Below, piece by piece: positions 1-64,000 of a stretch of 64,000 bases of DNA. Positions within the stretch are counted from its first letter, which is position 1; every line of letters starts with the position of its first letter. The notes beneath the pieces were generated by a model, which did not search any database, was not told the origin of the DNA, and saw only the letters and a program-made list of their open reading frames with translations. The position numbers and the translations under genes are program-made. Origin of the DNA: a virus; IMG/VR virus record IMGVR_UViG_3300005921_000006, positions 1 to 64,000 of that record. One strand, written 5' to 3'.

Positions 1-6548: not shown

Positions 6549-7601
6549 ATGGAGTTAACCGCCACGAACGTAAACCAGGCCGTAAACGAGGGTTTCCACT
6601 ACCTAGCCGTAGCCGGGGTGGAGGAGAACTCCCGGAACGGAAAAGTAATCGTCGCCCCCGAGCCGGTGCTTACTACCTACACCCACCCCACGGAGCGCGT
6701 GCTGTTTAGTCCGCTGCGGGACGCAAATCCCTTTTTTCATCTAATGGAAGCACTTTGGATGCTAGCGGGCCGGAACGATGTAGCTTGGCCTGCGTATTTC
6801 GCCAAGAACATTGCGCAGTATTCGGACGACGGTTCTGAATTTTGGGGTGCTTATGGAAAACGCTGGCGTAGCTGGTTTAACGGTCACGACCAGATTGTTG
6901 AAATAATCAACGACCTAAAAGAAAATCCTGAAAGCCGCCGTTGTGTAATTTCTATGTGGGATGGTTATGCGGATAGAAAGCAAGCACTGCTAGGTGGAAA
7001 AGACGTACCTTGCAACACCCACATCTACTTCGACCTGCGCGGCGGAGTACTGAACATGACGGTAATGCAGCGCAGTGGAGATGCGTTGTGGGGTGTGTAT
7101 GGGGCCAACGCTGTGCATATGAGCATTTTGCAGGAATACGTCGCGGCGGGCGTAGGTGCTCCGGTGGGGGTCTATCGGCAATTTTGTAACAATTTCCACG
7201 TGTACCCGGCGAACCTACCCAACGCGCCGCAGGCTTACGCTTCGGTTGCGCCGTTTAGCTGTATCCGCGCCTTAGCCATAGACGCCGACACTAGCGACGC
7301 CTACAAGACCGGCGAGGTAACGCCGTTCCCGCTGGTGAACACGGACATAGAGACGTGGGATGCGGACTTGAAACGATTCATGGAGCGTCCTTGTGACGGA
7401 CCTGGTGCCGGTTCTATCTACCGTTTTGAAGATCCATTCTTTAATTCTGTAGCTCAACCGATGTACTGCGGCTGGAAGCAACGTAAAGAGAAACGCGGGA
7501 CATGCATAGAGTGGGCGCGCTTAATCAGCGCCCCCGACTGGCGCAAAGCCTGCGTGGAGTGGATTGAACGCCGAGAGGCGAAGAAAGGAAGTGCAGAATG
7601 A
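6549..7601 (+). CDS. Thymidylate synthase-fold enzyme, probable dUMP hydroxymethylase
   Basis: A 350-residue protein starting at ATG after GAAAGGAGATCTT. Landmarks of the thymidylate synthase fold are visible: FHLMEALWMLAGR (63-75), GAYGKRWRSW (100-109), catalytic Cys155 in DVPCNTHIYF, phosphate-binding QRSGD (174-178), Asn187 in GANAVHM, and FHVY (216-219). Asn187 is at the position that is Asn in dUMP enzymes and Asp in dCMP hydroxymethylases, so dUMP is the likely substrate. Sequence alone cannot separate methylation from hydroxymethylation. The kinase and hypermodification genes just upstream favour hydroxymethylation, giving 5-hmdUMP for incorporation into phage DNA. Confidence 0.85.
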   Translation: MELTATNVNQAVNEGFHYLAVAGVEENSRNGKVIVAPEPVLTTYTHPTERVLFSPLRDANPFFHLMEALWMLAGRNDVAWPAYFAKNIAQYSDDGSEFWGAYGKRWRSWFNGHDQIVEIINDLKENPESRRCVISMWDGYADRKQALLGGKDVPCNTHIYFDLRGGVLNMTVMQRSGDALWGVYGANAVHMSILQEYVAAGVGAPVGVYRQFCNNFHVYPANLPNAPQAYASVAPFSCIRALAIDADTSDAYKTGEVTPFPLVNTDIETWDADLKRFMERPCDGPGAGSIYRFEDPFFNSVAQPMYCGWKQRKEKRGTCIEWARLISAPDWRKACVEWIERREAKKGSAE

Positions 7602-7870
7602 AGCATTCACCAGGGGAATGGCTTGTGTTAGAAGTACGCGGCCATAAGTTTGTTGCAGCGCCTGCTTACGAAGGTCACCCACATTTTAAACATACACGGT
7701 TTGTAGACATAGCCGGAAGCGAAGACTACCCTTGCAAAGAAGCCGATCTTAAACTTATCGCCGCCGCGCCCAAAATGGCGGCGCTACTTTTGGCGGGAAT
7801 AACGCACGTAACCCACGGACCTAAACGCAGCGAAGTAGAAGCCGTGTTGCGTAATGCGGGGGTGTTATGA
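7598..7870 (+). CDS. Conserved small phage protein
   Basis: A 90-residue protein with ATGA overlap to the hydroxymethylase gene. The segment EADLKLIAAAPKMAALLLAG resembles the 'DArLIAaAPel' motif of a common family of small phage proteins of unknown function. The N-terminal part (SPGEWLVLEVRGHKFVAA) is beta-rich, as in that family. No enzyme motif is visible. Confidence 0.75.
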   Translation: MKHSPGEWLVLEVRGHKFVAAPAYEGHPHFKHTRFVDIAGSEDYPCKEADLKLIAAAPKMAALLLAGITHVTHGPKRSEVEAVLRNAGVL

Positions 7871-8238
7871 GAATCTATATTGCCGCCTGCTTCGGTCAGC
7901 AGGCCGAAGTGCGGGAAAAAGCGGACCAGCTAACCCAGGCTAAACACGTTTGTACCAGCAACTGGCGCTACGAAAAACCCTCGGGCGACGGGAGCGAAGC
8001 TAAACACGCCAGCAAGTATCTCCAGGCCGCTATGCAGGACTTGCGGGACATCGACAGTAGCGACCTGCTGGTGCTGCTGGCGGGGCAGGTATCCACCACG
8101 GGCGGAAAACATTTTGAAGTAGGCTACGCCGTTGCCAAGGGCAAGCAGGTAGTTGTCGTCGGTGCCCCGGAAAACGTGTTCCACTGGACGCTCCCGCGCT
8201 TTGCTACTTGGCAGGAATTTATGGAGACCTTACCATGA
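7867..8238 (+). CDS. Nucleoside 2-deoxyribosyltransferase-like protein
   Basis: A 123-residue protein. The N-terminal strand RIYIAACF is followed by SNW, then DLRDIDSSDLLVLL (about 58-71) and TTGGKHFEVGYAVAKGK (about 77-93). Glu84 in HFEVGYA is the expected catalytic residue of the family. Relatives cleave or exchange the base of deoxynucleosides or deoxynucleotides. Beside a thymine-modification operon it may recycle or clear nucleotides. The overlap with both neighbours indicates co-translation. Confidence 0.75.
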   Translation: MRIYIAACFGQQAEVREKADQLTQAKHVCTSNWRYEKPSGDGSEAKHASKYLQAAMQDLRDIDSSDLLVLLAGQVSTTGGKHFEVGYAVAKGKQVVVVGAPENVFHWTLPRFATWQEFMETLP

Positions 8239-8648
8239 AAGCTAACGAACAGCAGGTGGGCGGCTCCCACTACGGCGGAGCCAGCTGGCAACACTGGGAT
8301 TTCTGCGTAGAAAACGATCTGCGCTACCTGGAGGGCACGATTACCAAGTACGTAGCCCGTTGGAAGGACAAAGCGGGCCGTCAAGACCTGGAAAAAGCCC
8401 TGCACTACGCGGAAAAGCTGTACGAAATTAACAATACGTTCTGGGGTAAGCTGGGCTTCCTGCGCAACCGCCACCAGCGTATTCCTAACGTACGTGGACT
8501 GGACGAAATGACTTCGTTGTACCGGCTGAACGCCACGGAGCGAGAAATATTCCGGCTGGCCGTAGAGTATAAGAATCTAACCGAATTAAAAGGACTGGTG
8601 GCGCTGCTAACGTTGCGGCTGGCTCAAGTGCCGCCGTTAGGATTCTAA
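8235..8648 (+). CDS. DUF3310-type phage protein
   Basis: A 137-residue protein; the ATG at 8235 overlaps the previous TGA. The N-terminal 60 residues carry the DUF3310 pattern: QQVGGSHYGG, HWDFCVENDLRYLEGTITKY, VARWKDKAGRQDLEKALHYAEKL. This family is widespread in phages and sometimes annotated as nucleotide-kinase related, without firm proof. The C-terminal half is helical and not recognised. It is the last gene of the + strand operon; its stop shares four bases with the convergent gene. Confidence 0.85.
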   Translation: MKANEQQVGGSHYGGASWQHWDFCVENDLRYLEGTITKYVARWKDKAGRQDLEKALHYAEKLYEINNTFWGKLGFLRNRHQRIPNVRGLDEMTSLYRLNATEREIFRLAVEYKNLTELKGLVALLTLRLAQVPPLGF

Positions 8649-9376
8649 CTTCCAATTGCCGCCAGGTCGGCGGATAACTGTGCGGTTGCTACCGGCCCCG
8701 TCCAGTTGGGGCTAATTAGCGCGTGCGCTTCGTCGAAGTAGAGCATAAAAAACGCCCAGGTCATTTTCTGTAAAGCACCCCAAGTTACGCACGTCAAATA
8801 GTTGCTGTCGTAAGCGACTACCGCTACGCAATGTCCACCCCAGCTGTTCGGGGCAGAGTTGCCCGTAGCACCGTCACCTACTACGTCCCATACGCCACCC
8901 ACCTGTGATTGCGCCGAAAGCGGCAGGTTAACGCCCGTATTCAGCCCGCCGAACAGGTAAATGCCTTGTTGTACGCGGAGCTGAGTAAGGTTAACCTCCG
9001 CGTGGGCTGCGATGCCGTAACCGCCCAGCCCGTACTCTTGCCAGTCCTGGCAAACGGTTAAAATATCGCCGCCCTGGTCCGTGCTAGGATCGCCGTTCAC
9101 GTAGCCGTCCCAGGCTTCGTAAGCCGCGAGAATAGCGGAGTCCGGCACGGTTACTTCGCTCCCTCCGTTCGCAGTCCAGGCTTGTATTAAGTGCCCCGGC
9201 CCCGCTATTGTGCAATCGCCGAGCGAGTCGTTCAGCATCATGCCCCAGCTGGTAATTCCCGCCGTATAATCTACGGCGGGAGGAGCGGGGTCTAGAGTGG
9301 TTAAGAAGGAGTGCATTGCCGCCGCCCGCAGGCGGGACAACCCATTCCGGCGTACGGGGCGGCGTCCGAGCTTCAT
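8645..9376 (-). CDS. Papain/C39-like cysteine peptidase-like protein
   Basis: A 243-residue protein, last gene of the late - strand unit. A candidate active-site Cys lies in MMLNDSLGDCTIAGPGHLIQ (about residue 55), and a His in WGGHCVAVVAYD with a following Trp-Gly (TWG). This order (Cys, then GGHxV, then aromatic) suggests a papain-like fold. I know similar sequences mainly as uncharacterised phage and soil-bacterial proteins. Its place after the small membrane genes would fit a lysis or peptide-cleaving role, but peptidoglycan activity is not shown. Confidence 0.5.
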   Translation of the reverse strand: MKLGRRPVRRNGLSRLRAAAMHSFLTTLDPAPPAVDYTAGITSWGMMLNDSLGDCTIAGPGHLIQAWTANGGSEVTVPDSAILAAYEAWDGYVNGDPSTDQGGDILTVCQDWQEYGLGGYGIAAHAEVNLTQLRVQQGIYLFGGLNTGVNLPLSAQSQVGGVWDVVGDGATGNSAPNSWGGHCVAVVAYDSNYLTCVTWGALQKMTWAFFMLYFDEAHALISPNWTGPVATAQLSADLAAIGS

Positions 9377-9957
9377 ATTTCGTAAACCTTCCCGAACACC
9401 GCCGCCGCCTTGTTAAAAGTGGCTTTAAAGCCGCTGGCCTTGCTCTTAAAAATTTCGTACAACTTCAGTTTCTTTTCGTCGCTCGTGCCCGGAGCTATTG
9501 CCGGGGCCAGGTTGGTAATGGCCGTCAGCATGTCCGTAATCGCCGCGAACACCGCCGCTACCTTGGCCTGCGTTGCCGGGTCGGTAATATGCACCGCCGC
9601 CAGCAGCGTAGTAAGACTGCCCGAGGTAGTGTTGACGATGGCTACGATCTGGTTTAAGATTCCCGGCTGGGCCGAGGCAAGTGCCGACTGGTAAGCGGCG
9701 ATCAGGCCCTTTAGCGTAACCAGGTCGGTCTGCGCCTGCGCTTCCCATTGGTTAAAACTGGTCATTACCGACTCGCTTACGCCTACGCCGAAAGCCGCGA
9801 GAATGGCAATAGCCGCCTGAATCGCCGGACCCAGCAGAGCCAGGATAGAGGAAGCCTGCGCTTCCCAGTCGCCGCACCCCGCCATAAGCCAGCAAAGGTC
9901 CAGCACGAAGAAAACTGCAATCAGTTTCCAAAACGTTCGAGCGTGAAAATATTTCAT
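9373..9957 (-). CDS. Exported Ala-rich helical protein, possible lipoprotein
   Basis: A 194-residue protein with an N-terminal hydrophobic segment (FWKLIAVFFVLDLCWLMAGC) ending in a lipobox-like L-M-A-G-C, which is imperfect. The remainder is Ala/Thr/Ile-rich and mostly helical, without motifs. It overlaps the next gene by ATGA. Among lysis-like genes it could be an outer-membrane spanin component, but it is longer than usual and lacks a clear coiled coil. Confidence 0.6.
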   Translation of the reverse strand: MKYFHARTFWKLIAVFFVLDLCWLMAGCGDWEAQASSILALLGPAIQAAIAILAAFGVGVSESVMTSFNQWEAQAQTDLVTLKGLIAAYQSALASAQPGILNQIVAIVNTTSGSLTTLLAAVHITDPATQAKVAAVFAAITDMLTAITNLAPAIAPGTSDEKKLKLYEIFKSKASGFKATFNKAAAVFGKVYEI

Positions 9958-9960
9958 AGT

Positions 9961-10845
9961 TTATGCTCCTAGTCTTACGCCGTAAAACATCGCCGCAAAC
10001 TGTTCTATCGCCGTCTGTTCATCGTGGTCATTCCAAGTGACTTGGCAGATATAAGGAACCGTTGCGGGCGTGACCGCGATCTGATCCAAGAAGTAGTTCC
10101 CTGCCTGGTGGTCAATATCGGTAGTTGCATCGCCCGTGCCCCACACGTCCAGTGAGTAATTCCGTGTCCCGGTGAATTGCGGGGCCATCACGCCAGCAGG
10201 AAGTGGCACGCCGCCGTTGTTGAAGCCAAGGCAGACACCCGCAAACTTCATCGTTGGTTTGGCATTGTCGGCCTTCAGGATGGCAATCAGGTCGGTGTCG
10301 CTGTTCGCTTGCGCGGGAGGGTTAGGCCAAGAGTAGCCCGTGTGCCACGACAGAATCGGGTTGTTCGGAAACGCAGCCTGTACCGTCGCCACATCCACGC
10401 CCGCCGAATTCGCCAGATCGAATTCGAGGATATCGCCGCCGGGGACGTAGCAGGGGGACGCGAGAATCTGCTGGTAGCTGGGTGATTGCAGCGCCGTAAT
10501 GACAGCCTGTGTGGGGTTCGGCTGCCCCTTGGCGATCCACTGATCCAGCACGAAGGCAAAGAGCATATCCCGCTCCATGCACTCTTCCCAGATCATTATA
10601 GTGGCCTCTTGCAGCACAGGGTTTACGGTCGGACCTTGCACCGTCAAGCATACACCGTCGAAACCCATCTGCTGCATCAAGGAGAGTTGATTCGACACAA
10701 CCGTAAGATTATTGGATTGATAACGACTGACGCGGTGAACCTTTTCAACCCCGCCGCTTGTCTCTCCAAACCACGCTACCATGTGGGCCATCAGCTTGCC
10801 ACTCCAGCCCGGTATCAAGTTCTGAATTGTTGTTTTAAAGTTCAC
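9961..10845 (-). CDS. Glycoside hydrolase-like (TIM-barrel) protein
   Basis: A 294-residue protein; GTG at 10845 is preferred because GGGAGGAC lies just upstream. The N-terminus (KLMAHMVAWFGE, QMGFDGVCLTVQGP) and spaced strand-like segments (LFAFVLDQW, GDILEFDL, PILSWHTGY, FAGVCLGF, YICQVTWNDHDE) read like a beta/alpha barrel related to GH71/GH99-type proteins. There is no signal peptide. In this position it may degrade a host surface polysaccharide or act in lysis. Family assignment is tentative. Confidence 0.45.
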   Translation of the reverse strand: MNFKTTIQNLIPGWSGKLMAHMVAWFGETSGGVEKVHRVSRYQSNNLTVVSNQLSLMQQMGFDGVCLTVQGPTVNPVLQEATIMIWEECMERDMLFAFVLDQWIAKGQPNPTQAVITALQSPSYQQILASPCYVPGGDILEFDLANSAGVDVATVQAAFPNNPILSWHTGYSWPNPPAQANSDTDLIAILKADNAKPTMKFAGVCLGFNNGGVPLPAGVMAPQFTGTRNYSLDVWGTGDATTDIDHQAGNYFLDQIAVTPATVPYICQVTWNDHDEQTAIEQFAAMFYGVRLGA

Positions 10846-11032
10846 TTGTCCTCCCTTTCCCGAACGCCCACTGTGCAAATCCGCCGGAAAGTACGGATAA
10901 GGCTCCTAGAATATACTGCAATCCGAAGCTGGTTTTTTCCTCTACGTGACCCAGGGCAATAACTCCCGCGAGCGCCGCTAACAACACCAGCAGCAAGAAG
11001 CCGAAGATCATGCGCGGTTCTTTAAGACCCAT
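10835..11032 (-). CDS. Two-span membrane protein, holin-like
   Basis: A 65-residue protein starting at ATG 11032 (MGLKEPRM); the longer in-frame start lies inside the next gene. Two hydrophobic helices (IFGFLLLVLLAALAGVIALG and LQYILGALSVLSGGFAQWAF) are joined by a charged turn, as in small class II-type holins. It sits with several other small membrane genes upstream of the GH-like gene. Holin activity is inferred. Confidence 0.55.
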   Translation of the reverse strand: MGLKEPRMIFGFLLLVLLAALAGVIALGHVEEKTSFGLQYILGALSVLSGGFAQWAFGKGRTSEL

Positions 11033-11201
11033 AGTATCCGAGATAAACGACGCTGCCGATAACCGGCCAAGTGTTCGGGTACACGCCATAGGCCGCGTAG
11101 AACGCCGCCCATGCGGTATTCAGAGCGGCCACGGTGTCAGCGCCGGAAGAAATTCCGGTCAGGTCTACGAACGACTGAAATTTATTTGGCGGTCCCGGCA
11201 T
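11022..11201 (-). CDS. Small protein, 59 aa, unknown
   Basis: ATG at 11201 after AGGAGAATAGCT, a good ribosome site. The product begins MPGPPNKFQSFVDLTG and ends in an aromatic, Tyr-rich tail (WAAFYAAYGVYPNTW, VVYLGYYGS). It overlaps its downstream neighbour by 11 bases. It has no hydrophobic span long enough for a membrane helix. No family recognised. Confidence 0.6.
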   Translation of the reverse strand: MPGPPNKFQSFVDLTGISSGADTVAALNTAWAAFYAAYGVYPNTWPVIGSVVYLGYYGS

Positions 11202-11568
11202 TAGCTATTCTCCTGTACTGAAAATTATTGTGCACATCCTTAAACCAAAACCCACACTCTTTACGCACGATGCTCTTGCAAGTTCCTCGCTCTTCCCAAA
11301 CAGCATAGTCGGCTATATACCCAACCCCCTGAGTAAGAATAGCAACTGTATCAACTCCACTCTTAACATCATCCAGACAGGGACGAAACGTATCTCCGTT
11401 TGGTTCTTCATCGCTCTTAAATGCGAAGTCCCCATTATCCAATTGCTCAATAATGGCTACATGGTTTTCGTGGACTACAGTAATTTTGGGAATGCGGTAC
11501 GCACCGTAAGTGAGGCCGGCACAGCAACAGCAGGCAAAGCATAGTGCTCCCCACCGCGCCCCACCCAA
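11182..11568 (-). CDS. Exported or membrane-anchored protein, unknown
   Basis: About 128 residues if started at TTG 11568. The frame stays open to 11739 but there overlaps a better-supported small gene. An N-terminal hydrophobic Cys-rich segment (ALCFACCCCAGLTYGAY) is followed by a soluble domain with several Cys and a periodic aromatic pattern (CGFWFKDVHNNFQY). Possibly an anchored periplasmic protein of the lysis cluster. Start codon uncertain. Confidence 0.5.
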   Translation of the reverse strand: MGGARWGALCFACCCCAGLTYGAYRIPKITVVHENHVAIIEQLDNGDFAFKSDEEPNGDTFRPCLDDVKSGVDTVAILTQGVGYIADYAVWEERGTCKSIVRKECGFWFKDVHNNFQYRRIANAGTAK

Positions 11569-11572
11569 ACGA

Positions 11573-11743
11573 CTATTCTTTTCTTTCCGCTTCAATCTTT
11601 TGAAGCCACTTGCGAAGTTTGTACAGTTCTGACTCAGATTCGTTCTGCTTCTTTTCCACAACTTCAACACGACCAATAAGGCGTAGTAGCATCCAACAAG
11701 CCAGCCCAAGTACCCAACCAGTTGTGCCAGGCGACCCATTCAT
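11573..11743 (-). CDS. Small membrane protein with coiled-coil tail, 56 aa
   Basis: ATG at 11743 after GGGAGGGAC, a strong ribosome site. One hydrophobic span (WVLGLACWMLLRLIG) is followed by a charged heptad-like region (VEVVEKKQNESESELYKLRK and onward). This architecture, one membrane helix plus a coiled coil, is that of inner-membrane spanins or of small proteins linking holin and endolysin. The role is inferred from architecture and position only. Confidence 0.55.
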   Translation of the reverse strand: MNGSPGTTGWVLGLACWMLLRLIGRVEVVEKKQNESESELYKLRKWLQKIEAERKE

Positions 11744-11773
11744 GTCCCTCCCCCGTGCTTTTTAGATTCCGCA

Positions 11774-11923
11774 CTAGCCCCCGGCTTCCCTTCCGAGCGC
11801 TTCCCGTAACTGCCGCAACTTCACCGTGATTCGTTCGCGCCAAAATTCATCATCCGTATCAGCCAGCATCTGTTCCAGGAATTTAATTTCCTTCTCCACC
11901 TCACTTTTGGGCGTCTCGCTCAT
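11774..11923 (-). CDS. Small helical protein, 49 aa
   Basis: ATG at 11923, overlapping the end of the next upstream gene by 23 bases. The product (MSETPKSEVEKEIKFLEQML...) is charged and probably a pair of helices. The ribosome site is weak. It belongs to the chain of overlapping small genes at 11-12.8 kb. No family recognised. Confidence 0.5.
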   Translation of the reverse strand: MSETPKSEVEKEIKFLEQMLADTDDEFWRERITVKLRQLREALGREAGG

Positions 11924-12134
11924 CCTGTCTGCCCTGCGCCACCGCCGTTTTTAGCAGCTCCGTCATACGCCCGTTAATTTCCACCTTGACCGTGTGCAGC
12001 TCCTGCTTTGTTTCTCCGTGCATCGCCTTGGCGTCCCTCCGCCCTAGCGCGGCGGTTACCAAAGCCCCCAGCCCAACCAGCGTAGGCGGAAGCGTGGTTA
12101 CACAGGCTACGATAATAATAGTCCTATCCGTCAC
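11901..12134 (-). CDS. Membrane-anchored helical protein, 77 aa
   Basis: GTG at 12134 overlapping the previous stop (GTGA). An N-terminal membrane helix (TIIIVACVTTLPPTLVGLGALVTAAL) precedes a basic turn and an amphipathic helix (HGETKQELHTVKVEINGRMTE). Such proteins often stand beside phage holins. Function inferred only as membrane-associated. Confidence 0.6.
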   Translation of the reverse strand: MTDRTIIIVACVTTLPPTLVGLGALVTAALGRRDAKAMHGETKQELHTVKVEINGRMTELLKTAVAQGRQDERDAQK

Positions 12135-12289
12135 TTCAATCCGACCAGCTTTGGTACACTCTCCAGCAGAAAAGCCAGCAGCCCACAGGCATAGGCCAGC
12201 CGTCCGATTTCCTGGAGCTTCGGGTTAACGCACAATGCATACATTAACAAACCTACGACGGCTACCAGCAAACTTAAATAGATAATCAT
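12131..12289 (-). CDS. Two-span small membrane protein, 52 aa
   Basis: ATG at 12289 after AAGGAGGCGAA, an excellent ribosome site. Two hydrophobic helices (IIYLSLLVAVVGLLMYALCV and LAYACGLLAFLLESVPKLVG) flank a short polar turn, a typical small-holin topology. It may pair with the gene at 10835 as holin and antiholin. Confidence 0.6.
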   Translation of the reverse strand: MIIYLSLLVAVVGLLMYALCVNPKLQEIGRLAYACGLLAFLLESVPKLVGLK

Positions 12290-12765
12290 TTCGCCTCCTT
12301 CGGTACGGTTGTAGTGGTGGTTTGCAGCTGAGTTACTTCCGTAGTCTGCCTCACAACCTGCGCCTCCACCACGGCAGCTTGTGGTAGCGGACCTGGCATT
12401 TGTGGAAGCACTTGATTGATAAGCGGAATCTTACTTACGGCCATGTCCATAATGGAATCCAGTGTATGCCCGAATACCGCTGCAATCGGGGGTACCTGTG
12501 TCACCAGCTGCACGGCGGACCCGTAACCTTCCCACCCCAACGCAGCTAGTAGTCGGTCCGCCATGCCGGGGGTGAACATAATCCAGAACACCATTGACTC
12601 CAGGAATGCCCTTACAATCAAAGGCACCCAGGCTCTTTGCAAGTAGTTGAGGTAGCCCGTCGCCACAGGGTTAGGAGGGTTAATGCCGTAGTAGGCACGC
12701 TTGAGCCAGTAAGTGCCCATGCCTAACAGATACCAAAGCCAGAGCCAGACGATGTGCCAGTTCAT
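12286..12765 (-). CDS. Membrane protein, unknown
   Basis: A 159-residue protein starting at ATG 12765 (AGGGGG at good spacing); GTG at 12771 is an alternative. It is Trp-rich at the N-terminus (NWHIVWLWLWYLLGMGTYW), has a second hydrophobic region (VPLIVRAFLESMVFWIMF), and ends with a Thr/Val/Gln-rich, probably extended tail. First gene of the lysis-like cluster after the fibre genes. No family recognised. Confidence 0.6.
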   Translation of the reverse strand: MNWHIVWLWLWYLLGMGTYWLKRAYYGINPPNPVATGYLNYLQRAWVPLIVRAFLESMVFWIMFTPGMADRLLAALGWEGYGSAVQLVTQVPPIAAVFGHTLDSIMDMAVSKIPLINQVLPQMPGPLPQAAVVEAQVVRQTTEVTQLQTTTTTVPKEAK

Positions 12766-12774
12766 AAACACCCC

Positions 12775-13548
12775 CTAGTTCGGATTCCCGTACAGCACCG
12801 CTCCCCACGTTTGTGAGTTCGAGCTTGCCGCGAACACCGTAACCGTAGTGCCGGAAACGCTACAAGCTCCCGCCAGTGCGGTAGCGCCTTGCACCTGAAC
12901 TTGACAAATGGGCGTAACGTTAAACGCCGCCGCGAGGGTAAACGTACAGCTGGACGCGCCACTCATTGTGCAGGTTCCCAGCTTAATTACGCTTCCCCCC
13001 AATCCGCACACTAGCTGACCCAGCGTGTTAATGCCTAGGACGACGCTACCCGTGGAACACGAAGAAGCGTACACTCCGCCCGGTAGCAAGGTAGACGGTA
13101 GAGGCAGATTAATGAGCAGCACGGCGCTGGGGGAGGTGGGAACGTAAGTGTCGAAGTTGCAGACCCCCGCCGTACACCAGGAGCTATTCGTTTGCGGGTA
13201 GACGCACTGATAGCCCGAGTTCGACCCGCCCAAAACCTTTTGGCCAGAAGAATTAAACACCGTAACCTGGAAACAAATGTTTTGCGGTTGGGTAAGTAGA
13301 ACGTTAGCGACCAGGCAGGTGTTAGCGATAGCACCGTTGAGTACAGGGCACACCGTGGGCGCGAGTATCTGCTGCCCCCCACCGCCGGCCTGATAACTCA
13401 GCGACTGCTGGTTGGTACCTACGGCCTGGAACACAATCTGTCCGGCAGGGAGTTTGGTAGTGCCCTGGGCAATATTCGACGCCGTAACGGAAACAAAATT
13501 CTGCGCCCAGGCGGAACCGAGAAGCAACAGCCAGAGAAATTTTCGCAT
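12775..13548 (-). CDS. Exported fibre-like protein (N-domain plus shared C-domain)
   Basis: A 257-residue protein with a signal peptide (MRKFLWLLLLGSAWAQ, cleavage after AQ). The N-terminal domain (about 17-175; landmarks VTASNIAQG, CFQVTVFNSSG, CNFDTYVPTSP) is homologous to the N-terminus of the 15534 gene. The last 70 residues (ICQVQVQGATALAGACSVSG ... TWGAVLYGNPN) match the C-terminus of the 18991 gene. Position with the baseplate suggests a tail fibre or adsorption protein, but a Sec signal on a virion part is unusual. Many paired Cys would suit oxidising periplasmic folding. Confidence 0.65.
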   Translation of the reverse strand: MRKFLWLLLLGSAWAQNFVSVTASNIAQGTTKLPAGQIVFQAVGTNQQSLSYQAGGGGQQILAPTVCPVLNGAIANTCLVANVLLTQPQNICFQVTVFNSSGQKVLGGSNSGYQCVYPQTNSSWCTAGVCNFDTYVPTSPSAVLLINLPLPSTLLPGGVYASSCSTGSVVLGINTLGQLVCGLGGSVIKLGTCTMSGASSCTFTLAAAFNVTPICQVQVQGATALAGACSVSGTTVTVFAASSNSQTWGAVLYGNPN

Positions 13549-13551
13549 ACC

Positions 13552-15537
13552 TTATTGCGCCTGCGCCAGTCTGGGCATAATGCCGATCTGCATACTGTGC
13601 CCGGTAATGGTTACCTTCGGATTACCGTAAAGATCGAGATACGACAAATAACTGCTACCCACGGTGTGGGTGGAGAATGTGCACCCTGTCACGGGCGTGC
13701 CGTAACAGTACTGCACCGAGTCCCAAATCATCGCCGCCGCTACGCTATTCGGCAGCGTCAACGTACAGGTGTGTACTGTACCGGACACCGAACAAGTGCC
13801 GGGAACCGATCCAACCATCCAGTTATAAAGCTGCCCGTAAGCCACGTTCGCCGTCGTCGAGCCCATACCGTTGTACGTGGTACTCCAGTTATACCAGGCA
13901 TCGTTGCTCCAACCGTTAAAGAAAAACTCGATGTAATCACGAGCAATGTACCCAGCCTGCATATCGGGGTCCGTGTAACAGTCGGTCATGCCGGGGCAGC
14001 TCCATCCCCCCGAACCGAACCCATCCTCCGTATTATCCAGCGGCTTCGCCAGTTCCGCACTTTGTAAAATACCGTTAATTGCCTCCGTCGCCGTAGGCAC
14101 TACGGTTTCCGCCCCGCTCACGCCGGGTTTAACGTGAAAGTTAATTCCATCCGCCTGGGCCGCGCCCGCCGTTCCGCTTACGCAACTAGTAGCACCTAGC
14201 TGCCCCGAAGGGCCGCAAGTTCCTGCCGAAAGCGGCTGGCAGTAAAGAAAACATTTTGCTAACAAAGTAGTATCGTCATGATAGCTGGGCATTAGAATGG
14301 ACGCCGTGGTGTCAATAGGCCCGCTCAATCCCACGCTCGTCTGCACCTGGGAGCAAGTTTCGCCCGTTGCCGCAATCGTAAACGATCCGCCCTTTACGAT
14401 GCAGTACAAGTCCTGCTCCATGCGGATTAGCTGGTCGAAGCTGCCAATCCAGAAGTTCGTGCTATCCGGTTCGTTCCACGTCTCCCAATACGCCACGTGC
14501 GCGTGAGTACAGTTTACCGTTCCAGGGCAGTTCGCGCCGCCCGCCGCCCACGTACCCGTACCGGCGATGTAGCCCGCCTGATTTACGTGCCCGGCAATCG
14601 CCGCTATCCAGTGACGCCAGATAGAATCCGTACCGCTGCCGTTCGTAGCTACGTCGGTAGGCGGAGCACACTGTCCCGGCAGCTGTTGTGGCTGAATACT
14701 GCCGTTAGTAAAGCTGCTGCAAATATCCTGGGGCACGGCAGAGGGCGTAAAGATCGCCCCACTCGTTTGCCCCACCCAGGTTCCGCCCGCTGTCGCTGTA
14801 CCCATGTACTGCGCAATATTCAATACGCCGGAAGAGTAGCTTACGAACGTAGTAGAAACGCCCGAACCGGTCTGTAGTACCGTCTCGCTCGCCGTAAACG
14901 TTCCGCTTGTCAGCGTACCGTCCACGTACAGGTTCGTGTTGCTGCTGGCCCAGTTCGGAGTCCGCGCTAACCCGTATTGCGCAGTGTGGACGCTATTTTG
15001 CGTCATCAGGTTTAAAATCTCGTCCAGTTGCGTCCAGTTGTAGACGCCGAAAGCCGTATTGAGCCAGGGCCACTGTGCACCGACCGTATCCCAAATGCGT
15101 CCTTGGCCGTGATTAATCCCGACAGGGAAAGCCGTGCTCTGGTTGTAAGCAATCGCGAACGTTGGAGACGCGGGAATTGCCCCGCTACCAGAACCCGTAA
15201 ACACGGCGGTTAGGCTGGCCGTAGCCGTAATATTAAACGTGCAAGACCCAGTACCCGAACAGCCGCTGGCTCCGTCCGTTCCCGAGGACCACGCGAATCC
15301 ACTCCCTCCGGTAATCGTGGGGGTTAACGTAATCAATGCCCCTACTACGTACGTATGATTGCAGGTTCCGCCCGAAGAACTACAGTTAGAAATATAACCG
15401 TCCGCCGAACTGATGGACCCAGTGCCCGTGCCCGTGGGGGTTACCGTCAACACGGCGGTAGTCGTGGAGGTAGGAGACCCAAACGTAACTTGGGCTACCG
15501 CCGAACCGCACAACAACAAAAACAATAGCAATCTCAT
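13552..15537 (-). CDS. Exported glycoside hydrolase (clan A-like) with InlB-type repeat
   Basis: A 661-residue protein; ATG at 15537 overlaps the previous stop (ATGA) and opens a signal peptide (MRLLLFLLLCGSAVAQ). Residues about 28-115 match a divergent InlB/bacterial surface repeat (LTVTPTGTGTGSISS, CSGTGSCTFNITATASLTAV). A TIM-barrel hydrolase follows, with WETWNEP (Glu356, probable acid/base) and a GINHGQGRIWD start, as in GH39/GH5-type enzymes. Likely target: host surface or environmental polysaccharide. It may be exported by the infected cell or be a depolymerase. Confidence 0.7.
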   Translation of the reverse strand: MRLLLFLLLCGSAVAQVTFGSPTSTTTAVLTVTPTGTGTGSISSADGYISNCSSSGGTCNHTYVVGALITLTPTITGGSGFAWSSGTDGASGCSGTGSCTFNITATASLTAVFTGSGSGAIPASPTFAIAYNQSTAFPVGINHGQGRIWDTVGAQWPWLNTAFGVYNWTQLDEILNLMTQNSVHTAQYGLARTPNWASSNTNLYVDGTLTSGTFTASETVLQTGSGVSTTFVSYSSGVLNIAQYMGTATAGGTWVGQTSGAIFTPSAVPQDICSSFTNGSIQPQQLPGQCAPPTDVATNGSGTDSIWRHWIAAIAGHVNQAGYIAGTGTWAAGGANCPGTVNCTHAHVAYWETWNEPDSTNFWIGSFDQLIRMEQDLYCIVKGGSFTIAATGETCSQVQTSVGLSGPIDTTASILMPSYHDDTTLLAKCFLYCQPLSAGTCGPSGQLGATSCVSGTAGAAQADGINFHVKPGVSGAETVVPTATEAINGILQSAELAKPLDNTEDGFGSGGWSCPGMTDCYTDPDMQAGYIARDYIEFFFNGWSNDAWYNWSTTYNGMGSTTANVAYGQLYNWMVGSVPGTCSVSGTVHTCTLTLPNSVAAAMIWDSVQYCYGTPVTGCTFSTHTVGSSYLSYLDLYGNPKVTITGHSMQIGIMPRLAQAQ

Positions 15538-17210
15538 TGCAGCCTCAGTAGAGAAAAGTGGACATCGTATGTTCCGGTTCCCGTCGTACATGCCGTGTAG
15601 GCAGCGGATACGTCAATCGTAGCCGTGGCGGTATTCCAAAATGTATACACCGCGTTGGCATTCGAGGTGCCTGTTGTTGTGAAACTCAACGTTATAAGCG
15701 GATGAGTAACCGAGCCTTGGGAATCCGCATAGATTACTTTTGGAATTACGCTTCCCGCCGTCACGTTCGAGCACAGCGTGGGAACTTCGTTCGTGTACAG
15801 ACTTAACTGATACTGCCCGGTGGGAGCGTTCGTGTAAATTGCCGTGCTCCCGATGTTTCCCGTCTGCCCTGTCTGGTTCACCGATCCGACAACCAGCGGG
15901 ATCGCCCCAGTAAAAGTAGCGGAAGCCGTTCCCGCTACGGTGTCGCTATTTACAACGAAGTCGGAAAACGGGTTTCCATTGTAACTCAACTGGTAGCGGT
16001 TGTCACTGCCGTAACCCGTCTTTATCCACCCCGCCTGCGGGGAAGCTTGAATATAAGGAGTGGTTGTGCCCGATTGCATTGCGAATAGATCGCCGGTAGT
16101 CAGCTGGAGAGTAAGCGAGATGCCCGTGGCATTTTGAATATTCGGCGTGTTGAATATAGGCGAGTTGACTAGCGCAATAGCGCCCGTACCGCTCGTCCCG
16201 TTCGACAGGTTTCCCGCGTTGTCGAGATTCGTTAGAGCGCATTCGCTGAATTGCCCGTCCCAGTAGCACACGTGAGCGTTTCCATTTAGACTATTATTCA
16301 AAAGCCACGCGCTACCCGGTGGCAGCGTAGGACCGGGGTTGACGAATACGTTACCCAGCACCAACGAAGAAGTTGCTCCGCTTACCTGGAATAGCTGCTG
16401 CGTATTGCTGCCGTACGTATTATTCTGATTCGGGCATACCACCGTCGTGCAATTGGCGTAACCCTGCGCCTTTACCCACTGGCTGTTCACGATTAGTCCA
16501 GAATTATTACCCAGCGACGGCGTAGGCACCATAGGGGTGCCAGAAAACGTAGGGCTAACGAGAGGGGCCAGCGCGGTAAGCGCCGACTCTAAATCCGTTT
16601 GGTTCGCCAGCGTACCCGTAATCGCACCCCACACCGCGCCACCCCCGCCCGAGGCCGTAACACACTGCGCTACCCCCAGCGTGTTGTAACCGCCTACGGC
16701 GTACCCCGAGGGACACGTACTAGCGTAAATACCGCCCAGCGAATTGGCCTGGGGAGGGGGAAGGTACAGCACCAACACGGCGTTCGGAATCGTCGGATAG
16801 TAACTGTCGAAATCGCAAATAGAATTGGAGCACCAGGAGCTATATGCCACCGGCTGTACGCACTGATAAGGGCTACCCGGCCCGCCTAAGACTATGACGT
16901 TGGAACTATTCAGAATCGTTACCGCGAAACAAAAATTTTGCGGGCTGGCTACTGACACGTTCGCTACCGTGCAGGTGCCGTTAACTGCGCCGTTGGTAAT
17001 CGAGCATATCGTGGGGGAAGTGTAACTCGGCCCGGTAGCACCCAGCTGGTAAGAGATATTTTGTCCCGAGGAGTTTACGGCTTGAAACAAGATCGTACCC
17101 GCCGACAGCAGCCCGCTGGAGCCATTATGAATATTGGCGGCGGTTACGGTGACGGTGTTCTGGGAGAAAGCCGAAGCCGCAAAAAGTAGGAATAAAAGCA
17201 GTTTTCTCAT
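15534..17210 (-). CDS. Exported fibre-like protein, long paralogue
   Basis: A 558-residue protein with AGGAGCGTACG before ATG and a signal peptide (MRKLLLFLLFAASAFSQ). The N-domain (VTAANIHNG, CFAVTILNSSN, CDFDSYYPTIPN) is homologous to that of the 12775 gene, but the rest differs: a Ser/Thr/Gly/Asn-rich beta region typical of fibre shafts (LANQTDLESALTALAPLVSP, FSGTPMVPTPSLGNNS) and a distinct C-terminal domain (YDVHFSLLRLQ end). It overlaps both neighbours. Probable adsorption fibre or exported surface protein. Confidence 0.65.
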   Translation of the reverse strand: MRKLLLFLLFAASAFSQNTVTVTAANIHNGSSGLLSAGTILFQAVNSSGQNISYQLGATGPSYTSPTICSITNGAVNGTCTVANVSVASPQNFCFAVTILNSSNVIVLGGPGSPYQCVQPVAYSSWCSNSICDFDSYYPTIPNAVLVLYLPPPQANSLGGIYASTCPSGYAVGGYNTLGVAQCVTASGGGGAVWGAITGTLANQTDLESALTALAPLVSPTFSGTPMVPTPSLGNNSGLIVNSQWVKAQGYANCTTVVCPNQNNTYGSNTQQLFQVSGATSSLVLGNVFVNPGPTLPPGSAWLLNNSLNGNAHVCYWDGQFSECALTNLDNAGNLSNGTSGTGAIALVNSPIFNTPNIQNATGISLTLQLTTGDLFAMQSGTTTPYIQASPQAGWIKTGYGSDNRYQLSYNGNPFSDFVVNSDTVAGTASATFTGAIPLVVGSVNQTGQTGNIGSTAIYTNAPTGQYQLSLYTNEVPTLCSNVTAGSVIPKVIYADSQGSVTHPLITLSFTTTGTSNANAVYTFWNTATATIDVSAAYTACTTGTGTYDVHFSLLRLQ

Positions 17211-17527
17211 CGTACGCTCCTGTAGTGCTTCGCGCTCCAGGCGGCTCCAAAGCCGTGGCCTGCAATTTCGCCGAGCGTTAAAATCAGGCTCATTTTCTTG
17301 TGTCCTCGAATTTTCAGCTTCCTCTCAGCATACAGACTACCGGCCAGGTCTCCCGCGAAAAACGCGGAGAGTAGAACTGGGCCCCGAAGCACAAAAGGCC
17401 GCGCCACCGGGTCGTGCTCAACCGCCGTAGGAAAGCTCACGGTGTACTGCGTAGTCAAGGCATCCGCCCCCGTAGTGGCAACCTGTAGAGCACACAACCA
17501 TAGTGAACAATGAAGAACCGCTATCAT
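17207..17527 (-). CDS. Small membrane protein, 106 aa
   Basis: ATG at 17527 overlaps the previous stop (ATGA); longer in-frame starts lie inside the upstream gene. An N-terminal hydrophobic segment resembles a signal (MIAVLHCSLWLCALQVATTG). Further hydrophobic stretches (PVLLSAFFAGDLAGSLY, LILTLGEIAGHGFGA) suggest two more helices. I recall similar EHDPVARPFV-type proteins in soil bacteria and phages, with no known role. Confidence 0.55.
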   Translation of the reverse strand: MIAVLHCSLWLCALQVATTGADALTTQYTVSFPTAVEHDPVARPFVLRGPVLLSAFFAGDLAGSLYAERKLKIRGHKKMSLILTLGEIAGHGFGAAWSAKHYRSVR

Positions 17528-18132
17528 TTTCCGATAGCGAACCACTGCACTATGGCGGAGCCGGGTTCGTTGGTTACCAACATCTCCCAGCTGAAGCCTG
17601 TTGTGCTGGAAGTGGTCAACCCTAGAAAAGCTTCTACATCCGTAGGTGATAGGAAGCTGCCAGTAAAAGCTGTCAATTGAATGACAGGATTGAGCGTAAA
17701 AGCTTCCGTGAACGTAACCGCATTTGCCGCGTTTACCGGCCCGGAGGATTGCCCCCACTGTAGAATTAAACCTCCCAGCGCCGAGCCGAACTTTATATAG
17801 CCCGTATTTGCGGCGAACGAAGAGGCTACAATTAAGTCCGCGCCCGTAAGAACGTTATTGAGTACCGCTTCTAAAGCGGTTACCGCTGCATTAGAACTAG
17901 TATCAGCTACAAACGGAGTAGTACCGTCTGAAGTGTTGTAGCCTTTCCCTGACAACGATAAACAAAAAGCTCGAACAAATGTACTCGGTTGATAGAAAAG
18001 TTTGTTTGCCGTAGCACTGGGAAACACCGAGCCAGAAGGAGCGCCGCCTGTACGTTGAGTATCCGCCTGGTACGAAGCATCATCCTCTTGATTAGTTGCA
18101 GCAGGATTCCATTGACTGAAGTTTGTCGTCAT
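17524..18132 (-). CDS. Tail fibre protein with gp53-like C-terminal domain
   Basis: A 202-residue protein starting at ATG 18132. The C-terminal part (NTGYIKFGSALGGLILQWGQ, then VTFTEAFTLNPVIQLTAFTG) matches the common phage tail-fibre tip domain seen in gp53-like proteins. The N-terminal part is polar and may attach to the DUF2612-type protein encoded just upstream. Unlike its neighbours it has no signal peptide, so this is probably the genuine virion fibre. Confidence 0.7.
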   Translation of the reverse strand: MTTNFSQWNPAATNQEDDASYQADTQRTGGAPSGSVFPSATANKLFYQPSTFVRAFCLSLSGKGYNTSDGTTPFVADTSSNAAVTALEAVLNNVLTGADLIVASSFAANTGYIKFGSALGGLILQWGQSSGPVNAANAVTFTEAFTLNPVIQLTAFTGSFLSPTDVEAFLGLTTSSTTGFSWEMLVTNEPGSAIVQWFAIGK

Positions 18133-18136
18133 AGAG

Positions 18137-18991
18137 TTAGTTCCACTCTCCAATATCAAAACCCTGGACGAACACAGGGTTAGTATTATCGAATCCGAAG
18201 CTAGGCGTGGTAGAGTAGTTCGACGTATACGCCACGGCCTCAGGGCGGGGGATGATCAGGTCGTTAGCAATCATCTGCTGCTGAATTGAGCTGAAGTTCC
18301 CGACCAGCTTAATCGTACAGGTCATATTCTGGTTGTCGGTGATGTAGATGTAGCAACCGGGGAATAGCGTTTGCAACGGGAACCAAAGCGAATCTGCCTG
18401 CCCGTCCCACTGGTTCCAGATAATCCGTGCTCGAATCAGAGTCAAGTAATCTGCATCCGACAGGGTCGAGCTGGGAGCCGCGTTCGTTACCGACGAGTTT
18501 GTAACGTGAGTCAAGGTAAAGTTCGCCGTAAAGGAAACCCCGGTGACAATTGCAGTAGGCGTGACCGTTTCCGTATGGGAGTCCGACCCGGTTATCGTCT
18601 GCGGAACTCCTACGGACATGTAGTTCGTATTGTTGACGGTTACCGTGTGCACGCCCGTAGAAGTAATCGCCACCGTGGTCAGAGCACTTACTCCGACGGG
18701 AACGAACGGTAGCTGCCGACTGGCTCCGACTAACTGGCCGACGACATTGAGTTGATCTCCTACGGGCGCAGGAACGGCATTTACATCGTAAGCCGCGTTA
18801 ATCAACTGAGCACAAGCCAACGTGTCTAAAAACGGTTGTAGTAGCAACGCCAGGAACGCCCGCAAGTTCGGTGAGGCAGGGTTCTGATACTGACTGGTAA
18901 GCAGACCGAGGTAGTACGGCAGCGTAGGGCTAACACTTCCCCCTCCACCGTACCCGCCCGCTCCGTAACCGCCGCCGCCGTAGCCGCCCAT
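18137..18991 (-). CDS. DUF2612-type baseplate protein
   Basis: A 284-residue protein; ATG overlaps the previous stop as TAATG. After a Gly/Tyr-rich N-terminus (YGGGGYGAGGYGGGG) come the DUF2612 landmarks YYLGLLTSQYQ, NLRAFLALLLQPFLD, QLNVVGQLVGASRQLPF, LSDADYLTLIRARIIWNQWDG and ANDLIIPRPEAV. Between them is an inserted Thr/Val-rich beta segment (about 110-180). The family follows protein J in simple contractile baseplates and links the wedge to the fibre. Confidence 0.85.
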   Translation of the reverse strand: MGGYGGGGYGAGGYGGGGSVSPTLPYYLGLLTSQYQNPASPNLRAFLALLLQPFLDTLACAQLINAAYDVNAVPAPVGDQLNVVGQLVGASRQLPFVPVGVSALTTVAITSTGVHTVTVNNTNYMSVGVPQTITGSDSHTETVTPTAIVTGVSFTANFTLTHVTNSSVTNAAPSSTLSDADYLTLIRARIIWNQWDGQADSLWFPLQTLFPGCYIYITDNQNMTCTIKLVGNFSSIQQQMIANDLIIPRPEAVAYTSNYSTTPSFGFDNTNPVFVQGFDIGEWN

Positions 18992-19596
18992 TAGTTTGGA
19001 TTTCCAATTACCAACGCGGACCAATTTTGCGAATTAGCGGAAGCCGCCCCGATTGTAACCGTCGTTCCCGATACGGAGCACCCTCCCGCAATGACGCTCG
19101 AAGCACTTTGTTCCGTTACAATGCAAATAGGCTGAGTGTTATAGGCAGAAAGCAGAGTTATATTACAGGAAGAAGTTCCCCCCATGTTGCACGAACCGGC
19201 CCAGCTATTTGTTCCCGATTGGTTAAGGTGACCGGTTATAGAGCCTATGCTCGCCGCGCCACCTATCACCACAATACCCGTGAAAGCCGCCGTAGCGCCG
19301 TTAACTGCGCCTGTAGTTAAAAAGCCGCTCGCATCGACTGTACTCGAAAAAACTGCGTTTCCGCCCTGAATCTCTCCCGTAGTGGCAAAGCCTCCAGCCG
19401 CTACAGTGCCGGTAACATCTAAAGCTGGAATTGCGGCGTCCCCACTCAAATACTGATCCAACAAGGTAAAATTGGCGTTCATTTGAACGTTCCAATTCGT
19501 AGCGCCGTATGGGGGAGTACTCAGGCAGATGTTTGGCGTACACTGCGCCGCGAGAGAACCAACGAACAAAGCAAGAAAAGCCAGAATTTTATACAC
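18991..19596 (-). CDS. Exported fibre-like protein, short
   Basis: A 201-residue protein starting at GTG, overlapping the J gene. It has a signal peptide (MYKILAFLALFVGSLAAQ). The middle contains fibre-like alternations (GDAAIPALDVTGTVAAGGFA, TTGEIQGGNAVFSSTVDASG). The last 70 residues (SCNMGGTSSCNITLLSAYN ... VSGTTVTIGAASANSQNW) are homologous to the C-domain of the 12775 gene. It sits between J and DUF2612 genes, a place normally held by structural baseplate genes. Confidence 0.65.
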   Translation of the reverse strand: MYKILAFLALFVGSLAAQCTPNICLSTPPYGATNWNVQMNANFTLLDQYLSGDAAIPALDVTGTVAAGGFATTGEIQGGNAVFSSTVDASGFLTTGAVNGATAAFTGIVVIGGAASIGSITGHLNQSGTNSWAGSCNMGGTSSCNITLLSAYNTQPICIVTEQSASSVIAGGCSVSGTTVTIGAASANSQNWSALVIGNPN

Positions 19597-20803
19597 TGTT
19601 CACCGTAATGTTTCCGACCACGCACTGCGCAGCCTGATAAAAGTTAAGTTGAATGTCCGTACTCGTTGACGGACTGGAAGTCTCCTCGAAGTAGAACGGA
19701 TTGCGAATAGAAATCTGAGCGCCCGCGCCAGTCTGCGCAGCTAGGATCATGTCGCCAAAACTCACCACGCCACCAATAGCCAGGCCTTCGAGATACGCAA
19801 TAATCGCGTCCTGAATTGCCAGCACCTGCGCCGCGCTTAAAGACCCACCGGAAGGCAACAAATGAGCGTTGACAATCACGTAGATCGTTACGTACACGGG
19901 AGGCTGGATAAAGCCAATTGTAGTAACCAGCCCGGAGTTCGGCGAAGTTACAGCTACCGACTGCGTTTGCGAAATAGGAGACCCGCTTACGTCGCCATTC
20001 GTGAGCACGCCCAGCCCACGATTGTTGTAAATCGCCGTAGCTACAGCCAGCGCCATGCCGCCTTCTACCACGCACGTAATGGAGTGACCGGGGTTGCCGT
20101 AGCTGTCCGTAGTGCCCGTGTCATTTTCCAGCACATTATTGCGCGTAACCCCCGCCGTAGCTTCGATAGCCGCAACCGTCGCGTCCAGCGGAGTCAGTGA
20201 CGGCAGCGCAACACTTTGTTGCTGCCGCAACCGCAACTGTGCGTCTGTTTCTACCGGGTCACCTAGCACGGCCACGTTCGACCCGTTCGTTACGCTGGTC
20301 CAGCCTGCCGTGGGCGAAGCAATACCCGTAAGCTGGTTCGCCGTAGCGTTAATAGCTCCAGCAACCTGGGCCGTAGCGGTAACCGAAACCGTTCCACCAC
20401 CGCCAATCGTCACCGTGGCGGGCAGATTCCATAGATCGCCGGTCACTACATTTTGAATCACGCCATTCGTAATTACCGCGCCGGGGGTGCCTGTAAGAGT
20501 AACCGTACAGGTGGAATTCGTGGCTGCTTTGCGGGTAAGACCGTTAATTGCAACAATAGCGTCCAGGCCCGCGCCTACGGCGAACGCGGGGGACATGTTG
20601 TTAAATACCTGCTGTAATCCCGCGTTGGTGTCCGCCGCCGCCAAAGCGATAATGGACATCAGCTGATAAGGAGCGGAGTCGTCCCCAAGATATGAATTTT
20701 GACCGTATACTGAAAGAAAGCCTTGCGTATAAAACCCAAGGATGTCTTCGTAACTGGGAATCGACAACCCCGAGGAGCTAATAGCGGGCGCGGTGTAGCT
20801 CAT
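19589..20803 (-). CDS. Baseplate J-like protein
   Basis: A 404-residue protein. Recognised by the gp47/J pattern: IPSYEDILGFYTQGFLSVYG, DSAPYQLMSIIALAAADTNA, FNNMSPAFAVGAGLDAIVAI, NGLTRKAATNSTCTVTLTGTPG, DPVETDAQLRLRQQQSVALP and VRNNVLEN-like text (VTRNNVLENDTG). It forms the main wedge of the baseplate. ATGA overlap with the gp25-like gene. Confidence 0.92.
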   Translation of the reverse strand: MSYTAPAISSSGLSIPSYEDILGFYTQGFLSVYGQNSYLGDDSAPYQLMSIIALAAADTNAGLQQVFNNMSPAFAVGAGLDAIVAINGLTRKAATNSTCTVTLTGTPGAVITNGVIQNVVTGDLWNLPATVTIGGGGTVSVTATAQVAGAINATANQLTGIASPTAGWTSVTNGSNVAVLGDPVETDAQLRLRQQQSVALPSLTPLDATVAAIEATAGVTRNNVLENDTGTTDSYGNPGHSITCVVEGGMALAVATAIYNNRGLGVLTNGDVSGSPISQTQSVAVTSPNSGLVTTIGFIQPPVYVTIYVIVNAHLLPSGGSLSAAQVLAIQDAIIAYLEGLAIGGVVSFGDMILAAQTGAGAQISIRNPFYFEETSSPSTSTDIQLNFYQAAQCVVGNITVNSV

Positions 20804-21192
20804 TGCGGCAAGGCTCCCGAAAGTGGCTGAGGATAACTAACGGACACCGTACCGAACGTAGTGTTCACCACGGCGGAGTACAAATAGGCCCGTGTCTGAG
20901 GCAGGTAAGTCGTCTGTACGTTGGACAGCCCAATCACGAACGGAGTTCCTAGGATAACGGCGGAAATCAAATTAGCGATCTGCTGTTGCGCGTGAGGGCT
21001 GGCGGATTGTCCGAGAATCGACTGCCACAGTGGAAGTCCGTCGTTCGTATTCTCCCACCATTCGCCGGCATTTAACTTGAGACGGGTAAGTATAGCTTGC
21101 GCTACCGCATCTACGTCGGTAAGCTGGGCGGAATAGTCCCACACCGGATCGCCGTTTACCAGCTGCACGTAAAGTATCGCAGGAGTGCTCAC
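20800..21192 (-). CDS. Baseplate wedge protein, gp25/GPW-like
   Basis: A 130-residue protein. The core VAQAILTRLKLNAGEWWENT followed by GLPLWQSILGQ is the usual pattern of gp25-type wedge proteins, and the C-terminus gives a beta-rich end (YLYSAVVNTTFGTVSVSYP). It couples to the sheath and to J during baseplate assembly. Gene order spike, gp25, J supports it. ATGA overlaps on both sides. Confidence 0.88.
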   Translation of the reverse strand: MSTPAILYVQLVNGDPVWDYSAQLTDVDAVAQAILTRLKLNAGEWWENTNDGLPLWQSILGQSASPHAQQQIANLISAVILGTPFVIGLSNVQTTYLPQTRAYLYSAVVNTTFGTVSVSYPQPLSGALPQ

Positions 21193-21881
21193 GGCACCAC
21201 CGGACCAGTGTCAACACCCCCAGCCGTTACACCCGAATGCGTATGCAGAGCATAAGAAAAACCATTGATGTACACTGTTGCGGCGGTAAGGTTAATTTCT
21301 CCCGGTGTGATTTGAATTAGACTTGTTCCTCCGTCCGGCGTCATTTTTACTGTGCCTGGAACCGCCACTACTTGAGTGGTTCCCCCGTCAGGAGTTATTT
21401 CAATAAGTCCGCTAGATACTTCAATCAACGTATTGCCGTCGTCCGAACGAATTTCTAAAGCCGATGCACTGTAGCCGCTTAACTTACGGGGCTGGGAACA
21501 ACCGCCGGGAATAAATACGGCATCAGCTAGATCGTGACGACGACGCTCCACTTCAACATTGTTAGTTCCACCCGACTGCCACCAGGAATCGATTGCTATG
21601 TCTTGAAAAACAATGACACCTTCGTCTCCTTCTACAAGAGGAAACGTCACGCTAAAACCACCACCACGAGGATAAATTACCGGCACATTCGCCAGCTGCG
21701 GGAGGCTCTGCGGAGTGGGCACTAAGCTGTTCAACAAAGACTCTTTAATAGCGGGCTGCACGGTGACGTTTTGTGTCGCGGCGTCGAAACTTACCACGAT
21801 AGCGGGGAGCGCCACCCGCAGCTCGCAGGCTTTTTGCCAAAACTCCTCGTCCAGCGCGGCTTCTTTAAGGCCAAGCAGCAT
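21189..21881 (-). CDS. Membrane-puncturing spike, Gp138-type
   Basis: A 230-residue protein; ATG at 21881, or TTG at 21887, neither with a clear ribosome site. The N-domain (ALPAIVVSFDAATQNVTVQP, LPQLANVPVIYPRGGGFSVT, FPLVEGDEGVIVFQD) is the Gp138/OB-like spike pattern. The C-terminal half contains repeated beta strands (EIRSDDGNTLIEV, EITPDGGTTQVV, KMTPDGGTSLIQI) ending HTHSGVTAGGVDTGPV, a needle tip. It pierces the outer membrane, pointing to a Gram-negative host. Confidence 0.88.
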   Translation of the reverse strand: MLLGLKEAALDEEFWQKACELRVALPAIVVSFDAATQNVTVQPAIKESLLNSLVPTPQSLPQLANVPVIYPRGGGFSVTFPLVEGDEGVIVFQDIAIDSWWQSGGTNNVEVERRRHDLADAVFIPGGCSQPRKLSGYSASALEIRSDDGNTLIEVSSGLIEITPDGGTTQVVAVPGTVKMTPDGGTSLIQITPGEINLTAATVYINGFSYALHTHSGVTAGGVDTGPVVP

Positions 21882-21906
21882 GGACAAATTGAGGAAGCTG
21901 GGGTTA

Positions 21907-22947
21907 CTATGCGCCAGTTAAGTATGCTCCTAGTACATCAGTGGCTGCTATCTTATCTGCGCCAGTAAGCCAACCTACTACGTCCGTGTACCAGTCTTGC
22001 CCGCGAGAATCGCCCAGATAGCGAGCGCCCACTACTGCATATACTCCACTTTGAGCTAAAATTCCAATAGATGTCAAATCTCCTAACTGTTGAAGCAATC
22101 GCACATACTGCGTTTGATCCAGTTTTATAAACATAGCCGGGTTCGTAATGTTAATGTTGGGGTTCATCAGTGTTCGGAATGTGACCCCTTTTTGGGTTTG
22201 TCGGGGAGTTCCGATAATCCCCGTGGTGGGGGTAAGCGTAAGCGCAGGCTGCTGCCCAGCAAGATCATAGTTCAAATTACTTAGATTCAGTAAACCTTTC
22301 TGCCCCAACCACCATTGGGCGTTATTGTCGCGGGAAATTTCCGACAGGTACTTCTTAGGGCTTCCAAACAAAGGGCGTCCCCGAGGAAGAACTTTTTGCG
22401 ATAAACTTTCTGAAATAACTCCGGGTTGAATAGGGTGGTACGCTTGAGCTAACATTTGCAATAAAAGCTGACGTTGTGTAGTAGCCACGCCCGGTTGTAT
22501 TACTGGGTTTCTTTGCATGCCCGTGGGGTCCAACCCTAAAATACAATTCAGCGTTAGTTTAAAGTCCGTTTGGTTTTCCCGTTCCCACAGCACCTGTAAG
22601 ACGTAACCTTCCCAGATCAATCCGTAGTTTGCCCCGTTGCCGTAATAGCCCGCCGAAAGAGCTACCGACATACCCTGTTCTATTGGCACGGTCTGACTAC
22701 TGGAATTGGTAACGGGCGGCGAAGAATTACCCTGGTTAATCAGCACCTGGGCGCTTTGCTCGTTCAAGTTATACACAGATATCTGCGCAGTCCAAAGCGC
22801 TGGGCCTAAAAAAGTCTGTACGTCGAACGTAATCCGCAGGGTAGGCTCGTCGTCACTGTTAATGGTGATGTTAGTAACCGGGCCGTTGTTCACGGACGCC
22901 GACTGAATGTTCAACAGGTAGCGCCGAAGAAACTGCGGGGCGGTCAA
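21907..22947 (-). CDS. Baseplate hub protein, gp27-like
   Basis: About 346 residues from TTG 22947 (TTGA overlap, GGCGGAG upstream); an earlier TTG at 22983 would overlap the previous gene by 40 bases. Beta-rich with hub-like features (LRITFDVQTFLGPALWTAQI, GLIWEGYVLQVLWERENQ, LLLQMLAQAYHP, FGSPKKYLSEISRDNNAQWW). It matches hub proteins of simple contractile tails by order (plug, hub, spike) and text. Confidence 0.75.
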   Translation of the reverse strand: MTAPQFLRRYLLNIQSASVNNGPVTNITINSDDEPTLRITFDVQTFLGPALWTAQISVYNLNEQSAQVLINQGNSSPPVTNSSSQTVPIEQGMSVALSAGYYGNGANYGLIWEGYVLQVLWERENQTDFKLTLNCILGLDPTGMQRNPVIQPGVATTQRQLLLQMLAQAYHPIQPGVISESLSQKVLPRGRPLFGSPKKYLSEISRDNNAQWWLGQKGLLNLSNLNYDLAGQQPALTLTPTTGIIGTPRQTQKGVTFRTLMNPNINITNPAMFIKLDQTQYVRLLQQLGDLTSIGILAQSGVYAVVGARYLGDSRGQDWYTDVVGWLTGADKIAATDVLGAYLTGA

Positions 22948-23291
22948 CCGATCTGCTCCGCCGTAGAGATATTGTCTCCCCAAACCATGATGAAGTCGCT
23001 GCCCAGATCGCTACTGATAGGAGAATCCTGCGGCGTACCGCTGACGTTGAGTATGAAAATACTACCGATCATCAAGTAAGCGTACTGGGCCAACAGGTTT
23101 AACCCTGTAAGCAATGGGATACCGGATAGCAGCAACGTCTGGACAGAGTTCGATATGTTCATGGTCCAGTAATTAGCGATCTCGTTAAAATTAAGCTCCA
23201 AGAAAAACGTACTTACACCGCCGTTGATGCTAACGGACACATTCCACGTCTGGTTCGGCGCGGAATCGAGTGGTACAACCTGGTAGGCCAT
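22944..23291 (-). CDS. Phage baseplate plug protein (DUF6983-like)
   Basis: A 115-residue protein. The whole sequence follows the plug family: VPLDSAPNQTWNVSVSINGG, LNFNEIANYWTMNI, LLLSGIPLLTGLNLLAQYAY, IGSIFILN and LGSDFIMVWGD. In compact myovirus baseplates (cyanophage Pam3 type) it closes the tube under the hub. It lies between the Dit-like and hub genes, as expected. Confidence 0.88.
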   Translation of the reverse strand: MAYQVVPLDSAPNQTWNVSVSINGGVSTFFLELNFNEIANYWTMNISNSVQTLLLSGIPLLTGLNLLAQYAYLMIGSIFILNVSGTPQDSPISSDLGSDFIMVWGDNISTAEQIG

Positions 23292-23293
23292 AG

Positions 23294-23950
23294 TTAATTC
23301 TGGTTGAACATCTTCATGCTGTCCAACAGGTTGTTAATCTGCGTTTGCTCCGTAGAGCTAAGTGGCTGTGCGCCTTTTGTACCTTCGGCGGTAGAGTCCG
23401 TCTGGTTCGGGCGGGCACTGGTCGTCTGATTCACCGTAACCGAAATAATCTGCTCAAAGTACAACGTCCCGCGAAACCCAAATAAAGTCCGGCTATCCTC
23501 CGTCGCCCGCACATCCGTAATCGCCATGTTCGGATATTGATCCAGCCGGGTGCTTACCGCAACAGGCACCCGAGCCGCTTGAATCTGCTTAAACGTCTGG
23601 TACATGCTAACGGAAAGACTCGGGTTAGAAGCGTACTGCCCGGCCACTAAGCTGGCAACGCAATCGGAAGCTACAACTTCCATCACCACCCGAGCCGGCT
23701 GGTTATAGGCGTGGTCCACAATAGCCGGACCAATTTGTACCGGATGCTTAGTAATCGTTTGCTCCTGCACGTGCTCTACCCGGCCCACCAGCTGGAAAAA
23801 ATATGTTGTGGGGCTGCCTTGCGAGGGGGTGCTGGGGTTGTTCGCGTTGTTGTTCGAATTAGCCTGATTATTCGCGGGTAACGTACAGGTCAGAGAATAG
23901 TTCGACTTGCCCGAACCGAACTGCGGCGGAGTGTAAGGCGTAGCGCCCAT
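23294..23950 (-). CDS. Dit-like baseplate/distal tail protein
   Basis: A 218-residue protein. The segment VEHVQEQTITKHPVQIGPAI with DHAYNQPARVVMEVVASD is the usual Dit-like core. MAITDVRATEDSRTLFGFRG and FEQIISVTVNQTT follow the pattern. N- and C-termini are Asn/Ser/Gln-rich and probably flexible. It joins the tail tube to the hub. It directly follows the tape measure gene, as is normal. Confidence 0.85.
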   Translation of the reverse strand: MGATPYTPPQFGSGKSNYSLTCTLPANNQANSNNNANNPSTPSQGSPTTYFFQLVGRVEHVQEQTITKHPVQIGPAIVDHAYNQPARVVMEVVASDCVASLVAGQYASNPSLSVSMYQTFKQIQAARVPVAVSTRLDQYPNMAITDVRATEDSRTLFGFRGTLYFEQIISVTVNQTTSARPNQTDSTAEGTKGAQPLSSTEQTQINNLLDSMKMFNQN

Positions 23951-25522
23951 TTAAGCGAACACCCCTTGGCGGTAGGCGAACGAGTCCTGCGCCTTCTTGC
24001 GCTCGTGGTACTCGATAGCTTCCACTACGGCCTTTTTTACGTGTTCGTGCATTTCTTTGCCTGCCGCGTTGCCGGGAGCTACGTTAATTTCTATTTTGTA
24101 AGACTGAGGCTGAATGGTAGCTCCGCTGTCCACCTTTGTGGGGTCTCCAACACCTTTCCTTAGTAAGTTAGAACGACGATGCAACTCATTCAAATCTTTA
24201 GAAGGGTCTTTTTTCTTATATCCCGCATACACTTTTCTTGCAGCGTCAAAAGTCCCGTACTGTTCCATCAAATCGTGCATATAGTGCGCTGACGCCTCAA
24301 TACTAGCCTGGGGATCATATAGGTTGTCTAGATGATACTGCTTGGCCGTATAAGGCATGAATTGACCTATTCCAGCCGCACCAGAAGAAGGGTTGTAAGC
24401 ATTCGGGTTTAAACCATACTTTGTACCCGACTCAATACTGAGCATGGCTAGAAAATCGTAAGGGTCTAAACTGTATTTCTTAGCAGAATCCACAGCCCAT
24501 TTTTTAAACAGATTTTGGTGCGCCCAAGTTGTCCAATCTGACCCGTATTTTTTACTTCGGTAGTAAATTTCCCCACCGACTGCCCCGTGGATAGCGCCGC
24601 TTACACCGCCCATTACAGCTCCTGCGGGAGTACCTATTGCTGCTCCTACAGGACCCAGCAGCGCCGCGCCGCCTACCGCTCCTATCGCTGCACCACCAGC
24701 AGCTTCCGTCGCAGCGCCTACAGCAGAGCCTAAAAATATACTCCGCGCCTCGGGGCTTTTATCCAACAATTCAAAAAAGTCTTTAACCCAACCCGCAGCG
24801 GTTACAGTCATGTCCACAGCCCATTTTACATTTTTATCTGTAAACACTTCCTTTCCCATGTCCCACACAGCTTTTAAGGCAGGGGCCAGTACATCAGAAA
24901 GTTTATCAGCAAGAGGACCTACATTGTGCTGAAACGTATCTACCCACCCAGTTACAGTTTTTAATGCATCTTCCATAGAGTGAGTGCCAATTAGTTTCTG
25001 TATAATGTCTTTTGTCAGCACCATACCGAAAACCTTCAGCCCCAACCCTACACGGGTAACTTGAAATCCAAAATCTCGAATGGATTTAAATGCTTTTTCC
25101 CCGCCGTCACTTCCCAAGAATTTAAACATTTCCGTTTGGTCTTTAATCAGCTGCCGGTAACGCTCCGCCAACTCAGGCGGTCCCCAGATGATTTCTTCCA
25201 GAGAATATCCCAAGGCGTCCGTCGCCATAGTCATTTTCTTAGTAGCTTCGGTCGTCATAAACATACGACGAGCTAAAACTTGATAGCGCAAATCCTGGTC
25301 CGCCACAGACTTCATAATACCAATCGTAGCGCCCGTAATCGTAGCTAACGCCGTGACAGCCACCCCGCCTGCAATAGTAAAGTCTTTCGCCATTGTTCCG
25401 GCAAATTTTTCTACCGCGTATCCTGACACTTTCATAGTGTCTTCAAACTTACGCCACGCCGGTTTATCCACAGCAAAACCTAAACCCACTAAGTATTCAC
25501 GGATCGTTTTAGGGTTTGGCAT
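23951..25522 (-). CDS. Tape measure protein with lytic transglycosylase domain
   Basis: A 523-residue protein starting at ATG 25522, inside the end of the chaperone frameshift frame. The N-terminal 260 residues are helical with a hydrophobic segment (AGGVAVTALATITGATIGIM). A Gly/Ala-rich membrane-active stretch follows (about 265-318). Then comes a lytic transglycosylase domain: LSIESGTKYG (catalytic Glu364), NPSSGAAGIGQFMPYTAKQY, and an EASAHYMHDLMEQYGTF helix. It is short for a tape measure, implying a short tail. The enzyme domain would open peptidoglycan at infection. Confidence 0.88.
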   Translation of the reverse strand: MPNPKTIREYLVGLGFAVDKPAWRKFEDTMKVSGYAVEKFAGTMAKDFTIAGGVAVTALATITGATIGIMKSVADQDLRYQVLARRMFMTTEATKKMTMATDALGYSLEEIIWGPPELAERYRQLIKDQTEMFKFLGSDGGEKAFKSIRDFGFQVTRVGLGLKVFGMVLTKDIIQKLIGTHSMEDALKTVTGWVDTFQHNVGPLADKLSDVLAPALKAVWDMGKEVFTDKNVKWAVDMTVTAAGWVKDFFELLDKSPEARSIFLGSAVGAATEAAGGAAIGAVGGAALLGPVGAAIGTPAGAVMGGVSGAIHGAVGGEIYYRSKKYGSDWTTWAHQNLFKKWAVDSAKKYSLDPYDFLAMLSIESGTKYGLNPNAYNPSSGAAGIGQFMPYTAKQYHLDNLYDPQASIEASAHYMHDLMEQYGTFDAARKVYAGYKKKDPSKDLNELHRRSNLLRKGVGDPTKVDSGATIQPQSYKIEINVAPGNAAGKEMHEHVKKAVVEAIEYHERKKAQDSFAYRQGVFA

Positions 25523-26098
25523 TTGCTTCCTCGATTAAATCCATCATGACGTGTACTTCTACTAAGGATTCAAACGACATTTCATCTACATCTCTGTGAA
25601 GCCAGTAGCGGGAAGCCACAGGACGAAATAAGTAACCGTCTATTTGGGGCTGCCGCTGTTCACTATATTCATATTCGGGAACGCTATCAGCAGCGTCTCT
25701 AACGCTCCAGACTCGAAAAAAGAATAAAGGTTGAACGATAAACAGGAAACCGTAAGCGCCAATAATTCAGGCAAACTAGGTTCTGCTGTATCATTCCACT
25801 TTCCGTCCGCTCGAAGCACTGGCATGGAGATAGTGGAGTCGCCCACCGTCCCATAACGTTTACAGACTTCCAAACACTTTGCCTGTACCTTTAAGAACGT
25901 TTCCTCCGAAAGATTCTGCAAGTCCAACGCCAATCCCAATCCTAAGTCTTTTTCCGTAAGTTCTCGGTCGGGGTTGTTAAGACGGCCTAATACGCGCTCT
26001 ACAAATTGGTTTACGATCCAGCTCCCATTGCGAGCCGAAAGTCTTCCTAGCTGATAATTTGTTTCTCCGATTCTAATGTCCTTCATGGCGGATGACAT
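25509..26098 (-). CDS. Tail assembly chaperone, predicted -1 frameshift product
   Basis: Predicted 196-residue fusion. The first 128 codons are those of the chaperone gene starting at 26098. After T TTT TTC (25721-25715) the ribosome would slip -1 and add 68 residues ending at the TAA at 25511-25509. The added tail (YWLHRDVDEMSFESLVEVHV in its last half) has the look of the second tail-chaperone domain, and this frame has no start codon of its own near its beginning. Such G/GT-type pairs precede the tape measure gene in most long-tailed phages. Frameshifting is predicted, not shown. Confidence 0.75.
25640..26098 (-). CDS. Tail assembly chaperone, zero-frame product
   Basis: A 152-residue protein. 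N-terminal IRIGETNYQLGRLSARNGSW with the rest helical is the usual tail-assembly-chaperone pattern in compact myoviruses. It lies between tail tube and tape measure. It would coat the tape measure during tail assembly and be absent from the virion. The shorter product ends FPNMNIVNSGSPK. Confidence 0.82.
   Translation of the reverse strand: MSSAMKDIRIGETNYQLGRLSARNGSWIVNQFVERVLGRLNNPDRELTEKDLGLGLALDLQNLSEETFLKVQAKCLEVCKRYGTVGDSTISMPVLRADGKWNDTAEPSLPELLALTVSCLSFNLYSFFESGALETLLIAFPNMNIVNSGSPK
25692..25721 (-). promoter_or_regulatory. -1 ribosomal frameshift signal
   Basis: On the - strand, the heptamer T TTT TTC (25721-25715) is in the correct phase of the chaperone frame for the X XXY YYZ rule. 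After an 8-base spacer comes a small stem AGCGT/ACGCT (25706-25702 with 25696-25692). The stem is only 5 bp, so it is a weak stimulator. Confidence 0.7.
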
Positions 26099-26113
26099 AA
26101 ATTTCCCTTTCTA

Positions 26114-26572
26114 TCAACCGTTAACGATATTCGCACACATCAAAATCCAACTGATACGTTCCGCTTGCGGCCCGTAAGACTTATTCGGAATCTTCGTGGG
26201 CGCTACCCCGGTAAGCGTGTGGGTGGACCCGTCTACCGTGTTGACCAGACTGATCGTCGCTCCGGCCCAGTCGCTCACGTCCGCGTTGTCGAACGCCTGG
26301 TTCAGCAGGTTAAACCAGTTCAGCAGGAACTTATGAAACACGCTGGTCTGCTGCATTTCGATTGTCAGCGAACCGTTATTACCCGCCACGGCGCTGGGTA
26401 GCACGAGTCCGTCCGCCGCCACGTCCATCACCGTGCGGTCGGTATGCATTTCAATAATAAACCGCCCCGCGCCAATCTGCCCGCCGAAAGCGAACGGCCC
26501 GGCCAGGGCATCGTTAAAGCCGCCGCTCGTGTCTTTAAACGAATAGGTAGAAGCTTGATTTGGTCCTGGCAT
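26114..26572 (-). CDS. Tail tube protein (DUF3277-type)
   Basis: A 152-residue protein with AAGGAGAATTCA before ATG. TYSFKDTSGGFNDALAGPF at the N-terminus, RFIIEMHTDRTVMDVAADG in the middle and ERISWILMCANIVNG at the C-terminus match the DUF3277 tube family. The size is normal for a tube subunit. It stands directly after the sheath gene. Confidence 0.87.
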   Translation of the reverse strand: MPGPNQASTYSFKDTSGGFNDALAGPFAFGGQIGAGRFIIEMHTDRTVMDVAADGLVLPSAVAGNNGSLTIEMQQTSVFHKFLLNWFNLLNQAFDNADVSDWAGATISLVNTVDGSTHTLTGVAPTKIPNKSYGPQAERISWILMCANIVNG

Positions 26573-26582
26573 TGAATTCTCC

Positions 26583-27992
26583 TTAGAGGCTTACGTAAAC
26601 TCCAATTGCTAAGCTGTGTACGGCTCCGGCAGGGGTAATGGCGCAATAAATCGGCATGGCCTGCCGCGCCTGCCGGTTCGCGGGGGACTGTGTACTGTAG
26701 TTGGGAGCCATCGTCTTGTACCCGGCAGGCACCGGATCGCCGGGGTAAATACCGACCGTAGAGCTGATAACAATCTGCGGGCCGTCCCACGTACCCGGCG
26801 CGAGATACCCCCGCACTACCGCCGCCTGACAAGCCTGGTTCACGGCGGCGATCAGCTGCGCTTCCCCAACGTTCGTCTGCGGCACACTAGGCATTTCCGT
26901 CAGCAGATTCATCACGTTAATCTGCATCGTGGAAGTAAGCATGTCCAGATTTAAAACCTGGTCCGCAAACGTGTACTGAACCGGGGTAGTGCCTTGCTCC
27001 AGGATCGTATACGGACCCTGATAACCCAGATATAAGTTCACACCCTGCGCTTCAATCGTGGCAATTTGATTCGCCGTAAGCGGTTCTGCCACAATACCCG
27101 TGAGCACCTTGAACTTCATGGTGAAGTAGCTTCCGGCGAGTCCCGTGTTCAGGCCCATCATCACGCCCATGGACGCCGCGCAAGCGTAAGCGTTGTTAGG
27201 GTACGTGCCGCTTTGGGTGGTAGCGTAGTCGATAAAAATACGGGTGTAGCTGGCGGCGCTGCAATACGCGCCCAGGTTACCCGACTGCCCGTTCAACACG
27301 GCAGTGTCGTGAGTGGTGTGGAAATAAAAACTCGGCGGGCTGGCGTTGGCTTGCAGGTAAGCAGCAAGGGCTTCCGCGTCCGCCGTAACCGCCGTAGTCA
27401 CCATGCAGGCGTACCACAGCGAAGACGCAATGCGGCACTGCTGTACGGCGATGAGCGGAGTTTCACCCACATCACCCGTGGTGGTAATGGTAAAGCCCGT
27501 TCCACTTCCCGTAGTGGCCGTGGTAGCCGCGCCCACAGCAGCAGTGTAGCCCGTACCACCGCGAGTAATAGAGAACGTCGCTACACCGCTACCGCTCAGA
27601 GTTAACACTTGATAGGTGGCTAGCTTGCCCGCCGTACCGCCGGAAATCGTGCCAGTATCGCCCACGGCATAACCTGTTCCGGCTGCGTCCAGCGTTCCAC
27701 CAGTAATGGCCGTGGGGTCCTGGCAACCTACCTGGAGTGTCAACGGCGCGGGAGCCTGGGAAAAATACAGCTCCGCCGCTAAATACTCCGGGTCCGTGTT
27801 AAGAAACCCGTAGGTTATCATCGACGCCAGCGAGGTAAACGTAACCACGCGGGAGTTCGGTCCCGTGGAAGGTATGCGCTGAGAGTTGCCAATAATCAGG
27901 CCGACGTTAAACGAAGGCGGCAGCGCCGACTGCGGCGAGACATACACGCTTACCGTAACAATACCGCTGAGGGGTAGATTTGGACTCGCCAT
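26583..27992 (-). CDS. Tail sheath protein (DUF3383-type) with inserted Gly-Tyr domain
   Basis: A 469-residue protein; ATG at 27992 after GGAGAGTGCC. N-terminal VSVYVSPQSALPPSFNVGLI and TFTSLASMITYGFLNTDPEY match DUF3383 contractile sheath proteins, as do the C-terminal VNVMNLLTEMPS-like helix and YCAITPAGAVHSLAIGVYV. Residues about 95-175 are an insertion of repeats of the type AGTGYAVGDTGTISGG and GGTGYTAAVGAATTA, very like those in the connector at 30202. The insertion probably projects from the sheath surface. Confidence 0.88.
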   Translation of the reverse strand: MASPNLPLSGIVTVSVYVSPQSALPPSFNVGLIIGNSQRIPSTGPNSRVVTFTSLASMITYGFLNTDPEYLAAELYFSQAPAPLTLQVGCQDPTAITGGTLDAAGTGYAVGDTGTISGGTAGKLATYQVLTLSGSGVATFSITRGGTGYTAAVGAATTATTGSGTGFTITTTGDVGETPLIAVQQCRIASSLWYACMVTTAVTADAEALAAYLQANASPPSFYFHTTHDTAVLNGQSGNLGAYCSAASYTRIFIDYATTQSGTYPNNAYACAASMGVMMGLNTGLAGSYFTMKFKVLTGIVAEPLTANQIATIEAQGVNLYLGYQGPYTILEQGTTPVQYTFADQVLNLDMLTSTMQINVMNLLTEMPSVPQTNVGEAQLIAAVNQACQAAVVRGYLAPGTWDGPQIVISSTVGIYPGDPVPAGYKTMAPNYSTQSPANRQARQAMPIYCAITPAGAVHSLAIGVYVSL

Positions 27993-27993
27993 T

Positions 27994-28611
27994 TTAGGCA
28001 CTCTCCACAGGAATTTCGGCAACTATGCCGTTAGAATCTTCTACGATAATTTCCGCACTCAACACCATCGGTTGCGCGATAACTTCGGTTACGAACTCAT
28101 TAAAGCGGCATTTAAAATCTACGCGCTCCCACCACTGCCCATTTTCGTACTCCGGCGCTCGTACCGGCGCGGCGGGGTCGGTTACCATGTACAGCTGGCT
28201 GTTAGCAAACAGGTCGTGAATGGTCTGCTGGAACAGCGCCGAACGCAGCTGCCGGGCGTTATCAAAGCTGTTCGGCCCGTAGCAGCACCAGCTTACTTCC
28301 CAGATGCGGGAGTAGTTGGTAATCTGGTTGTTTTCTTCGCCGTAGTTTTCCAGGTAGTTTTCGTAGCGCTCGCGGTTGTACGGGTCGTCTACTTCGATGG
28401 CACGAACGTAAATAACGTCTTCACTGCTTTCCTGAAACGGCTGGCCGGTATTTTGCCACTCACAGCGTACTCCGTAATAATTTTGCGCGGGCGTAAGGTT
28501 ATCAGGATTCGCCAGAATCAACCCTGGCGCTACGATGTTTGCGTTGATCGCCAGCGTAATCTGCTGGAGCAGCGCGTCCATCTGTTTCGGAAATAGGGGA
28601 AGCGTTGCCAT
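27994..28611 (-). CDS. Neck/tail terminator-type protein
   Basis: A 205-residue protein. The text NYYGVRCEWQNTGQPFQESS and IEVDDPYNRERYENYLENYG resembles the phage neck terminator family (LIC_12616-like). It lies directly upstream of the sheath in transcription order, where the protein that caps the tube and joins it to the head is expected. Confidence 0.7.
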   Translation of the reverse strand: MATLPLFPKQMDALLQQITLAINANIVAPGLILANPDNLTPAQNYYGVRCEWQNTGQPFQESSEDVIYVRAIEVDDPYNRERYENYLENYGEENNQITNYSRIWEVSWCCYGPNSFDNARQLRSALFQQTIHDLFANSQLYMVTDPAAPVRAPEYENGQWWERVDFKCRFNEFVTEVIAQPMVLSAEIIVEDSNGIVAEIPVESA

Positions 28612-28977
28612 TCAGGCCCCCTTCATGCGAACCGCAAACGCTGACCAAAAACCACCACGATTGTCGTAGCGGCCCACGCTTAACACCCGGTACTTCGCAC
28701 CGTTCCAGATTAGTATGTCGCTCACCGCACCCCTTGTTTCCGAAGTCGTGTAGATCGGACACTGGCTAATAAAGGAACGAATTTCGCCTACCCGGTCGGC
28801 TTCCGGGATCGCACCAATTTGCCGGTCGCTAGCGACGGACACTACACCCCACGCGGGGATAGTAACTTTGTTGTCGCTCCAGCCCCCGGCCTGGAAACTT
28901 CCGCCCTGGGAGCGGCATATCGTGTAGGCTTCCGCCAGATCGGGGTCGTTCACCACGTCTTGGAGATCAAAAGCCAC
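28612..28977 (-). CDS. Probable head-tail connector/neck protein
   Basis: A 121-residue protein with beta-rich text (KVTIPAWGVVSVASDRQIGA, DILIWNGAKYRVLSVGRYDN) like small neck proteins that sit between the connector and the tail terminator. The call rests mainly on gene order and size. It abuts both neighbours. Confidence 0.55.
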   Translation of the reverse strand: MAFDLQDVVNDPDLAEAYTICRSQGGSFQAGGWSDNKVTIPAWGVVSVASDRQIGAIPEADRVGEIRSFISQCPIYTTSETRGAVSDILIWNGAKYRVLSVGRYDNRGGFWSAFAVRMKGA

Positions 28978-28978
28978 T

Positions 28979-29635
28979 TTAGTGTTTTATAGTGTAACCT
29001 TGACGGTTAGCTGCTTCTCTATTTTCTTGCTGGGAGCCGCCCGAAGAAACGGCAGTAGGGGTAGTCCTAAACTTAGGTGTTCCCTTCACAGGCGTTTTAT
29101 GCGATGGATGGTAAATTTCTTTTATCGTTTGACGCTCTTCAGGGGTCACTCCACCACTTCTTCGCGCTTCTGCTGCTTTTTCTCGCGCTTCATCGCTCCA
29201 ATCATCCGCCGCCCCACCCAGTTTCTTCCCCGCCTCGAACCCCGACTTGGCAGCGCTGGTGATGTTCGCGAACGGCCCGTCCTGTACTTCGTTGTCAGGG
29301 TCCGGGATTAAGTCGTCGTCCTTCGCGCTGTGCTCCGGTTCCTGCTCTTCCTCTTTGGCCCACTCCACTAAGGATTCGTCCTTTACTACAGCACTCTGGC
29401 TGCGCTCGGGGAACTCCGCGACGGCGCTGGCGGCGTTGCCCGTGGCGGTGTCTTTAATAGGTTCTCCAATTTTCACAGGCTCTTGCGCTCCGCCGCACAT
29501 AACGTCTTTCCCTTGTATAAGCACGGGCAGAGGCGCGGCGTTGAGAATTACCGTCGCGTCCACCGCGTGACGGGTCTGTGGGATAGTCTTACCGTGAAAC
29601 CGCTTCAAGCTTTCGCCGTACTCACCGTTATCCAT
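28979..29635 (-). CDS. Acidic virion-region protein with GEYGE motif
   Basis: A 218-residue protein, unrecognised. It begins with GEYGESLKRFHG, a motif shared with the 34931 gene next to the protease. The middle is strongly acidic (WAKEEEQEPEHSAKDDDLIP). The C-terminal half is Gly/Ala/Arg-rich and probably disordered with one helix. Located among the neck genes; it may be a head-internal or assembly protein. Confidence 0.55.
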   Translation of the reverse strand: MDNGEYGESLKRFHGKTIPQTRHAVDATVILNAAPLPVLIQGKDVMCGGAQEPVKIGEPIKDTATGNAASAVAEFPERSQSAVVKDESLVEWAKEEEQEPEHSAKDDDLIPDPDNEVQDGPFANITSAAKSGFEAGKKLGGAADDWSDEAREKAAEARRSGGVTPEERQTIKEIYHPSHKTPVKGTPKFRTTPTAVSSGGSQQENREAANRQGYTIKH

Positions 29636-30195
29636 TACTCTGCCTCCACCACTTGAGATGTAATGCTCTTGCGCATTTCCCCGAAATCAATTCCAGGTTT
29701 ACTCGACCCCTTGCGCCGAATTGTACTCGGGGCGTTCGGAGCCCAACCGTTCCGCCCGTTGGTAAACCAGGCGCGGCACAAATTCTCCGCCAGTTGTCCT
29801 GCAAGTTTTAAATACCGCTCTACCTGCTCTGGTTTCCCTGCTAACGCAGCATCCGCTGCTTTTTCTAACGGCTCCATAAGCAAAGCCTGATTTTGAATAT
29901 CCTCAAGAGCTGCCTCAAGGACGGGACGAGCAGGTATATGCTTGAGTGGACTCCCATTGGAAAATATATAAAGCAACTGCGCGTTGTTAATCATCTGCTT
30001 CGCGGCCACTTGTAACCGCGCCTGCTTTTTCTTGCCCCGCGCCGTGCTCAACAGCTTTAACAAGTCCACCTGCCGCGCCATTGCGTTAGCTTCGGGGATA
30101 CCCACCAGCACCTGCTTTTTGGTCAGGGCAGAAAGGCTCTTCACCAGGTTTTTCTGCCCCGTATCGTTCATCCGAACTGTCACCACCGGCTTCAA
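29635..30195 (-). CDS. HK97 gp10-like neck/tail completion protein
   Basis: A 186-residue protein. VLVGIPEAN followed by NNAQLLYIFSNGSPLKHIPA and RPVLEAALED, then an Arg-rich end, is the usual gp10/virion-morphogenesis pattern of proteins that join tail to connector. Overlaps the next gene. Confidence 0.75.
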   Translation of the reverse strand: MKPVVTVRMNDTGQKNLVKSLSALTKKQVLVGIPEANAMARQVDLLKLLSTARGKKKQARLQVAAKQMINNAQLLYIFSNGSPLKHIPARPVLEAALEDIQNQALLMEPLEKAADAALAGKPEQVERYLKLAGQLAENLCRAWFTNGRNGWAPNAPSTIRRKGSSKPGIDFGEMRKSITSQVVEAE

Positions 30196-30201
30196 TTCCT
30201 T

Positions 30202-31239
30202 TCACCACGCATAGACGCATCCCATACCCACAACGCGGGCCATAGTGATGAGCTGCAAGCCGTATTCCGTGAGCGAAAAACTTCCCCAATCTTCCAAACC
30301 TTCCGGCACTTTAATAGTCGCGCTTACGTTCCCTGCGCTCTTGCTCACCATAATCCCCCGAGTAAGCCCGCTGGCCGCTACCTGCCCTGGCGTGGACCCA
30401 TAAGACCCTTCCGAACGCAGATACAACGTCGCGTAATGGGCAATGAACCAGGCCATTGCAATTTGCCACTGCCCTTGCCCCCAGCGGTTAATGGAAAGCT
30501 GAGAGCTGGCTAGGTTCACGTACATCTGGAGCACAGCCGGAGGAATACAAACCAGGTTGGGAGCCGTAATCGCCGTAACATCTACTAGAGCGCTGTTCCC
30601 GGTTCCACCCGTGGTACCACTACCAACATAAATGGTAATGCCGGTAATGTTGATCAACAGCCCCGTACCGTGTCCGCCTGCGCAAACCACTTCGCCCTGG
30701 GCGGCGTAGCCCGTACCGCCCGTAATCAGCGTAAACCCGGTAACCACGCCCAGCACGCCGATGCTGGTAACCTGTAACAACGCACCGCCCGCGTTGGGCT
30801 GTAACGGCACTACTACATCCCCCACTACGTAACCCTGTCCACCCGCGAACAGCGTAGCCGCCGCAATTGCGTTTACTATCGGCGTAGTCTGGTAGCCCGT
30901 ACCGGGAGTAACTACCGTGTACGCGGTAGGAACTCCGCCCGCACCTACGGCAGATACCTGAACTAGCCCATTTTGGGCGTCCGGTTGAACCACCGTAAGC
31001 TGGTCGTTCACCACGTAACCACTACCGGGAGTAACTGGGTCCGGCACTACGATCAACATTCCCTGCGGCTGCGTACCGAATTTCGGGTACACCGCCAGGA
31101 AGTCCGATACCTGATACAGCGGGTTGCCTCCAAATACTAAATTGGAAGCCTGGGCGATGGACGCCAGCGATTCGTCGCACTGGTATCCGCCGCCCCACCA
31201 GCTGTTCAGGATCGAAACTACGTCAGGCCCAATGCTCAA
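30202..31239 (-). CDS. DUF4054-type head-tail connector with inserted Gly-Tyr repeats
   Basis: A 345-residue protein. The connector halves are at the ends: FLAVYPKFGTQPQG (about 47-60) and PPAVLQMYVNLASSQLSINR then IAMAWFIAHYATLYLRSEG (about 234-275). Residues about 65-225 are an insertion of at least four repeats (GSGYVVNDQLTV, GTGYQTTPIV, GQGYVVGDVVVPLQ, GTGYAAQGEVV) that resemble the tail-sheath insertion. Uninterrupted DUF4054 proteins are about 130-180 residues, so the insertion roughly doubles it. Confidence 0.72.
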   Translation of the reverse strand: MSIGPDVVSILNSWWGGGYQCDESLASIAQASNLVFGGNPLYQVSDFLAVYPKFGTQPQGMLIVVPDPVTPGSGYVVNDQLTVVQPDAQNGLVQVSAVGAGGVPTAYTVVTPGTGYQTTPIVNAIAAATLFAGGQGYVVGDVVVPLQPNAGGALLQVTSIGVLGVVTGFTLITGGTGYAAQGEVVCAGGHGTGLLINITGITIYVGSGTTGGTGNSALVDVTAITAPNLVCIPPAVLQMYVNLASSQLSINRWGQGQWQIAMAWFIAHYATLYLRSEGSYGSTPGQVAASGLTRGIMVSKSAGNVSATIKVPEGLEDWGSFSLTEYGLQLITMARVVGMGCVYAW

Positions 31240-31799
31240 GCGACTTCGCCTTTCAAAATCTGGTTCTGAATTGATTCAATCAGCTCTTCTTTCGTGGCCT
31301 TGGCCGGGTCCAACGTCAGCTCGTGTTCTTTTTCGGCATACTCTACGATCTGCGCCTTGGTCATGGGGGTGAGCAAAGCAACTACTTCCTTGGCGTCGCT
31401 AGAGCGCTTAATTTTCGCTTCCTCCGCCAACTTGCTGGCCCGTGCCTGCTCCGCTTGCTGTGCCGCCGCTGCGCCGGACAAATCAGCAGTAGGCGCGGCG
31501 TTGTCTACCACGTTGACCTGGTAAATGTCGCCATCCATTAGCGCGTGTTGCCAAGTGAGGATGTTCTGTGCGTTCTTATCCGCGCCGTTCTTGTTGGCGT
31601 CCGGTCCGAGCGGTTTATTTACCCAATCCGGCGCTTGCTGAAGCTGCATGTCGCCGGTAGTAATGAACACCGCGTCTTTGTACTTGTCGCGGTTTTTCGA
31701 CGCAGCAGCGTCCAGGTTGGCGCTCATCAGGTCCACGGCGGGGTCGGGGTTGCGGAAGTGAAACTTCTTGCGGCTGACAATCGTAATCGTATTTCCCAT
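31236..31799 (-). CDS. Virion-region protein with C-terminal helical domain
   Basis: A 187-residue protein. The N-terminal half (ITIVSRKKFHFRNPDPAVDL, then FITTGDMQLQQAPDWV) resembles small proteins that follow the capsid gene in related phages. An Ala/Gln/Lys helix leads to a C-terminal LTPMTKAQIVEYAEKEHELT and TKEELIESIQN segment like a HeH/SAP-type helix-extension-helix fold, which can bind nucleic acid. Exact role unknown. Confidence 0.55.
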   Translation of the reverse strand: MGNTITIVSRKKFHFRNPDPAVDLMSANLDAAASKNRDKYKDAVFITTGDMQLQQAPDWVNKPLGPDANKNGADKNAQNILTWQHALMDGDIYQVNVVDNAAPTADLSGAAAAQQAEQARASKLAEEAKIKRSSDAKEVVALLTPMTKAQIVEYAEKEHELTLDPAKATKEELIESIQNQILKGEVA

Positions 31800-31891
31800 T
31801 GTGGCGTTTTCCTTTTTAAGAAGTTCGGTCCAAAGCGTACTGCTTTTATCCGTGTTCCCCTGTGGCGGGGCTGGAGTTATCGCGCATTATC

Positions 31892-32986
31892 TCAAATTGA
31901 ATCTTGATACAACGCGCTTTGCAAATAGAGGAACTTAACCATGCCAAACTGGCCCTGGAAAAGAGTGTCGTAGCTACCGCCGCCCTGGGTGATGTTCGGC
32001 ACCGTCATAATGCGCTGAATGGGAACCGTGATGTCCAGCTGCACGCGGTCATCATTGTTCACGTAGCACACCATGCGGTCGGTAGAACCGGAACCGGCTC
32101 CGAGGCACCAGCGGCAAGGGAAAATCTTCAGGTCGATACCCTGCGTCTTGCCGATATTGTTTTCCAGCAGGTAAGTCAAAATGCTGACGTTGCCCGCCGA
32201 GGAAACAATCTGGTTAGAGATCAGCGCGTACTGCGCCCAAGGAATCAGCAGGTGGTTCGCCATGCCGGTTACGTCGTAGTTGCTAGCCGCCACCGTGGTG
32301 ACCATAGCGTTATTTACGTCCGCTAAAATCTCCATCGGTGTTTTCTTCGACCACAGCGTAGACCCGCTCGCACCCAGCGCCACGGACCCGGCAGTGACGT
32401 TCGGGTTATTCACCAGCCCCGGAATAGCGGTGGTGTTAATGGGTCCGACGTAAGTGACCTGGTCCAGCGCTTTGTTCCAGCTCAGCTTCAAGCCCTTATC
32501 GTACATGTCGTCCAGCGAGCGCGGGACATTTTCCAGCTTCTTCATGTCGATAAAGTTGACCTTAAGAATATTCCCCCAGCTGAATACCGGGTAAATATCT
32601 TTGGTCAAGTTGGCCTGGATGATAGGAATATCCGTGCGGTTATTCGCCTGGATACCCAGCCCGTTCGGTCCCGACAAAGCGTAATCGACGAACAGGTTGG
32701 AAGTATTTTCCACCCACCCACCGCCGCTCTTTACGGGTACGTCGCGCATCCAGGTGACGGAGGTAAGAGGCTCACGGACTTTAGTGTCACGCTTTTCCAG
32801 CTCCGAAACCAGGAACGCCATGCCACCGCCCGTAGCGGCGTCCATGCCCTGAATATTGTTAAAGGTTTGCGGCAACATCGCCCCATCCCCCATAAAGCGC
32901 CGCCTTCCATCCAGCGCCATACGTATCGCCGCCGACGGATCGCCGTTGGGGAGATACTTCTCGAATCCTGCAAGCATTGGGTTCAT
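31892..32986 (-). CDS. Major capsid protein (DUF2184-type)
   Basis: A 364-residue protein with AAAAGGAGAAGTATAA before ATG, the strongest ribosome site of the late region. Text such as TFNNIQGMDAATGGGMAFLV, VTWMRDVPVKSGGGWVEN, DIPIIQANLTKDIYPVFSWG and IPIQRIMTVPNI-like (VPIQRIMTVPNITQGGGSYD) follows DUF2184 capsid proteins with the HK97 fold. It lies after the protease and cement genes, as expected. Confidence 0.88.
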   Translation of the reverse strand: MNPMLAGFEKYLPNGDPSAAIRMALDGRRRFMGDGAMLPQTFNNIQGMDAATGGGMAFLVSELEKRDTKVREPLTSVTWMRDVPVKSGGGWVENTSNLFVDYALSGPNGLGIQANNRTDIPIIQANLTKDIYPVFSWGNILKVNFIDMKKLENVPRSLDDMYDKGLKLSWNKALDQVTYVGPINTTAIPGLVNNPNVTAGSVALGASGSTLWSKKTPMEILADVNNAMVTTVAASNYDVTGMANHLLIPWAQYALISNQIVSSAGNVSILTYLLENNIGKTQGIDLKIFPCRWCLGAGSGSTDRMVCYVNNDDRVQLDITVPIQRIMTVPNITQGGGSYDTLFQGQFGMVKFLYLQSALYQDSI

Positions 32987-33007
32987 TTATACTTCTCCTT
33001 TTCCGGC

Positions 33008-33613
33008 TTACGCCACGTTACGGCTAGTCAAGCAAATTTCCACCGTGTTATTTACGGTGTCGAGCACGCCCGTTGCCCACTGACAGTTAGTCAGCTGCAC
33101 GGTGTTAGAGCCATCCGCTTCCGTGTTCAGGTCACCCACGGCAGTTCCCGCGCCGTTCGTAGCGGTACGGAAAAACACCGCGCCGCCCGTAGTCGGAGCC
33201 GGATTGGAACTGAAGGCTTTGTAGTTCGGCGCAGAGATATAACCCTGCGTCAGCACTTCCGCCGGGTAACCAGGAGCGTAGTAGTTTAACGGCCCCGCTC
33301 CGGGTGCACCCTGGTTCACGGTATACGTCAGGTAAGCTTTCACCTGTCGCACCGCAAACCCGGCAAACACCGCGTTTTTAATGCCCGTAGCCACGGACAT
33401 GAGGAAAGTTCCACCTCCGGCGATAAAGCCGATGGCCTGGGACCAAGTGCCGCCCGTGGCGTCGTTGTTCAATACAACGGCGTCTCCGAAGTTAATATTC
33501 GCGGTATCGGTCGATTTCACGAACTTTGACTCAATCGAGTTCGCGCTGTTATTGCGCGAAACCTGACCGGCAAAGCCCGTGTTCATCTGAGTTCCAACAG
33601 TAGTTCCTGGCAT
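33008..33613 (-). CDS. Capsid cement/decoration protein
   Basis: A 201-residue beta-rich protein with FGDAVVLNNDATGGTWSQAI and VRQVKAYLTYTVNQG, like the structural cement proteins encoded between protease and capsid genes in related phages. It would bind the outside of the expanded capsid. A strong AAAGGAGAAACAG lies before ATG. Confidence 0.72.
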   Translation of the reverse strand: MPGTTVGTQMNTGFAGQVSRNNSANSIESKFVKSTDTANINFGDAVVLNNDATGGTWSQAIGFIAGGGTFLMSVATGIKNAVFAGFAVRQVKAYLTYTVNQGAPGAGPLNYYAPGYPAEVLTQGYISAPNYKAFSSNPAPTTGGAVFFRTATNGAGTAVGDLNTEADGSNTVQLTNCQWATGVLDTVNNTVEICLTSRNVA

Positions 33614-33628
33614 CTGTTTCTCCTTTCG

Positions 33629-34342
33629 TTAGTTAACGGTAACAACCTGCCGGTGAAGCTTCTTGCAAGTTTCCTCGAACTCCGCGCCGATTTTCTTCGA
33701 CGCCACCAGCGGGTCCGCGTCCATCCCCGCACGCGGATTGTCCGCACCCTTGGCGTCGTTGATGAGCTTGTAGGCGTCTTCCGTCGAACCACCACCTTTT
33801 AAGCTCTTCATCGCCGCATTAAAGCCATCAATCGCCCGCTTGTCGCCGCTCGCCGCAATTACCGGTTTCAACGCCCGCAAGTTGGCAATGGCCGCATCCG
33901 CGCCCGGAATCGGGTTCTTGGGGCGGTCTTCCTTCGATAGCGTAGCCACGGGGATCAAGTCCGCGTCTTCCGCTTTCTTGAACATGGGGCAGGCTTCCTT
34001 GTGGGGGTCGCCCTCTTCGGCGTCACAGGTGCACTTGGCGTCTTCGGCAGCCTTGGATTCCTTCGGCTCCTCCGACTTTTTCGCCAGTTCCTCGAAGCCG
34101 TCCTTCATGGTTTTTTGCAGGCCAACGAGGGCGTCGAGTATAGCCTTATCCTGGGCCTTCTTCTCTTCTTTTTCTTTCTTTTCCTCGGCTTCCGCCTCGG
34201 CGTCCATCGTTCGTTGTTTCAATTCGAGTGCCTCCTTGTCCTTTTCTTCCTGCGTTTTAACGGTTTCGGACTCTGCGTCGCGTGCGGTGACTAGACGCAG
34301 GCCAGCATCTTTAAGACCTGCAACAAAATCCTTCCACTCCAT
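33629..34342 (-). CDS. Nested scaffold protein from internal start
   Basis: A 237-residue product predicted from an in-frame ATG at 34342 (MEWKDFVAGLKDAGLRLVTA) with AAGGAG (34356-34351) at 8-base spacing. It would give a free scaffold protein sharing the C-terminus of the protease, as in the lambda C/Nu3 arrangement. The region is helical, charged and rich in coiled coil. Use of the start is inferred from the ribosome site only. Confidence 0.55.
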   Translation of the reverse strand: MEWKDFVAGLKDAGLRLVTARDAESETVKTQEEKDKEALELKQRTMDAEAEAEEKKEKEEKKAQDKAILDALVGLQKTMKDGFEELAKKSEEPKESKAAEDAKCTCDAEEGDPHKEACPMFKKAEDADLIPVATLSKEDRPKNPIPGADAAIANLRALKPVIAASGDKRAIDGFNAAMKSLKGGGSTEDAYKLINDAKGADNPRAGMDADPLVASKKIGAEFEETCKKLHRQVVTVN

Positions 34343-34930
34343 TTTGCTGTCTCCTTCTTCTAGACCTGCGTCCAGAACTCTTAGATGTTCGCCGCCTCTT
34401 GCTTTTTGCACAACGGCAATATGGTTACCCCGTATATCCTTCATCTGAAGCCGAAGTTCTCCGTCGTCCCAGCCAGGACCTTTATAGGGAACCAGGTTAT
34501 AGGTGTACCCACCCGACAACTCCGCCATTACGTCGTCATTCACGTACTGAATAAGCTGAGAGTCCTTAAAAAATAAGTCCAAATACATCGCTTCATTGCC
34601 ATCAGGCAGCCGTTCCCCCCGCTGTACGTTTTGCACATGCCCGCAAGAGTGCTCCCGGTCGTTTTCCGCGTTCAAAAACTCCCGTGGGTGAGTACGGGTA
34701 ATTGACTTCCCTTCAAACGACGCCATGGACACTGGATCGAAAACGTCCGCCGCGTCCCGATACACGTTAACGATAGTATCCGGCGCAAGGTTATCAATCT
34801 GTAATTCACTTGCACGATATTGTTGCCAGCCAGTTCGAGTTGCGGGGATACGGCAAGCAATTAAGTAGCCCTCGGGGGTTTTAATTCTATGGGGACCAAT
34901 ACGCTCGCCGAAAAATAGCTGTTTTGCCAT
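33629..34930 (-). CDS. Prohead protease (DUF2213-type) fused to scaffold domain
   Basis: A 433-residue protein. The N-terminal protease domain (about 1-180) has TPEGYLIACRIPATRTGWQQ, ITRTHPREFLNAENDREHSC (His81), MYLDLFFKDSQLIQYVND and AELSGGYTY (Ser139), matching DUF2213. Residues about 197-433 are a charged, helical scaffold-type region (Lys/Glu/Ala-rich coiled coil at 225-300) with a Cys cluster KCTCDAEEGDPHKEACPMF. It would cleave scaffold and capsid during prohead maturation. Confidence 0.85.
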   Translation of the reverse strand: MAKQLFFGERIGPHRIKTPEGYLIACRIPATRTGWQQYRASELQIDNLAPDTIVNVYRDAADVFDPVSMASFEGKSITRTHPREFLNAENDREHSCGHVQNVQRGERLPDGNEAMYLDLFFKDSQLIQYVNDDVMAELSGGYTYNLVPYKGPGWDDGELRLQMKDIRGNHIAVVQKARGGEHLRVLDAGLEEGDSKMEWKDFVAGLKDAGLRLVTARDAESETVKTQEEKDKEALELKQRTMDAEAEAEEKKEKEEKKAQDKAILDALVGLQKTMKDGFEELAKKSEEPKESKAAEDAKCTCDAEEGDPHKEACPMFKKAEDADLIPVATLSKEDRPKNPIPGADAAIANLRALKPVIAASGDKRAIDGFNAAMKSLKGGGSTEDAYKLINDAKGADNPRAGMDADPLVASKKIGAEFEETCKKLHRQVVTVN

Positions 34931-35227
34931 CTAAGCTACTCCGCTCGCTTCCGCTTCTGCCGGACTCATTTTTGGCGTATCTTCTTTCCCACCCGGCAGC
35001 ACGGTATTCGCATTCTGCCCGCCACCCCAATTCAATACAGCGTCTTTAGCTTTTTGCATATCGTTGGTGCGATGAAACGGTTTTAGCATTTCGCCGTACT
35101 CACCGGTATCGTCTTTGGCTGTATGCAACGCTGCCGCCACACTCTGCTCGTGGGAGTGTCCGTGATTTTGCATTTCCTCGATGTTATGAGAAATTGCCTG
35201 CGGGTTATCGCCTTTTTCTAAAGGCAT
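34931..35227 (-). CDS. Small head-region protein with GEYGE motif
   Basis: A 98-residue protein. The N-terminus MPLEKGDNPQAISHNIEEMQ with HGHSHEQSVAAALHTA follows a pattern of small phage proteins (ISxNIxxMxxxGHxxxQAVAAAL). The middle holds GEYGEMLKPFHR, shared with the 28979 gene. The C-terminus is Pro/Gly-rich. It lies directly before the protease gene. Role unknown; binding to capsid or scaffold is possible. Confidence 0.65.
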   Translation of the reverse strand: MPLEKGDNPQAISHNIEEMQNHGHSHEQSVAAALHTAKDDTGEYGEMLKPFHRTNDMQKAKDAVLNWGGGQNANTVLPGGKEDTPKMSPAEAEASGVA

Positions 35228-38080
35228 TTATTGAATCCTCGCACCGTTTAACAGTTGCGCCCCGTTGCTAATAGAAGCAGCCGTTGCGCCCGAACTCGAA
35301 GTCACTGTGAAGGTCGTAGTAGCCCCGGTGCTGTTGTCGGTAACGGTAATCGTGCATGCCGCGGAGCCGGTTGTCAGCGTAGCCGTAGCCGAGGTGTTAG
35401 AAACCACGGTCGGCGTAGTCAAGCTCTCGCCCGAGCAGCCCGCGCCGCTCACGCTGAATAAGCCGCTTGGCGTCTCCTGAGTCCAAACCGTATTACCACC
35501 CGTCAATGCGATGCCAGGCGTCGTACTGATATTGCCGAAATTTGGAGAGATGGCCAGCGTTGCCGTCGCTACCGTGATTGGACTTGTGATCGAATCCGTC
35601 GTGTCCGCAATAGTGCAGGTGCCTGTACTGCCGCCAGTTGTCACCGTCACCGTCTGGCTGGTGCTGCTCGTATTCGACGTGCTCACATAGGTGCATGCCC
35701 CGCTCGCGCTGAACGCCGTGCTACCGTTCCACCCAGTACCGACGCCGGTACACGACAGATTGATGTGGCCAGAGTGGTTTGCCGGAACCGTGGAGGGGGA
35801 GCAGGTGAAAGAGGCTCCGCTGCTGGAATCAGTCTCGTACACCCGTTCATCGAACTGGCGCACGTCGGGCCACAGCATTGTTCCCGTACAAGCGCCGGGA
35901 TTCGAGGCCAGTGAGTAGGTGACCGTTGTCGTGGTCGCATAAGTCATCTGGACTTTTGCGCCCGTCGCCGTACCTGCCCCGCTTGTCGCGCAGTTGCCAC
36001 CGTTAATCTGGAAATCACCCATAAGGCGAGCATCTGTATAGATTGTGGAGATACCTGAAACGGTAAGAATCTCACACGGAGCTGGCGCGGGCGAGCAAGT
36101 TCCAGAAGAATTTGACCAACTCCCGCCTGTGATGGTGTACGAGTTCTGCTGTGTTGTATCTATCGGGAGAGTTTGCCACGCAATTGATGCTGGGTTGTCG
36201 TAACAATAACCACTAACCTCATTACCTCCCGTCACGTCAGGCCCACAAGTTGGGAAGGGAGGCGTACTTGTGGTGCCGCCGCAGACGCCCGTGGAAGCAT
36301 TAAACCCGGCGTTGCAGACCTTCCACCAAGAGAGGCCGGTGCCTCCGCTCGGAAAGAATCCCATGCTGTCCATGAAGAACGAAGCTGGAGCGGTCGTGCC
36401 GTTGCTCGGGACGGCGTTCTCGAACGGAGCAGCATTTCCTGACATACTGGTTGGGACTTCAGCCGAGTTCTTCTGGACCGAAGCATTCACGCTGTCGTAG
36501 TTCAGCCAGCGCATGAAACTGGAGGACGCAAGGGCGTCGGTGCCTTGCTTGTTTAAGATGAAAATATTTCCGTTCGAAGTCCCGGAATACGATGTACATT
36601 GGCCAGTCCCGCCCAACACGTTCGCAATAGCGTTGTCGAAGCGGTGGAAGGCGTCGACTTGAATAGCGATTCCTTTAACAAGGCCGAATGTGAAAGGAAT
36701 TGAGTCGCAGGCGTACCAGTTGCGGAACCACGTATTGACATCGCCAGTACCCCAAGTATCGTCGTCGTCCGTTCCGTCGCCTTGATTTCCTTCCAGCAGA
36801 TTGAGGGCAACTCCGGACGCTTGGCTATCGTGTTGATACGGCGCGGACGGGAATGGATTCTGGTTGTTGTTATTTCGATTGAAGTTGTAGGCGATCACGT
36901 CACCGAGTTGAGACCCTGCCCCCTCGACCAAGATGGCGAACTCTTCGATGTTGTTGAGAAATAAGTCGTCGGAACCTTCAACGGCCTGCATTGCCGAGAC
37001 GCTGGAAGTCGGAGTCGCGGGCGTCATGGTGAAAAAGTAGTTATTGAAAACCAGGTCGTTCTTCCCAAAATCTGGCCATAGAATCTGTCGATTCGCGGTC
37101 GCCCCGATGAACCGATTACCTTTGATCCAGGAGGCATATGCTGGACCTTGAATGTCAATGTTGCCGCCGCCAGAAAACACGATGGTCATGTCTTCCAGTC
37201 CGATGCCATATCCCACGTCTGATTGCTGCTGCCAGTACATCGATGCTGTGTTCGAAGTTGACCAGTTGTTAAGATAGAGGCCGGGACTGAAGCCAATGGT
37301 GTAGGAACCGCCGCCGTTGTTCGTAACCGAAGTGATATTTACATATTGAAACTGAGAAGTCTGGCCACCACCACCGGACCCTGAGCCATTTGAGTTGCAT
37401 ATCGTATTTCCGCCGCAGACGAAAAGGCCGCCGTTGTCGGAGTAAGAACCGGTCGTGCAGGTGTTGTAGCCGTTTGATGCGCTGGTACTCCCGCTGTAAC
37501 CCGTGTCGCACTGGTTGAACCATCCAATATTACCGACCGTAGGTGTCGTGCCGGAGACAGATGTCAGCGTAACCGAGGTAGTTCCAGATGCGGGGCTCGT
37601 GCTTACCGTTCCGCCTCCTTTGCCGCCACCTTGACCAAATTGCAGAGAAGCGGTCAGGGTGAGCGTTGTATTCATCGCTCCCGCGCCGCGCAGAGTGACA
37701 TATGGTGCGGTATTAAGAAATTCAGTCGTCCCAATACTGAAAGAACCGGAAGCCAAGAGCAGATAGGACCCGGAAGTATTAGCAGCAGAACAATTATTCA
37801 TCGCCGTCAGGATCGAGGCGAAGGACGTACCAGAAGCTACAGGAACGGTGATCCCGGCCTGGGCCGTCGTGCAGGCTGGTCGAGTCGGAGGCGCCCACGG
37901 GTTTGCAGTTGTCTCACCGTCTGGAAACGTGGCAGGTAGTCCAGCAGCACCCCAATCAATTGCCCGAGACGGACAAATGAGGTTCTTCCACGGCGCGGTC
38001 CCGCTCCCGAGCGTGCAGGCTTGCCCAAACCCCGCCGTAGAAAAAAAGATGGCAACGACAATAAAAATTAGTTTTCGCAT
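35228..38080 (-). CDS. Exported beta-helix protein with Ig-like C-terminal domains
   Basis: A 950-residue protein starting at ATG 38080 (MRKLIFIVVAIFFSTAGFGQ, signal peptide). Residues about 80-600 read like a right-handed parallel beta-helix (SSAANTSGSYLLLASGS-type strands, YVTLRGAGAMNTTLTLTA, GIGLEDMTIVFSGGGNIDI, WIKGNRFIGATANRQILW, DLVFNNYFF). The C-terminal 230 residues are Ig-like/BACON-like repeats with paired Cys. The style is that of soil Acidobacteriota surface proteins. Carbohydrate binding or lyase activity is possible, but no catalytic residues are evident. Confidence 0.65.
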   Translation of the reverse strand: MRKLIFIVVAIFFSTAGFGQACTLGSGTAPWKNLICPSRAIDWGAAGLPATFPDGETTANPWAPPTRPACTTAQAGITVPVASGTSFASILTAMNNCSAANTSGSYLLLASGSFSIGTTEFLNTAPYVTLRGAGAMNTTLTLTASLQFGQGGGKGGGTVSTSPASGTTSVTLTSVSGTTPTVGNIGWFNQCDTGYSGSTSASNGYNTCTTGSYSDNGGLFVCGGNTICNSNGSGSGGGGQTSQFQYVNITSVTNNGGGSYTIGFSPGLYLNNWSTSNTASMYWQQQSDVGYGIGLEDMTIVFSGGGNIDIQGPAYASWIKGNRFIGATANRQILWPDFGKNDLVFNNYFFTMTPATPTSSVSAMQAVEGSDDLFLNNIEEFAILVEGAGSQLGDVIAYNFNRNNNNQNPFPSAPYQHDSQASGVALNLLEGNQGDGTDDDDTWGTGDVNTWFRNWYACDSIPFTFGLVKGIAIQVDAFHRFDNAIANVLGGTGQCTSYSGTSNGNIFILNKQGTDALASSSFMRWLNYDSVNASVQKNSAEVPTSMSGNAAPFENAVPSNGTTAPASFFMDSMGFFPSGGTGLSWWKVCNAGFNASTGVCGGTTSTPPFPTCGPDVTGGNEVSGYCYDNPASIAWQTLPIDTTQQNSYTITGGSWSNSSGTCSPAPAPCEILTVSGISTIYTDARLMGDFQINGGNCATSGAGTATGAKVQMTYATTTTVTYSLASNPGACTGTMLWPDVRQFDERVYETDSSSGASFTCSPSTVPANHSGHINLSCTGVGTGWNGSTAFSASGACTYVSTSNTSSTSQTVTVTTGGSTGTCTIADTTDSITSPITVATATLAISPNFGNISTTPGIALTGGNTVWTQETPSGLFSVSGAGCSGESLTTPTVVSNTSATATLTTGSAACTITVTDNSTGATTTFTVTSSSGATAASISNGAQLLNGARIQ

Positions 38081-38082
38081 GG

Positions 38083-38850
38083 TCAAGAATGCAGGAAGCA
38101 CGCAATCGCAGAACCCCAATGGGAAGATGTCGTCCACGACCACGTAGGATTGACTGCCGTGGTCAATGTCGTTATCAGGTAAGCATCTGCCGGAGCCGTG
38201 CTCGACCCATCATCCACTAGAGTAAAACCACTGTTGATAGCTGGGTTGGTGGTAGCGCTACCCGTCTGCAGCGCGGTGACCACCACTTCACCGCTTGCCT
38301 GACTCAAGGAACCGCTGGACGGGCACGCTCCGGGCTGTCCTGACGTTACGAATCCGTCTTCAACGCCATTTTGTCCGTTCGTCTCTAGCGGACTTGTGGT
38401 GTTTGTTCCAGAAAAGGTCATACCGAATAAATCACCATTTGTGTTCGACTCGGTAAAAGTATGCCCGGTTCCCACGACCAGCGATCCGCCTCCAGTCTTG
38501 GCGTAGGCATAGAAAATTTGCACATCGTAAGTTGTAACTGGAGTCAGAGCGTTCCAGGCGTTGCACGGAGAGGCACAACTGGGCGAAGTCACGGCATCGC
38601 TAATCGTAACCCCCGTTGCACCCGTGACGATAGCGATTAGCAGGGTTGAGCCTGTCGTAGTCATGGAAACCACGCCGCTACCGAATCCGGGCGTATAGTC
38701 GTGCGTGACGAACGCTCCTGTTCCGCCAGTTCCGCCCGCGAACACCGTCGTCTTCGGCGGAAGCGTCGTCTTCGGCAGAATCGTCGTGCCGGCCTGCCCC
38801 CAGAGAGAGGCGCACAAGAGAAACTGGGAAAGATAGCGAATGGTTTTCAT
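38083..38850 (-). CDS. Exported beta-rich protein
   Basis: A 255-residue protein from ATG 38850 (MKTIRYLSQFLLCASLWGQ, signal peptide). Beta-sandwich-like text (GVVSMTTTGSTLLIAIVTGA, TTYDVQIFYAYAKTGGGSLV) ends WSWTTSSHWGSAIACFLHS. I recall this type as a repeated lectin-like or adhesin-like domain of soil bacteria and their phages. It is packed two bases from the beta-helix gene, so the two are probably made together. Confidence 0.6.
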   Translation of the reverse strand: MKTIRYLSQFLLCASLWGQAGTTILPKTTLPPKTTVFAGGTGGTGAFVTHDYTPGFGSGVVSMTTTGSTLLIAIVTGATGVTISDAVTSPSCASPCNAWNALTPVTTYDVQIFYAYAKTGGGSLVVGTGHTFTESNTNGDLFGMTFSGTNTTSPLETNGQNGVEDGFVTSGQPGACPSSGSLSQASGEVVVTALQTGSATTNPAINSGFTLVDDGSSTAPADAYLITTLTTAVNPTWSWTTSSHWGSAIACFLHS

Positions 38851-38851
38851 G

Positions 38852-41800
38852 TTAGTAAAGAGTACACGTTGAGCCTGCGTTGATTTGGGCATCCCCGGAT
38901 GTTCCGGCGGTGCCGTAAATGACGAACGTTCCGCTTGTCGCGCTGCCAGTAAACGACCCGGATGCCTGCCACGGATACCCGGTCGCGGTTGCAGCGGCCG
39001 CAGCTCCAGTAAGTGTGGTTACAGCCGTCGTTCCCGTATTCGTGATAGGCCCAGCGGATGTTTGAGTTCCCGCATTGGTGCTCCAGATGATTGCATTGTG
39101 GTTGCTGACAGTCGGAGACTGCGTGAACTGTGTTCCGAGAAGTAACGTGACTGCAACGCTCGCTGACTCCCACGTCCCTTGGCACTGGTATGCCCACGTC
39201 TTAGCCGTAGCCGGAAGCGTCCAGCTACAGATCGTCGTCGTCGTGTTCATGATAATGAGGGACGTGATCTTGCAGGCGTCCGCGACATTGAGCAGCGTGT
39301 TCATATTCAGAAACGGAGTTGTGCCGCCCGTCGTAATCTCAGGAGCCGTGCCGCCAAGGACCATATTCGGCCCCAGTGCGAAAGAGTTCGACGCTTGACT
39401 TGCTAACGCAAATTGCGACGTGCTGCTGGCCTGAAGGTCGATCAGTTTTGAGCCAGAACCGCTGGCCGTGTTCGTGATGTTCTCGAAGATTCCCGCGTCC
39501 ACCACGCCCGTTGTATTCCACGTCCCCGTTTCGTTGAAGAACGGGGTTGTATTCGCAGCGGCGACAGTTCCACCAGTGACTTCAAATTGCCCCGGAGCCC
39601 CCGCCGTACCAGTACCGCCCGCGCTACCGAGAGTAAATACGACGTTACCGCCGCGTCCGGTCGTACTGCCCGAAGTCGCTGCACCGCCGGTTCCTGTCGT
39701 AACGAGAAAGTCCGATCCCGCACCGCCCGTACCGGACGTAGAGCCGCCCGCGCCGCCTGCTGCACCTGCAATCGTATACGTACCAGCCGCGCCGCCCGCG
39801 CCTGTAGCCGCGCCCTGAGTTCCAGCACCAGGAGTCAATGAGAACGCGCCACCCACACCACCTGTGTTCGTGGTCGTCCCACCGTGAGCACCACCAGCAC
39901 CGAGCGTTACGTTAAACGCTCCACCAGTTCCGCCGTTACCCGTCGTGGCGCCACCAGCCGATCCAGCCCCGGTGATCAGGGTAATTGGAGCGCCGGTCAA
40001 CCCGTTGATCGAAGCTGAAGCCGCGCCTCCCGCAGCCGCCGCGCTAATGTTAAGCACCGCTGGAGCATTTGTAGCCGCCGGCCCCGCCGCGCCCTGCGTG
40101 ATTTGCAGCGGGATTGACGTTGAAGTGGTCAGAGTAGAGATTTGCGCCTCTACGTCCGTTGTCCCCGTCGCTGCAGTCGTTTCTCCGACCGTGAATGCCG
40201 CTTGCGAGTTTGTTGTCTGCGCGAAATTCAGAGTGACTGGAAGGTTCCCAAGAACGCTCGCGGCTCCAAGCGCGCAACTCCAATCTGTCGTGACGTTGAT
40301 AATATCTGCGCACGATCTGGTCGAGTTACCGTATAAACCGGAAGTCGCTGAGACCCCTGTATAGGCCGTGCCATTAGCGAATACGACGCCACCTCCAGTT
40401 CCGGTCGTGGGCGTAGGGGCGCTCGCCCCAAACGTCATCTCGCCAGTTGGCAGAATCTGAGCCACGACGGTTTGCCCTGAAAGAACACCGGAAGAATAAC
40501 TGCCGCCAGTGCCCCATTGCGTTAGCGCGGCCTGAGTCGTTGCGCCGTTAATGTTCTCGGTAACCTGCCCAGTCGACGTTCCTGGGGTCGTTACTCCGAG
40601 CGCGAATGGCGTATTGTTGTTACTTGAATCCGTGTTCTGAATCACGATCGGCGTGGAAAGGTTCGCCGTCACTGTGCCTGTGAGTTGCGTTCCCCCAACC
40701 ACGGCGGGAAGCTTTACCGACGCCGCACCAGTCGCTGCGCTTGCATCGAAGAGGCCAGCCGCTGCCGCTGTCAGTGTCGTCGCTGAAGCCGTCCAATCCG
40801 TGACGCACCCGAAAGCTCCAGCATTGTCGTATTGCAGCGAGTTCGCCGTCGTCGTGCACGGCGTTCCGCCGCCGCTAGCCGCGATTGTCACACCATTGGT
40901 TGCCGGCGTCAGTGTGATATTCGTTCCAGCAACCAGTGGCGGTGTGCCCCAGAAATTCCCGCTACTGTCAGCCGTGAAATAAATTGGCTGGTCTTTAATG
41001 AGCACCGGAATCGAAGTCGCTCCGTTGAAATTCTTCGAGTTGAGTGAGACCGTCGCGGTTGTCGTACCGACCGAAACCACGCCGCCAGTGTAGCCCGCCA
41101 CCGCGCTGCCATTGAATGTGTACGCGCAGGCCGATGTGCAGTTCATTACGATCAAACTGCCTGAGTCGGCAGTTGAGTTCCCGGTGTAGGCTCCCGTCTC
41201 CGTCAACTCCCCGGTGATCAGTTCGCCAGCGAATGTCTTAGCCCCAGTGAATGTCAGAGCGTTTGCCGCCGCGTCGACACTACCGTAATCCGTGGTCCCA
41301 TTGATCAGGTCGAGCGCGTGGTTTGTCGAGTTACAGTAGAGGCCATCGACCGTGGACACCCCTGTGAACGCCGTGCCTTCGGCGCACGCCATTCCGCCAC
41401 CGGTTCCAAGTGTCGGAGTCGGCGCACCCGCACCAAATAATCCTTCTCCCGTATTGCTGAAGTTTACTTCGGTCACGCCATTGTTGTTGAAATTAGCAAG
41501 CCCTGCAGATGTGCCGGAAGGATTGTTTACAATCAATCCCACCTGAGTCGTAGAAGTAGGCGAAATTGTCGCTCCTTCCGTAAACGCCCACACTACTCCA
41601 TTGTCCGTAGCGTGACCCGTACCCGGAGCTGTGCCCGCCCCACCCCATAGTATGGGGGCGTTCGCCGTACCTGCGCCTGAAGAAGACTCCTGCGTCGTAG
41701 AACTAAAATAGGGTATTCCACCCGACGTCACCGTGCCCGACACCGTAAGCGGAAAGGAACCACCGCCCACAGTTACAAAACTACAAGATGAAATATTACT

Positions 41801-43084
41801 GGAAGGAGTACCGCATTCTAGTGATTGAGTTCCGCTTGGCCCCGTGATAGGAAGTTGATACCAAGTAGCCGTAAAACTCGCAGAATTAGGACCAATGAAC
41901 CCAGCCGTATTTGCTATAGGTGTAAGCGTTCCCGTATTACCCGGCAAAACCACCGCTCCGGGATTCGACCCAACCGCGCCCGCCGCCACGGGACCGGGAA
42001 AATTTGCCGTCGTAAGGCCTGTTGCACTACCCGTGTGGGTAAAGTTAAACGAGTTCGCCGCATCGGTTCCCGTGCCGGGTACAAACTGCAACGCCAAGCA
42101 GCCTTCTACCGACGCGGAAGCGTGCCACTCTGTACCGCACAAGGAATTGATAGGGCTGGACTGGCTTGTCCCAACTAACGCAGCAGTATTATTTTTCCAC
42201 GCGAAGAACTGACTTACTCCAGTAGTCGTGGTAAAGATAGAAGTATTCGCGCCGTTCGCAATCGAAAGGTTACCGCTGGGCGCGGCGTTGTTGTTCCACA
42301 GATAACCGGTGGTATTGGTTAACGTCCCGCTCGCGGGAGTGCCCAAATTCGGAAGAGTTAAAGTTACACCACTAGGCAGCGACAGCGTACAGGTTCCGGT
42401 CGTGGTGATCGTACACGTACCGGAGGCGGTAATCTGGTTCGCGGTTCCCGCCACCACCGCGCTCGTTACTGTACCCGTACCCGCCGAACTAAAAGCCCAC
42501 GCGCTACCCGTCCAGTTTAAAAATCCCGTGGACAAACTAGGCAGCGCGTTGCTTAAAAGTCCAACCACTTCCTGGGAGCTGGATGTGCCAGAAAGATCGC
42601 CCCCCGGCGTAAACGACCCACCACCACCCGTATGGCTATTCGCCGTACTAATCAGCGGATTAATCGTAACACTGGGTGTCGTACCGCCCGTCAACGTCGC
42701 CAGAAAAACGAAAACTCCGTAAGGCTTAGTAAAAGTAACCCCACGATTCGTTTTCGTCGTAGACGTATTACTGTCCGCCACCGTATCGCATGTAGGAGCC
42801 ACGGTGATCGTGCCGCGCATACAGCCGTACACATTCACGGTTACCCCAGTGGGCGAACCAATGGGAATTTCCTCGAACGTAGCGCCGTAAGCCCCGTAAG
42901 TGTTAGGGATTACCCCACACACTCCCGCCGCCGCCGTGGGGGTAGCCCCTATGCAGGTAGCCGCTACCGTAGCCGAAAGCGTGGGGCTGGATACGGTAAT
43001 CGTTTGAACCGGCGTAGACTGCACCTGGGCGTGACCAGGAACGCAAAGCGCTGCGATGAGCGCCAGGTACCAGAAATGTTTCAT
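38852..43084 (-). CDS. Giant exported fibre/adhesin-like protein, 1410 aa
   Basis: Starts at ATG 43084 after AGGAGGGTT, with a signal peptide (MKHFWYLALIAALCVPGHAQ). It is a very long, Gly/Thr/Ser/Asn-rich, strand-repeat protein. An internal module (GAGAPTPTLGTGGGMACAEG at about 41.4 kb) recurs (GASAPTPTTGTGGGVVFANG at about 40.4 kb). A Gly-rich stretch at about 39.58-39.98 kb (GGTGGAFNVTLGAGGAHGG and similar) may form a glycine-rich helix bundle. The C-terminal about 150 residues form a compact domain with paired Cys. Likely an adhesin or fibre. The part left of about 41.4 kb uses codons unlike the rest, suggesting a chimera. Confidence 0.65.
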   Translation of the reverse strand: MKHFWYLALIAALCVPGHAQVQSTPVQTITVSSPTLSATVAATCIGATPTAAAGVCGVIPNTYGAYGATFEEIPIGSPTGVTVNVYGCMRGTITVAPTCDTVADSNTSTTKTNRGVTFTKPYGVFVFLATLTGGTTPSVTINPLISTANSHTGGGGSFTPGGDLSGTSSSQEVVGLLSNALPSLSTGFLNWTGSAWAFSSAGTGTVTSAVVAGTANQITASGTCTITTTGTCTLSLPSGVTLTLPNLGTPASGTLTNTTGYLWNNNAAPSGNLSIANGANTSIFTTTTGVSQFFAWKNNTAALVGTSQSSPINSLCGTEWHASASVEGCLALQFVPGTGTDAANSFNFTHTGSATGLTTANFPGPVAAGAVGSNPGAVVLPGNTGTLTPIANTAGFIGPNSASFTATWYQLPITGPSGTQSLECGTPSSNISSCSFVTVGGGSFPLTVSGTVTSGGIPYFSSTTQESSSGAGTANAPILWGGAGTAPGTGHATDNGVVWAFTEGATISPTSTTQVGLIVNNPSGTSAGLANFNNNGVTEVNFSNTGEGLFGAGAPTPTLGTGGGMACAEGTAFTGVSTVDGLYCNSTNHALDLINGTTDYGSVDAAANALTFTGAKTFAGELITGELTETGAYTGNSTADSGSLIVMNCTSACAYTFNGSAVAGYTGGVVSVGTTTATVSLNSKNFNGATSIPVLIKDQPIYFTADSSGNFWGTPPLVAGTNITLTPATNGVTIAASGGGTPCTTTANSLQYDNAGAFGCVTDWTASATTLTAAAAGLFDASAATGAASVKLPAVVGGTQLTGTVTANLSTPIVIQNTDSSNNNTPFALGVTTPGTSTGQVTENINGATTQAALTQWGTGGSYSSGVLSGQTVVAQILPTGEMTFGASAPTPTTGTGGGVVFANGTAYTGVSATSGLYGNSTRSCADIINVTTDWSCALGAASVLGNLPVTLNFAQTTNSQAAFTVGETTAATGTTDVEAQISTLTTSTSIPLQITQGAAGPAATNAPAVLNISAAAAGGAASASINGLTGAPITLITGAGSAGGATTGNGGTGGAFNVTLGAGGAHGGTTTNTGGVGGAFSLTPGAGTQGAATGAGGAAGTYTIAGAAGGAGGSTSGTGGAGSDFLVTTGTGGAATSGSTTGRGGNVVFTLGSAGGTGTAGAPGQFEVTGGTVAAANTTPFFNETGTWNTTGVVDAGIFENITNTASGSGSKLIDLQASSTSQFALASQASNSFALGPNMVLGGTAPEITTGGTTPFLNMNTLLNVADACKITSLIIMNTTTTICSWTLPATAKTWAYQCQGTWESASVAVTLLLGTQFTQSPTVSNHNAIIWSTNAGTQTSAGPITNTGTTAVTTLTGAAAAATATGYPWQASGSFTGSATSGTFVIYGTAGTSGDAQINAGSTCTLY

Positions 43085-43095
43085 AACCCTCCTTT

Positions 43096-43605
43096 CTAGT
43101 ACAAAGCCTGGACGTAAGTTACGTAACCTTCCACGCCGGTAATCGATCCCCCCGTTACCAGGCAAAGCTGCTGACTAACCGGCGTTCGGACGCTGGTGTC
43201 GGTAGACCCGTTACTGGTAAAAATAGTGGTGGTGGGAATCGCCATCGCTCCGGTCAGCGCCGTAGCTCCGGTGTCGCAAGCCGTGGACGCGGTAGTTCCG
43301 TACTCGAACTGGATGGTAGGGTTGGTACCAACTACGGTCAGTTGCCACTTACAAACCGTAATATAGTCGCTGGTTACCGCGCTTACCAGGTTCGTAGTGG
43401 TGGCCGAAGTAACCGCCACCGACGCCGAGGTTTTCGTAATCGAAGGATTTTGACAAGGATCGCTGCCAACCGCAGCCGTTTGGAACAGGCTCAGCCCGCT
43501 CGGCCCTGCCGCTAAGAGATGTTGCTCGGGAGCAATCATCACCATAAGAGCCAGAACCAAAATCGCCGCTACACCGAACATCAAAACGTTCACTGACTTT
43601 TTCAT
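43096..43605 (-). CDS. Exported protein, 169 aa
   Basis: Starts at ATG 43605 after AGGAGGCGGC. An N-terminal hydrophobic helix with Lys (MKKSVNVLMFGVAAILVLAL) acts as signal or anchor. The rest is a beta-rich domain (VCKWQLTVVGTNPTIQFEYG, TSVRTPVSQQLCLVTGGSIT, GYVTYVQALY) with four Cys. It has the look of a secreted capping or surface protein. It heads the exported block in transcription order. Confidence 0.6.
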   Translation of the reverse strand: MKKSVNVLMFGVAAILVLALMVMIAPEQHLLAAGPSGLSLFQTAAVGSDPCQNPSITKTSASVAVTSATTTNLVSAVTSDYITVCKWQLTVVGTNPTIQFEYGTTASTACDTGATALTGAMAIPTTTIFTSNGSTDTSVRTPVSQQLCLVTGGSITGVEGYVTYVQALY

Positions 43606-44423
43606 GCCGCCTCCTGGAGTTGCAAATTGTTGATCTGTTTAAACTGCCCTAGGTTCATGTACACGATCCGGCCGCCCCAATACACTCTTGCGGGCCAGTT
43701 GACTTCCTTCAGACTCACCAGCGGAGAACAATAGCATCGACAGTTAAAAGTTGCTCCAGCATTATAAGTTCCATAACTCTTTTCCCCCGCCAGCTCCTCG
43801 GGGGAAGGTGGGTTATCGAACCGAAACAACACGCCCTGTAAGCGGCGATGACTTAGACGCACGCGCTGGTCCTGGCTGGTCTGCCACACATACCACGGCA
43901 ATCCCAGCTCCTCGCTCCGCGCCTGGGTTAACGCGGAGCTAGCTTTACTTACCTCCGTGCGAGCGATTAACTTTGCGCGACGGCGGGCGAGCCGCCCTAG
44001 TAGCGGTTCGAGCCGCTCCAGTTCTACAGCCCGCCCGCCTCCCAGTTGCTGCGCCGCTGCACGCGCCGCCACCAACGCGGCAACGTTCGATGGAAAACTG
44101 GAAATCAACTTGGCGTTCTCGGCGACTAACTCCCTTACTCGCTCGCCCGTGGGTCCGGCTAATTCCTGCTGGCGGGCGCGGTAAATAAGCGATCCTCTAC
44201 CGGCTTTGCTCGCCGCTTCCTGCCACGACTTCGCCTGCCCCACCCACAGCATGGTAATCATGCGCCGTGCAGCTTGCCTGGCATAAGCCTGCAAGAAGTC
44301 CGCGCCGGATAACTGGACGGCGCTAATGCCGCGCTCCCGCGCTTCGTGGACGAACTCTTTAAACACTCCCCAGATAGCGGAGGCGTAAGAGTGCTCGGCG
44401 CGTTGATTAGGCTGCCAGTTCAT
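43602..44423 (-). CDS. Minor head protein, MuF/SPP1 gp7-like
   Basis: A 273-residue protein. The head-morphogenesis pattern is clear in the C-terminal half: LIARTEVSKASSALTQARSE, LGLPWYVWQTSQDQRVRLSH, GVLFRFDNPPSPEELAGE and AGATFNCRCYCSPLVSL. The helical N-terminus fits binding to the portal. It probably enters the capsid and may be ejected with DNA. It follows the portal with two small genes between. Confidence 0.87.
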   Translation of the reverse strand: MNWQPNQRAEHSYASAIWGVFKEFVHEARERGISAVQLSGADFLQAYARQAARRMITMLWVGQAKSWQEAASKAGRGSLIYRARQQELAGPTGERVRELVAENAKLISSFPSNVAALVAARAAAQQLGGGRAVELERLEPLLGRLARRRAKLIARTEVSKASSALTQARSEELGLPWYVWQTSQDQRVRLSHRRLQGVLFRFDNPPSPEELAGEKSYGTYNAGATFNCRCYCSPLVSLKEVNWPARVYWGGRIVYMNLGQFKQINNLQLQEAA

Positions 44424-44667
44424 GTTTATCCAACGCCGGATGAATAAAGCTGTAGCTGTTCACGCCCGTCCTTACCTCGCGGAACCGCACCCCTGGCGCG
44501 GCCTTTTCCAGCAGCGCCCGGTGGTCCTTTAAATACAGCGGGAATAGCGCCTCCGTAAGAATCGCGCCTTTGGGCGGACGATAGTACATACGATCCAGCT
44601 TCTTACGATCCGGTAAGAACGTAGTTACCACGAACTGCGTAAAACAGCGTATTCCGTCGCGCTTCAC
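44407..44667 (-). CDS. Small protein between portal and MuF, unknown
   Basis: An 86-residue protein overlapping both neighbours. Basic N-terminus (MKRDGIRCFTQFVVTTFLPD) and a helical middle (ILTEALFPLYLKDHRALLEK). No recognised family. Placement between portal and MuF genes suggests a head or packaging accessory, but this is inference. Confidence 0.6.
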   Translation of the reverse strand: MKRDGIRCFTQFVVTTFLPDRKKLDRMYYRPPKGAILTEALFPLYLKDHRALLEKAAPGVRFREVRTGVNSYSFIHPALDKHELAA

Positions 44668-44852
44668 GACTCGTAGTCCTCGACTTCGTAAATCCTAGAC
44701 TCTACGCGGAACAGCTTTACCCGCTGCGGACACTGCTCCTCGGGGCAAACGTAAGCCCCGTTATCAGTACGTTTCATCGTAGTACCGCACTCGCAAAACA
44801 ATACCGTCATAGCCGAAAAACCTTCCGCGTAGCGCACCGGGGAAACGCTCAC
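44664..44852 (-). CDS. Small zinc-ribbon protein
   Basis: 62 residues from GTG 44852 (GTGA overlap with the portal stop), or 48 residues from ATG 44810. Cys pairs CECG and CPEEQCP around a beta hairpin (MKRTDNGAYVCPEEQCPQRV) make a typical zinc ribbon. Role unknown. Confidence 0.6.
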   Translation of the reverse strand: MSVSPVRYAEGFSAMTVLFCECGTTMKRTDNGAYVCPEEQCPQRVKLFRVESRIYEVEDYES

Positions 44853-46798
44853 GCCACCAGCCTTTTACCTTGTTCCGAAAATACTTTCTTACGGAACTCG
44901 GTAATAGGAATCGTAATCAGATATTCTGGTAGCCACGGGCCAGGAGAATAGTTCGCCTCCAGCGCTTCCCGCGCTTCGCCCGCGCTGTTAAAGCCGAGCA
45001 GCACTTTATCTTCCGGGTCGTTGCCGCGCATGGGCGCAACATACACGTTCGCTGCGTTTTCATTCGGACCCAGGAACACATCTACTTCGTCGCCGTCCAC
45101 GCCTTCGCTACCCAAGATGCAACCGTAAGGATTCTTCATTACAATCGACCAGCCGTTACCCTGGCGTGTGGAACCAACTGGGTTTTCTACAGCGATAGGT
45201 AGACCGGCAAACACCAGCGTATGCGCGGAATCCTCGAACGCGGCGTCCTTAGCTTTCTTGGGCTTCTTCTTACTCTTATCCGGCTTGGCTTCCTTTTTGT
45301 CTTTCTTTACCGGCTCGTCCTCTTCGTCTTCCAAGCCGCCGCCCATTAGCTCCATGGGGTCCATCGTCTCTTCGTCCGCTGACTCGATGTCCTTATCCGT
45401 AATATTTGTAAAGACGCCCGTCTCGGAGGACATCTCCTTCAGCTCCAGCATGGCCGTGCGCTGCGAAATAATGTTAGCCGTAAACGCCTGCGTAACCGCC
45501 GCGCTCTTGCTGGTTACGATTTCCGCCTGCTCTTTCGGGCCTAGGGAATTTACCGGACGCCAGCGCCACTCCAGGTCGTCGGGCACTTTGCCCAGCACCG
45601 ACATGGCGATCACGGGCATTAACTTTTGCATTTGCGGGTCTACTTCGCGCTGTTGCTTAGCTTTTAAGTTCTCGTAATAGGTATGCTCGTCGCCCTGATT
45701 ACTGTCGCCCAGCCCTCCGCCCGGACGCCCGAACATACGGGAGAAAGGTATTTCGCACGCACCGCAAATGTCGTACATAAACAACTCGTACACGTCGCTG
45801 ATCCCGGCGAAGCCGTACTGGTGGGTGGATAAACCGCCGCCCTCGGGGTCGCTTACCACGATACCCTGATTGCTCATCAACTGCGCCTGCGCCTGGATCG
45901 CCGCATAAAACGACTGAGCGCTTTGCTGGTTGCTGCCTAACCCAGAAATCATCTGGGCCAAACCCTTTTGGCGCAGCTCGAAGATGTTGGCGCGGAAAAT
46001 AAGGCTGGCCAGGTTGTAGCTGGTGTTGTCGCGCTTTTTCAGTTCCTCGTAGATAATTTCGATTTCGCTTAGTCCCCAGCGGTTTTCCGCCTGCCACTCC
46101 CAGTTGGGAAGACTACGCCCAGCGAAGCGCAGTACACGGCTGGAATGGACCTCAAAGGAACTAGCGGACTCGGGATTAACTCGATAACTTTCGGGATATC
46201 CAAAGTCAAGGGGACGATCAATGTCGTTACAAATGTTGGCGCTAGGGGAGATACCTGCCCACCGATCAAAGACAAGAAGTCCGCGAAACGAATCAAGGTC
46301 TACGTCCTCCACGTCCAGGGGCTTCTCCATTTGCTTGGGAGATTCCTGCCCCTTAATAATCATTACCGCGCCCGAGCCACCGAACAACCGCGCCCACTTC
46401 AGGGCTTCCAGCACTTTGGCCTGGACGCCACCCAGCTTCATCGCCATATCGAGCTTTTTAATCTGCTTGGGCGAAATCTCCGTGGTGATGGCGAACCAGT
46501 TTTTAACTAGGTCTTCGGCAACGCTGTCAATCACTTTTCTTGCAATCCAATTTGATCTATAAAGCGATTGGAGCAAAATGTAGTTGTACGACAACCTTGT
46601 CATCGGGTAGTTCGTACCCTCTAACAAGTTGTTCGACCCCCAACCGATGCGAGCTAGCGTATTGTTAAACGCATCCAGCGCCGTCTTCGTAGCAGGGGCT
46701 ACGTTGCTATGTCGCGAGGCTTCCACGCGGAACGCGGAGATGGCCCGCGCTTCGTCCAACGTAATCTTCGGCTTATAAATCTGGTAAGCGCTGCTCAC
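44849..46798 (-). CDS. Portal protein (DUF1073-type) fused to inorganic-pyrophosphatase-like domain
   Basis: A 649-residue protein. Residues about 1-480 are a DUF1073-type portal (NYILLQSLYRSNWIARKVID, ALKWARLFGGSGAVMIIKGQ, DVYELFMYDICGACEIPFSR, MFGRPGGGLGDSNQGDEHTY). A Lys/Asp/Glu/Pro linker (about 485-530) leads to a C-terminal domain of about 120 residues: FAGLPIAVENPVGSTRQGNG, YGCILGSEGVDGDEVDVFLG, VYVAPMRGNDPEDKVLLGFN. This matches the phage InPase (inorganic pyrophosphatase-like) domain known from polyvalent proteins, with acidic GVDGDEVDVF retained. Portals normally end after the first part. Confidence 0.85.
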   Translation of the reverse strand: MSSAYQIYKPKITLDEARAISAFRVEASRHSNVAPATKTALDAFNNTLARIGWGSNNLLEGTNYPMTRLSYNYILLQSLYRSNWIARKVIDSVAEDLVKNWFAITTEISPKQIKKLDMAMKLGGVQAKVLEALKWARLFGGSGAVMIIKGQESPKQMEKPLDVEDVDLDSFRGLLVFDRWAGISPSANICNDIDRPLDFGYPESYRVNPESASSFEVHSSRVLRFAGRSLPNWEWQAENRWGLSEIEIIYEELKKRDNTSYNLASLIFRANIFELRQKGLAQMISGLGSNQQSAQSFYAAIQAQAQLMSNQGIVVSDPEGGGLSTHQYGFAGISDVYELFMYDICGACEIPFSRMFGRPGGGLGDSNQGDEHTYYENLKAKQQREVDPQMQKLMPVIAMSVLGKVPDDLEWRWRPVNSLGPKEQAEIVTSKSAAVTQAFTANIISQRTAMLELKEMSSETGVFTNITDKDIESADEETMDPMELMGGGLEDEEDEPVKKDKKEAKPDKSKKKPKKAKDAAFEDSAHTLVFAGLPIAVENPVGSTRQGNGWSIVMKNPYGCILGSEGVDGDEVDVFLGPNENAANVYVAPMRGNDPEDKVLLGFNSAGEAREALEANYSPGPWLPEYLITIPITEFRKKVFSEQGKRLVA

Positions 46799-47007
46799 GC
46801 CTGCTCCGTAAACAGCGTCCGCATTTGTTCGCCCACTACACCCACCATTGCGCCGTCCCGGACCAGGATTAAGTCTCCGTCCGGCATAAGGAAAGCGTCG
46901 TAAATCGACTTCGCCGCCAGTTCGCTACGCGCAATATTAACCGCGATAGCCGCCTGCTCCGTAGGGAGCAGCACTTCGTCCGGGCAAAGGTGGTTGGCGA
47001 GAATCAA
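46795..47007 (-). CDS. Small protein, 70 aa, unknown
   Basis: Start taken as TTG 47007 because GGAGGT lies just upstream and it overlaps the previous stop as TTGA, a layout seen elsewhere here; GTG 47034 would add a beta hairpin. Text ANHLCPDEVLLPTEQAAIAV then SIYDAFLMPDGDLILVRDGA. No recognised family. Confidence 0.55.
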   Translation of the reverse strand: MILANHLCPDEVLLPTEQAAIAVNIARSELAAKSIYDAFLMPDGDLILVRDGAMVGVVGEQMRTLFTEQA

Positions 47008-47657
47008 TTTACCTCCAATGCAAATACGAAACACCCGCCCGGAAACCCCGTAGAAATACGCCGGACTTTCTTTAAAGGAATATGAACTCGATGGCAGTAA
47101 TGCGTCGCTTCTACTGGCGTAAGACAACCCGGCAATGCATCGCAAATCTCCACCATAGTAAGTTCGGGCTTCTTGGCGAAGGCTTCAAAAATAAGCTGCG
47201 TCCAGGTCGAACAATCGCGCCACTTACGCTTCTTACGGGGAATTACCTGCACCGAAGTTTGCGTTCTGTATTTAGGCAAGTGCAAAGCGTGCCGCATTTG
47301 AATTTCCGTGCCGGGCATTTGCTGCCGGTAAGCCTCCTGCTCTCGTAGCAATTCCTCCGCATTTAACTCCAGCGACGGCTGGCGGGCGCAGGTAGAGCAA
47401 AGCCGCTGGCCTTTATCGCGCCGCAGCTCGGCGGGGCGCTCGTCCGAATAACCAGCAACGCTGTAGTACCGCGTCTTACGAATTTCAAACACTTCCGTAG
47501 GCGCAAACTTACGTGGGAAACTGCGCCCGCAAAGCTCACAATATTTTAACTCCACCACTTTCGCGTTTTCGGGCACGCGGCAAGCTTCCGGCAGCGGTAC
47601 AATGCCGATACCGTTATGGACAGGCGCAATGTTACGGATGGTGGCTTGGGTGCTCAT
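47004..47657 (-). CDS. Protein with Cys pairs and C-terminal helix-turn-helix-like region
   Basis: A 217-residue protein. Cys pairs CELCGRSF (about 40) and CSTC (about 87) probably bind one zinc. The C-terminal region (LIFEAFAKKPELTMVEICDA and TPVEATHYCHRVHIPLKKVR) looks like a small winged helix, so DNA binding is plausible. Located between terminase and portal genes; no family recognised. Confidence 0.55.
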   Translation of the reverse strand: MSTQATIRNIAPVHNGIGIVPLPEACRVPENAKVVELKYCELCGRSFPRKFAPTEVFEIRKTRYYSVAGYSDERPAELRRDKGQRLCSTCARQPSLELNAEELLREQEAYRQQMPGTEIQMRHALHLPKYRTQTSVQVIPRKKRKWRDCSTWTQLIFEAFAKKPELTMVEICDALPGCLTPVEATHYCHRVHIPLKKVRRISTGFPGGCFVFALEVN

Positions 47658-47938
47658 GCGGCCTTCTTTAATTCAATTACGTTCGTTGGAATATCCCAGC
47701 GCAGACAAACCGGCTCTTTTTCATTCCGGCAAGTTACAAGCAGCGCTTCACGGGTACGCTCAATACTCAACACATCGAACTTCACAATCGGTGTAGCCGG
47801 ACGCACTACCACGAAACCATTTGCCCGTAAACTCTTCGTAAAATCGGTTGACGACGCAGCTTTCAAATCAAAATACGAGCAAATATTTTGAAACTCTTTA
47901 AAGCTCAACTGCTCCGCCACTTGTTTCGCCGTCAGCAT
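47654..47938 (-). CDS. Small protein, 94 aa, unknown
   Basis: Starts at ATG 47938 (MLTAKQVAEQLSFKEFQNIC); the longer in-frame start overlaps the upstream gene. A helical N-terminus is followed by a strand-rich region (FVVVRPATPIVKFDVLSIER, EALLVTCRNEKEPVCLRWDI). ATGA overlap with the next gene. Not recognised. Confidence 0.55.
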   Translation of the reverse strand: MLTAKQVAEQLSFKEFQNICSYFDLKAASSTDFTKSLRANGFVVVRPATPIVKFDVLSIERTREALLVTCRNEKEPVCLRWDIPTNVIELKKAA

Positions 47939-47939
47939 A

Positions 47940-48164
47940 CTATGCCGCGCCCAGTTCCTTCTGCTCGTTCGGATCGGGAATCGCCACCTGTATCTGCCGA
48001 TTCTTGCAGCCCCCGTGTCCAGCGAAGCGGTCATGGGCGTTACCGACAATGGTAAAGACACGGTACAGGTAGCGCTGTTCATCTTCGTGTTTTAGGCGAG
48101 GACGGATATTTTCCACGGGTACGTCTTTGGCTCGGCACACGGGGCAAGAGAAGAAAGCGATCAC
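47940..48164 (-). CDS. Small zinc-motif protein, 74 aa
   Basis: Begins MIAFFSCPVCRAKDVPVENI. CPVC and a later HGGC could form one zinc site. Polar, with no signal. Overlaps the previous gene by GTGA. Small zinc proteins of this kind are common beside phage terminase genes, without known roles. Confidence 0.55.
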   Translation of the reverse strand: MIAFFSCPVCRAKDVPVENIRPRLKHEDEQRYLYRVFTIVGNAHDRFAGHGGCKNRQIQVAIPDPNEQKELGAA

Positions 48165-48370
48165 AGCAACGTAACTCCTAAAGTACGCCCTGTAATTGCG
48201 TAAAGATTATTGCTGCGAATGTAGTCTACATCCGCATGACGCAAGCCTTCCAGCTCAATTTCTCCCGGCATATCACGGTAGTCTGAGGCGGCCCACTCCT
48301 TCGCTAAAACAGTGTTTATCTGCATCATCTCCTCAGCAGCCGAAGCAGCATTTATTAAAACCACCTTCAT
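48161..48370 (-). CDS. Small protein, 69 aa, unknown
   Basis: ATG 48370 preceded by GGGAGGGACGGT, a strong site; the longer in-frame start is inside the upstream gene. Product MKVVLINAASAAEEMMQINT... is helical and then beta-rich (NNLYAITGRTLGVTLL). Not recognised. Confidence 0.55.
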   Translation of the reverse strand: MKVVLINAASAAEEMMQINTVLAKEWAASDYRDMPGEIELEGLRHADVDYIRSNNLYAITGRTLGVTLL

Positions 48371-48765
48371 ACCGTCCCTCCCACGTAAGTAATCGTAATT
48401 GGCTCGCCGTTCGCCCCGTTCAGCACATCCATCAACACGGCAAATGCAGCACGGGAACCCCCAACCCAATCCGTACTCCGCGTCTGGCCCACCACCGTAC
48501 AACCTTCGGTATCCGCTGGATCGTTACCGGGATGGACTTCAATTTCGGTAAAGTCTGGGACATCCTGAATGTGTGGTGTAAGCACCCCGAACCGCGCCGA
48601 CATTTGCAGCACCACCGCGTAAGTTCCAGCCGAAATACAATAAGGCTTGCCCTGCGAGCGATCGCTGCGCGGCTCTAACGTATAACACTCGAACATTCCA
48701 TTCACCGACAGCTCACCCGTGGTGGACTGGTCGGTAAACGTGTCGCGTTGGACCACGATGTTCAC
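48367..48765 (-). CDS. DUF5675-type protein
   Basis: About 132 residues from GTG 48765 (GTGA overlap with the terminase stop, GGAGG upstream). The pattern GELSVNGMFECYTLEPR, YCISAGTYAVVLQMSARFGV, FTEIEVHPGNDPADTEGCTV and VG follows the DUF5675 family, which has the fold of L,D-transpeptidase-like catalytic domains with His and Cys (HPGN, DTEGC). Members occur in phage packaging and lysis regions; activity on peptidoglycan is a guess. Confidence 0.75.
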   Translation of the reverse strand: MNIVVQRDTFTDQSTTGELSVNGMFECYTLEPRSDRSQGKPYCISAGTYAVVLQMSARFGVLTPHIQDVPDFTEIEVHPGNDPADTEGCTVVGQTRSTDWVGGSRAAFAVLMDVLNGANGEPITITYVGGTV

Positions 48766-50102
48766 GCTGCGCTTAACCTCCAACTCGCACATTCCGTCTT
48801 CAGCACGTAGCGCACATTGTCCGGCCCGTCGTCCTTTACCTTTACCGGCTTTTCTTCCCCGCGAGCGCTGGCCTTTACGTCCCACACGTAAGTTTGAATC
48901 TGCTTAATGGTTTCGCCCACGTGATTATGGAACGGCGAGCCACCATCGTACATATAGTCTTCGGGAGGACGCTTAAACCGCACCCGGCCCAAGGCCATCA
49001 ATGTAGCGACGGTCTTTATGCCGTCCAGCACTTCGTTATCCGCATCGCAGTGCCAAATGCCCGCCTGCGTAAGCTCAGCGTCGAAGCTAGCGCACTCCGG
49101 GGGAAGAATTACTTTCGCGCCCGTCTTAATCGACTTTAAAAACTGCTCCAGGTCTTCCCGGTACTGGCGGTCAGTTTTCTGCCGCATGGTAACGTGGGAA
49201 TCCCACCAGTACTCGCGGTCAAACCAGAAGTTCGTGCCGTCGTCGTAGCAGTCCAGGTACACCTGCACGTGGTCTACACCACAATCCACGCCCACGTAGC
49301 GGGCTACGATATGCCCCGAGGCTTTCATCTTATCGTCGAACACCTTACCCGGCTTGCCGTTCCGCATGGTCCAGGGCTTATCGTCATACAGCAAGTCCTC
49401 CGACCATACGTCTTTATAGATCGCGCCTTCGCCCGTTACCCACAAGCCCAACACGAAGCGCTGGTGGTAGAGCGAACCGGGTGGGTACACGGCTTCCAGG
49501 TTCTTCTTATAATCTTTGGGCAGGTTGGGGTTGTCTTCCAACTCAAAATGTTCCGACCATAGCCGTCCGCTCTTACGCAGTTCTTTATTGTCGAGGAAAT
49601 CGGTCTTGATGTAGTGGAACGGCGTATCGGTATTAGTGGTGGCGTACAGCCGAGCGCCTTCTACCGACATACGGTTGAGCAAAGTAAGCACGAAGCTACG
49701 GACCTGAAGCGTAAGCTCATCGCACACAGCCACGCCTACGGTAAGCCCGCGCAGCGTCTTCTCGCTGCCTTCGTCTTTCGCGCCAATTACTAACCACTTA
49801 CTGCCGAATAGGTCCAATTCCCCGCTCTGACGGTTAAAGCCGTAATTGTCTTTGCCGATAATGTTGAACAGGTCGTTCAGCACGTTACGGTAAATGGTTT
49901 CCTTGGTCACGCCCGTAAAAAGTCGCCAGCCTTTTACCGGGTACTTACACAAGGCAATAATCTTCGGGATGCAGCCCCAGGTTTTCGCCGACCGGACGGA
50001 GCCTTCTAGTATGTTGAGCCAAGCGTCAGCCTCCGGCGCTCGATACGCGAAGTCGTAGCACTTTTGCCCCAGCGGGAGGAACACGCGGTCGTCTTGAATC
50101 AC
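48762..50102 (-). CDS. Terminase large subunit
   Basis: A 446-residue protein. The ATPase Walker A-like EGSVRSAKT (33-41) has Ala where relatives usually have Gly (GSVRSGKT). Walker B-like VGVAVCDELTL follows. The nuclease domain shows GVDCGVDH and later acidic residues (LPPECASFDAELTQAGI, DADNEVLDGIKTVATLMA). It cuts and pumps the DNA into proheads. ATGA overlap with the small subunit. Confidence 0.92.
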   Translation of the reverse strand: MIQDDRVFLPLGQKCYDFAYRAPEADAWLNILEGSVRSAKTWGCIPKIIALCKYPVKGWRLFTGVTKETIYRNVLNDLFNIIGKDNYGFNRQSGELDLFGSKWLVIGAKDEGSEKTLRGLTVGVAVCDELTLQVRSFVLTLLNRMSVEGARLYATTNTDTPFHYIKTDFLDNKELRKSGRLWSEHFELEDNPNLPKDYKKNLEAVYPPGSLYHQRFVLGLWVTGEGAIYKDVWSEDLLYDDKPWTMRNGKPGKVFDDKMKASGHIVARYVGVDCGVDHVQVYLDCYDDGTNFWFDREYWWDSHVTMRQKTDRQYREDLEQFLKSIKTGAKVILPPECASFDAELTQAGIWHCDADNEVLDGIKTVATLMALGRVRFKRPPEDYMYDGGSPFHNHVGETIKQIQTYVWDVKASARGEEKPVKVKDDGPDNVRYVLKTECASWRLSAA

Positions 50103-50551
50103 TTCTTCACCGGGCCGTGCTTCATAGCGTCCACAATTTCCTGGAGCCGGTCTTTGTCTTTCGTCTTCAACTCGCCGTCCAGCCCGCGCAACTTCATTAG
50201 CAGCTTGAGAGCCTCAATGCGCTTTTCAATACTAAGCTCTTTGGTGTAGCCCGCAACCACGCGCTGCTCGCCGTAACCTTCGCAGTCCTCCACAACTTTA
50301 ATGCTGCACAAAGCCCGGGCCGTGTACTCATCCAGCATATCCACGGGAAGCAGCCGGCCTTGAGTGTCGTAAAGGCTGCGCTGATCGAAGAAAGCCAGGA
50401 AGATAATGAACTGCTCAATTTCAGCATTGGTAGCGGATGTCTTAGGCGGACCGGAGATAAACGGTTTAGGTTTTTCCTGCCGCTCGGCAGCACGGCGCAC
50501 GGAACTGGGTGCCCAGGGCTTAGTTTCTTCGGGCTGCTTTTTACGAGCCAC
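50099..50551 (-). CDS. Terminase small subunit
   Basis: A 150-residue protein. After a basic Pro/Lys N-terminus comes a helical domain (IEQFIIFLAFFDQRSLYDTQ, GRLLPVDMLDEYTARALCSI) and LSIEKRIEALKLLMKLRGLD, a common layout of phage small terminases (recognition of pac/cos and oligomerisation). Directly precedes the large subunit. It lacks an obvious helix-turn-helix, so the DNA contact is not identified. Confidence 0.82.
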   Translation of the reverse strand: MARKKQPEETKPWAPSSVRRAAERQEKPKPFISGPPKTSATNAEIEQFIIFLAFFDQRSLYDTQGRLLPVDMLDEYTARALCSIKVVEDCEGYGEQRVVAGYTKELSIEKRIEALKLLMKLRGLDGELKTKDKDRLQEIVDAMKHGPVKK

Positions 50552-50554
50552 ACC

Positions 50555-50893
50555 TTAAAATCGCTCCGCCTTCATCCACAGCCGTTCGCGCCGTTCTTTT
50601 GCGTCGGTTTCCTGCCCCAGTGGGGGGTAGCTGGTCATAAACAACGGCACGTGGTAATCCGGCGCGTTCAGCACTTCGTGCTTGATTTTTACTGCCAGAT
50701 TACCACGTAGCCGCTTACGCACTTGGCTCCAGGGTTCCCGCGTAAGCTGAATCAAGGCGTCCCGGTTGGCGGACCACTTTACGGCAAAGTGAGTAAGGGC
50801 GAGTAGGGCGAGGGACTTGGAAGCGGAGTGCGGAGGGCAAGGGGGGAGGGTTGTGGTGCCGAAAGGGTAGACCGGGATTCTAGCGCTTGACAA
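50555..50893 (-). CDS. Protein upstream of terminase, unknown
   Basis: 112 residues from TTG 50893; the first 30 are Pro-rich, so a later start is possible. The middle (LALLALTHFAVKWSANRDAL) is helical and a basic region follows (QVRKRLRGNLAVKIKHEVLN). The ribosome site is weak. It lies at the head of the late operon. Not recognised. Confidence 0.45.
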   Translation of the reverse strand: MSSARIPVYPFGTTTLPPCPPHSASKSLALLALTHFAVKWSANRDALIQLTREPWSQVRKRLRGNLAVKIKHEVLNAPDYHVPLFMTSYPPLGQETDAKERRERLWMKAERF

Positions 50894-51071
50894 TTTCGCG
50901 TCCGTATACGGCGCAATCGACTACGGTGGGAAGTATGATAGGCGAACTTACAATCGGTTCGACGTAACAGCGAGCGTTTGTTGCTTGGCGCGGAATGCGA
51001 GGAGCCAACTTTTCGCAGCTACAAACCTGCTTTCCGCAATCACCGCAAATAGTAACCGCAGCTTTTCCCAT
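50880..51071 (-). CDS. Small zinc-motif protein, first gene of the late operon
   Basis: ATG 51071 after CGGGAGTGCTGAG; a longer in-frame start at 51137 lacks a ribosome site. Product MGKAAVTICGDCGKQVCSCE... has CGDC and CSC, probably one zinc site, and a hydrophobic beta end. As first late gene it may be regulatory, but no motif proves this. Confidence 0.5.
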   Translation of the reverse strand: MGKAAVTICGDCGKQVCSCEKLAPRIPRQATNARCYVEPIVSSPIILPTVVDCAVYGREIVKR

Positions 51072-51236
51072 CTCAGCACTCCCGAAGGAGTCAGCAGGCC
51101 CGAAACCGCAGGCCACCAAAATTTCCGGGAAACCCACACCGCCTACGTTTTAAGTATACGGGTCCGAGCCGTGGGGCGCTATACCGGGTTATACGGGGCG
51201 GTGGGGTAAACGTACGTACGTTTTAGTATTTAAATA

Positions 51237-51694
51237 ATGCGTAACCCCGCGTAAACAGCGGACGAAACGCGCTTTTTGGGTGGGGTAGATTAGGCTGCCG
51301 GGAAATGCGTAACTAGTGTTTCGTGTAGTGTTTACGCGGGTAAAGCGAATAAAAGTTACTTAGTTACTTAGTTACTTATTTTAAAAATAAACGGGAGAAG
51401 AGGAAAAAACACACTCATTTATAATTAAATATAAAACGCCTAAAATGCGTAACGCGTAACTAGTACCTTGGAAAGCCGCGCCCGGCGCGGGTTTTACCAG
51501 TTACGCATTTAGTTACGCTCCTATCCATAATACTTTGCGTTACAAAGCCCGCTTAAACCTGCGTATTTAGCGGCTAAAACCAAGATCCAAAAACGCCCAT
51601 TTTAGTTACCTATTCGCCTAAGTTACGCAGTTACTTAGTTACCGATTATTTTAGGAATTACCCGACCTTGGCCACTAAGAGCCGAATGCGTAAC
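51237..51694. repeat. Iteron-like GTTAC/GTAAC repeat cluster
   Basis: I count ten GTTAC (51355, 51363, 51371, 51500, 51512, 51539, 51605, 51622, 51630, 51638) and five GTAAC (51241, 51309, 51449, 51456, 51690), where about one is expected by chance. A 9-mer ATGCGTAAC (or its complement) occurs five times (51237, 51305, 51445, 51500, 51686). AGTTACTT is repeated three times in tandem at 51354-51377. Confidence 0.85.
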
Positions 51695-51717
51695 TTTTGG
51701 CTCTGCTTGTGGGATAT

Positions 51718-51745
51718 TTACTTACCGGGCCGTTTAGTATATATT
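51718..51745 (+). promoter_or_regulatory. Candidate promoter for the replication operon
   Basis: TTACTT (51718-51723) and TATATT (51740-51745) are 16 bases apart, a sigma-70-like layout 30 bases before the gene at 51776. The -35 match is weak and the host is unknown. Confidence 0.35.
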
Positions 51746-51775
51746 TAAGCGGTTGCGCTTTTTAAGGGGGTTTAA

Positions 51776-51961
51776 ATGGCCGAAGAGCGAACCATCGTGT
51801 CCGCCGATCTACCCAAAGAATTGGTAAAGTGGATGGACTTGCGTCTGGCCCAGAAACGGCTCGAAGCCTTGCAGAGCGGCAAAGAGGATTCCGTAATGCC
51901 TACGCGTTCCAGTTTTATCCGCGATCTTATTATCAAGGCCAAAAATAACGGCAATAAATAA
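51776..51961 (+). CDS. Ribbon-helix-helix-like DNA-binding protein
   Basis: A 61-residue protein after AAGGGGGTTTAA. TIVSADLPKELVKWMDLRLA gives the short strand and first helix, and PTRSSFIRDLIIKAKN the second helix of a CopG/Arc-like dimer. It stands directly downstream of the repeat cluster and first in the rightward operon, so autoregulation or control of the origin through the repeats is a reasonable inference. Confidence 0.7.
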   Translation: MAEERTIVSADLPKELVKWMDLRLAQKRLEALQSGKEDSVMPTRSSFIRDLIIKAKNNGNK

Positions 51962-51971
51962 CGGAGCCGAA

Positions 51972-54044
51972 GTGCATACGATAGACGTTGTGCGTTCGGC
52001 TATGTTGCGCAAGATAAAAGACAGCGCCCTGGCCGAGAAGGATTTAAAGCGCTTGAAGTTCCAACCCTACACGGCGGAGTCCATCACCCTCCGCGCCGTC
52101 GAGCTGGGCATCCCCTACGTCCGGGAGCCAGGTTTTCTAATCCCGTACTTCGACGCAGCCCAAAAGCCCGTAAACTTTTTCCGCTATCGCTACCTGAAAG
52201 AGTTCCTCCCCCGAAACGGCTTCGCCGCGCTTACCGTACCGGACAAAAAAGCGATTAAGTACATGCAGCCCGGTGGTGAAATACCGCACGTGTATTTTTC
52301 GCCCCTGTTCGATTGGAAGGACTTTTTTAAGCACCCGCCCGCTAAAGCACCCCTCATCATTACGGAAGGCGAGTTAAAAGCCGCTTGTGGTACTAAATAC
52401 GGTTTTCCCGTTCTGGGTCTGGGTGGAGTCAGCAGTTTTATGAGTACGAAGAACGGCTTGGACTTGCTACCCGAGCTGGGCGCCATCGACTTTAAGGATC
52501 GCGTTGTATACATTGTTTTCGACTCTGACGCCGTGCACAAGCCCGACGTGCTTATTGCCAGTAATATGCTAGCTCGCCGCCTGCTGGCTCGCGAAGCCCA
52601 CGTGCACGTACAGTGGGTGCCCGAGCTAAACAAGGCTAAGACCGGGCTGGACGACTACATTGTAGCCAGAGGGAAAGAAGCATTTGATAAGCTGGTGAAC
52701 AGCTCGGAAGAGTGGTCCAAGAGCCGCGCCTTACATGAGTTTAATGACGAAGTAATATTTCTCCGCGAGAGCGACACCATTATGGAGCTGGCGCACCGCT
52801 ATCGCTGGAAGGCGGCCACGGCGGTAAGCAGCGTTTATAAGAATAAAACGTTTACTTTAAAAGAGACTAAAGGCAAAGAAGTAGTGTTGAAGACCTACAA
52901 CACCGCTGCGGAGTGGTGGAAGTGGGGAGGACGCTCGGAGCTGGATAGCATTACCTACGTACCCGGTGGGCCGCTGGTAATCGAATCGGCGGATACGAAC
53001 GGTGCAGTAACGAGGAATTACAATTGCTGGCAGGGCTGGGGAGTGGCCGAGAAGTATGTTTGCAAAGGGTCGATGGAAAACTGGCGGAAGCTTTTAGATT
53101 TTATTTTTACCGGTCACAAACCCGAATATCGCAAGTTTTTTGAACAGTGGCTGGCGTACCCCATTCAGTACCCTGGTACCAAACTTTTTTCCGCTGTAAG
53201 TATGTGGGGGAAACCGGGGGTGGGTAAATCGCTGATCGGCTATACCATGAAGCGGTTGTACGGTAACAACTTTACCAAAGTGACAGAGCGCGAGCTACAT
53301 GGCAATTTTAACGAGTGGGCCGAGTACCGGCAGTTTGCGCTAGGGGAAGAGATTACGGGTGGTGACAAGCGTGGGGTGGCGGACTACTTAAAGGACATTA
53401 TTACCCAGGAAGAACTGCGCATTAACCCCAAGCACATTAAAGCCTATACGCTTCCCGACTGTACCAACTGGTTTTTTACCTCCAACCACCCTGACGCTTT
53501 TTTCATAGAGGACGCCGACCGGCGGTTTTTTGTAATTGAGGTGAAGAATTCAGCCTTGGAGCGCAGTTTCTATAAGAAGTATAACGACTGGTTCCGCAGT
53601 GATGAGGGCGCGGGAGCGCTGATGTGGTATTTTCGTAACCTTAATCTGGACGGCTTCGACCCTATGGGCCACGCCATGGAAACGGAAAGCAAACGCGAGA
53701 TGATCAGCGACGGACGCAGCGACGTAGGCAGCTGGTGCGCTATGCTGCGGGAAAACCCCGACGAGGTACTGCGGCTGCCGGGCGGGGAACCGATCCAGCG
53801 TAAGCTGTGGACCAGCGGAGAGCTGTACGCGCTGTTCGACCCCACAGGTAAGGGGCGCGTGACGCAGAATGGGCTGGGCCGCGAGCTAAAGCGCGCCGGG
53901 TTCCGCAAGGCGCTAGAAGGTGCGCCGCTACGCACGAAATATGGGTTAGTAAAATTGTGGGTGATTCGCAACCCAGGGCCAATTAAAAACCCCAGTATGT
54001 TCGCTAAGTTATACGAACAGGAAATGGAAGGAAAATGCTCGTAG
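51972..54044 (+). CDS. Primase-helicase (TOPRIM-like plus SF3-type helicase)
   Basis: A 690-residue protein starting at GTG after ACGGAGCCGAA. N-terminal region: PHVYFSPLFDWKDFF, PLIITEGELKAAC (Glu132), VVYIVFDSDAVHKPDV (Asp184, Asp186), the DUF3854/TOPRIM-like pattern of primase or nuclease folds. Helicase part: MWGKPGVGKSLIGYTMKRLY (Walker A 413-420), FALGEEITGGDKRGVADYLK and NWFFTSNHPDAFFIEDADRR, typical of phage DUF5906-type helicases. It would unwind and prime phage DNA, and the adjacent repeat region may be its origin. Confidence 0.88.
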   Translation: MHTIDVVRSAMLRKIKDSALAEKDLKRLKFQPYTAESITLRAVELGIPYVREPGFLIPYFDAAQKPVNFFRYRYLKEFLPRNGFAALTVPDKKAIKYMQPGGEIPHVYFSPLFDWKDFFKHPPAKAPLIITEGELKAACGTKYGFPVLGLGGVSSFMSTKNGLDLLPELGAIDFKDRVVYIVFDSDAVHKPDVLIASNMLARRLLAREAHVHVQWVPELNKAKTGLDDYIVARGKEAFDKLVNSSEEWSKSRALHEFNDEVIFLRESDTIMELAHRYRWKAATAVSSVYKNKTFTLKETKGKEVVLKTYNTAAEWWKWGGRSELDSITYVPGGPLVIESADTNGAVTRNYNCWQGWGVAEKYVCKGSMENWRKLLDFIFTGHKPEYRKFFEQWLAYPIQYPGTKLFSAVSMWGKPGVGKSLIGYTMKRLYGNNFTKVTERELHGNFNEWAEYRQFALGEEITGGDKRGVADYLKDIITQEELRINPKHIKAYTLPDCTNWFFTSNHPDAFFIEDADRRFFVIEVKNSALERSFYKKYNDWFRSDEGAGALMWYFRNLNLDGFDPMGHAMETESKREMISDGRSDVGSWCAMLRENPDEVLRLPGGEPIQRKLWTSGELYALFDPTGKGRVTQNGLGRELKRAGFRKALEGAPLRTKYGLVKLWVIRNPGPIKNPSMFAKLYEQEMEGKCS

Positions 54045-54391
54045 CGGCGGATGTAGAACGAATAATGAAGGAAATCCCGAATCTTACCGCCAACGGCATA
54101 GAGCCGCTAATTGCGCCTAAGTTCGAAGAAAGTAGAAACGAGCTACGTACTTTTTTACCCCAGGTTCAGTACGTTGCAGCCTGCTTGGAAAAGCACTTCC
54201 GCCCCGGCGAGTTGTCTTGCAGCTCTTACGCGCTCAAGCACGAGGTAGAGCGTATCAGCCGGGAGGAAAACGACTACACCTACATAAGCAACGGTGCGTT
54301 TATCGCGGGTGCGATACTCTCCGGTTATTCGCCTCGTGTTGACTTAAACTTCATCAACGTGATGTTTAAGATTACGCGGAGGGAGCCGTGA
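54035..54391 (+). CDS. Small protein downstream of primase-helicase
   Basis: A 118-residue protein overlapping the helicase gene by 10 bases. The text ELSCSSYALKHEVERISREE then YISNGAFIAGAILSGY resembles phage proteins of unknown function found near replication genes. No catalytic motif. Co-translation with the helicase suggests an accessory role. Confidence 0.6.
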   Translation: MLVAADVERIMKEIPNLTANGIEPLIAPKFEESRNELRTFLPQVQYVAACLEKHFRPGELSCSSYALKHEVERISREENDYTYISNGAFIAGAILSGYSPRVDLNFINVMFKITRREP

Positions 54392-54648
54392 TTGACACCG
54401 CCGAATACGACCGTTTCCTAGAAGCCGAAGCCCGCTACCACGACCGACCACTGAAGGAGGATATCCCGCAAATAGTTGTAAACCAAGTTGCTCGCAGGCC
54501 GCCAGATAAGCACGGCAACCAACCCATATTAAAGTACGATTACTTCCTCCACCCCCGTTTCGGCGTGGTAAAAGCCCTGAACGATGGCGGAACGCTCGTA
54601 TGCAAATCGCCGGTATGCGAGGCGCTGGACCGGGAGCTGTTCGAGTAA
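54388..54648 (+). CDS. Small protein, 86 aa, unknown
   Basis: Starts at GTG overlapping the previous stop (GTGA). Product MIDTAEYDRFLEAEARYHDR..., with a beta-rich C-terminal half (YDYFLHPRFGVVKALNDGGT) and a CKSPVC pair. Not recognised. Confidence 0.55.
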   Translation: MIDTAEYDRFLEAEARYHDRPLKEDIPQIVVNQVARRPPDKHGNQPILKYDYFLHPRFGVVKALNDGGTLVCKSPVCEALDRELFE

Positions 54649-54703
54649 AATTAGCTATTTACGTAACCCGTTAATTTTAGTACCCTATTAAAAGGAAACG
54701 CCG
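54647..54703 (+). promoter_or_regulatory. AT-rich intergenic element
   Basis: Begins AAAATTAGCTATTTA (54647-54661), nearly repeated at 58685-58699. An inverted repeat AAAATTA...TAATTTT surrounds a GTAAC core. A -10-like CTATTAA lies before AAAGGAAACGCC and the ATG at 54704. Probably a promoter or operator. Confidence 0.4.
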
Positions 54704-55051
54704 ATGCCTCTCACCACCAAATCCGAACCCACCCTGTACGCCGTCCTCCAGTCTCCCCCCGGCGCGACCAGGGAGGAACTGCACGAAGCGTACTTAAAAC
54801 TGGCGTTCGATCTGCGCCACGTAGTAGAAAGCACCACCCCAACCCCAGAAAAGGACGCCCAGCGGTTCCGCGAGATTACCGGGGCGTGGGGGGTGTTAAA
54901 GGACAGCAAAGCCCGCAGGCAGTACGACGCCAAGCTGAAGCTGGCAGGTAATCAGTGTACGAATTGCGAAGGTACGGGCCGCAAGTGGACGTTCGCCACC
55001 CGGCGTGAGGAGTTGTGTAAAGTCTGCAAGGGAACAGGACAAAAGCAATGA
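54704..55051 (+). CDS. J-domain-like protein lacking HPD, with one DnaJ-type zinc module
   Basis: A 115-residue protein. Residues about 8-75 follow a J-domain (PTLYAVLQSPPGATREELHE, AYLKLAFDLRHVVE, ITGAWGVLKDSKARRQYDAK). The position of the essential HPD is occupied by RHV, so Hsp70 stimulation is not expected. Residues 86-112 carry two CxxCxGxG motifs (CTNCEGTG, CKVCKGTG). It could bind a host chaperone or client without the J-activity. ATGA overlap with the next gene. Confidence 0.75.
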   Translation: MPLTTKSEPTLYAVLQSPPGATREELHEAYLKLAFDLRHVVESTTPTPEKDAQRFREITGAWGVLKDSKARRQYDAKLKLAGNQCTNCEGTGRKWTFATRREELCKVCKGTGQKQ

Positions 55052-55407
55052 ACGCAGAACTGAAGCAGGCGAAGCAGCAGATCAGGCCGTATCTGAGACA
55101 GATTTCGGACACGGCATTGTGGCAGTTGTGCGCGATGGCGAAGGATGGGCGGATTGTGTGGGAGTCTGCGTGTAACTGTATCCGAGGCGTCGTGGGTGGA
55201 TGTTCTAATGACGGCTACTTGGAACAATCATCTGCGGCTGCCTTTATGGCGGAGCACGGGCTGCTCATGTTAGGCGTTCTTACTATTGACTGGGAGAGAG
55301 GATCGTACAACCACTATCGCAACCTCCGCCTGCTCCCGATGTGCCGTGCAGAGATGAGACGGCGATCCAGGGTCGCGCAGGCCGATAAAGAGGCGGTTGG
55401 AGTTTAA
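55048..55407 (+). CDS. Protein of 119 aa, unknown
   Basis: Begins MNAELKQAKQQIRPYLRQIS with a helical N-terminus, a middle with CNCIRGVVGGCSNDGYLEQS, and an Arg-rich end (LLPMCRAEMRRRSRVAQADK). ATGA overlap with the J-like gene. Codon style changes here relative to the preceding genes. Not recognised. Confidence 0.55.
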   Translation: MNAELKQAKQQIRPYLRQISDTALWQLCAMAKDGRIVWESACNCIRGVVGGCSNDGYLEQSSAAAFMAEHGLLMLGVLTIDWERGSYNHYRNLRLLPMCRAEMRRRSRVAQADKEAVGV

Positions 55408-55420
55408 AGGAGGAAGCAAA

Positions 55421-55663
55421 ATGAGTGTACCGTTGAATCAGCAAGACTATGAGCGGTTCAAGAAGCTCGCTGACGCCGTAATGCAGTCTGGCGAAGGCGA
55501 GATCAGCATTTACACCAGTCACAACCGGCAGCCGAAAGGCTGCTATGTCTCAATCGAGATGAGGTGCAATTCGTTGGCGTCGGAAAAACTGGAGGAGATC
55601 TTTAACTGTGCTCCTCTCCCTGCCGCGCCGCAGCCTGTAATGAAATCGGCAGACGACTATTGA
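55421..55663 (+). CDS. Small protein, 80 aa, unknown
   Basis: ATG 55421 after AAAGGAGGAAGCAAA, a very strong ribosome site. Product MSVPLNQQDYERFKKLADAV..., with a beta-rich middle (EISIYTSHNRQPKGCYVSIE). The stop is followed by a 25-base intergenic repeat shared with the next intergenic gap. Not recognised. Confidence 0.6.
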   Translation: MSVPLNQQDYERFKKLADAVMQSGEGEISIYTSHNRQPKGCYVSIEMRCNSLASEKLEEIFNCAPLPAAPQPVMKSADDY

Positions 55664-55664
55664 A

Positions 55665-55689
55665 ACTTTCCCTCGCCTCGCGGCGGGCG
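55665..55689 (+). repeat. Intergenic repeat, copy 1
   Basis: A 25-base sequence beginning ACTTTCCCTCGCCTCGCGGC, immediately after a TGA stop. It is identical to copy 2. The CGCC/GGCG arms can form a small hairpin. Confidence 0.9.
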
Positions 55690-55716
55690 ATCCAGGTTGG
55701 CGGTAAAGGAGGAAGC

Positions 55717-55983
55717 ATGCAGCACGACAGGCTTAAAACTACAGAGGCAGTTGTCGCAGAGTGGGGCTATATAGTCTTGCAAGCATGGATGCCACGAAAG
55801 AGGGGCGAAATTATAGTCGATGTTGATTTAGGACGGCTACCTCAACCATTTGCCGTGGTTGGAGAGGGAACGAAAGAGGATTTTTTGGCGCAGCGTGCCT
55901 TCGTGGATGCCTTAACTGGAAGCAAGCATCCTCTCGATTCTCATCGCCTTGCGCCTTACTTTTACAAGGTTGCGACAGACTGA
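55717..55983 (+). CDS. Small protein, 88 aa, unknown
   Basis: ATG 55717 after TAAAGGAGGAAGC; the longer in-frame start includes the intergenic repeat and is rejected. Product MQHDRLKTTEAVVAEWGYIV, with a following basic and beta-rich region (GEIIVDVDLGRLPQPFAVVG). Not recognised. Followed by repeat copy 2. Confidence 0.6.
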   Translation: MQHDRLKTTEAVVAEWGYIVLQAWMPRKRGEIIVDVDLGRLPQPFAVVGEGTKEDFLAQRAFVDALTGSKHPLDSHRLAPYFYKVATD

Positions 55984-55987
55984 ATTG

Positions 55988-56012
55988 ACTTTCCCTCGCC
56001 TCGCGGCGGGCG
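55988..56012 (+). repeat. Intergenic repeat, copy 2
   Basis: 25 bases identical to copy 1 at 55665-55689, again directly after a TGA stop and before a ribosome site. Confidence 0.9.
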
Positions 56013-56030
56013 GACAGGAGGAGGATAAGC

Positions 56031-56609
56031 ATGAAGGTGTTTTGGAACAAAGAGAAGAAATCGCAAGAGGTAGATTCTATTCCAGTAGAGGAGCCGAAGA
56101 TGTCTCCGATAGAGGAGAATGTTCCTTCCAGTTACGAGGCTAAGCCTGACCTCGGGGCAGATGAATTCGCTGAATATCAGAGAGTGGCCAAGGCTATCGG
56201 ACTCGACACTCAGGAAGCGTTATTTAATGAGCGTATGCGTCATTGCTGCGTCGTGAACGGATTCCGCATCTACACCGTTTCACAGGTGGATAAGTTTCTG
56301 AACCGCAAATTAGGGGTCGGTAAATGGGAGTGGATGGGCCTGCGATTTGAAGATGTAGAGCATCTTGGCGGATGGTATACCACTTCGAGCGAGCCGCGCA
56401 TCAAATTCAGCAAGAAACAATATGGCCGGAAGATTCCCTTGCCTGTACTGCTGACCGTCCAGCGCGTGCTTGAAGAAGTTCCAGGTGCGCACTTTTATAT
56501 TTCAGGCATACCGGACGTGGATGACGACCCATTCCTCAGTGTCACGTGCCGGGCAGGTGATCAGTTCATCATTGAGCGATGGGATGAGCCGGATTTCAGA
56601 GAGGTTTAG
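56031..56609 (+). CDS. Protein of 192 aa, unknown
   Basis: ATG after AGGAGGAGGATAAGC. The N-terminal 50 residues are polar and acidic (WNKEKKSQEVDSIPVEEPKM). The remainder is a globular domain (CCVVNGFRIYTVSQVDKFLN, GKWEWMGLRFEDVEHLGGWY, PVLLTVQRVLEEVPGAHFYI). The last part ends FIIERWDEPDFREV. No family recognised. Confidence 0.6.
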   Translation: MKVFWNKEKKSQEVDSIPVEEPKMSPIEENVPSSYEAKPDLGADEFAEYQRVAKAIGLDTQEALFNERMRHCCVVNGFRIYTVSQVDKFLNRKLGVGKWEWMGLRFEDVEHLGGWYTTSSEPRIKFSKKQYGRKIPLPVLLTVQRVLEEVPGAHFYISGIPDVDDDPFLSVTCRAGDQFIIERWDEPDFREV

Positions 56610-56620
56610 GCTTTCTGCCT

Positions 56621-56635
56621 GCCTCGCGGCGGGCG
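56621..56635 (+). repeat. Intergenic repeat, copy 3 (diverged)
   Basis: GCCTCGCGGCGGGCG, identical to the last 15 bases of copies 1 and 2, preceded by a partly matching CTTTCTGCCT, again just after a stop (TAG at 56607-56609). Confidence 0.8.
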
Positions 56636-56750
56636 GGAGACGTGCGGCGGCCCTCGCAAGAGGCTCCCAGTACGGATTGGTGCTCGCTACAACCATCGCC
56701 GCACGGTTAGTCAAGCTCACTGGCGGCTAGAGCCGCAGAAAAGGAAGCGT

Positions 56751-57020
56751 ATGAGGCTAGTAAAGATCGAAGATACGACAGAGCCCGATAGTATATCCAA
56801 AGTGGCTACCGCACCGGGGCCGCTCGGAACGAAACAACAACGCCTATCAAGGCAGTGCGAAGATTGCGCGGCACAGATCGGCATAGGAACAAAACTCGCG
56901 GGAGAGTACCGAGAGGCTGAAGCTGCCGACCTGATCTATCTGTTTATGCGCGAATTATTCCATGAAGTGACCGGTTCCGTAGCTCCGCCAGAAGCCGAGC
57001 GCCAGCAGGAGAAGATATGA
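56751..57020 (+). CDS. Small protein, 89 aa, unknown
   Basis: ATG after AAAAGGAAGCGT. Product MRLVKIEDTTEPDSISKVAT..., with CEDCAAQIG and a helical region (REAEAADLIYLFMRELFHEV). ATGA overlap with the next gene. Not recognised. Confidence 0.55.
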   Translation: MRLVKIEDTTEPDSISKVATAPGPLGTKQQRLSRQCEDCAAQIGIGTKLAGEYREAEAADLIYLFMRELFHEVTGSVAPPEAERQQEKI

Positions 57021-57289
57021 ATTATTTCGATCCGCCCGACAAGACGCAGAGTGTTTTATCGCAACTGCCTCGCCGTGAGTTTATCGGTAAGGTTCGCCAT
57101 CGCCTGTTCGTTGACCACGATTGCGAATGGAATGGCGTGGTGCGAGAGATTACGGCTCAACTCGAACGTGATGAAATGGTGAACGCCGATATTGTTTGTG
57201 TTCATCTTGCGGAACACTATCGCATCAAGGCGTACTGGGCACGATTTCAAGCAGCGTTGGCCGAGCGGCCACAGCAGGAGGGAAAGTGA
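57017..57289 (+). CDS. Small helical protein, 90 aa, unknown
   Basis: Product MNYFDPPDKTQSVLSQLPRR..., polar and helical (EFIGKVRHRLFVDHDCEWNG, EITAQLERDEMVNADIVCVH). Overlaps both neighbours (ATGA before, GTGA after). Not recognised. Confidence 0.55.
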   Translation: MNYFDPPDKTQSVLSQLPRREFIGKVRHRLFVDHDCEWNGVVREITAQLERDEMVNADIVCVHLAEHYRIKAYWARFQAALAERPQQEGK

Positions 57290-57567
57290 GCGACAAGTTG
57301 TCTCGCCGCAAGAAGTACGCGGATTATATCGAAAGTATCATCAGTCCTGCGAATTCCAAGTGGGTGACCGATTCGCTCGTGCGAGATAGGCGCGTTGCTC
57401 TTTATGGCATCGACATTTGCATCTCGATGGAACTGAGTGGCAAGGTCGAACTGTCGCCGGTTATTCCGTGCTGTGGTCCGCTGCTGCGCCTAGTGAAGAA
57501 ATATCCAAAGCACACAGCGTTCCGATTCAATCGCAAGTCGCGCAAATGGAGGAGGCTTTTGAAATGA
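57286..57567 (+). CDS. Small basic protein, 93 aa, unknown
   Basis: GTG 57286 overlapping the previous stop, with CAGGAGGGAAA at good spacing; the longer in-frame start at 57196 is inside the neighbour. Basic at both ends (VSDKLSRRKKYADYI, FRFNRKSRKWRRLLK). A central beta region (RRVALYGIDICISMELSGKV). Not recognised. Confidence 0.55.
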   Translation: MSDKLSRRKKYADYIESIISPANSKWVTDSLVRDRRVALYGIDICISMELSGKVELSPVIPCCGPLLRLVKKYPKHTAFRFNRKSRKWRRLLK

Positions 57568-57653
57568 CCGACAAACCCAAGGCAGAGCAGCAGGCAAGTG
57601 TGATCGACAGGCTGAAGGGGGAGTGGAGAAAGGCGGAGGGGTGCGAGAAATGA
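57564..57653 (+). CDS. Very small protein, 29 aa
   Basis: ATG overlapping the previous stop (ATGA), with its own stop overlapping the next start. Product MTDKPKAEQQASVIDRLKGE... is charged and helical. The chain of overlaps supports translation, but length limits confidence. Confidence 0.4.
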   Translation: MTDKPKAEQQASVIDRLKGEWRKAEGCEK

Positions 57654-57799
57654 CCATCGCCGAACAAATCGACTACGCCTTAAACGATAATCGCATTCCG
57701 GCGCGGCAGCGGCTGGAGCTGGCGGATAAGCTGCTGACTCAGCTACTAGACCTGGTAGGCGCGTTGCGGCAGGAAGTAAAAAGTGAAGTGCGCGGGTAA
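57650..57799 (+). CDS. Small helical protein, 49 aa
   Basis: ATG 57650 overlapping the previous stop, with GGCGGAGG upstream. Product MTIAEQIDYALNDNRIPARQ..., mostly helical. It overlaps the GTG start of the next gene by 17 bases in another frame. Not recognised. Confidence 0.5.
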   Translation: MTIAEQIDYALNDNRIPARQRLELADKLLTQLLDLVGALRQEVKSEVRG

Positions 57800-58166
57800 C
57801 CCCGCCTGCCCGTTCCCCCCGCTATTGGGTGGGGAATACTGCCAGGAGCACGAAATAGACCGGCGGATGCCGTTAACGTTGCACGAGATGAGCGGAGAGA
57901 GGATACGAATACTGGAAGAAGAGGGGGATTTGTGGCGAGGTTTTAGTCACCCGCCACGAGCAGAACGAGGGAGAGGAAGGCCAAAATTGATCGAAGAAAC
58001 GGAAGAAAGTAGGCAGCGCAGAGCGCGAGCGAATACGTATTGTATGGTACGCTTACCGGAAGGCCGGTTGTGCCAGAATCCAATTCCACTGACCGAAACA
58101 ATTTGCGAAGCCTGTAAAGAACGTTTGCTGCCCACACGAAAGGACGAAGATGCTGCTAAGTTATAA
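57783..58166 (+). CDS. Cys-rich, Arg-rich protein, 127 aa
   Basis: Starts at GTG with CGGCAGGAAGT upstream. Cys clusters at both ends (CAGNPACPFPPLLGGEYCQE and CMVRLPEGRLCQNPI with CEACK) around a highly charged linker (RAERGRGRPKLIEETEESRQ). Two zinc-binding ends are likely, suggesting nucleic-acid or protein binding. No family recognised. Confidence 0.55.
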   Translation: MKCAGNPACPFPPLLGGEYCQEHEIDRRMPLTLHEMSGERIRILEEEGDLWRGFSHPPRAERGRGRPKLIEETEESRQRRARANTYCMVRLPEGRLCQNPIPLTETICEACKERLLPTRKDEDAAKL

Positions 58167-58686
58167 CGAACTGGTGGAACTGGTTGCCGGTGGCACCATT
58201 ATCAATTGCCCGCTGGAACTTGTAAACGGTGCAAGCGTCGATGTAACGTTGTCGGAAAAAATCTACACGGAAATGCACCTTTACAACACGGTAGACTTCC
58301 GCGAGCGTCAGCCGTTGAAGATGCGGGAAGAAATTATCACCGAGTTGAACGGCTACCGTATCGAACCGGGAGAGTTTATCCTGGCGGCAACACAGCAGCT
58401 GTTTAATCTGCCGAGCGATATTGCCGCTGAGTTTAAACTTAAAAGCTCCACGGCAAGAGTAGGCTTAAACCATTTATCGAGCGGGTGGGCGGACCCCACA
58501 TGGCACGGCTCCGCGTTGACTTTGGAGTTCCACAACACCACGCGGTTTACGTCGATTCGGGTACGCCCCGGCGACCGGATAGGGCAGGTGGTGTTTTTCC
58601 GTTGCGCTCCTGTACCCGAGGAATACGCTTACGCCAAGCGCGGGCGCTACAACCGGGATGTTACGGCGCAGCCGATTAAGCCTTAA
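58150..58686 (+). CDS. dcd: dCTP deaminase/dUTPase-family protein
   Basis: A 178-residue protein. Landmarks of dCTP deaminase: FKLKSSTARVGLNHLSSGWA (Ser99-Arg103, Trp113), DPTWHGSALTLEFHN (Glu127, probable catalytic), RVRPGDRIGQVVFFRC and VPEEYAYAKRGRYNRD. It converts dCTP to dUTP (some relatives act as dUTPase). In this genome it would feed the dUMP hydroxymethylase at 6549. Deaminase versus dUTPase activity is not settled by sequence alone, although SSTAR and the Glu favour deaminase. Confidence 0.85.
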   Translation: MLLSYNELVELVAGGTIINCPLELVNGASVDVTLSEKIYTEMHLYNTVDFRERQPLKMREEIITELNGYRIEPGEFILAATQQLFNLPSDIAAEFKLKSSTARVGLNHLSSGWADPTWHGSALTLEFHNTTRFTSIRVRPGDRIGQVVFFRCAPVPEEYAYAKRGRYNRDVTAQPIKP

Positions 58687-58757
58687 AATTAGGTATTTAA
58701 AATTACCCGGTTTTAGGTTATAGTAGGTAAACGCGCCAAACGGAGGGCGCTGACGAA
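58685..58757 (+). promoter_or_regulatory. AT-rich intergenic element before exported gene
   Basis: AAAATTAGGTATTTA (58685-58699) nearly repeats 54647-54661. It continues with CCGGTTTTAGGTTATAGTA, where TATAGT could be a -10. An inverted repeat GCGCC...GGGCGC surrounds the ribosome site GGAGGG. Probable promoter. Confidence 0.4.
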
Positions 58758-59129
58758 ATGAAAGTTCTAAGCGGATTGTTGGGAGCCGCCTTGGGAGCGG
58801 CTACTATTTTCTTCTTTGTTACGGCGGTACATGCACAGGAAAAACCCAAGCTGGAACAGGTAAAGCCCCTGGACGACAAGGAAAAACTCGCCGTGCGCAG
58901 CGCCCAGTTGAAGCTGCAACAGGCGCAATCGGCGCTAATCGCTTCTCCGCAGTACCAGGCGTTTCAGGCCAGGCAGCAGGCGCTCCAGCAGACCGTAGAC
59001 GCCCTTTACGCCGCCCATAAGGTTACGGTAAAGGAAGTAGCCCTGTGCGACGGTCCCGCGCCGGGAGACTGTGCCAAAGCGCTCGAGGGGGACTTGACGT
59101 TACAGCCGGTAGAGAAGGAGAAGAAATGA
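58758..59129 (+). CDS. Exported coiled-coil protein, 123 aa
   Basis: Signal peptide MKVLSGLLGAALGAATIFFF...AVHAQ with cleavage after AQ. The mature protein is Gln/Ala/Lys-rich with heptad-like helices (LAVRSAQLKLQQAQSALIAS, FQARQQALQQTVDALYAAHK) and a pair of Cys near the end (CDGPAPGDCAKAL). A periplasmic early protein; it may protect the cell or alter the envelope. Not recognised. Confidence 0.65.
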   Translation: MKVLSGLLGAALGAATIFFFVTAVHAQEKPKLEQVKPLDDKEKLAVRSAQLKLQQAQSALIASPQYQAFQARQQALQQTVDALYAAHKVTVKEVALCDGPAPGDCAKALEGDLTLQPVEKEKK

Positions 59130-59776
59130 ACCCCGTGGTGGATCGTTTACTAACCGGAGTCAGCCTCCTAGCCGCCATCAGCTTCCAGCACGCGCTAAAG
59201 CAGGGCGAACCGCTGATTGTGGAGCACCTTACGGACGATCTTCTTGCGCCCGCCTACATCCTCGCCAACGTCGCCCGCGACTTTAACACTCCACTGGTGG
59301 ACGACTACGCGCTGTTGCGCAAGCGCACGGACGAGGAGCTGGACGCGCCCCCGGCGCTGGTAGCGGACCTGCTGGCGGGCGCGGGGTTTAGCGACACCCC
59401 GCGTACGTACCCGGAAGCCGCTCACGCGAACTGCTCCGCTGACGAAGTACATATCGAATACCTACCCGTGGGCGCGACATTTTATTTTGACTGTGGCGGC
59501 GGTAAGACGCGGCGCGGAACTTTAATCAGCAAAACCGCCAGCCGCGCCGTGGTAGAGTGGCAGGGCAAAGCGGAGTCCCGAACGTTCCACGACAATAGGA
59601 ACGACAAGGACGTAACGATTACCAGCGCGGGCAATTACCGCCAGGGTTGCGCCCTGGACTGCCCCGTAACCCCGATTCACCGCGTTATCGCCCCGGAGGA
59701 CCGGACGTGGGCAGTCAATGCGTTTAAAGAGATGGTAGGGACGTTCGACGAACCGAAGAAAGGAAAACGGAAATGA
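59126..59776 (+). CDS. Protein of 216 aa, unknown
   Basis: ATG 59126 overlapping the previous stop (ATGA), GAGAAGGAGAAGA upstream; the longer in-frame start is rejected. A helical N-terminal half with many acidic residues (IVEHLTDDLLAPAYILANVA, KRTDEELDAPPALVADLLAG). The C-terminal half is beta-rich with paired Cys (YRQGCALDCPVTPIHRV). Not recognised. Confidence 0.55.
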   Translation: MNPVVDRLLTGVSLLAAISFQHALKQGEPLIVEHLTDDLLAPAYILANVARDFNTPLVDDYALLRKRTDEELDAPPALVADLLAGAGFSDTPRTYPEAAHANCSADEVHIEYLPVGATFYFDCGGGKTRRGTLISKTASRAVVEWQGKAESRTFHDNRNDKDVTITSAGNYRQGCALDCPVTPIHRVIAPEDRTWAVNAFKEMVGTFDEPKKGKRK

Positions 59777-59997
59777 CTTCGCCTGTCCTCCAGCAATTTG
59801 TTTATCCGCAACCTTTAGAACTCGCCACGACCAGTTACCTTTCTCAGTTTGTACACGTAGGCTGCGGCGGCTCCCCTCGGCCAATCCCTAGCCACCGCGA
59901 GCTGGGCTGCACCAACTGTAACCGGCTGTGGCCGTGGGAGCATACGCTGGGCGTGGCCGTGGCGGAGTCGGGTTTCGTATCGGCGGTGGTGGCGTGA
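59773..59997 (+). CDS. Small zinc-motif protein, 74 aa
   Basis: ATGA overlap with the previous gene. HVGCGGSPRPIPSHRELGCT with CTNCNRLW forms a ribbon-like zinc site. Short, with no signal. Not recognised beyond the motif. Confidence 0.5.
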   Translation: MTSPVLQQFVYPQPLELATTSYLSQFVHVGCGGSPRPIPSHRELGCTNCNRLWPWEHTLGVAVAESGFVSAVVA

Positions 59998-60566
59998 AAT
60001 CCTTTAAGCAGCGCCTAGCCGTAGTCGCCGCCCGCCCCGTCCCCGTAGAGGGAGCGCCGTTAGCGGAGCTGCTACAAGAATCGGTAAAGCAAGCCAAATC
60101 CGGTAAGCGCCCTAAGACCACCACGGCGATCCTGGGAAAAGGCGTAGCCGTGCAAATGACAGCGGAAGGCGAGTTCGTACTCCCCGAAGACGAAGGGCTT
60201 TGCGCGGACCTGCTTTACCGCGCCCGCAATCGCAGGCTCGAAATTGAACGGGAAGCCGAGCGCGTAGCCAAGCTGGAGTCCCTGCTAAAGCAGCATTTTA
60301 TCGAAACGCTTTCTGCGAACTCCACCGGGCTGGCGGGCCGCGAGGCGCTGGTAAAAGTGGAACCCAAGTCGGTGCCGCAGATTGGCGACTTTATGAAGCT
60401 GTGGCGCTACGCGGTAAAGCATAACGCGCCAGAGCTGTTCCAAAGGCGGTTAAATGAAACGTCGGCGAACGAAAGGCTGGACGACCCCAAGCAGGCCAAG
60501 AAGTTCCTGGCGGAGTCGGGCGTGACGATTTTTCACGCGAAGAAGGTGTCGTGCACAAAACTTTAG
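59994..60566 (+). CDS. Conserved phage protein, 190 aa
   Basis: GTG 59994 overlapping the previous stop (GTGA). N-terminal helix, a basic stretch (ESVKQAKSGKRPKTTTAILG), a coiled-coil middle (ARNRRLEIEREAERVAKLES), then GREALVKVEPKSVPQIGDFM and LWRYAVKHNAPELFQRRLNE. This C-terminal pattern (VKVEPKTVP.., then FELLQRR) I recall from many phages near replication genes, function unknown. Confidence 0.65.
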   Translation: MKSFKQRLAVVAARPVPVEGAPLAELLQESVKQAKSGKRPKTTTAILGKGVAVQMTAEGEFVLPEDEGLCADLLYRARNRRLEIEREAERVAKLESLLKQHFIETLSANSTGLAGREALVKVEPKSVPQIGDFMKLWRYAVKHNAPELFQRRLNETSANERLDDPKQAKKFLAESGVTIFHAKKVSCTKL

Positions 60567-60688
60567 CTTGCCTCCGTTGTTTCGTCGCCTACCCGTGCTG
60601 GGTAGTTTGTCTGTTCGCGGGCCAATGCCTGGAGTGTAGGGCGCGGCTGGAAGAAATTTGCGAGGAGGTGTTGATTGGACAACAATAG
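60551..60688 (+). CDS. Small Cys-rich protein, 45 aa
   Basis: GTG 60551 after GAAGAAGGTGTC, overlapping the previous gene. It has six Cys in CxxC-type pairs (ACLRCFVAYPCWVVC, GQCLECRA) and ends RLEEICEEVLIGQQ. Probably one zinc site. The same ending (LEEIC.EE) reappears near 62770, see the remnant there. Confidence 0.5.
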   Translation: MHKTLACLRCFVAYPCWVVCLFAGQCLECRARLEEICEEVLIGQQ

Positions 60689-61094
60689 GAAACATGCAGG
60701 TTGGCCGTTGGAGCCGCCCGAAAGCAACTTGTCTTTAAAAGGAAGTGAAGTAACCGCCAAGAAAGTTTTTCCACCTGTGGAGTGGTGGGAGGAAGATAAG
60801 TGGTGGATTTGGTGGTTGCGAGTTATTTGCCGCTGGCTTTGGCGCTCTCCAATACTCCGGGCGCGATGGGCAAAACGTCCTTACTACGGGCCGTTGTGGG
60901 ACGTTAAGGAAGGTTTCTTTTGGCAGCGTTGGATTTTTTCGCGCCGCTTTGTGCGGCGAGTTTGGGAAATAGGAAGCTATCAGGTGCAGGCAGCTAAACA
61001 TTTTGAACGTGTGTCAGCCGCTTACCACCGTACTTCTATTGTTGGCGAGGACGCGCCGCTAAATGGCTTTGACGAGCACGGAAGAAAGCTGTAA
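60675..61094 (+). CDS. Trp/Arg-rich protein, 139 aa
   Basis: TTG 60675 after GAGGAGGTG; there is no ATG nearby in frame. Unusually rich in Trp and Arg (EWWEEDKWWIWWLRVICRWL, WRSPILRARWAKRPYYG, WDVKEGFFWQRWIFSRRFVR). It may be membrane-bound or bind nucleic acid. Not recognised. Confidence 0.55.
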   Translation: MDNNRKHAGWPLEPPESNLSLKGSEVTAKKVFPPVEWWEEDKWWIWWLRVICRWLWRSPILRARWAKRPYYGPLWDVKEGFFWQRWIFSRRFVRRVWEIGSYQVQAAKHFERVSAAYHRTSIVGEDAPLNGFDEHGRKL

Positions 61095-61122
61095 CAGTAT
61101 TTTAAATCCAAAGGAGGTCGCT

Positions 61123-61779
61123 ATGGCGACTAAAGAAGTAGTGGTAAAGCAGGCAGTCATTTCCGCTCCGAAGTTTGGGCGGGCAACGTTTGAACTAGTG
61201 GGAAGCGAAGTGCTGGTGGTTCATCGCTTTTCCGCCAAAACGAAAGCTCAGATGAAACAGAAAATGGAGCTAGGTAACGCTGGAGGTAACCGGAAGAACC
61301 GAGAAGCTAAGGCGACGGACGACTTATATAACGAAGCTCGTTACGTTAGCGCAGAAGGATGGGATGGATTCCACGCCGGAGCGCTGCGGGCGGCGTTAAT
61401 TTCGGCCTGTCGTCTGGTAGGCTTTAAGATGACCTTGGCCAAATTATCCATATTCGTGGAGGCTGATGGTCACGACGCCCAGGAACCGCAAATTCCTCTT
61501 ATTCGTATTTACGGTAAATCCGTAAAGCAAGAGGACATGGCCCGCGTTGAGACGGGGCAGCCTTACGTCACCGTCCGCGCCGCCTACCACGGTTGGATTG
61601 CGCGCCCAGTTATTCGCTGGGACACAAACCAGTTTACGCTAGAAGACGTAGCGAACCTGCTTACCCGTGTAGGGTTGCAAGTAGGTTTAGGCGAAGGCCG
61701 TCCCGACAGTAAGAACAGTGCGGGAATGGGTTGGGGGCTGTTTGAGCTGGGTAAAGCCCAGGAAAGGAAGGCCGCGTGA
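61123..61779 (+). CDS. Conserved phage protein, 218 aa
   Basis: ATG 61123 after AAAGGAGGTCGCT; the longer in-frame start is rejected. Beta-rich domain with landmarks LVVHRFSAKTKAQMKQKME, WDGFHAGALRAALISACRLV, VRAAYHGWIARPVIRWDTNQ, FTLEDVANLLTRVGLQVGLG and EGRPDSKNSAGMGWGLFEL. The GxxxGxGRP...GxGxGxFE ending recalls a widespread phage and mobile-element family of unknown function, sometimes next to ssDNA-annealing or repair genes. Confidence 0.65.
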   Translation: MATKEVVVKQAVISAPKFGRATFELVGSEVLVVHRFSAKTKAQMKQKMELGNAGGNRKNREAKATDDLYNEARYVSAEGWDGFHAGALRAALISACRLVGFKMTLAKLSIFVEADGHDAQEPQIPLIRIYGKSVKQEDMARVETGQPYVTVRAAYHGWIARPVIRWDTNQFTLEDVANLLTRVGLQVGLGEGRPDSKNSAGMGWGLFELGKAQERKAA

Positions 61780-62222
61780 AAAAGGATTTGGTAAAACAAG
61801 AGCTGTTGCGCATCGCTAAGGAACATGGCGGCGAATTGCGGGCGGAAGTGGTGGTGGATGCGGCGAAGAGCAAAACTTCGCCGCTCCACGATAAGTTTAC
61901 CTGGGACGACAGTGAAGCGGCAAAAGAGTATCGGCTGTGGCAGGCTCGTCAGCTTATTGTAAGTGTACGAGTTGAGTACGTTGGCGGCGAAGTGCAGGAA
62001 ATTGGACAGGTGTTTGTAAGCCTGACGCCGGACCGTGTTAAGGAAGGAGGAGGCTACCGCGTGCTGAGCGAGGTAATGACCAACAGCACTCGCCGTCAGC
62101 AGTTGTTGGAAGATGCTTACGCGGAGATGGAGCGTTTTCGTCAGAAGTACGCCGTGTTAAAAGAGCTGGCTGAAGTATTTACTGCGATGCGGAAAGTAAC
62201 AGGTCGTAAGAAAGCAGCGTAG
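61776..62222 (+). CDS. Conserved phage protein, 148 aa
   Basis: GTG overlapping the previous stop. Core SPLHDKFTWDDSEAAKEYRL followed by WQARQLIVSVRV is a common phage pattern (HPLHxxFxWDxxxAAxxYRxxQAR). N-terminal helix precedes it, C-terminal coiled-coil follows (EDAYAEMERFRQKYAVLKEL). Frequently paired in phages with relatives of the previous gene; function unknown. Confidence 0.7.
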   Translation: MKKDLVKQELLRIAKEHGGELRAEVVVDAAKSKTSPLHDKFTWDDSEAAKEYRLWQARQLIVSVRVEYVGGEVQEIGQVFVSLTPDRVKEGGGYRVLSEVMTNSTRRQQLLEDAYAEMERFRQKYAVLKELAEVFTAMRKVTGRKKAA

Positions 62223-62798
62223 CAGGGAACGGGCACGGACTGTTGGGGTTTAGCTGAACCAGGTGCGGCGGGGTCAGGTTTTGCAGGCAAGGATAGGTCC
62301 GTTGGGGTGTGGTTCGATATGGTCGGGTTTTGCAGGCGTGGAACAGAATGGTGCGGAACAGCTGGGATTGCTGCGGTTTCGCAGGCACGGTGTGGAGAGT
62401 TCTGGGCGAGGTTTGTTCAGTTTTGGCAAGAACTTGGCAGGCACTAGACTCCTTTTACTTGGCGTGGATGAGCAGGTAAGTCGCGGACTGGTTTAGCAAG
62501 AAAAGGCTGGGTGTCGCTTTGCAGGCGAGGCTAGCATAGGTGTAGTTGGGTAAGGCGCGGAAGGTTTGGGCGAGGACTAGTAGGCTTTGCAGGCTGGGCG
62601 CTGAGTGGCGGCGGTAAGAAAAGGTTAGGCATGGTTTTGCAGGCGAGGCTGGCATAGGTGTGGTAGGTATTCGGCACGTTTTTGCAGGTTCGGCTTGGAG
62701 GAGCAGGTTTCAAAATGATTCTGAATACGGAAAAAGTAGAAGCGTACCATCCCGGCGTGTAACGCGCCGCTGGAAGAAATTTGCGTAGAGGAGTTAGT
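62223..62798 (+). repeat. G-rich non-coding region with degenerate TTTGCAGGC repeats
   Basis: 576 bases with no credible gene. The + strand is rich in G and poor in C. A core TTTGCAGGC or close variant ends near 62288, 62337, 62386, 62442, 62526, 62594, 62644 and 62689. Two copies (62519 and 62637) share a longer block continuing GCGAGGCTRGCATAGGTGTR. Spacing varies (about 45-85 bases). It could be a non-coding RNA region, protein-binding array or decayed minisatellite. Confidence 0.7.
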
Positions 62799-62819
62799 GT
62801 GCGGCGAGTACTAAAGACA
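62751..62819 (+). pseudogene. Remnant of a small Cys-rich gene
   Basis: In one frame the region reads PACNAPLEEICVEELVCGEY then stop, resembling the end of the 60551 gene (QCLECRARLEEICEEVLIGQQ). It shares an exact 17-base block (GCTGGAAGAAATTTGCG, 60646-60662 and 62770-62786). It lacks a start codon and ribosome site, so it looks like a decayed copy. Confidence 0.4.
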
Positions 62820-63008
62820 CCCCGCGTCTACGCTGTCCGGGTTACTTTCAAGACCGGAAAGATTGTAGACAAAATGCTGGGGATAGCTTTTACCGTTGCG
62901 CAGCGGCAAAAGTATTACGACTGGTTCCAGAACTACCGCTGGCAGGAACGCCACGGAAACGATCTTGCAGACGTAAAATTCTATAGTGAGAAAATAGGAG
63001 AAAACTGA
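62799..63008 (+). CDS. Small protein, 69 aa, unknown
   Basis: GTG 62799 after GAGGAGTTAGT; an earlier in-frame TTG at 62781 would include the ribosome site. Product VRRVLKTPRVYAVRVTFKTG... with basic N-terminus and an aromatic region (RQKYYDWFQNYRWQERHGND). Not recognised. Confidence 0.55.
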   Translation: MRRVLKTPRVYAVRVTFKTGKIVDKMLGIAFTVAQRQKYYDWFQNYRWQERHGNDLADVKFYSEKIGEN

Positions 63009-63009
63009 A

Positions 63010-63795
63010 ATGCCAAAACCGCCACAGAAGAAAGACGCGCTTGTAAAATGGAAAGAACGTCTTGCTAACGCCGCCGCCAGCGCCACTAAGGTTGTTGCCC
63101 AGGTGGGGGGTGGAGGAAACTTCATCTCTCTCAAGTCCGGTGTACTTTCCTACCAAAAGGCGATTATCCCAGAAAACAAAATGCGGGTAATCGTGCTGGC
63201 CCAGCTGCTGGAAAACCAATATTACGACCAGCCCTTCGAGGAAGGCTCCCCCGCTTCCCCAGCGTGCTACGCCTACGGCACTACCGACCGTAAGACCATG
63301 AAGCCCGACCCGGAGCAGGTAGAGCACCCGGTAAGCGATAAATGCGACGGCTGCGAAAATAAAGAATTCGGCACTGCCGACCGGGGTAAGGGCAAAGCGT
63401 GCGCCGACGTAATGCGGTTAGCGATGATCACGGAAGGCGACCTGGGCGAGCTGGAAACCGCCGAAATCGCTTATATGAAGATTCCGTACTTCACCACGTT
63501 GGAGTGGGCCGGGTATGTGCGGCAGCTGAGCGACGTACATCACATTTCCCCGGTGGGTGGTACGGACGCGGACGGCGCGGTGCCTCCGGGGTTTATCACC
63601 CAGTTGGAAGTAGTGCCGGACAAGAAAAGCCAGTTTCGCGTAAAGTTCAAGATGGTAGAAAAAATCGAGTTCGACGAAAAGAGCTTTACGGAGCTAGCGG
63701 CGCGGACGGCGGAAGCGCTGAAGTCGATTGCGTTTCCGTATCCGCGTTTTGATACCGTGAAAGAACAACCTAAGAAAGGAAAAGCGAGGCGCTAA
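63010..63795 (+). CDS. Conserved phage protein with Cys-rich motif (possible ssDNA-binding type)
   Basis: A 261-residue protein with AGGAGAAAACTGAA before ATG. The middle holds VSDKCDGCENKEFGTADRGK followed by GKACADVMRLAM, the CxxC...FGSA..GKGKAC pattern of a common phage family often found near recombination genes. Family members are of uncertain function, and single-strand DNA binding has been suggested from context. N-terminal region (NFISLKSGVLSYQKAIIPEN, MRVIVLAQLLENQYYDQPFE) follows the same family. Confidence 0.65.
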   Translation: MPKPPQKKDALVKWKERLANAAASATKVVAQVGGGGNFISLKSGVLSYQKAIIPENKMRVIVLAQLLENQYYDQPFEEGSPASPACYAYGTTDRKTMKPDPEQVEHPVSDKCDGCENKEFGTADRGKGKACADVMRLAMITEGDLGELETAEIAYMKIPYFTTLEWAGYVRQLSDVHHISPVGGTDADGAVPPGFITQLEVVPDKKSQFRVKFKMVEKIEFDEKSFTELAARTAEALKSIAFPYPRFDTVKEQPKKGKARR

Positions 63796-63797
63796 AA

Positions 63798-64000
63798 ATG
63801 GAACGAGCGCTGAATAGTATTAACGAAACGCTGAAAGAAGCGGTGCACGAACTGCGCTGGATACGGGAGCTGCTGGAAAAGGCTCCCGTAGGGTTTACAA
63901 TAAAGGAGACAGCCCTCCCCGATGTCGCGGGTAAGAATTACCCGTGGAGGCCGGTGCCTAATTTAACCCCGACTCAAGAAAAGGAGTTTAAATTTCCCAC
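63798..64000 (+). CDS. Small protein (3' end cut by window)
   Basis: ATG two bases after the previous stop, with AAAGCGAGG upstream. The visible 67 codons have no stop. Helical N-terminus (MERALNSINETLKEAVHELR, WIRELLEKAPVGFTIKE) and a Pro/Lys-rich continuation. The end lies beyond the window. Confidence 0.5.
   Translation, partial: MERALNSINETLKEAVHELRWIRELLEKAPVGFTIKETALPDVAGKNYPWRPVPNLTPTQEKEFKFP

Follow-up and report, generated by a model that had tools for sequence, protein, structure and literature searches.

By current understanding, the virions of tailed phages are completed in the cytoplasm. Free (soluble) phage depolymerases are tailspike-type enzymes that are released at lysis and act away from the virion; they are usually made in the cytoplasm without a signal peptide, which distinguishes them from the proteins described here. 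The idea of signal peptides on tail fibres is not wholly new, as Bcep43 gp48 and Bcep781 gp49 are already annotated as 'possible tail fiber; possible signal peptide domain'. Cultured phages of Acidobacteriota are represented by Tunturi 1 and Tunturi 4 (PMC11924767). A search of the literature found no study of exported tail fibres, no virion proteomics of any signal-peptide fibre and no tail-fibre precedent for post-lysis assembly; virion proteomics of Burkholderia phage JC1 and Stenotrophomonas phage AXL1 covers fibres without signal peptides, and these two therefore serve as controls only.

The window analysed here is the whole stretch of 64,000 nucleotides formed by positions 1 to 64,000 of IMG/VR record IMGVR_UViG_3300005921_000006, in which the first-pass annotation had named nine genes with Sec-type signal or anchor segments (Table 1). 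According to an explicit n-h-c rule (a positively charged n-region, an h-region of 8 residues averaging at least 2 on the Kyte-Doolittle scale, and small residues at -3/-1), eight of the nine carry such a segment, with features of Sec export and signal peptidase I cleavage. The exception is 17207, which from its likely start near 17527 encodes a membrane protein; L002 and L017 have relatives of it. Across 17524-50893 the remaining head and tail genes all failed the rule, which 4 of 98 mechanical overlapping ORFs passed. The predicted cleavage sites are AWA|QN (12775), AVA|QV (13552), AFS|QN (15534), LAA|QC (18991), GFG|QA (35228), LWG|QA (38083) and GHA|QV (38852), which confirms that most segments end before Q (seven of eight have it at +1); the remaining one, in 43096, resembles an anchor (MKKSVNVLMFGVAAILVLALMVMIA). 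For 13552, 35228, 38083 and 38852 the likely true start is internal to the listed ORF, and the ribosome site preceding that of 38852 is strong. Superinfection-exclusion lipoproteins (Llp/Cor type) were rejected as candidates, the proteins having signal peptidase I type sites instead and being mostly 200-1400 aa; so were signal-arrest-release endolysins (no lysis-domain match in the window proteins, cleavage sites present) and a common C-terminal sorting signal, since the C-termini differ.

Table 1. Signal-peptide genes of the window and neighbouring genes (SP, signal peptide; Cys, cysteines)
Feature	Coordinates	Strand	Remarks
Signal-peptide fibre protein	12775..13548	-	SP (MRKFLWLLLLGSAWA|Q), FDN domain, C-terminal tip common to 18991; 12 mature Cys
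Signal-peptide protein, probable exported glycosidase	13552..15537	-	WNEPD and NTE.GF motifs; start ATG 15537; 20 mature Cys
Signal-peptide tail-fibre protein	15534..17210	-	SP (MRKLLLFLLFAASAFS|Q), FDN domain, tail-fibre shaft repeat; 14 mature Cys
Small membrane protein, ~106 aa	17207..17527	-	No signal peptide by rule
Conventional short tail fibre without signal peptide	17524..18132	-	phrog_1396 tail fiber, 4.8e-10; 1 Cys
gpI-like baseplate protein	18137..18991	-	phrog_587; its ATG overlaps stop of 18991
Signal-peptide fibre protein	18991..19596	-	Inserted between baseplate J and gpI; tip common to 12775; 6 mature Cys
Baseplate J-like wedge protein, syntenic anchor	19589..20803	-	phrog_6, 3.9e-54
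Signal-peptide protein, possible beta-helix spike	35228..38080	-	Start ATG 38080; 24 mature Cys
Signal-peptide protein	38083..38850	-	Start ATG 38850; 4 mature Cys
Large signal-peptide fibre-like protein	38852..43084	-	ATG 43084 after aaaggagg; 22 mature Cys
Signal/anchor protein adjoining head morphogenesis gene	43096..43605	-	4 mature Cys

The signal genes are co-directional and overlapping within the head and tail operons. Genes 12775, 15534 and 18991, as well as their relatives, lie in the tail module near the baseplate or tape measure genes, and genes 35228-43605 sit among head genes. A region related to the N-terminus of 18991 is likewise found between gpJ and gpI in L018_4739 and L015_1805, and the gene order is repeated in independent phages, as portal, gpF, 43096, 38852 in L097 and as FDN, 13552-like, FDN in L016. 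Shaft repeats, collagen repeats or tip domains were found in 15534 and its relatives, together with PHROG tail-fibre matches; by Pfam and PHROG they are weak or absent in 13552, 35228, 38083 and 43096. The shaft repeats are shared with the Mulvp2 fibre, and the C-terminal tip occurs on ordinary fibres in Peat1 and KpV74 and on signal-peptide proteins in BcepC6B (gp19), PBR31 and L003. GDSL hydrolase domains are present in some signal-bearing fibres. The nine genes gave no Pfam match at E 0.1 and a single significant PHROG match; 15534 matches a tail protein (phrog_25379, 7.9e-6).

The L016 homologue of 13552 is 47% identical, is flanked by two FDN genes as in the window, and has a sub-threshold match to Glyco_hydro_39 (Pfam GH39, E 0.15). 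Both glycosidase motifs (NEP and a later E) are invariant in two homologues, and the AlphaFold model of 13552 has a pLDDT of 28; judging from the motifs, 13552 is probably an exported glycosidase of putative clan GH-A. Gene 35228 possibly encodes a beta-helix spike. In L097, 38852 has a homologue with a signal peptide (54% over 300 aa) and 43096 has one that is 63% identical at the same position; 38852 also has a segment in common with Tunturi 1 gp13. Single-protein and A2-profile scans with 38852 and the 12775/18991 tip found no relatives among viral contigs, and INPHARED tblastn with 15534, 43096, 18991 and 35228 gave no matches.

Some 40 non-redundant relatives of the N-terminal domain of 12775 and 15534, labelled FDN here, occur in phage contigs and in genomes of Terriglobales, and a narrower profile search of genome contigs led to Silvibacterium bohemicum. 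A signal peptide is present in 35 of the 41 FDN proteins, the cleavage site usually being followed by Q. Signal-peptide fibres are not peculiar to one contig but belong to a soil Acidobacteriota phage and its relatives; phages of Xanthomonas and Burkholderia and the cultured Tunturi 1 and Tunturi 4 likewise have signal peptides on genes annotated as 'tail fiber' or 'tail spike'. The AlphaFold model of the domain (12775) is all beta with a pLDDT of ~90; in a Foldseek search with this model no PDB entry reached E 0.001, and the viral matches were weak, mostly to tail fibres or uncharacterised proteins. FDN proteins without a signal peptide were found in L030, L054/L081, L056/L079, L057/L080, L062/L082 and L063/L083. 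The signal-less L030, L080 and L081 proteins and the signal-bearing L043 protein are encoded directly after the tape-measure gene, and in siphovirus prophages both kinds of FDN fibre occupy one slot (tape measure, FDN fibre, distal tail genes). The N-terminus is conserved and the C-terminus variable, as expected of an anchored fibre, suggesting that FDN is a putative anchor.

An even cysteine count has been used as a criterion of oxidative folding (PMC7678975). Beyond what the first-pass annotation had noticed, all eight mature signal proteins of the window have even counts, and their cysteine density is raised, at 2.46 per 100 aa. The 25 core structural proteins compared have 0.81 per 100 aa, and odd counts occur in 12 of them. 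Mature counts are also even in 22 of 23 FDN proteins and in 11 of 12 proteins of mostly cultured phages, giving a pooled 39 of 41 signal-peptide proteins versus 12 of 29 signal-less phage fibre/tail controls with non-zero cysteine (Fisher p 7e-7). FDN cysteines are gained and lost pairwise, two of the four pairs never being split, so the signature of oxidative folding, even and co-varying cysteines, was found. Complete pairs occur in 33 of 35 signal-bearing and none of six signal-less FDN domains, a contrast that counts as one or two data points because signal loss represents 1-2 events on the tree; independent-contrast tests have too few events for significance, and whole-protein counts are even in five of six signal-less FDN proteins as well. 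Both VKOR and DsbA occur in the host that carries the closest prophage.

Our preferred reading, held at slightly under an even chance, is that tail-fibre/tailspike-type proteins are exported via the host Sec pathway, disulfide-oxidised outside the cytoplasm and, for the fibre class, joined to virions at lysis. A cleavable signal peptide would direct them to the periplasm late in infection, a step that the sequences support well. Signal peptidase would then cut, so that the mature protein starts with an N-terminal domain (FDN in 12775 and 15534) at the point where signal-less fibres of that family also start, and the host VKOR/DsbA system would join the cysteines; these two steps rest on the N-terminal coincidence, on the paired cysteines and on the host having these enzymes. 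At lysis the periplasmic pool may meet the virions, the fibre class (12775, 15534, 18991 and probably 38852) attaching by its conserved N-terminal domain, and enzyme- or adhesin-like members (13552, perhaps 35228) would be free secreted proteins. Predicted export is strongly supported, and from the shared slot and N-terminal domain of signal-bearing and signal-less versions we infer attachment of the fibre class at lysis. That at least one exported protein joins the virion is close to a toss-up, tilted a little towards no.

True export and oxidation of the window proteins is highly probable, because signal peptides are conserved in divergent phages, cysteines are gained and lost pairwise and counts are even. 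The N-termini might instead be only signal-like, acting as hydrophobic plugs or virion-anchoring segments that stay uncleaved in a cytoplasmically assembled virion; the prediction is rule-based, with some mechanical ORFs passing too, but the full n-h-c pattern with its cleavage site is kept in most FDN proteins, paired, even and abundant cysteines are unexpected of cytoplasmic proteins, and signal-less relatives miss both the segment and the cysteine pairs, which makes this very unlikely. Equally improbable is that these are cargo (moron) genes, that is, secreted proteins of host origin that phages have picked up, that serve in lysogens or infected cells and that play no part in the mechanics of infection. 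A similar A|Q context in 21 of 49 predicted exported host proteins fits such an origin, as does the presence of some Ig-like and CHB_HEX_C domains of kinds that secreted bacterial proteins typically have; however, the genes are co-directional and overlapping inside head and tail operons, keep the same order in L097 and L016, carry tail-fibre repeats and tips, and encode proteins several times richer in cysteine than those the host exports (0.35 per 100 aa).

The proteins may also be exported and never enter the virion, serving as factors that bind receptors and degrade glycans, are secreted or active at the surface, and are set free at lysis or earlier. They would mask receptors or strip glycans so that progeny neither stick to debris nor re-infect the dying cell. 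We consider this possible, if rather doubtful. Signal peptides and even cysteines are expected equally, at least eight exported appendages would be many for one virion, some members resemble free enzymes or adhesins (13552; Tunturi 1 gp17, with beta-helix, CHB_HEX_C and Ig-like domains) or carry GDSL domains, and the window phage additionally encodes the signal-less fibre 17524. Against it, FDN is the N-terminus of same-slot signal-less proteins that are non-exportable and presumably virion fibres, and the genes sit inside the tail operon and overlap there, also between gpJ and gpI. Moreover, Tunturi 1 has signal peptides on every large fibre/spike-like gene between tail gene gp11 and the lysis genes, which makes it difficult to point to a separate receptor-binding protein. 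The export of fibre-like proteins proposed in the first-pass annotation is well supported. As to what they may do after export, for the fibre class the shared slot and N-terminal domain point to its suggestion that fibres join the virion after lysis, and the enzyme- and adhesin-like members fit its alternative of secreted adhesins and polysaccharide enzymes.

Maturation of fibres in the periplasm would mean that some virion assembly happens outside the cell, would make disulfide enzymes host factors for phage infectivity and would open extracellular-type folds to receptor-binding proteins. More tentatively, there could be a second route of tail-fibre morphogenesis, with export, oxidation, periplasmic storage apart from the cytoplasmic tail and addition only at lysis, widespread in Acidobacteriota phages and of independent origin in Burkholderia and Xanthomonas phages. 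Should the proteins instead be secreted and have no place in the virion, each lysis by phages of an abundant soil phylum would set free many glycan-active proteins.

Compared with known systems, the signal-less FDN fibres have the same N-terminal domain as 12775 and 15534, but neither a signal peptide nor a complete cysteine pair in it. Bcep781 gp49 and Bcep43 gp48 (Naesvirus, Burkholderia) resemble the window proteins in having a signal peptide (MKKNKHVLFGVLLTACGLPAFA|Q) on a tail-fibre-annotated protein of the tail region and an even number of mature cysteines (14), and differ in being one gene with an unrelated fibre body. In BcepC6B gp19 and Xanthomonas phage PBR31 orf35, the signal peptide likewise immediately precedes a tail-fibre body, the gene lies between tailspike and holin, and the tip domain is common to ordinary fibres of Peat1, KpV74 and Mulvp2; unlike the window phage, these are podoviral, infect other hosts and have few cysteines (4 and 2). 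Tunturi 1 and Tunturi 4, a podo- and a siphovirus, are without the FDN domain, but their gp12-gp14, gp16 and gp17 (Tunturi 1) and gp111, gp113 and gp114 (Tunturi 4), annotated as 'tail spike', 'tail fiber', 'tail protein' or 'virion structural', have signal peptides, even cysteine counts in seven of eight, and segments that recur in the window and in the Silvibacterium prophage fibre.

According to PHROG matches, the window (positions 1 to 64,000 of a 73,221-bp record) derives from a contractile-tailed phage, with the sheath, baseplate J, gpI-like protein, hub, major capsid protein, head protease, gpF-like protein and portal all encoded on the minus strand. The first-pass annotation listed about nine genes with Sec-type signals in the virion gene region. 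Under an explicit rule applied to gene N-termini, eight of the nine were retained, while 17207 failed. Between 17524 and 50893 no other head or tail gene was positive, the background was 4 of 98 mechanical overlapping ORFs, and the membrane-protein genes 10835, 11182 and 12286, left of the fibres, also passed. Four listed ORFs begin too early, with likely starts at ATG 15537, 38080, 38850 and 43084, the last preceded by aaaggagg. Glutamine, proposed earlier to end most signals, directly follows the cleavage site in seven of the eight.

Genes 12775 and 15534 share with L002_13201, from a compared phage contig, an N-terminal domain named here FDN, which is modelled as a confident all-beta domain without clear PDB match. 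Scans of viral contigs and genomes yielded 41 non-redundant FDN domains, 35 of which are preceded by a signal peptide, while six open the protein directly; in L030 the intergenic space is too short for a hidden signal. The signal label changes about two times on the maximum-likelihood FDN tree, where the signal-bearing state looks ancestral with a midpoint root only. The usual order in the contractile group is baseplate J, gpI, a short signal-less fibre and a signal-peptide FDN fibre, and a signal-peptide gene lies between baseplate J and gpI in the window, L015 and L018. In siphovirus-type prophages, the tape-measure gene is followed directly by the FDN fibre and then by distal tail genes; the L043 and L085 fibres have a signal peptide, those of L030, L080 and L081 do not. 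The head-side group is kept in L097, where portal, gpF and the homologues of 43096 and 38852 stand in succession, both homologues retaining N-terminal signals.

Disulfide-bearing exported proteins tend toward even cysteine numbers, a criterion used here as in PMC7678975. All eight mature window proteins have even cysteine counts (12, 20, 14, 6, 24, 4, 22 and 4), with a density of 2.46 per 100 aa. The density is 0.81 in 25 core structural proteins, and 12 of these 25 have odd counts. Even counts were also found in 22 of 23 full-length signal-bearing FDN proteins and in 11 of 12 signal-peptide proteins from Bcep43, BcepC6B, PBR31, L003, Tunturi 1 and Tunturi 4. Pooled, with the two window FDN proteins entered once, 39 of 41 are even versus 12 of 29 signal-less fibre or tail proteins with non-zero cysteines (Fisher p 7e-7, which is optimistic because the proteins are related). 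A caveat is that whole-protein counts are also even in five of six signal-less FDN proteins. Within FDN, the cysteines co-vary as four pairs, two of them never split, and at least one complete pair occurs in 33/35 signal-bearing versus 0/6 signal-less domains, although this contrast reflects only one or two events on the tree. The negative control was the set of predicted exported proteins encoded on the chromosome of Silvibacterium bohemicum, host of a related prophage: 18 of 35 had even counts, with 0.35 cysteines per 100 aa, so the phage pattern comes neither from the method nor from the host secretome. This host encodes VKOR and DsbA, and its predicted exported proteins are nevertheless cysteine-poor, unlike those of the phages. 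Taken together, the sequences strongly support that the signal-peptide proteins are exported and oxidized.

Gene 15534 matches a PHROG tail protein and contains a shaft repeat also present in the tail fibre of Enterobacter phage Mulvp2. Relatives with a signal peptide hit many PHROG tail-fibre families and have collagen or GDSL-hydrolase domains. The signal-peptide proteins L003_13630, BcepC6B gp19 and PBR31 orf35 have one C-terminal tip in common, which is also found on the ordinary T7-type fibres of Peat1 and KpV74. Gene 13552 differs from these fibre-type proteins and is a putative exported glycosidase: WNEPD and NTE.GF motifs, as expected of GH-A glycosidases, are kept in it and its L016 homologue, with a sub-threshold Pfam match as the sole further support. 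One 18991-related protein has a possible lipobox (VTTGC) and may be a lipoprotein. An apparent papain-like cysteine protease gene, recognized by eye, adjoins a signal-peptide protein in phage contig L002. Hexapeptide-like repeats of the left-handed beta-helix type occur at both record ends (GNGVTLGNYVTL; DARVYGNARVYG).

Locations of features in the window and compared sequences
Feature	Sequence	Coordinates
Hexapeptide-like repeats	window; L006	564-1103; 12972-13221 (record 72972-73221)
Putative exported glycosidase between two FDN fibres	window; L016	13552-15537; 10955-13282
18991-related protein, possible lipobox	L015	1805-2497
Apparent cysteine protease gene	L002	19864-20655
gp111	L100 (Tunturi 4)	30076-33171
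gp48, A-run	L007 (Bcep43)	3757-3780
A-run	L122 (Bcep781)	252-300

Once mature, the signal-bearing FDN fibre begins where signal-less fibres from the same slot begin; its N-terminal domain is conserved and the remainder variable, a pattern that a virion anchor would be expected to show. Tail attachment of the exported fibre is therefore the easiest explanation, and we tentatively suggest that such fibres still join tails, only at or after lysis. The main rival, that all signal-peptide proteins are secreted as non-virion receptor or glycan factors, appears somewhat less likely; the glycosidase-like 13552 would suit it, and the shared N-termini point to attachment. A mixture is likely, in which enzyme-like proteins would be free and fibre-like proteins attached.

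The nearest named relatives of the window's signal-peptide fibres are in Terriglobales (matches in 38/397 genomes of this order), one being a prophage of Silvibacterium bohemicum S15, and an acidobacterial host is therefore likely. In searchable papers, subscription literature aside, we found no description of the breadth of signal-peptide fibres in Acidobacteriota phages, of paired-cysteine evidence for fibre export, or of natural pairs of signal-bearing and signal-less fibres that occupy one slot. Single signal-peptide fibres are already noted in annotation: Bcep781 gp49 and Bcep43 gp48 are annotated as 'possible tail fiber; possible signal peptide domain'. In Bcep43, the annotation of gp48 joins two segments, and the A-run behind its start codon has one base more than that of Bcep781, where the signal peptide is intact; the extra A could be a sequencing error, slippage or phase variation.

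Cultured phages with the feature include Tunturi 1 and Tunturi 4. In Tunturi 4, signal peptides were found in gp113 ('tail protein'), gp114 and gp111 ('tail fiber'). The annotated start of gp111 (30433) misses an upstream in-frame signal peptide and the fibre motif common to gp111 and gp113. In both proteins, the tail-gene motif NVGxFGxAT...KGxxT of other phages reads NVGxCGDATHV..DAKGRATxC, as though the standard motif had gained a cysteine pair. The searched passages of the Tunturi paper mention no virion proteomics. In the podovirus Tunturi 1, signal peptides are present in gp12, gp13, gp14 ('tail spike'), gp16 and gp17 ('virion structural'; beta-helix, CHB_HEX_C and Ig-like domains). The final 54 residues of gp12 match the Silvibacterium prophage fibre (65%), and 134 residues of gp13 match window 38852 (43%).

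Follow-up and report, generated by a model that had tools for sequence, protein, structure and literature searches.

A viral portal protein with an optional pyrophosphatase-like domain that lacks an otherwise invariant aspartate

Fusion of an inorganic-pyrophosphatase-like (InPase) domain to a phage portal protein has already been reported for BcepF1.124, and the same study suggested that such domains are injected and act on nucleotides or pyrophosphate (PPi) (Iyer 2017, PMC5512222). In BcepF1.124 and its Pbunavirus relatives, gp19 of Pa193 and E217, a PF06381-type portal is joined through a linker to an InPase at the C-terminus; identity between BcepF1.124 and Pa193 gp19 is 57%. According to structural reports, the C-terminal barrel of the E217 portal, modelled for residues 97-528 of 765, projects into the head and is folded only when the head is filled with DNA (PMC10329688), and residues 529-765 of the Pa193 portal, the InPase included, have no cryo-EM density (PMC11042391). 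Neither the Pa193 nor the E217 structure resolves this part of the portal, which a flexible tail would explain as well as a removed one. The same Pfam family, PF18823, occurs in polyvalent proteins, whose InPases lack, in the account of Iyer 2017, the extra hairpin of family I pyrophosphatases (PMC5512222). Other enzymes are likewise carried on head proteins: portal or MuF fusions to 2H, ART, PBECR and NUDIX domains have been described with injection proposed, and for some of them the presumed targets are signalling nucleotides, RNA or host proteins (PMC5512222, PMC9503650).

The window described here, a stretch of 64,000 nucleotides from the 73,221-base record of an uncultured tailed phage, encodes a further portal–InPase fusion, placed by sequence comparison in a portal clade other than that of BcepF1.124. 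The order of portal, linker and InPase is the same. The portals of BcepF1.124, Pa193 and E217 share about 20% identity with that of the window in the core, are 765-862 aa long and have longer linkers; at the place of DPEDK in the window, their type shows FDEHK, with the motif intact. The motifs of the window domain are those of the polyvalent-protein InPases; most sampled viral PF18823 matches lie in very large multidomain proteins, whereas the window has the single domain on a portal. Acb1-like anti-CBASS proteins occur as portal fusions too, with a 2H phosphoesterase domain; Pfam matched no 2H family in the window protein.

The fusion gene and the position of its InPase

The features on which the analysis rests are the following.

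44849..46798, minus strand: portal–InPase fusion protein, 649 aa, GTG start (ORF, Pfam, phrog_146, relatives L011-L014)
45491..46573, minus strand: portal core, PF06381 Phage_portal_3, residues 76-436 (Pfam, VIA-align)
45230..45343, minus strand: acidic-then-basic, predicted flexible linker, residues 486-523 (pLDDT, charge count)
44885..45217, minus strand: InPase domain, PF18823, residues 528-638 (Pfam, predicted family I pyrophosphatase fold)
45065..45103, minus strand: GVDGDEVDVFLGP, metal/catalytic motif, residues 566-578 (sequence, alignment to E. coli Ppa)
45014..45016, minus strand: P595, at the first residue of D-E-x-K (alignment)
43602..44423, minus strand: MuF head-morphogenesis protein, encoded downstream of the fusion gene (Pfam)
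48762..50102, minus strand: large terminase subunit (Pfam, PHROGs)
33629..34930, minus strand: head maturation protease-like protein (DUF2213) that may cleave the linker

The fusion ORF starts with the GTG at 46798, and a Shine-Dalgarno-like ggag lies shortly 5' of it. Both of its domains match Pfam well above the cut-offs, the portal at 300.6 bits against 33.8 (1.6e-89) and the InPase, the only one in the virus record, at 82.9 bits against 26.8 (2.5e-23). In PHROGs, the protein matches the portal family phrog_146 (1.1e-106), and the best match over the InPase part is phrog_4660, a 765-position family named minor head protein. The portal fold was recovered by VIA-align against the Pam3, Pa193 and E217 portals (Z 23.7-25.7), with 387 residues aligned to Pam3 at Z 25.7 and an rmsd of 6.6. 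The sequence-only reading of a genuine portal fused to an InPase of the polyvalent-protein type, with an acidic-basic linker and the motif GVDGDEVDVFLGP unaltered, is borne out, and the domain search that it had proposed for the C-terminus returns PF18823.

Our comparison with other viral contigs revealed the same architecture in independent relatives, of which the closest, L011-L014, are 53-56% identical to the window protein and also share the start region of the ORF. Since the fusion recurs in contigs of separate metagenomes, an assembly error, which had been named as a possible source of it, is excluded. Single-sequence scans found no relatives. A tree of InPase domains separates the window type from the BcepF1/PB1 type; an AU test did not reject a single clade (p 0.23), and we therefore do not claim that two portal clades captured the domain independently.

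The portal lies in a block of head and contractile-tail genes encoding the large terminase, MuF, the head protease, the major capsid protein, the sheath and the baseplate. Being fused to a portal with MuF downstream, the InPase shows the head-gene association of injected polyvalent-type effectors. Beside the head genes, the minus-strand ORFs 38852-43165 and 43096-43605 have signal-peptide-like stretches near their starts; the former continues as a long Gly/Ala/Thr-rich protein, and the latter has no Pfam or PHROG match. PADLOC, run on 10 window proteins, gave no match, and no tRNA genes were found.

The linker of 38 residues contains 12 D/E and 12 K/R, the acidic residues coming first and the basic ones after. 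In the full-length model, a folded portal and a folded InPase are joined by a linker with pLDDT below 50, which is thus predicted to be disordered. Model residues 58-492 align to residues 95-518 of the Pa193 portal, and residues 57-500 to residues 96-528 of the E217 portal. Given these alignments, the direction of the E217 barrel and the density gap in Pa193, the window InPase is expected to be suspended within the head, on the inner side of the portal ring. The earlier placement in the head or neck is thereby narrowed, by homology, to the head side.

Predicted fold and active-site residues of the InPase domain

The InPase domain was modelled with a pLDDT of 92.4 and a pTM of 0.86. The best 50 Foldseek matches are all family I pyrophosphatases (best E 1.4e-3), as are the best 50 VIA-align matches in the PDB (Z 5.9-7.2, rmsd 3.2-4.1). 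Taken alone these fold scores are moderate (Z below 8, Foldseek E above 0.001), and the sequence agrees with them: a 50-row InPase profile (A5) matches the M. tuberculosis pyrophosphatase at 2.3e-4 and E. coli Ppa with an hhalign probability of 92.3 over the YGxI...DGDxVD stretch, where GVDGDEVDVFLGP is aligned with the DGDPVD motif of Ppa. The predicted window domain therefore resembles the family I pyrophosphatases, and it shares with Ppa both the predicted fold and the YGxI...DGDxVD motif, while being shorter. The Ppa loop with D97 and D102 differs from that of the window.

The E..R..YG...DGDxxD core is present as E538, R545, Y558, D568, D570 and D573, and with E596 and K598 all eight scored positions are retained. 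Seven of them are kept in 49/49 aligned relatives, and D570 in 44/49. Directly before E596, however, P595 replaces an Asp that is present in 49/49 aligned relatives, and the local sequence in the window is NDPEDK, the loop being shorter than in these relatives. A D-E-x-K motif was found in 98/98 other distinct InPase domains, many of them from loci found with patterns that include D-E-x-K or DGDxxD. The motif is invariant in this sample and is not a curated defining feature of PF18823; the window has P-E-D-K. The InPase loci that came from the portal scan alone, and are unbiased by motif patterns, number 12 (L096, L114, L125, L126, L127, L135, L142, L146, L151, L154, L157 and L159). The polyvalent InPases keep the invariant Asp as well. 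The new observation here is that, at the level of sequence, the window domain lacks an Asp kept by every other domain examined, and the activity of this particular copy therefore cannot be assumed. The description of a full InPase domain in the sequence-only reading holds for the core motif and fails for the Asp of D-E-x-K; as to the loss of metal-binding residues about which that reading had cautioned, one invariant Asp is gone and the eight motif residues are kept.

The middle Asp of DGD is lost in two of the 14 other aligned portal tails, L125 (4773-6989) and L159 (3554-5521), which have Asn or Glu in its place, hinting at lost or altered InPase activity.

The portal C-terminus as an exchangeable position

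A portal-core profile, blind to the InPase, retrieved 80 viral loci. Each of them contains a portal ORF, and collapsing at 97% identity left 68. An InPase tail is present in 12/68 of these distinct portals. In four, a free gene for the InPase lies between those of the portal and MuF (L098, L135, L151 and L154; the gene order at L098 was read from L029 on the same contig), and 13/68 have some other tail of at least 150 aa. Among those 13, Pfam matches above the cut-off identify topoisomerase IB in three (L101, L122, L137) and PBECR1 in one (L148); no Pfam family was found above the cut-off in the eight long tails of L095, L100, L136, L140, L147, L149, L153 and L156, and L152 matches ParB_N below it. 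A topoisomerase IB label for the tails of L095, L100, L140, L148, L149 and L152 was discarded, the weak matches being ascribed to a shared linker motif; L114 also matches this profile weakly (1.6e-7) and was kept as an InPase. Two loci selected for their InPase show further arrangements: L019 has a topoisomerase IB portal tail with a free InPase gene directly upstream, and L033 an ART portal tail with the InPase fused to MuF. In bacterial genomes (80 loci, 83 portal ORFs), two InPase tails were found, one each in MAGs of Acidobacteria and Gallionella, together with ART, PBECR1 and NUDIX tails, 10 of the 15 tails of at least 100 aa having been scanned.

The portal of L092, close to L011 and sharing 63% identity with the core of the window portal, ends in the linker without an InPase and is followed by MuF. 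Portals of this type indicate that the InPase domain is dispensable for the portal. Over 70 portals (14 with and 56 without an InPase tail), the label changes at least 8 times on a quickly built tree in which many forks are weak and from which eight long-branched rows were dropped (L033, L019 and six PB1-type). Sequence comparison thus gives a second new observation, that the InPase is optional among related portals, others having a free gene, a topoisomerase IB or an RNase-like domain. Where a pair could be compared, L075/L146, dN/dS was 0.15 for the InPase, 0.29 for the linker and 0.05 for the portal, and the InPase of this one pair is under purifying selection. The dS of the same pair is 0.41 for the InPase compared with 1.08 for the portal, possibly reflecting a recent domain exchange.

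The topoisomerase IB tails (PF01028, 4e-22 to 3e-18) belong to the portals L101:4806-7214, L122:4779-7361, L137:2682-4943 and L019:5430-8198. That of L122 aligns to a solved bacterial topoisomerase IB (2f4q, 5e-21) through the SYI tyrosine region and had no match in the phage collection; a literature search for a phage portal protein with topoisomerase IB found no paper. The 1416-aa portal of L096 (959-5206) has its InPase midway in a tail of 921 residues, the rest of which has no Pfam family above the cut-off. A short motif, HPR/HNR..DGKF or DGEF with a G-rich stretch after it, recurs ahead of different tail domains in L096, L192, L220, L246 and others, and may mark an attachment or processing point.

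Possible roles of the tethered domain

We consider it a serious possibility, somewhat short of probable, that the InPase is an optional pyrophosphatase-like payload, tethered in the head, delivered with the DNA and acting early in the new host. The C-terminus of the portal would then be the payload attachment point. Past the portal core, the chain would enter the head interior through the flexible charged linker and end in the family-I-like domain, with about twelve copies beside the packaged DNA, assuming the usual dodecameric portal. The domain is dispensable for portal function, and phages gain it, lose it or exchange it for another. It would ride in the virion and act in the newly infected cell, after proteolysis or on ejection. 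Its substrate would be a pyrophosphate-containing small molecule, either PPi or a nucleotide that the infection causes to be made. A counter-nucleotide function, argued here by analogy, is made more plausible by the conflict-type enzymes (RNase-like, ART, NUDIX) that occupy the same portal position in relatives, since occupants of this slot include enzymes placed in phage–host conflict in the literature (PMC5512222, PMC9503650). Tentatively, the idea could be widened: the C-terminus of this portal clade may serve as a general payload bay, in which InPase, topoisomerase IB, ART, RNase-like and NUDIX domains are tethered and from which they enter with the DNA, and the window InPase, its metal loop being altered, may be suited to some substrate different from PPi.

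For this particular phage, the main rival is loss of InPase activity. The window domain would then have decayed, or been repurposed, into a pseudo-enzyme: having lost hydrolysis through the short D-E-x-K loop, it would persist as a tail that binds a ligand or is inert. The replacement of the invariant Asp by P595 and a terminal branch of 0.92 in the InPase tree, compared with a median of 0.34, are what this reading would expect, and we judge it rather unlikely all the same: the eight scored residues are kept, the domain is modelled with high confidence, and D594, directly before the Pro, might stand in for the missing Asp. It is distinctly unlikely that the InPase works late in the producing cell, clearing PPi from DNA synthesis on free portals or assembling heads, with carriage in the virion incidental. 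Free small InPase genes do exist, for example in the Vibrio phages K475 and YC, and PPi clearing is an alternative raised for polyvalent InPases in Iyer 2017 (PMC5512222). Near these portals, however, the InPase is part of the portal or of MuF, or has a gene of its own next to the two or between them, and the conflict-type enzymes among the other tails are more in keeping with carriage than with the removal of PPi in bulk.

A structural or packaging role, in which catalysis is irrelevant and the tails occupy the space near the portal or touch the DNA, would agree with the charged, predicted disordered linker and with the DNA-dependent folding of the E217 barrel (PMC10329688). We hold it to be very unlikely, given that 7/8 motif positions are conserved in all aligned relatives and that near relatives have no InPase, or unrelated domains in its place.

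The InPase might also serve thymine hypermodification. When amino groups replace 5-pyrophosphoryl-methyl-dU in DNA, PPi is released, and the domain would clear it. The window does encode ADDT, HMUDK_hel, an HMUDK-like kinase (below the cut-off), a thymidylate synthase-type enzyme and a dCTP deaminase, and both ADDT and HMUDK_hel were found in 1/38 records tested, that of Vibrio phage K475, whose InPase is free. However, neither gene was present in the 11 other portal–InPase records, four of them complete phage genomes, an absence that is weak evidence in many records because many are fragments. Moreover, the window genes lie about 40 kb from the fusion, on the opposite strand. This link, offered earlier as conceivable, is not supported as a general explanation and is barely credible for the window domain. 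The thymine hypermodification genes occupy 2929-7601 on the plus strand, with an HNH endonuclease gene among them.

To conclude, portal–enzyme fusions of this kind would equip every particle that carries a genome with a small, fixed amount of enzyme beside the DNA exit, and the portal–topoisomerase IB fusions would be a distinct, DNA-acting payload. The payload idea is testable, as L011 and L092 form a natural pair with and without the domain and the Pbunavirus relatives are culturable. Release and substrate, if shown, would identify an early step of the phage–host conflict, and, if the C-terminus of these portals is indeed a general payload bay, one structural part would double as an effector-delivery adaptor.
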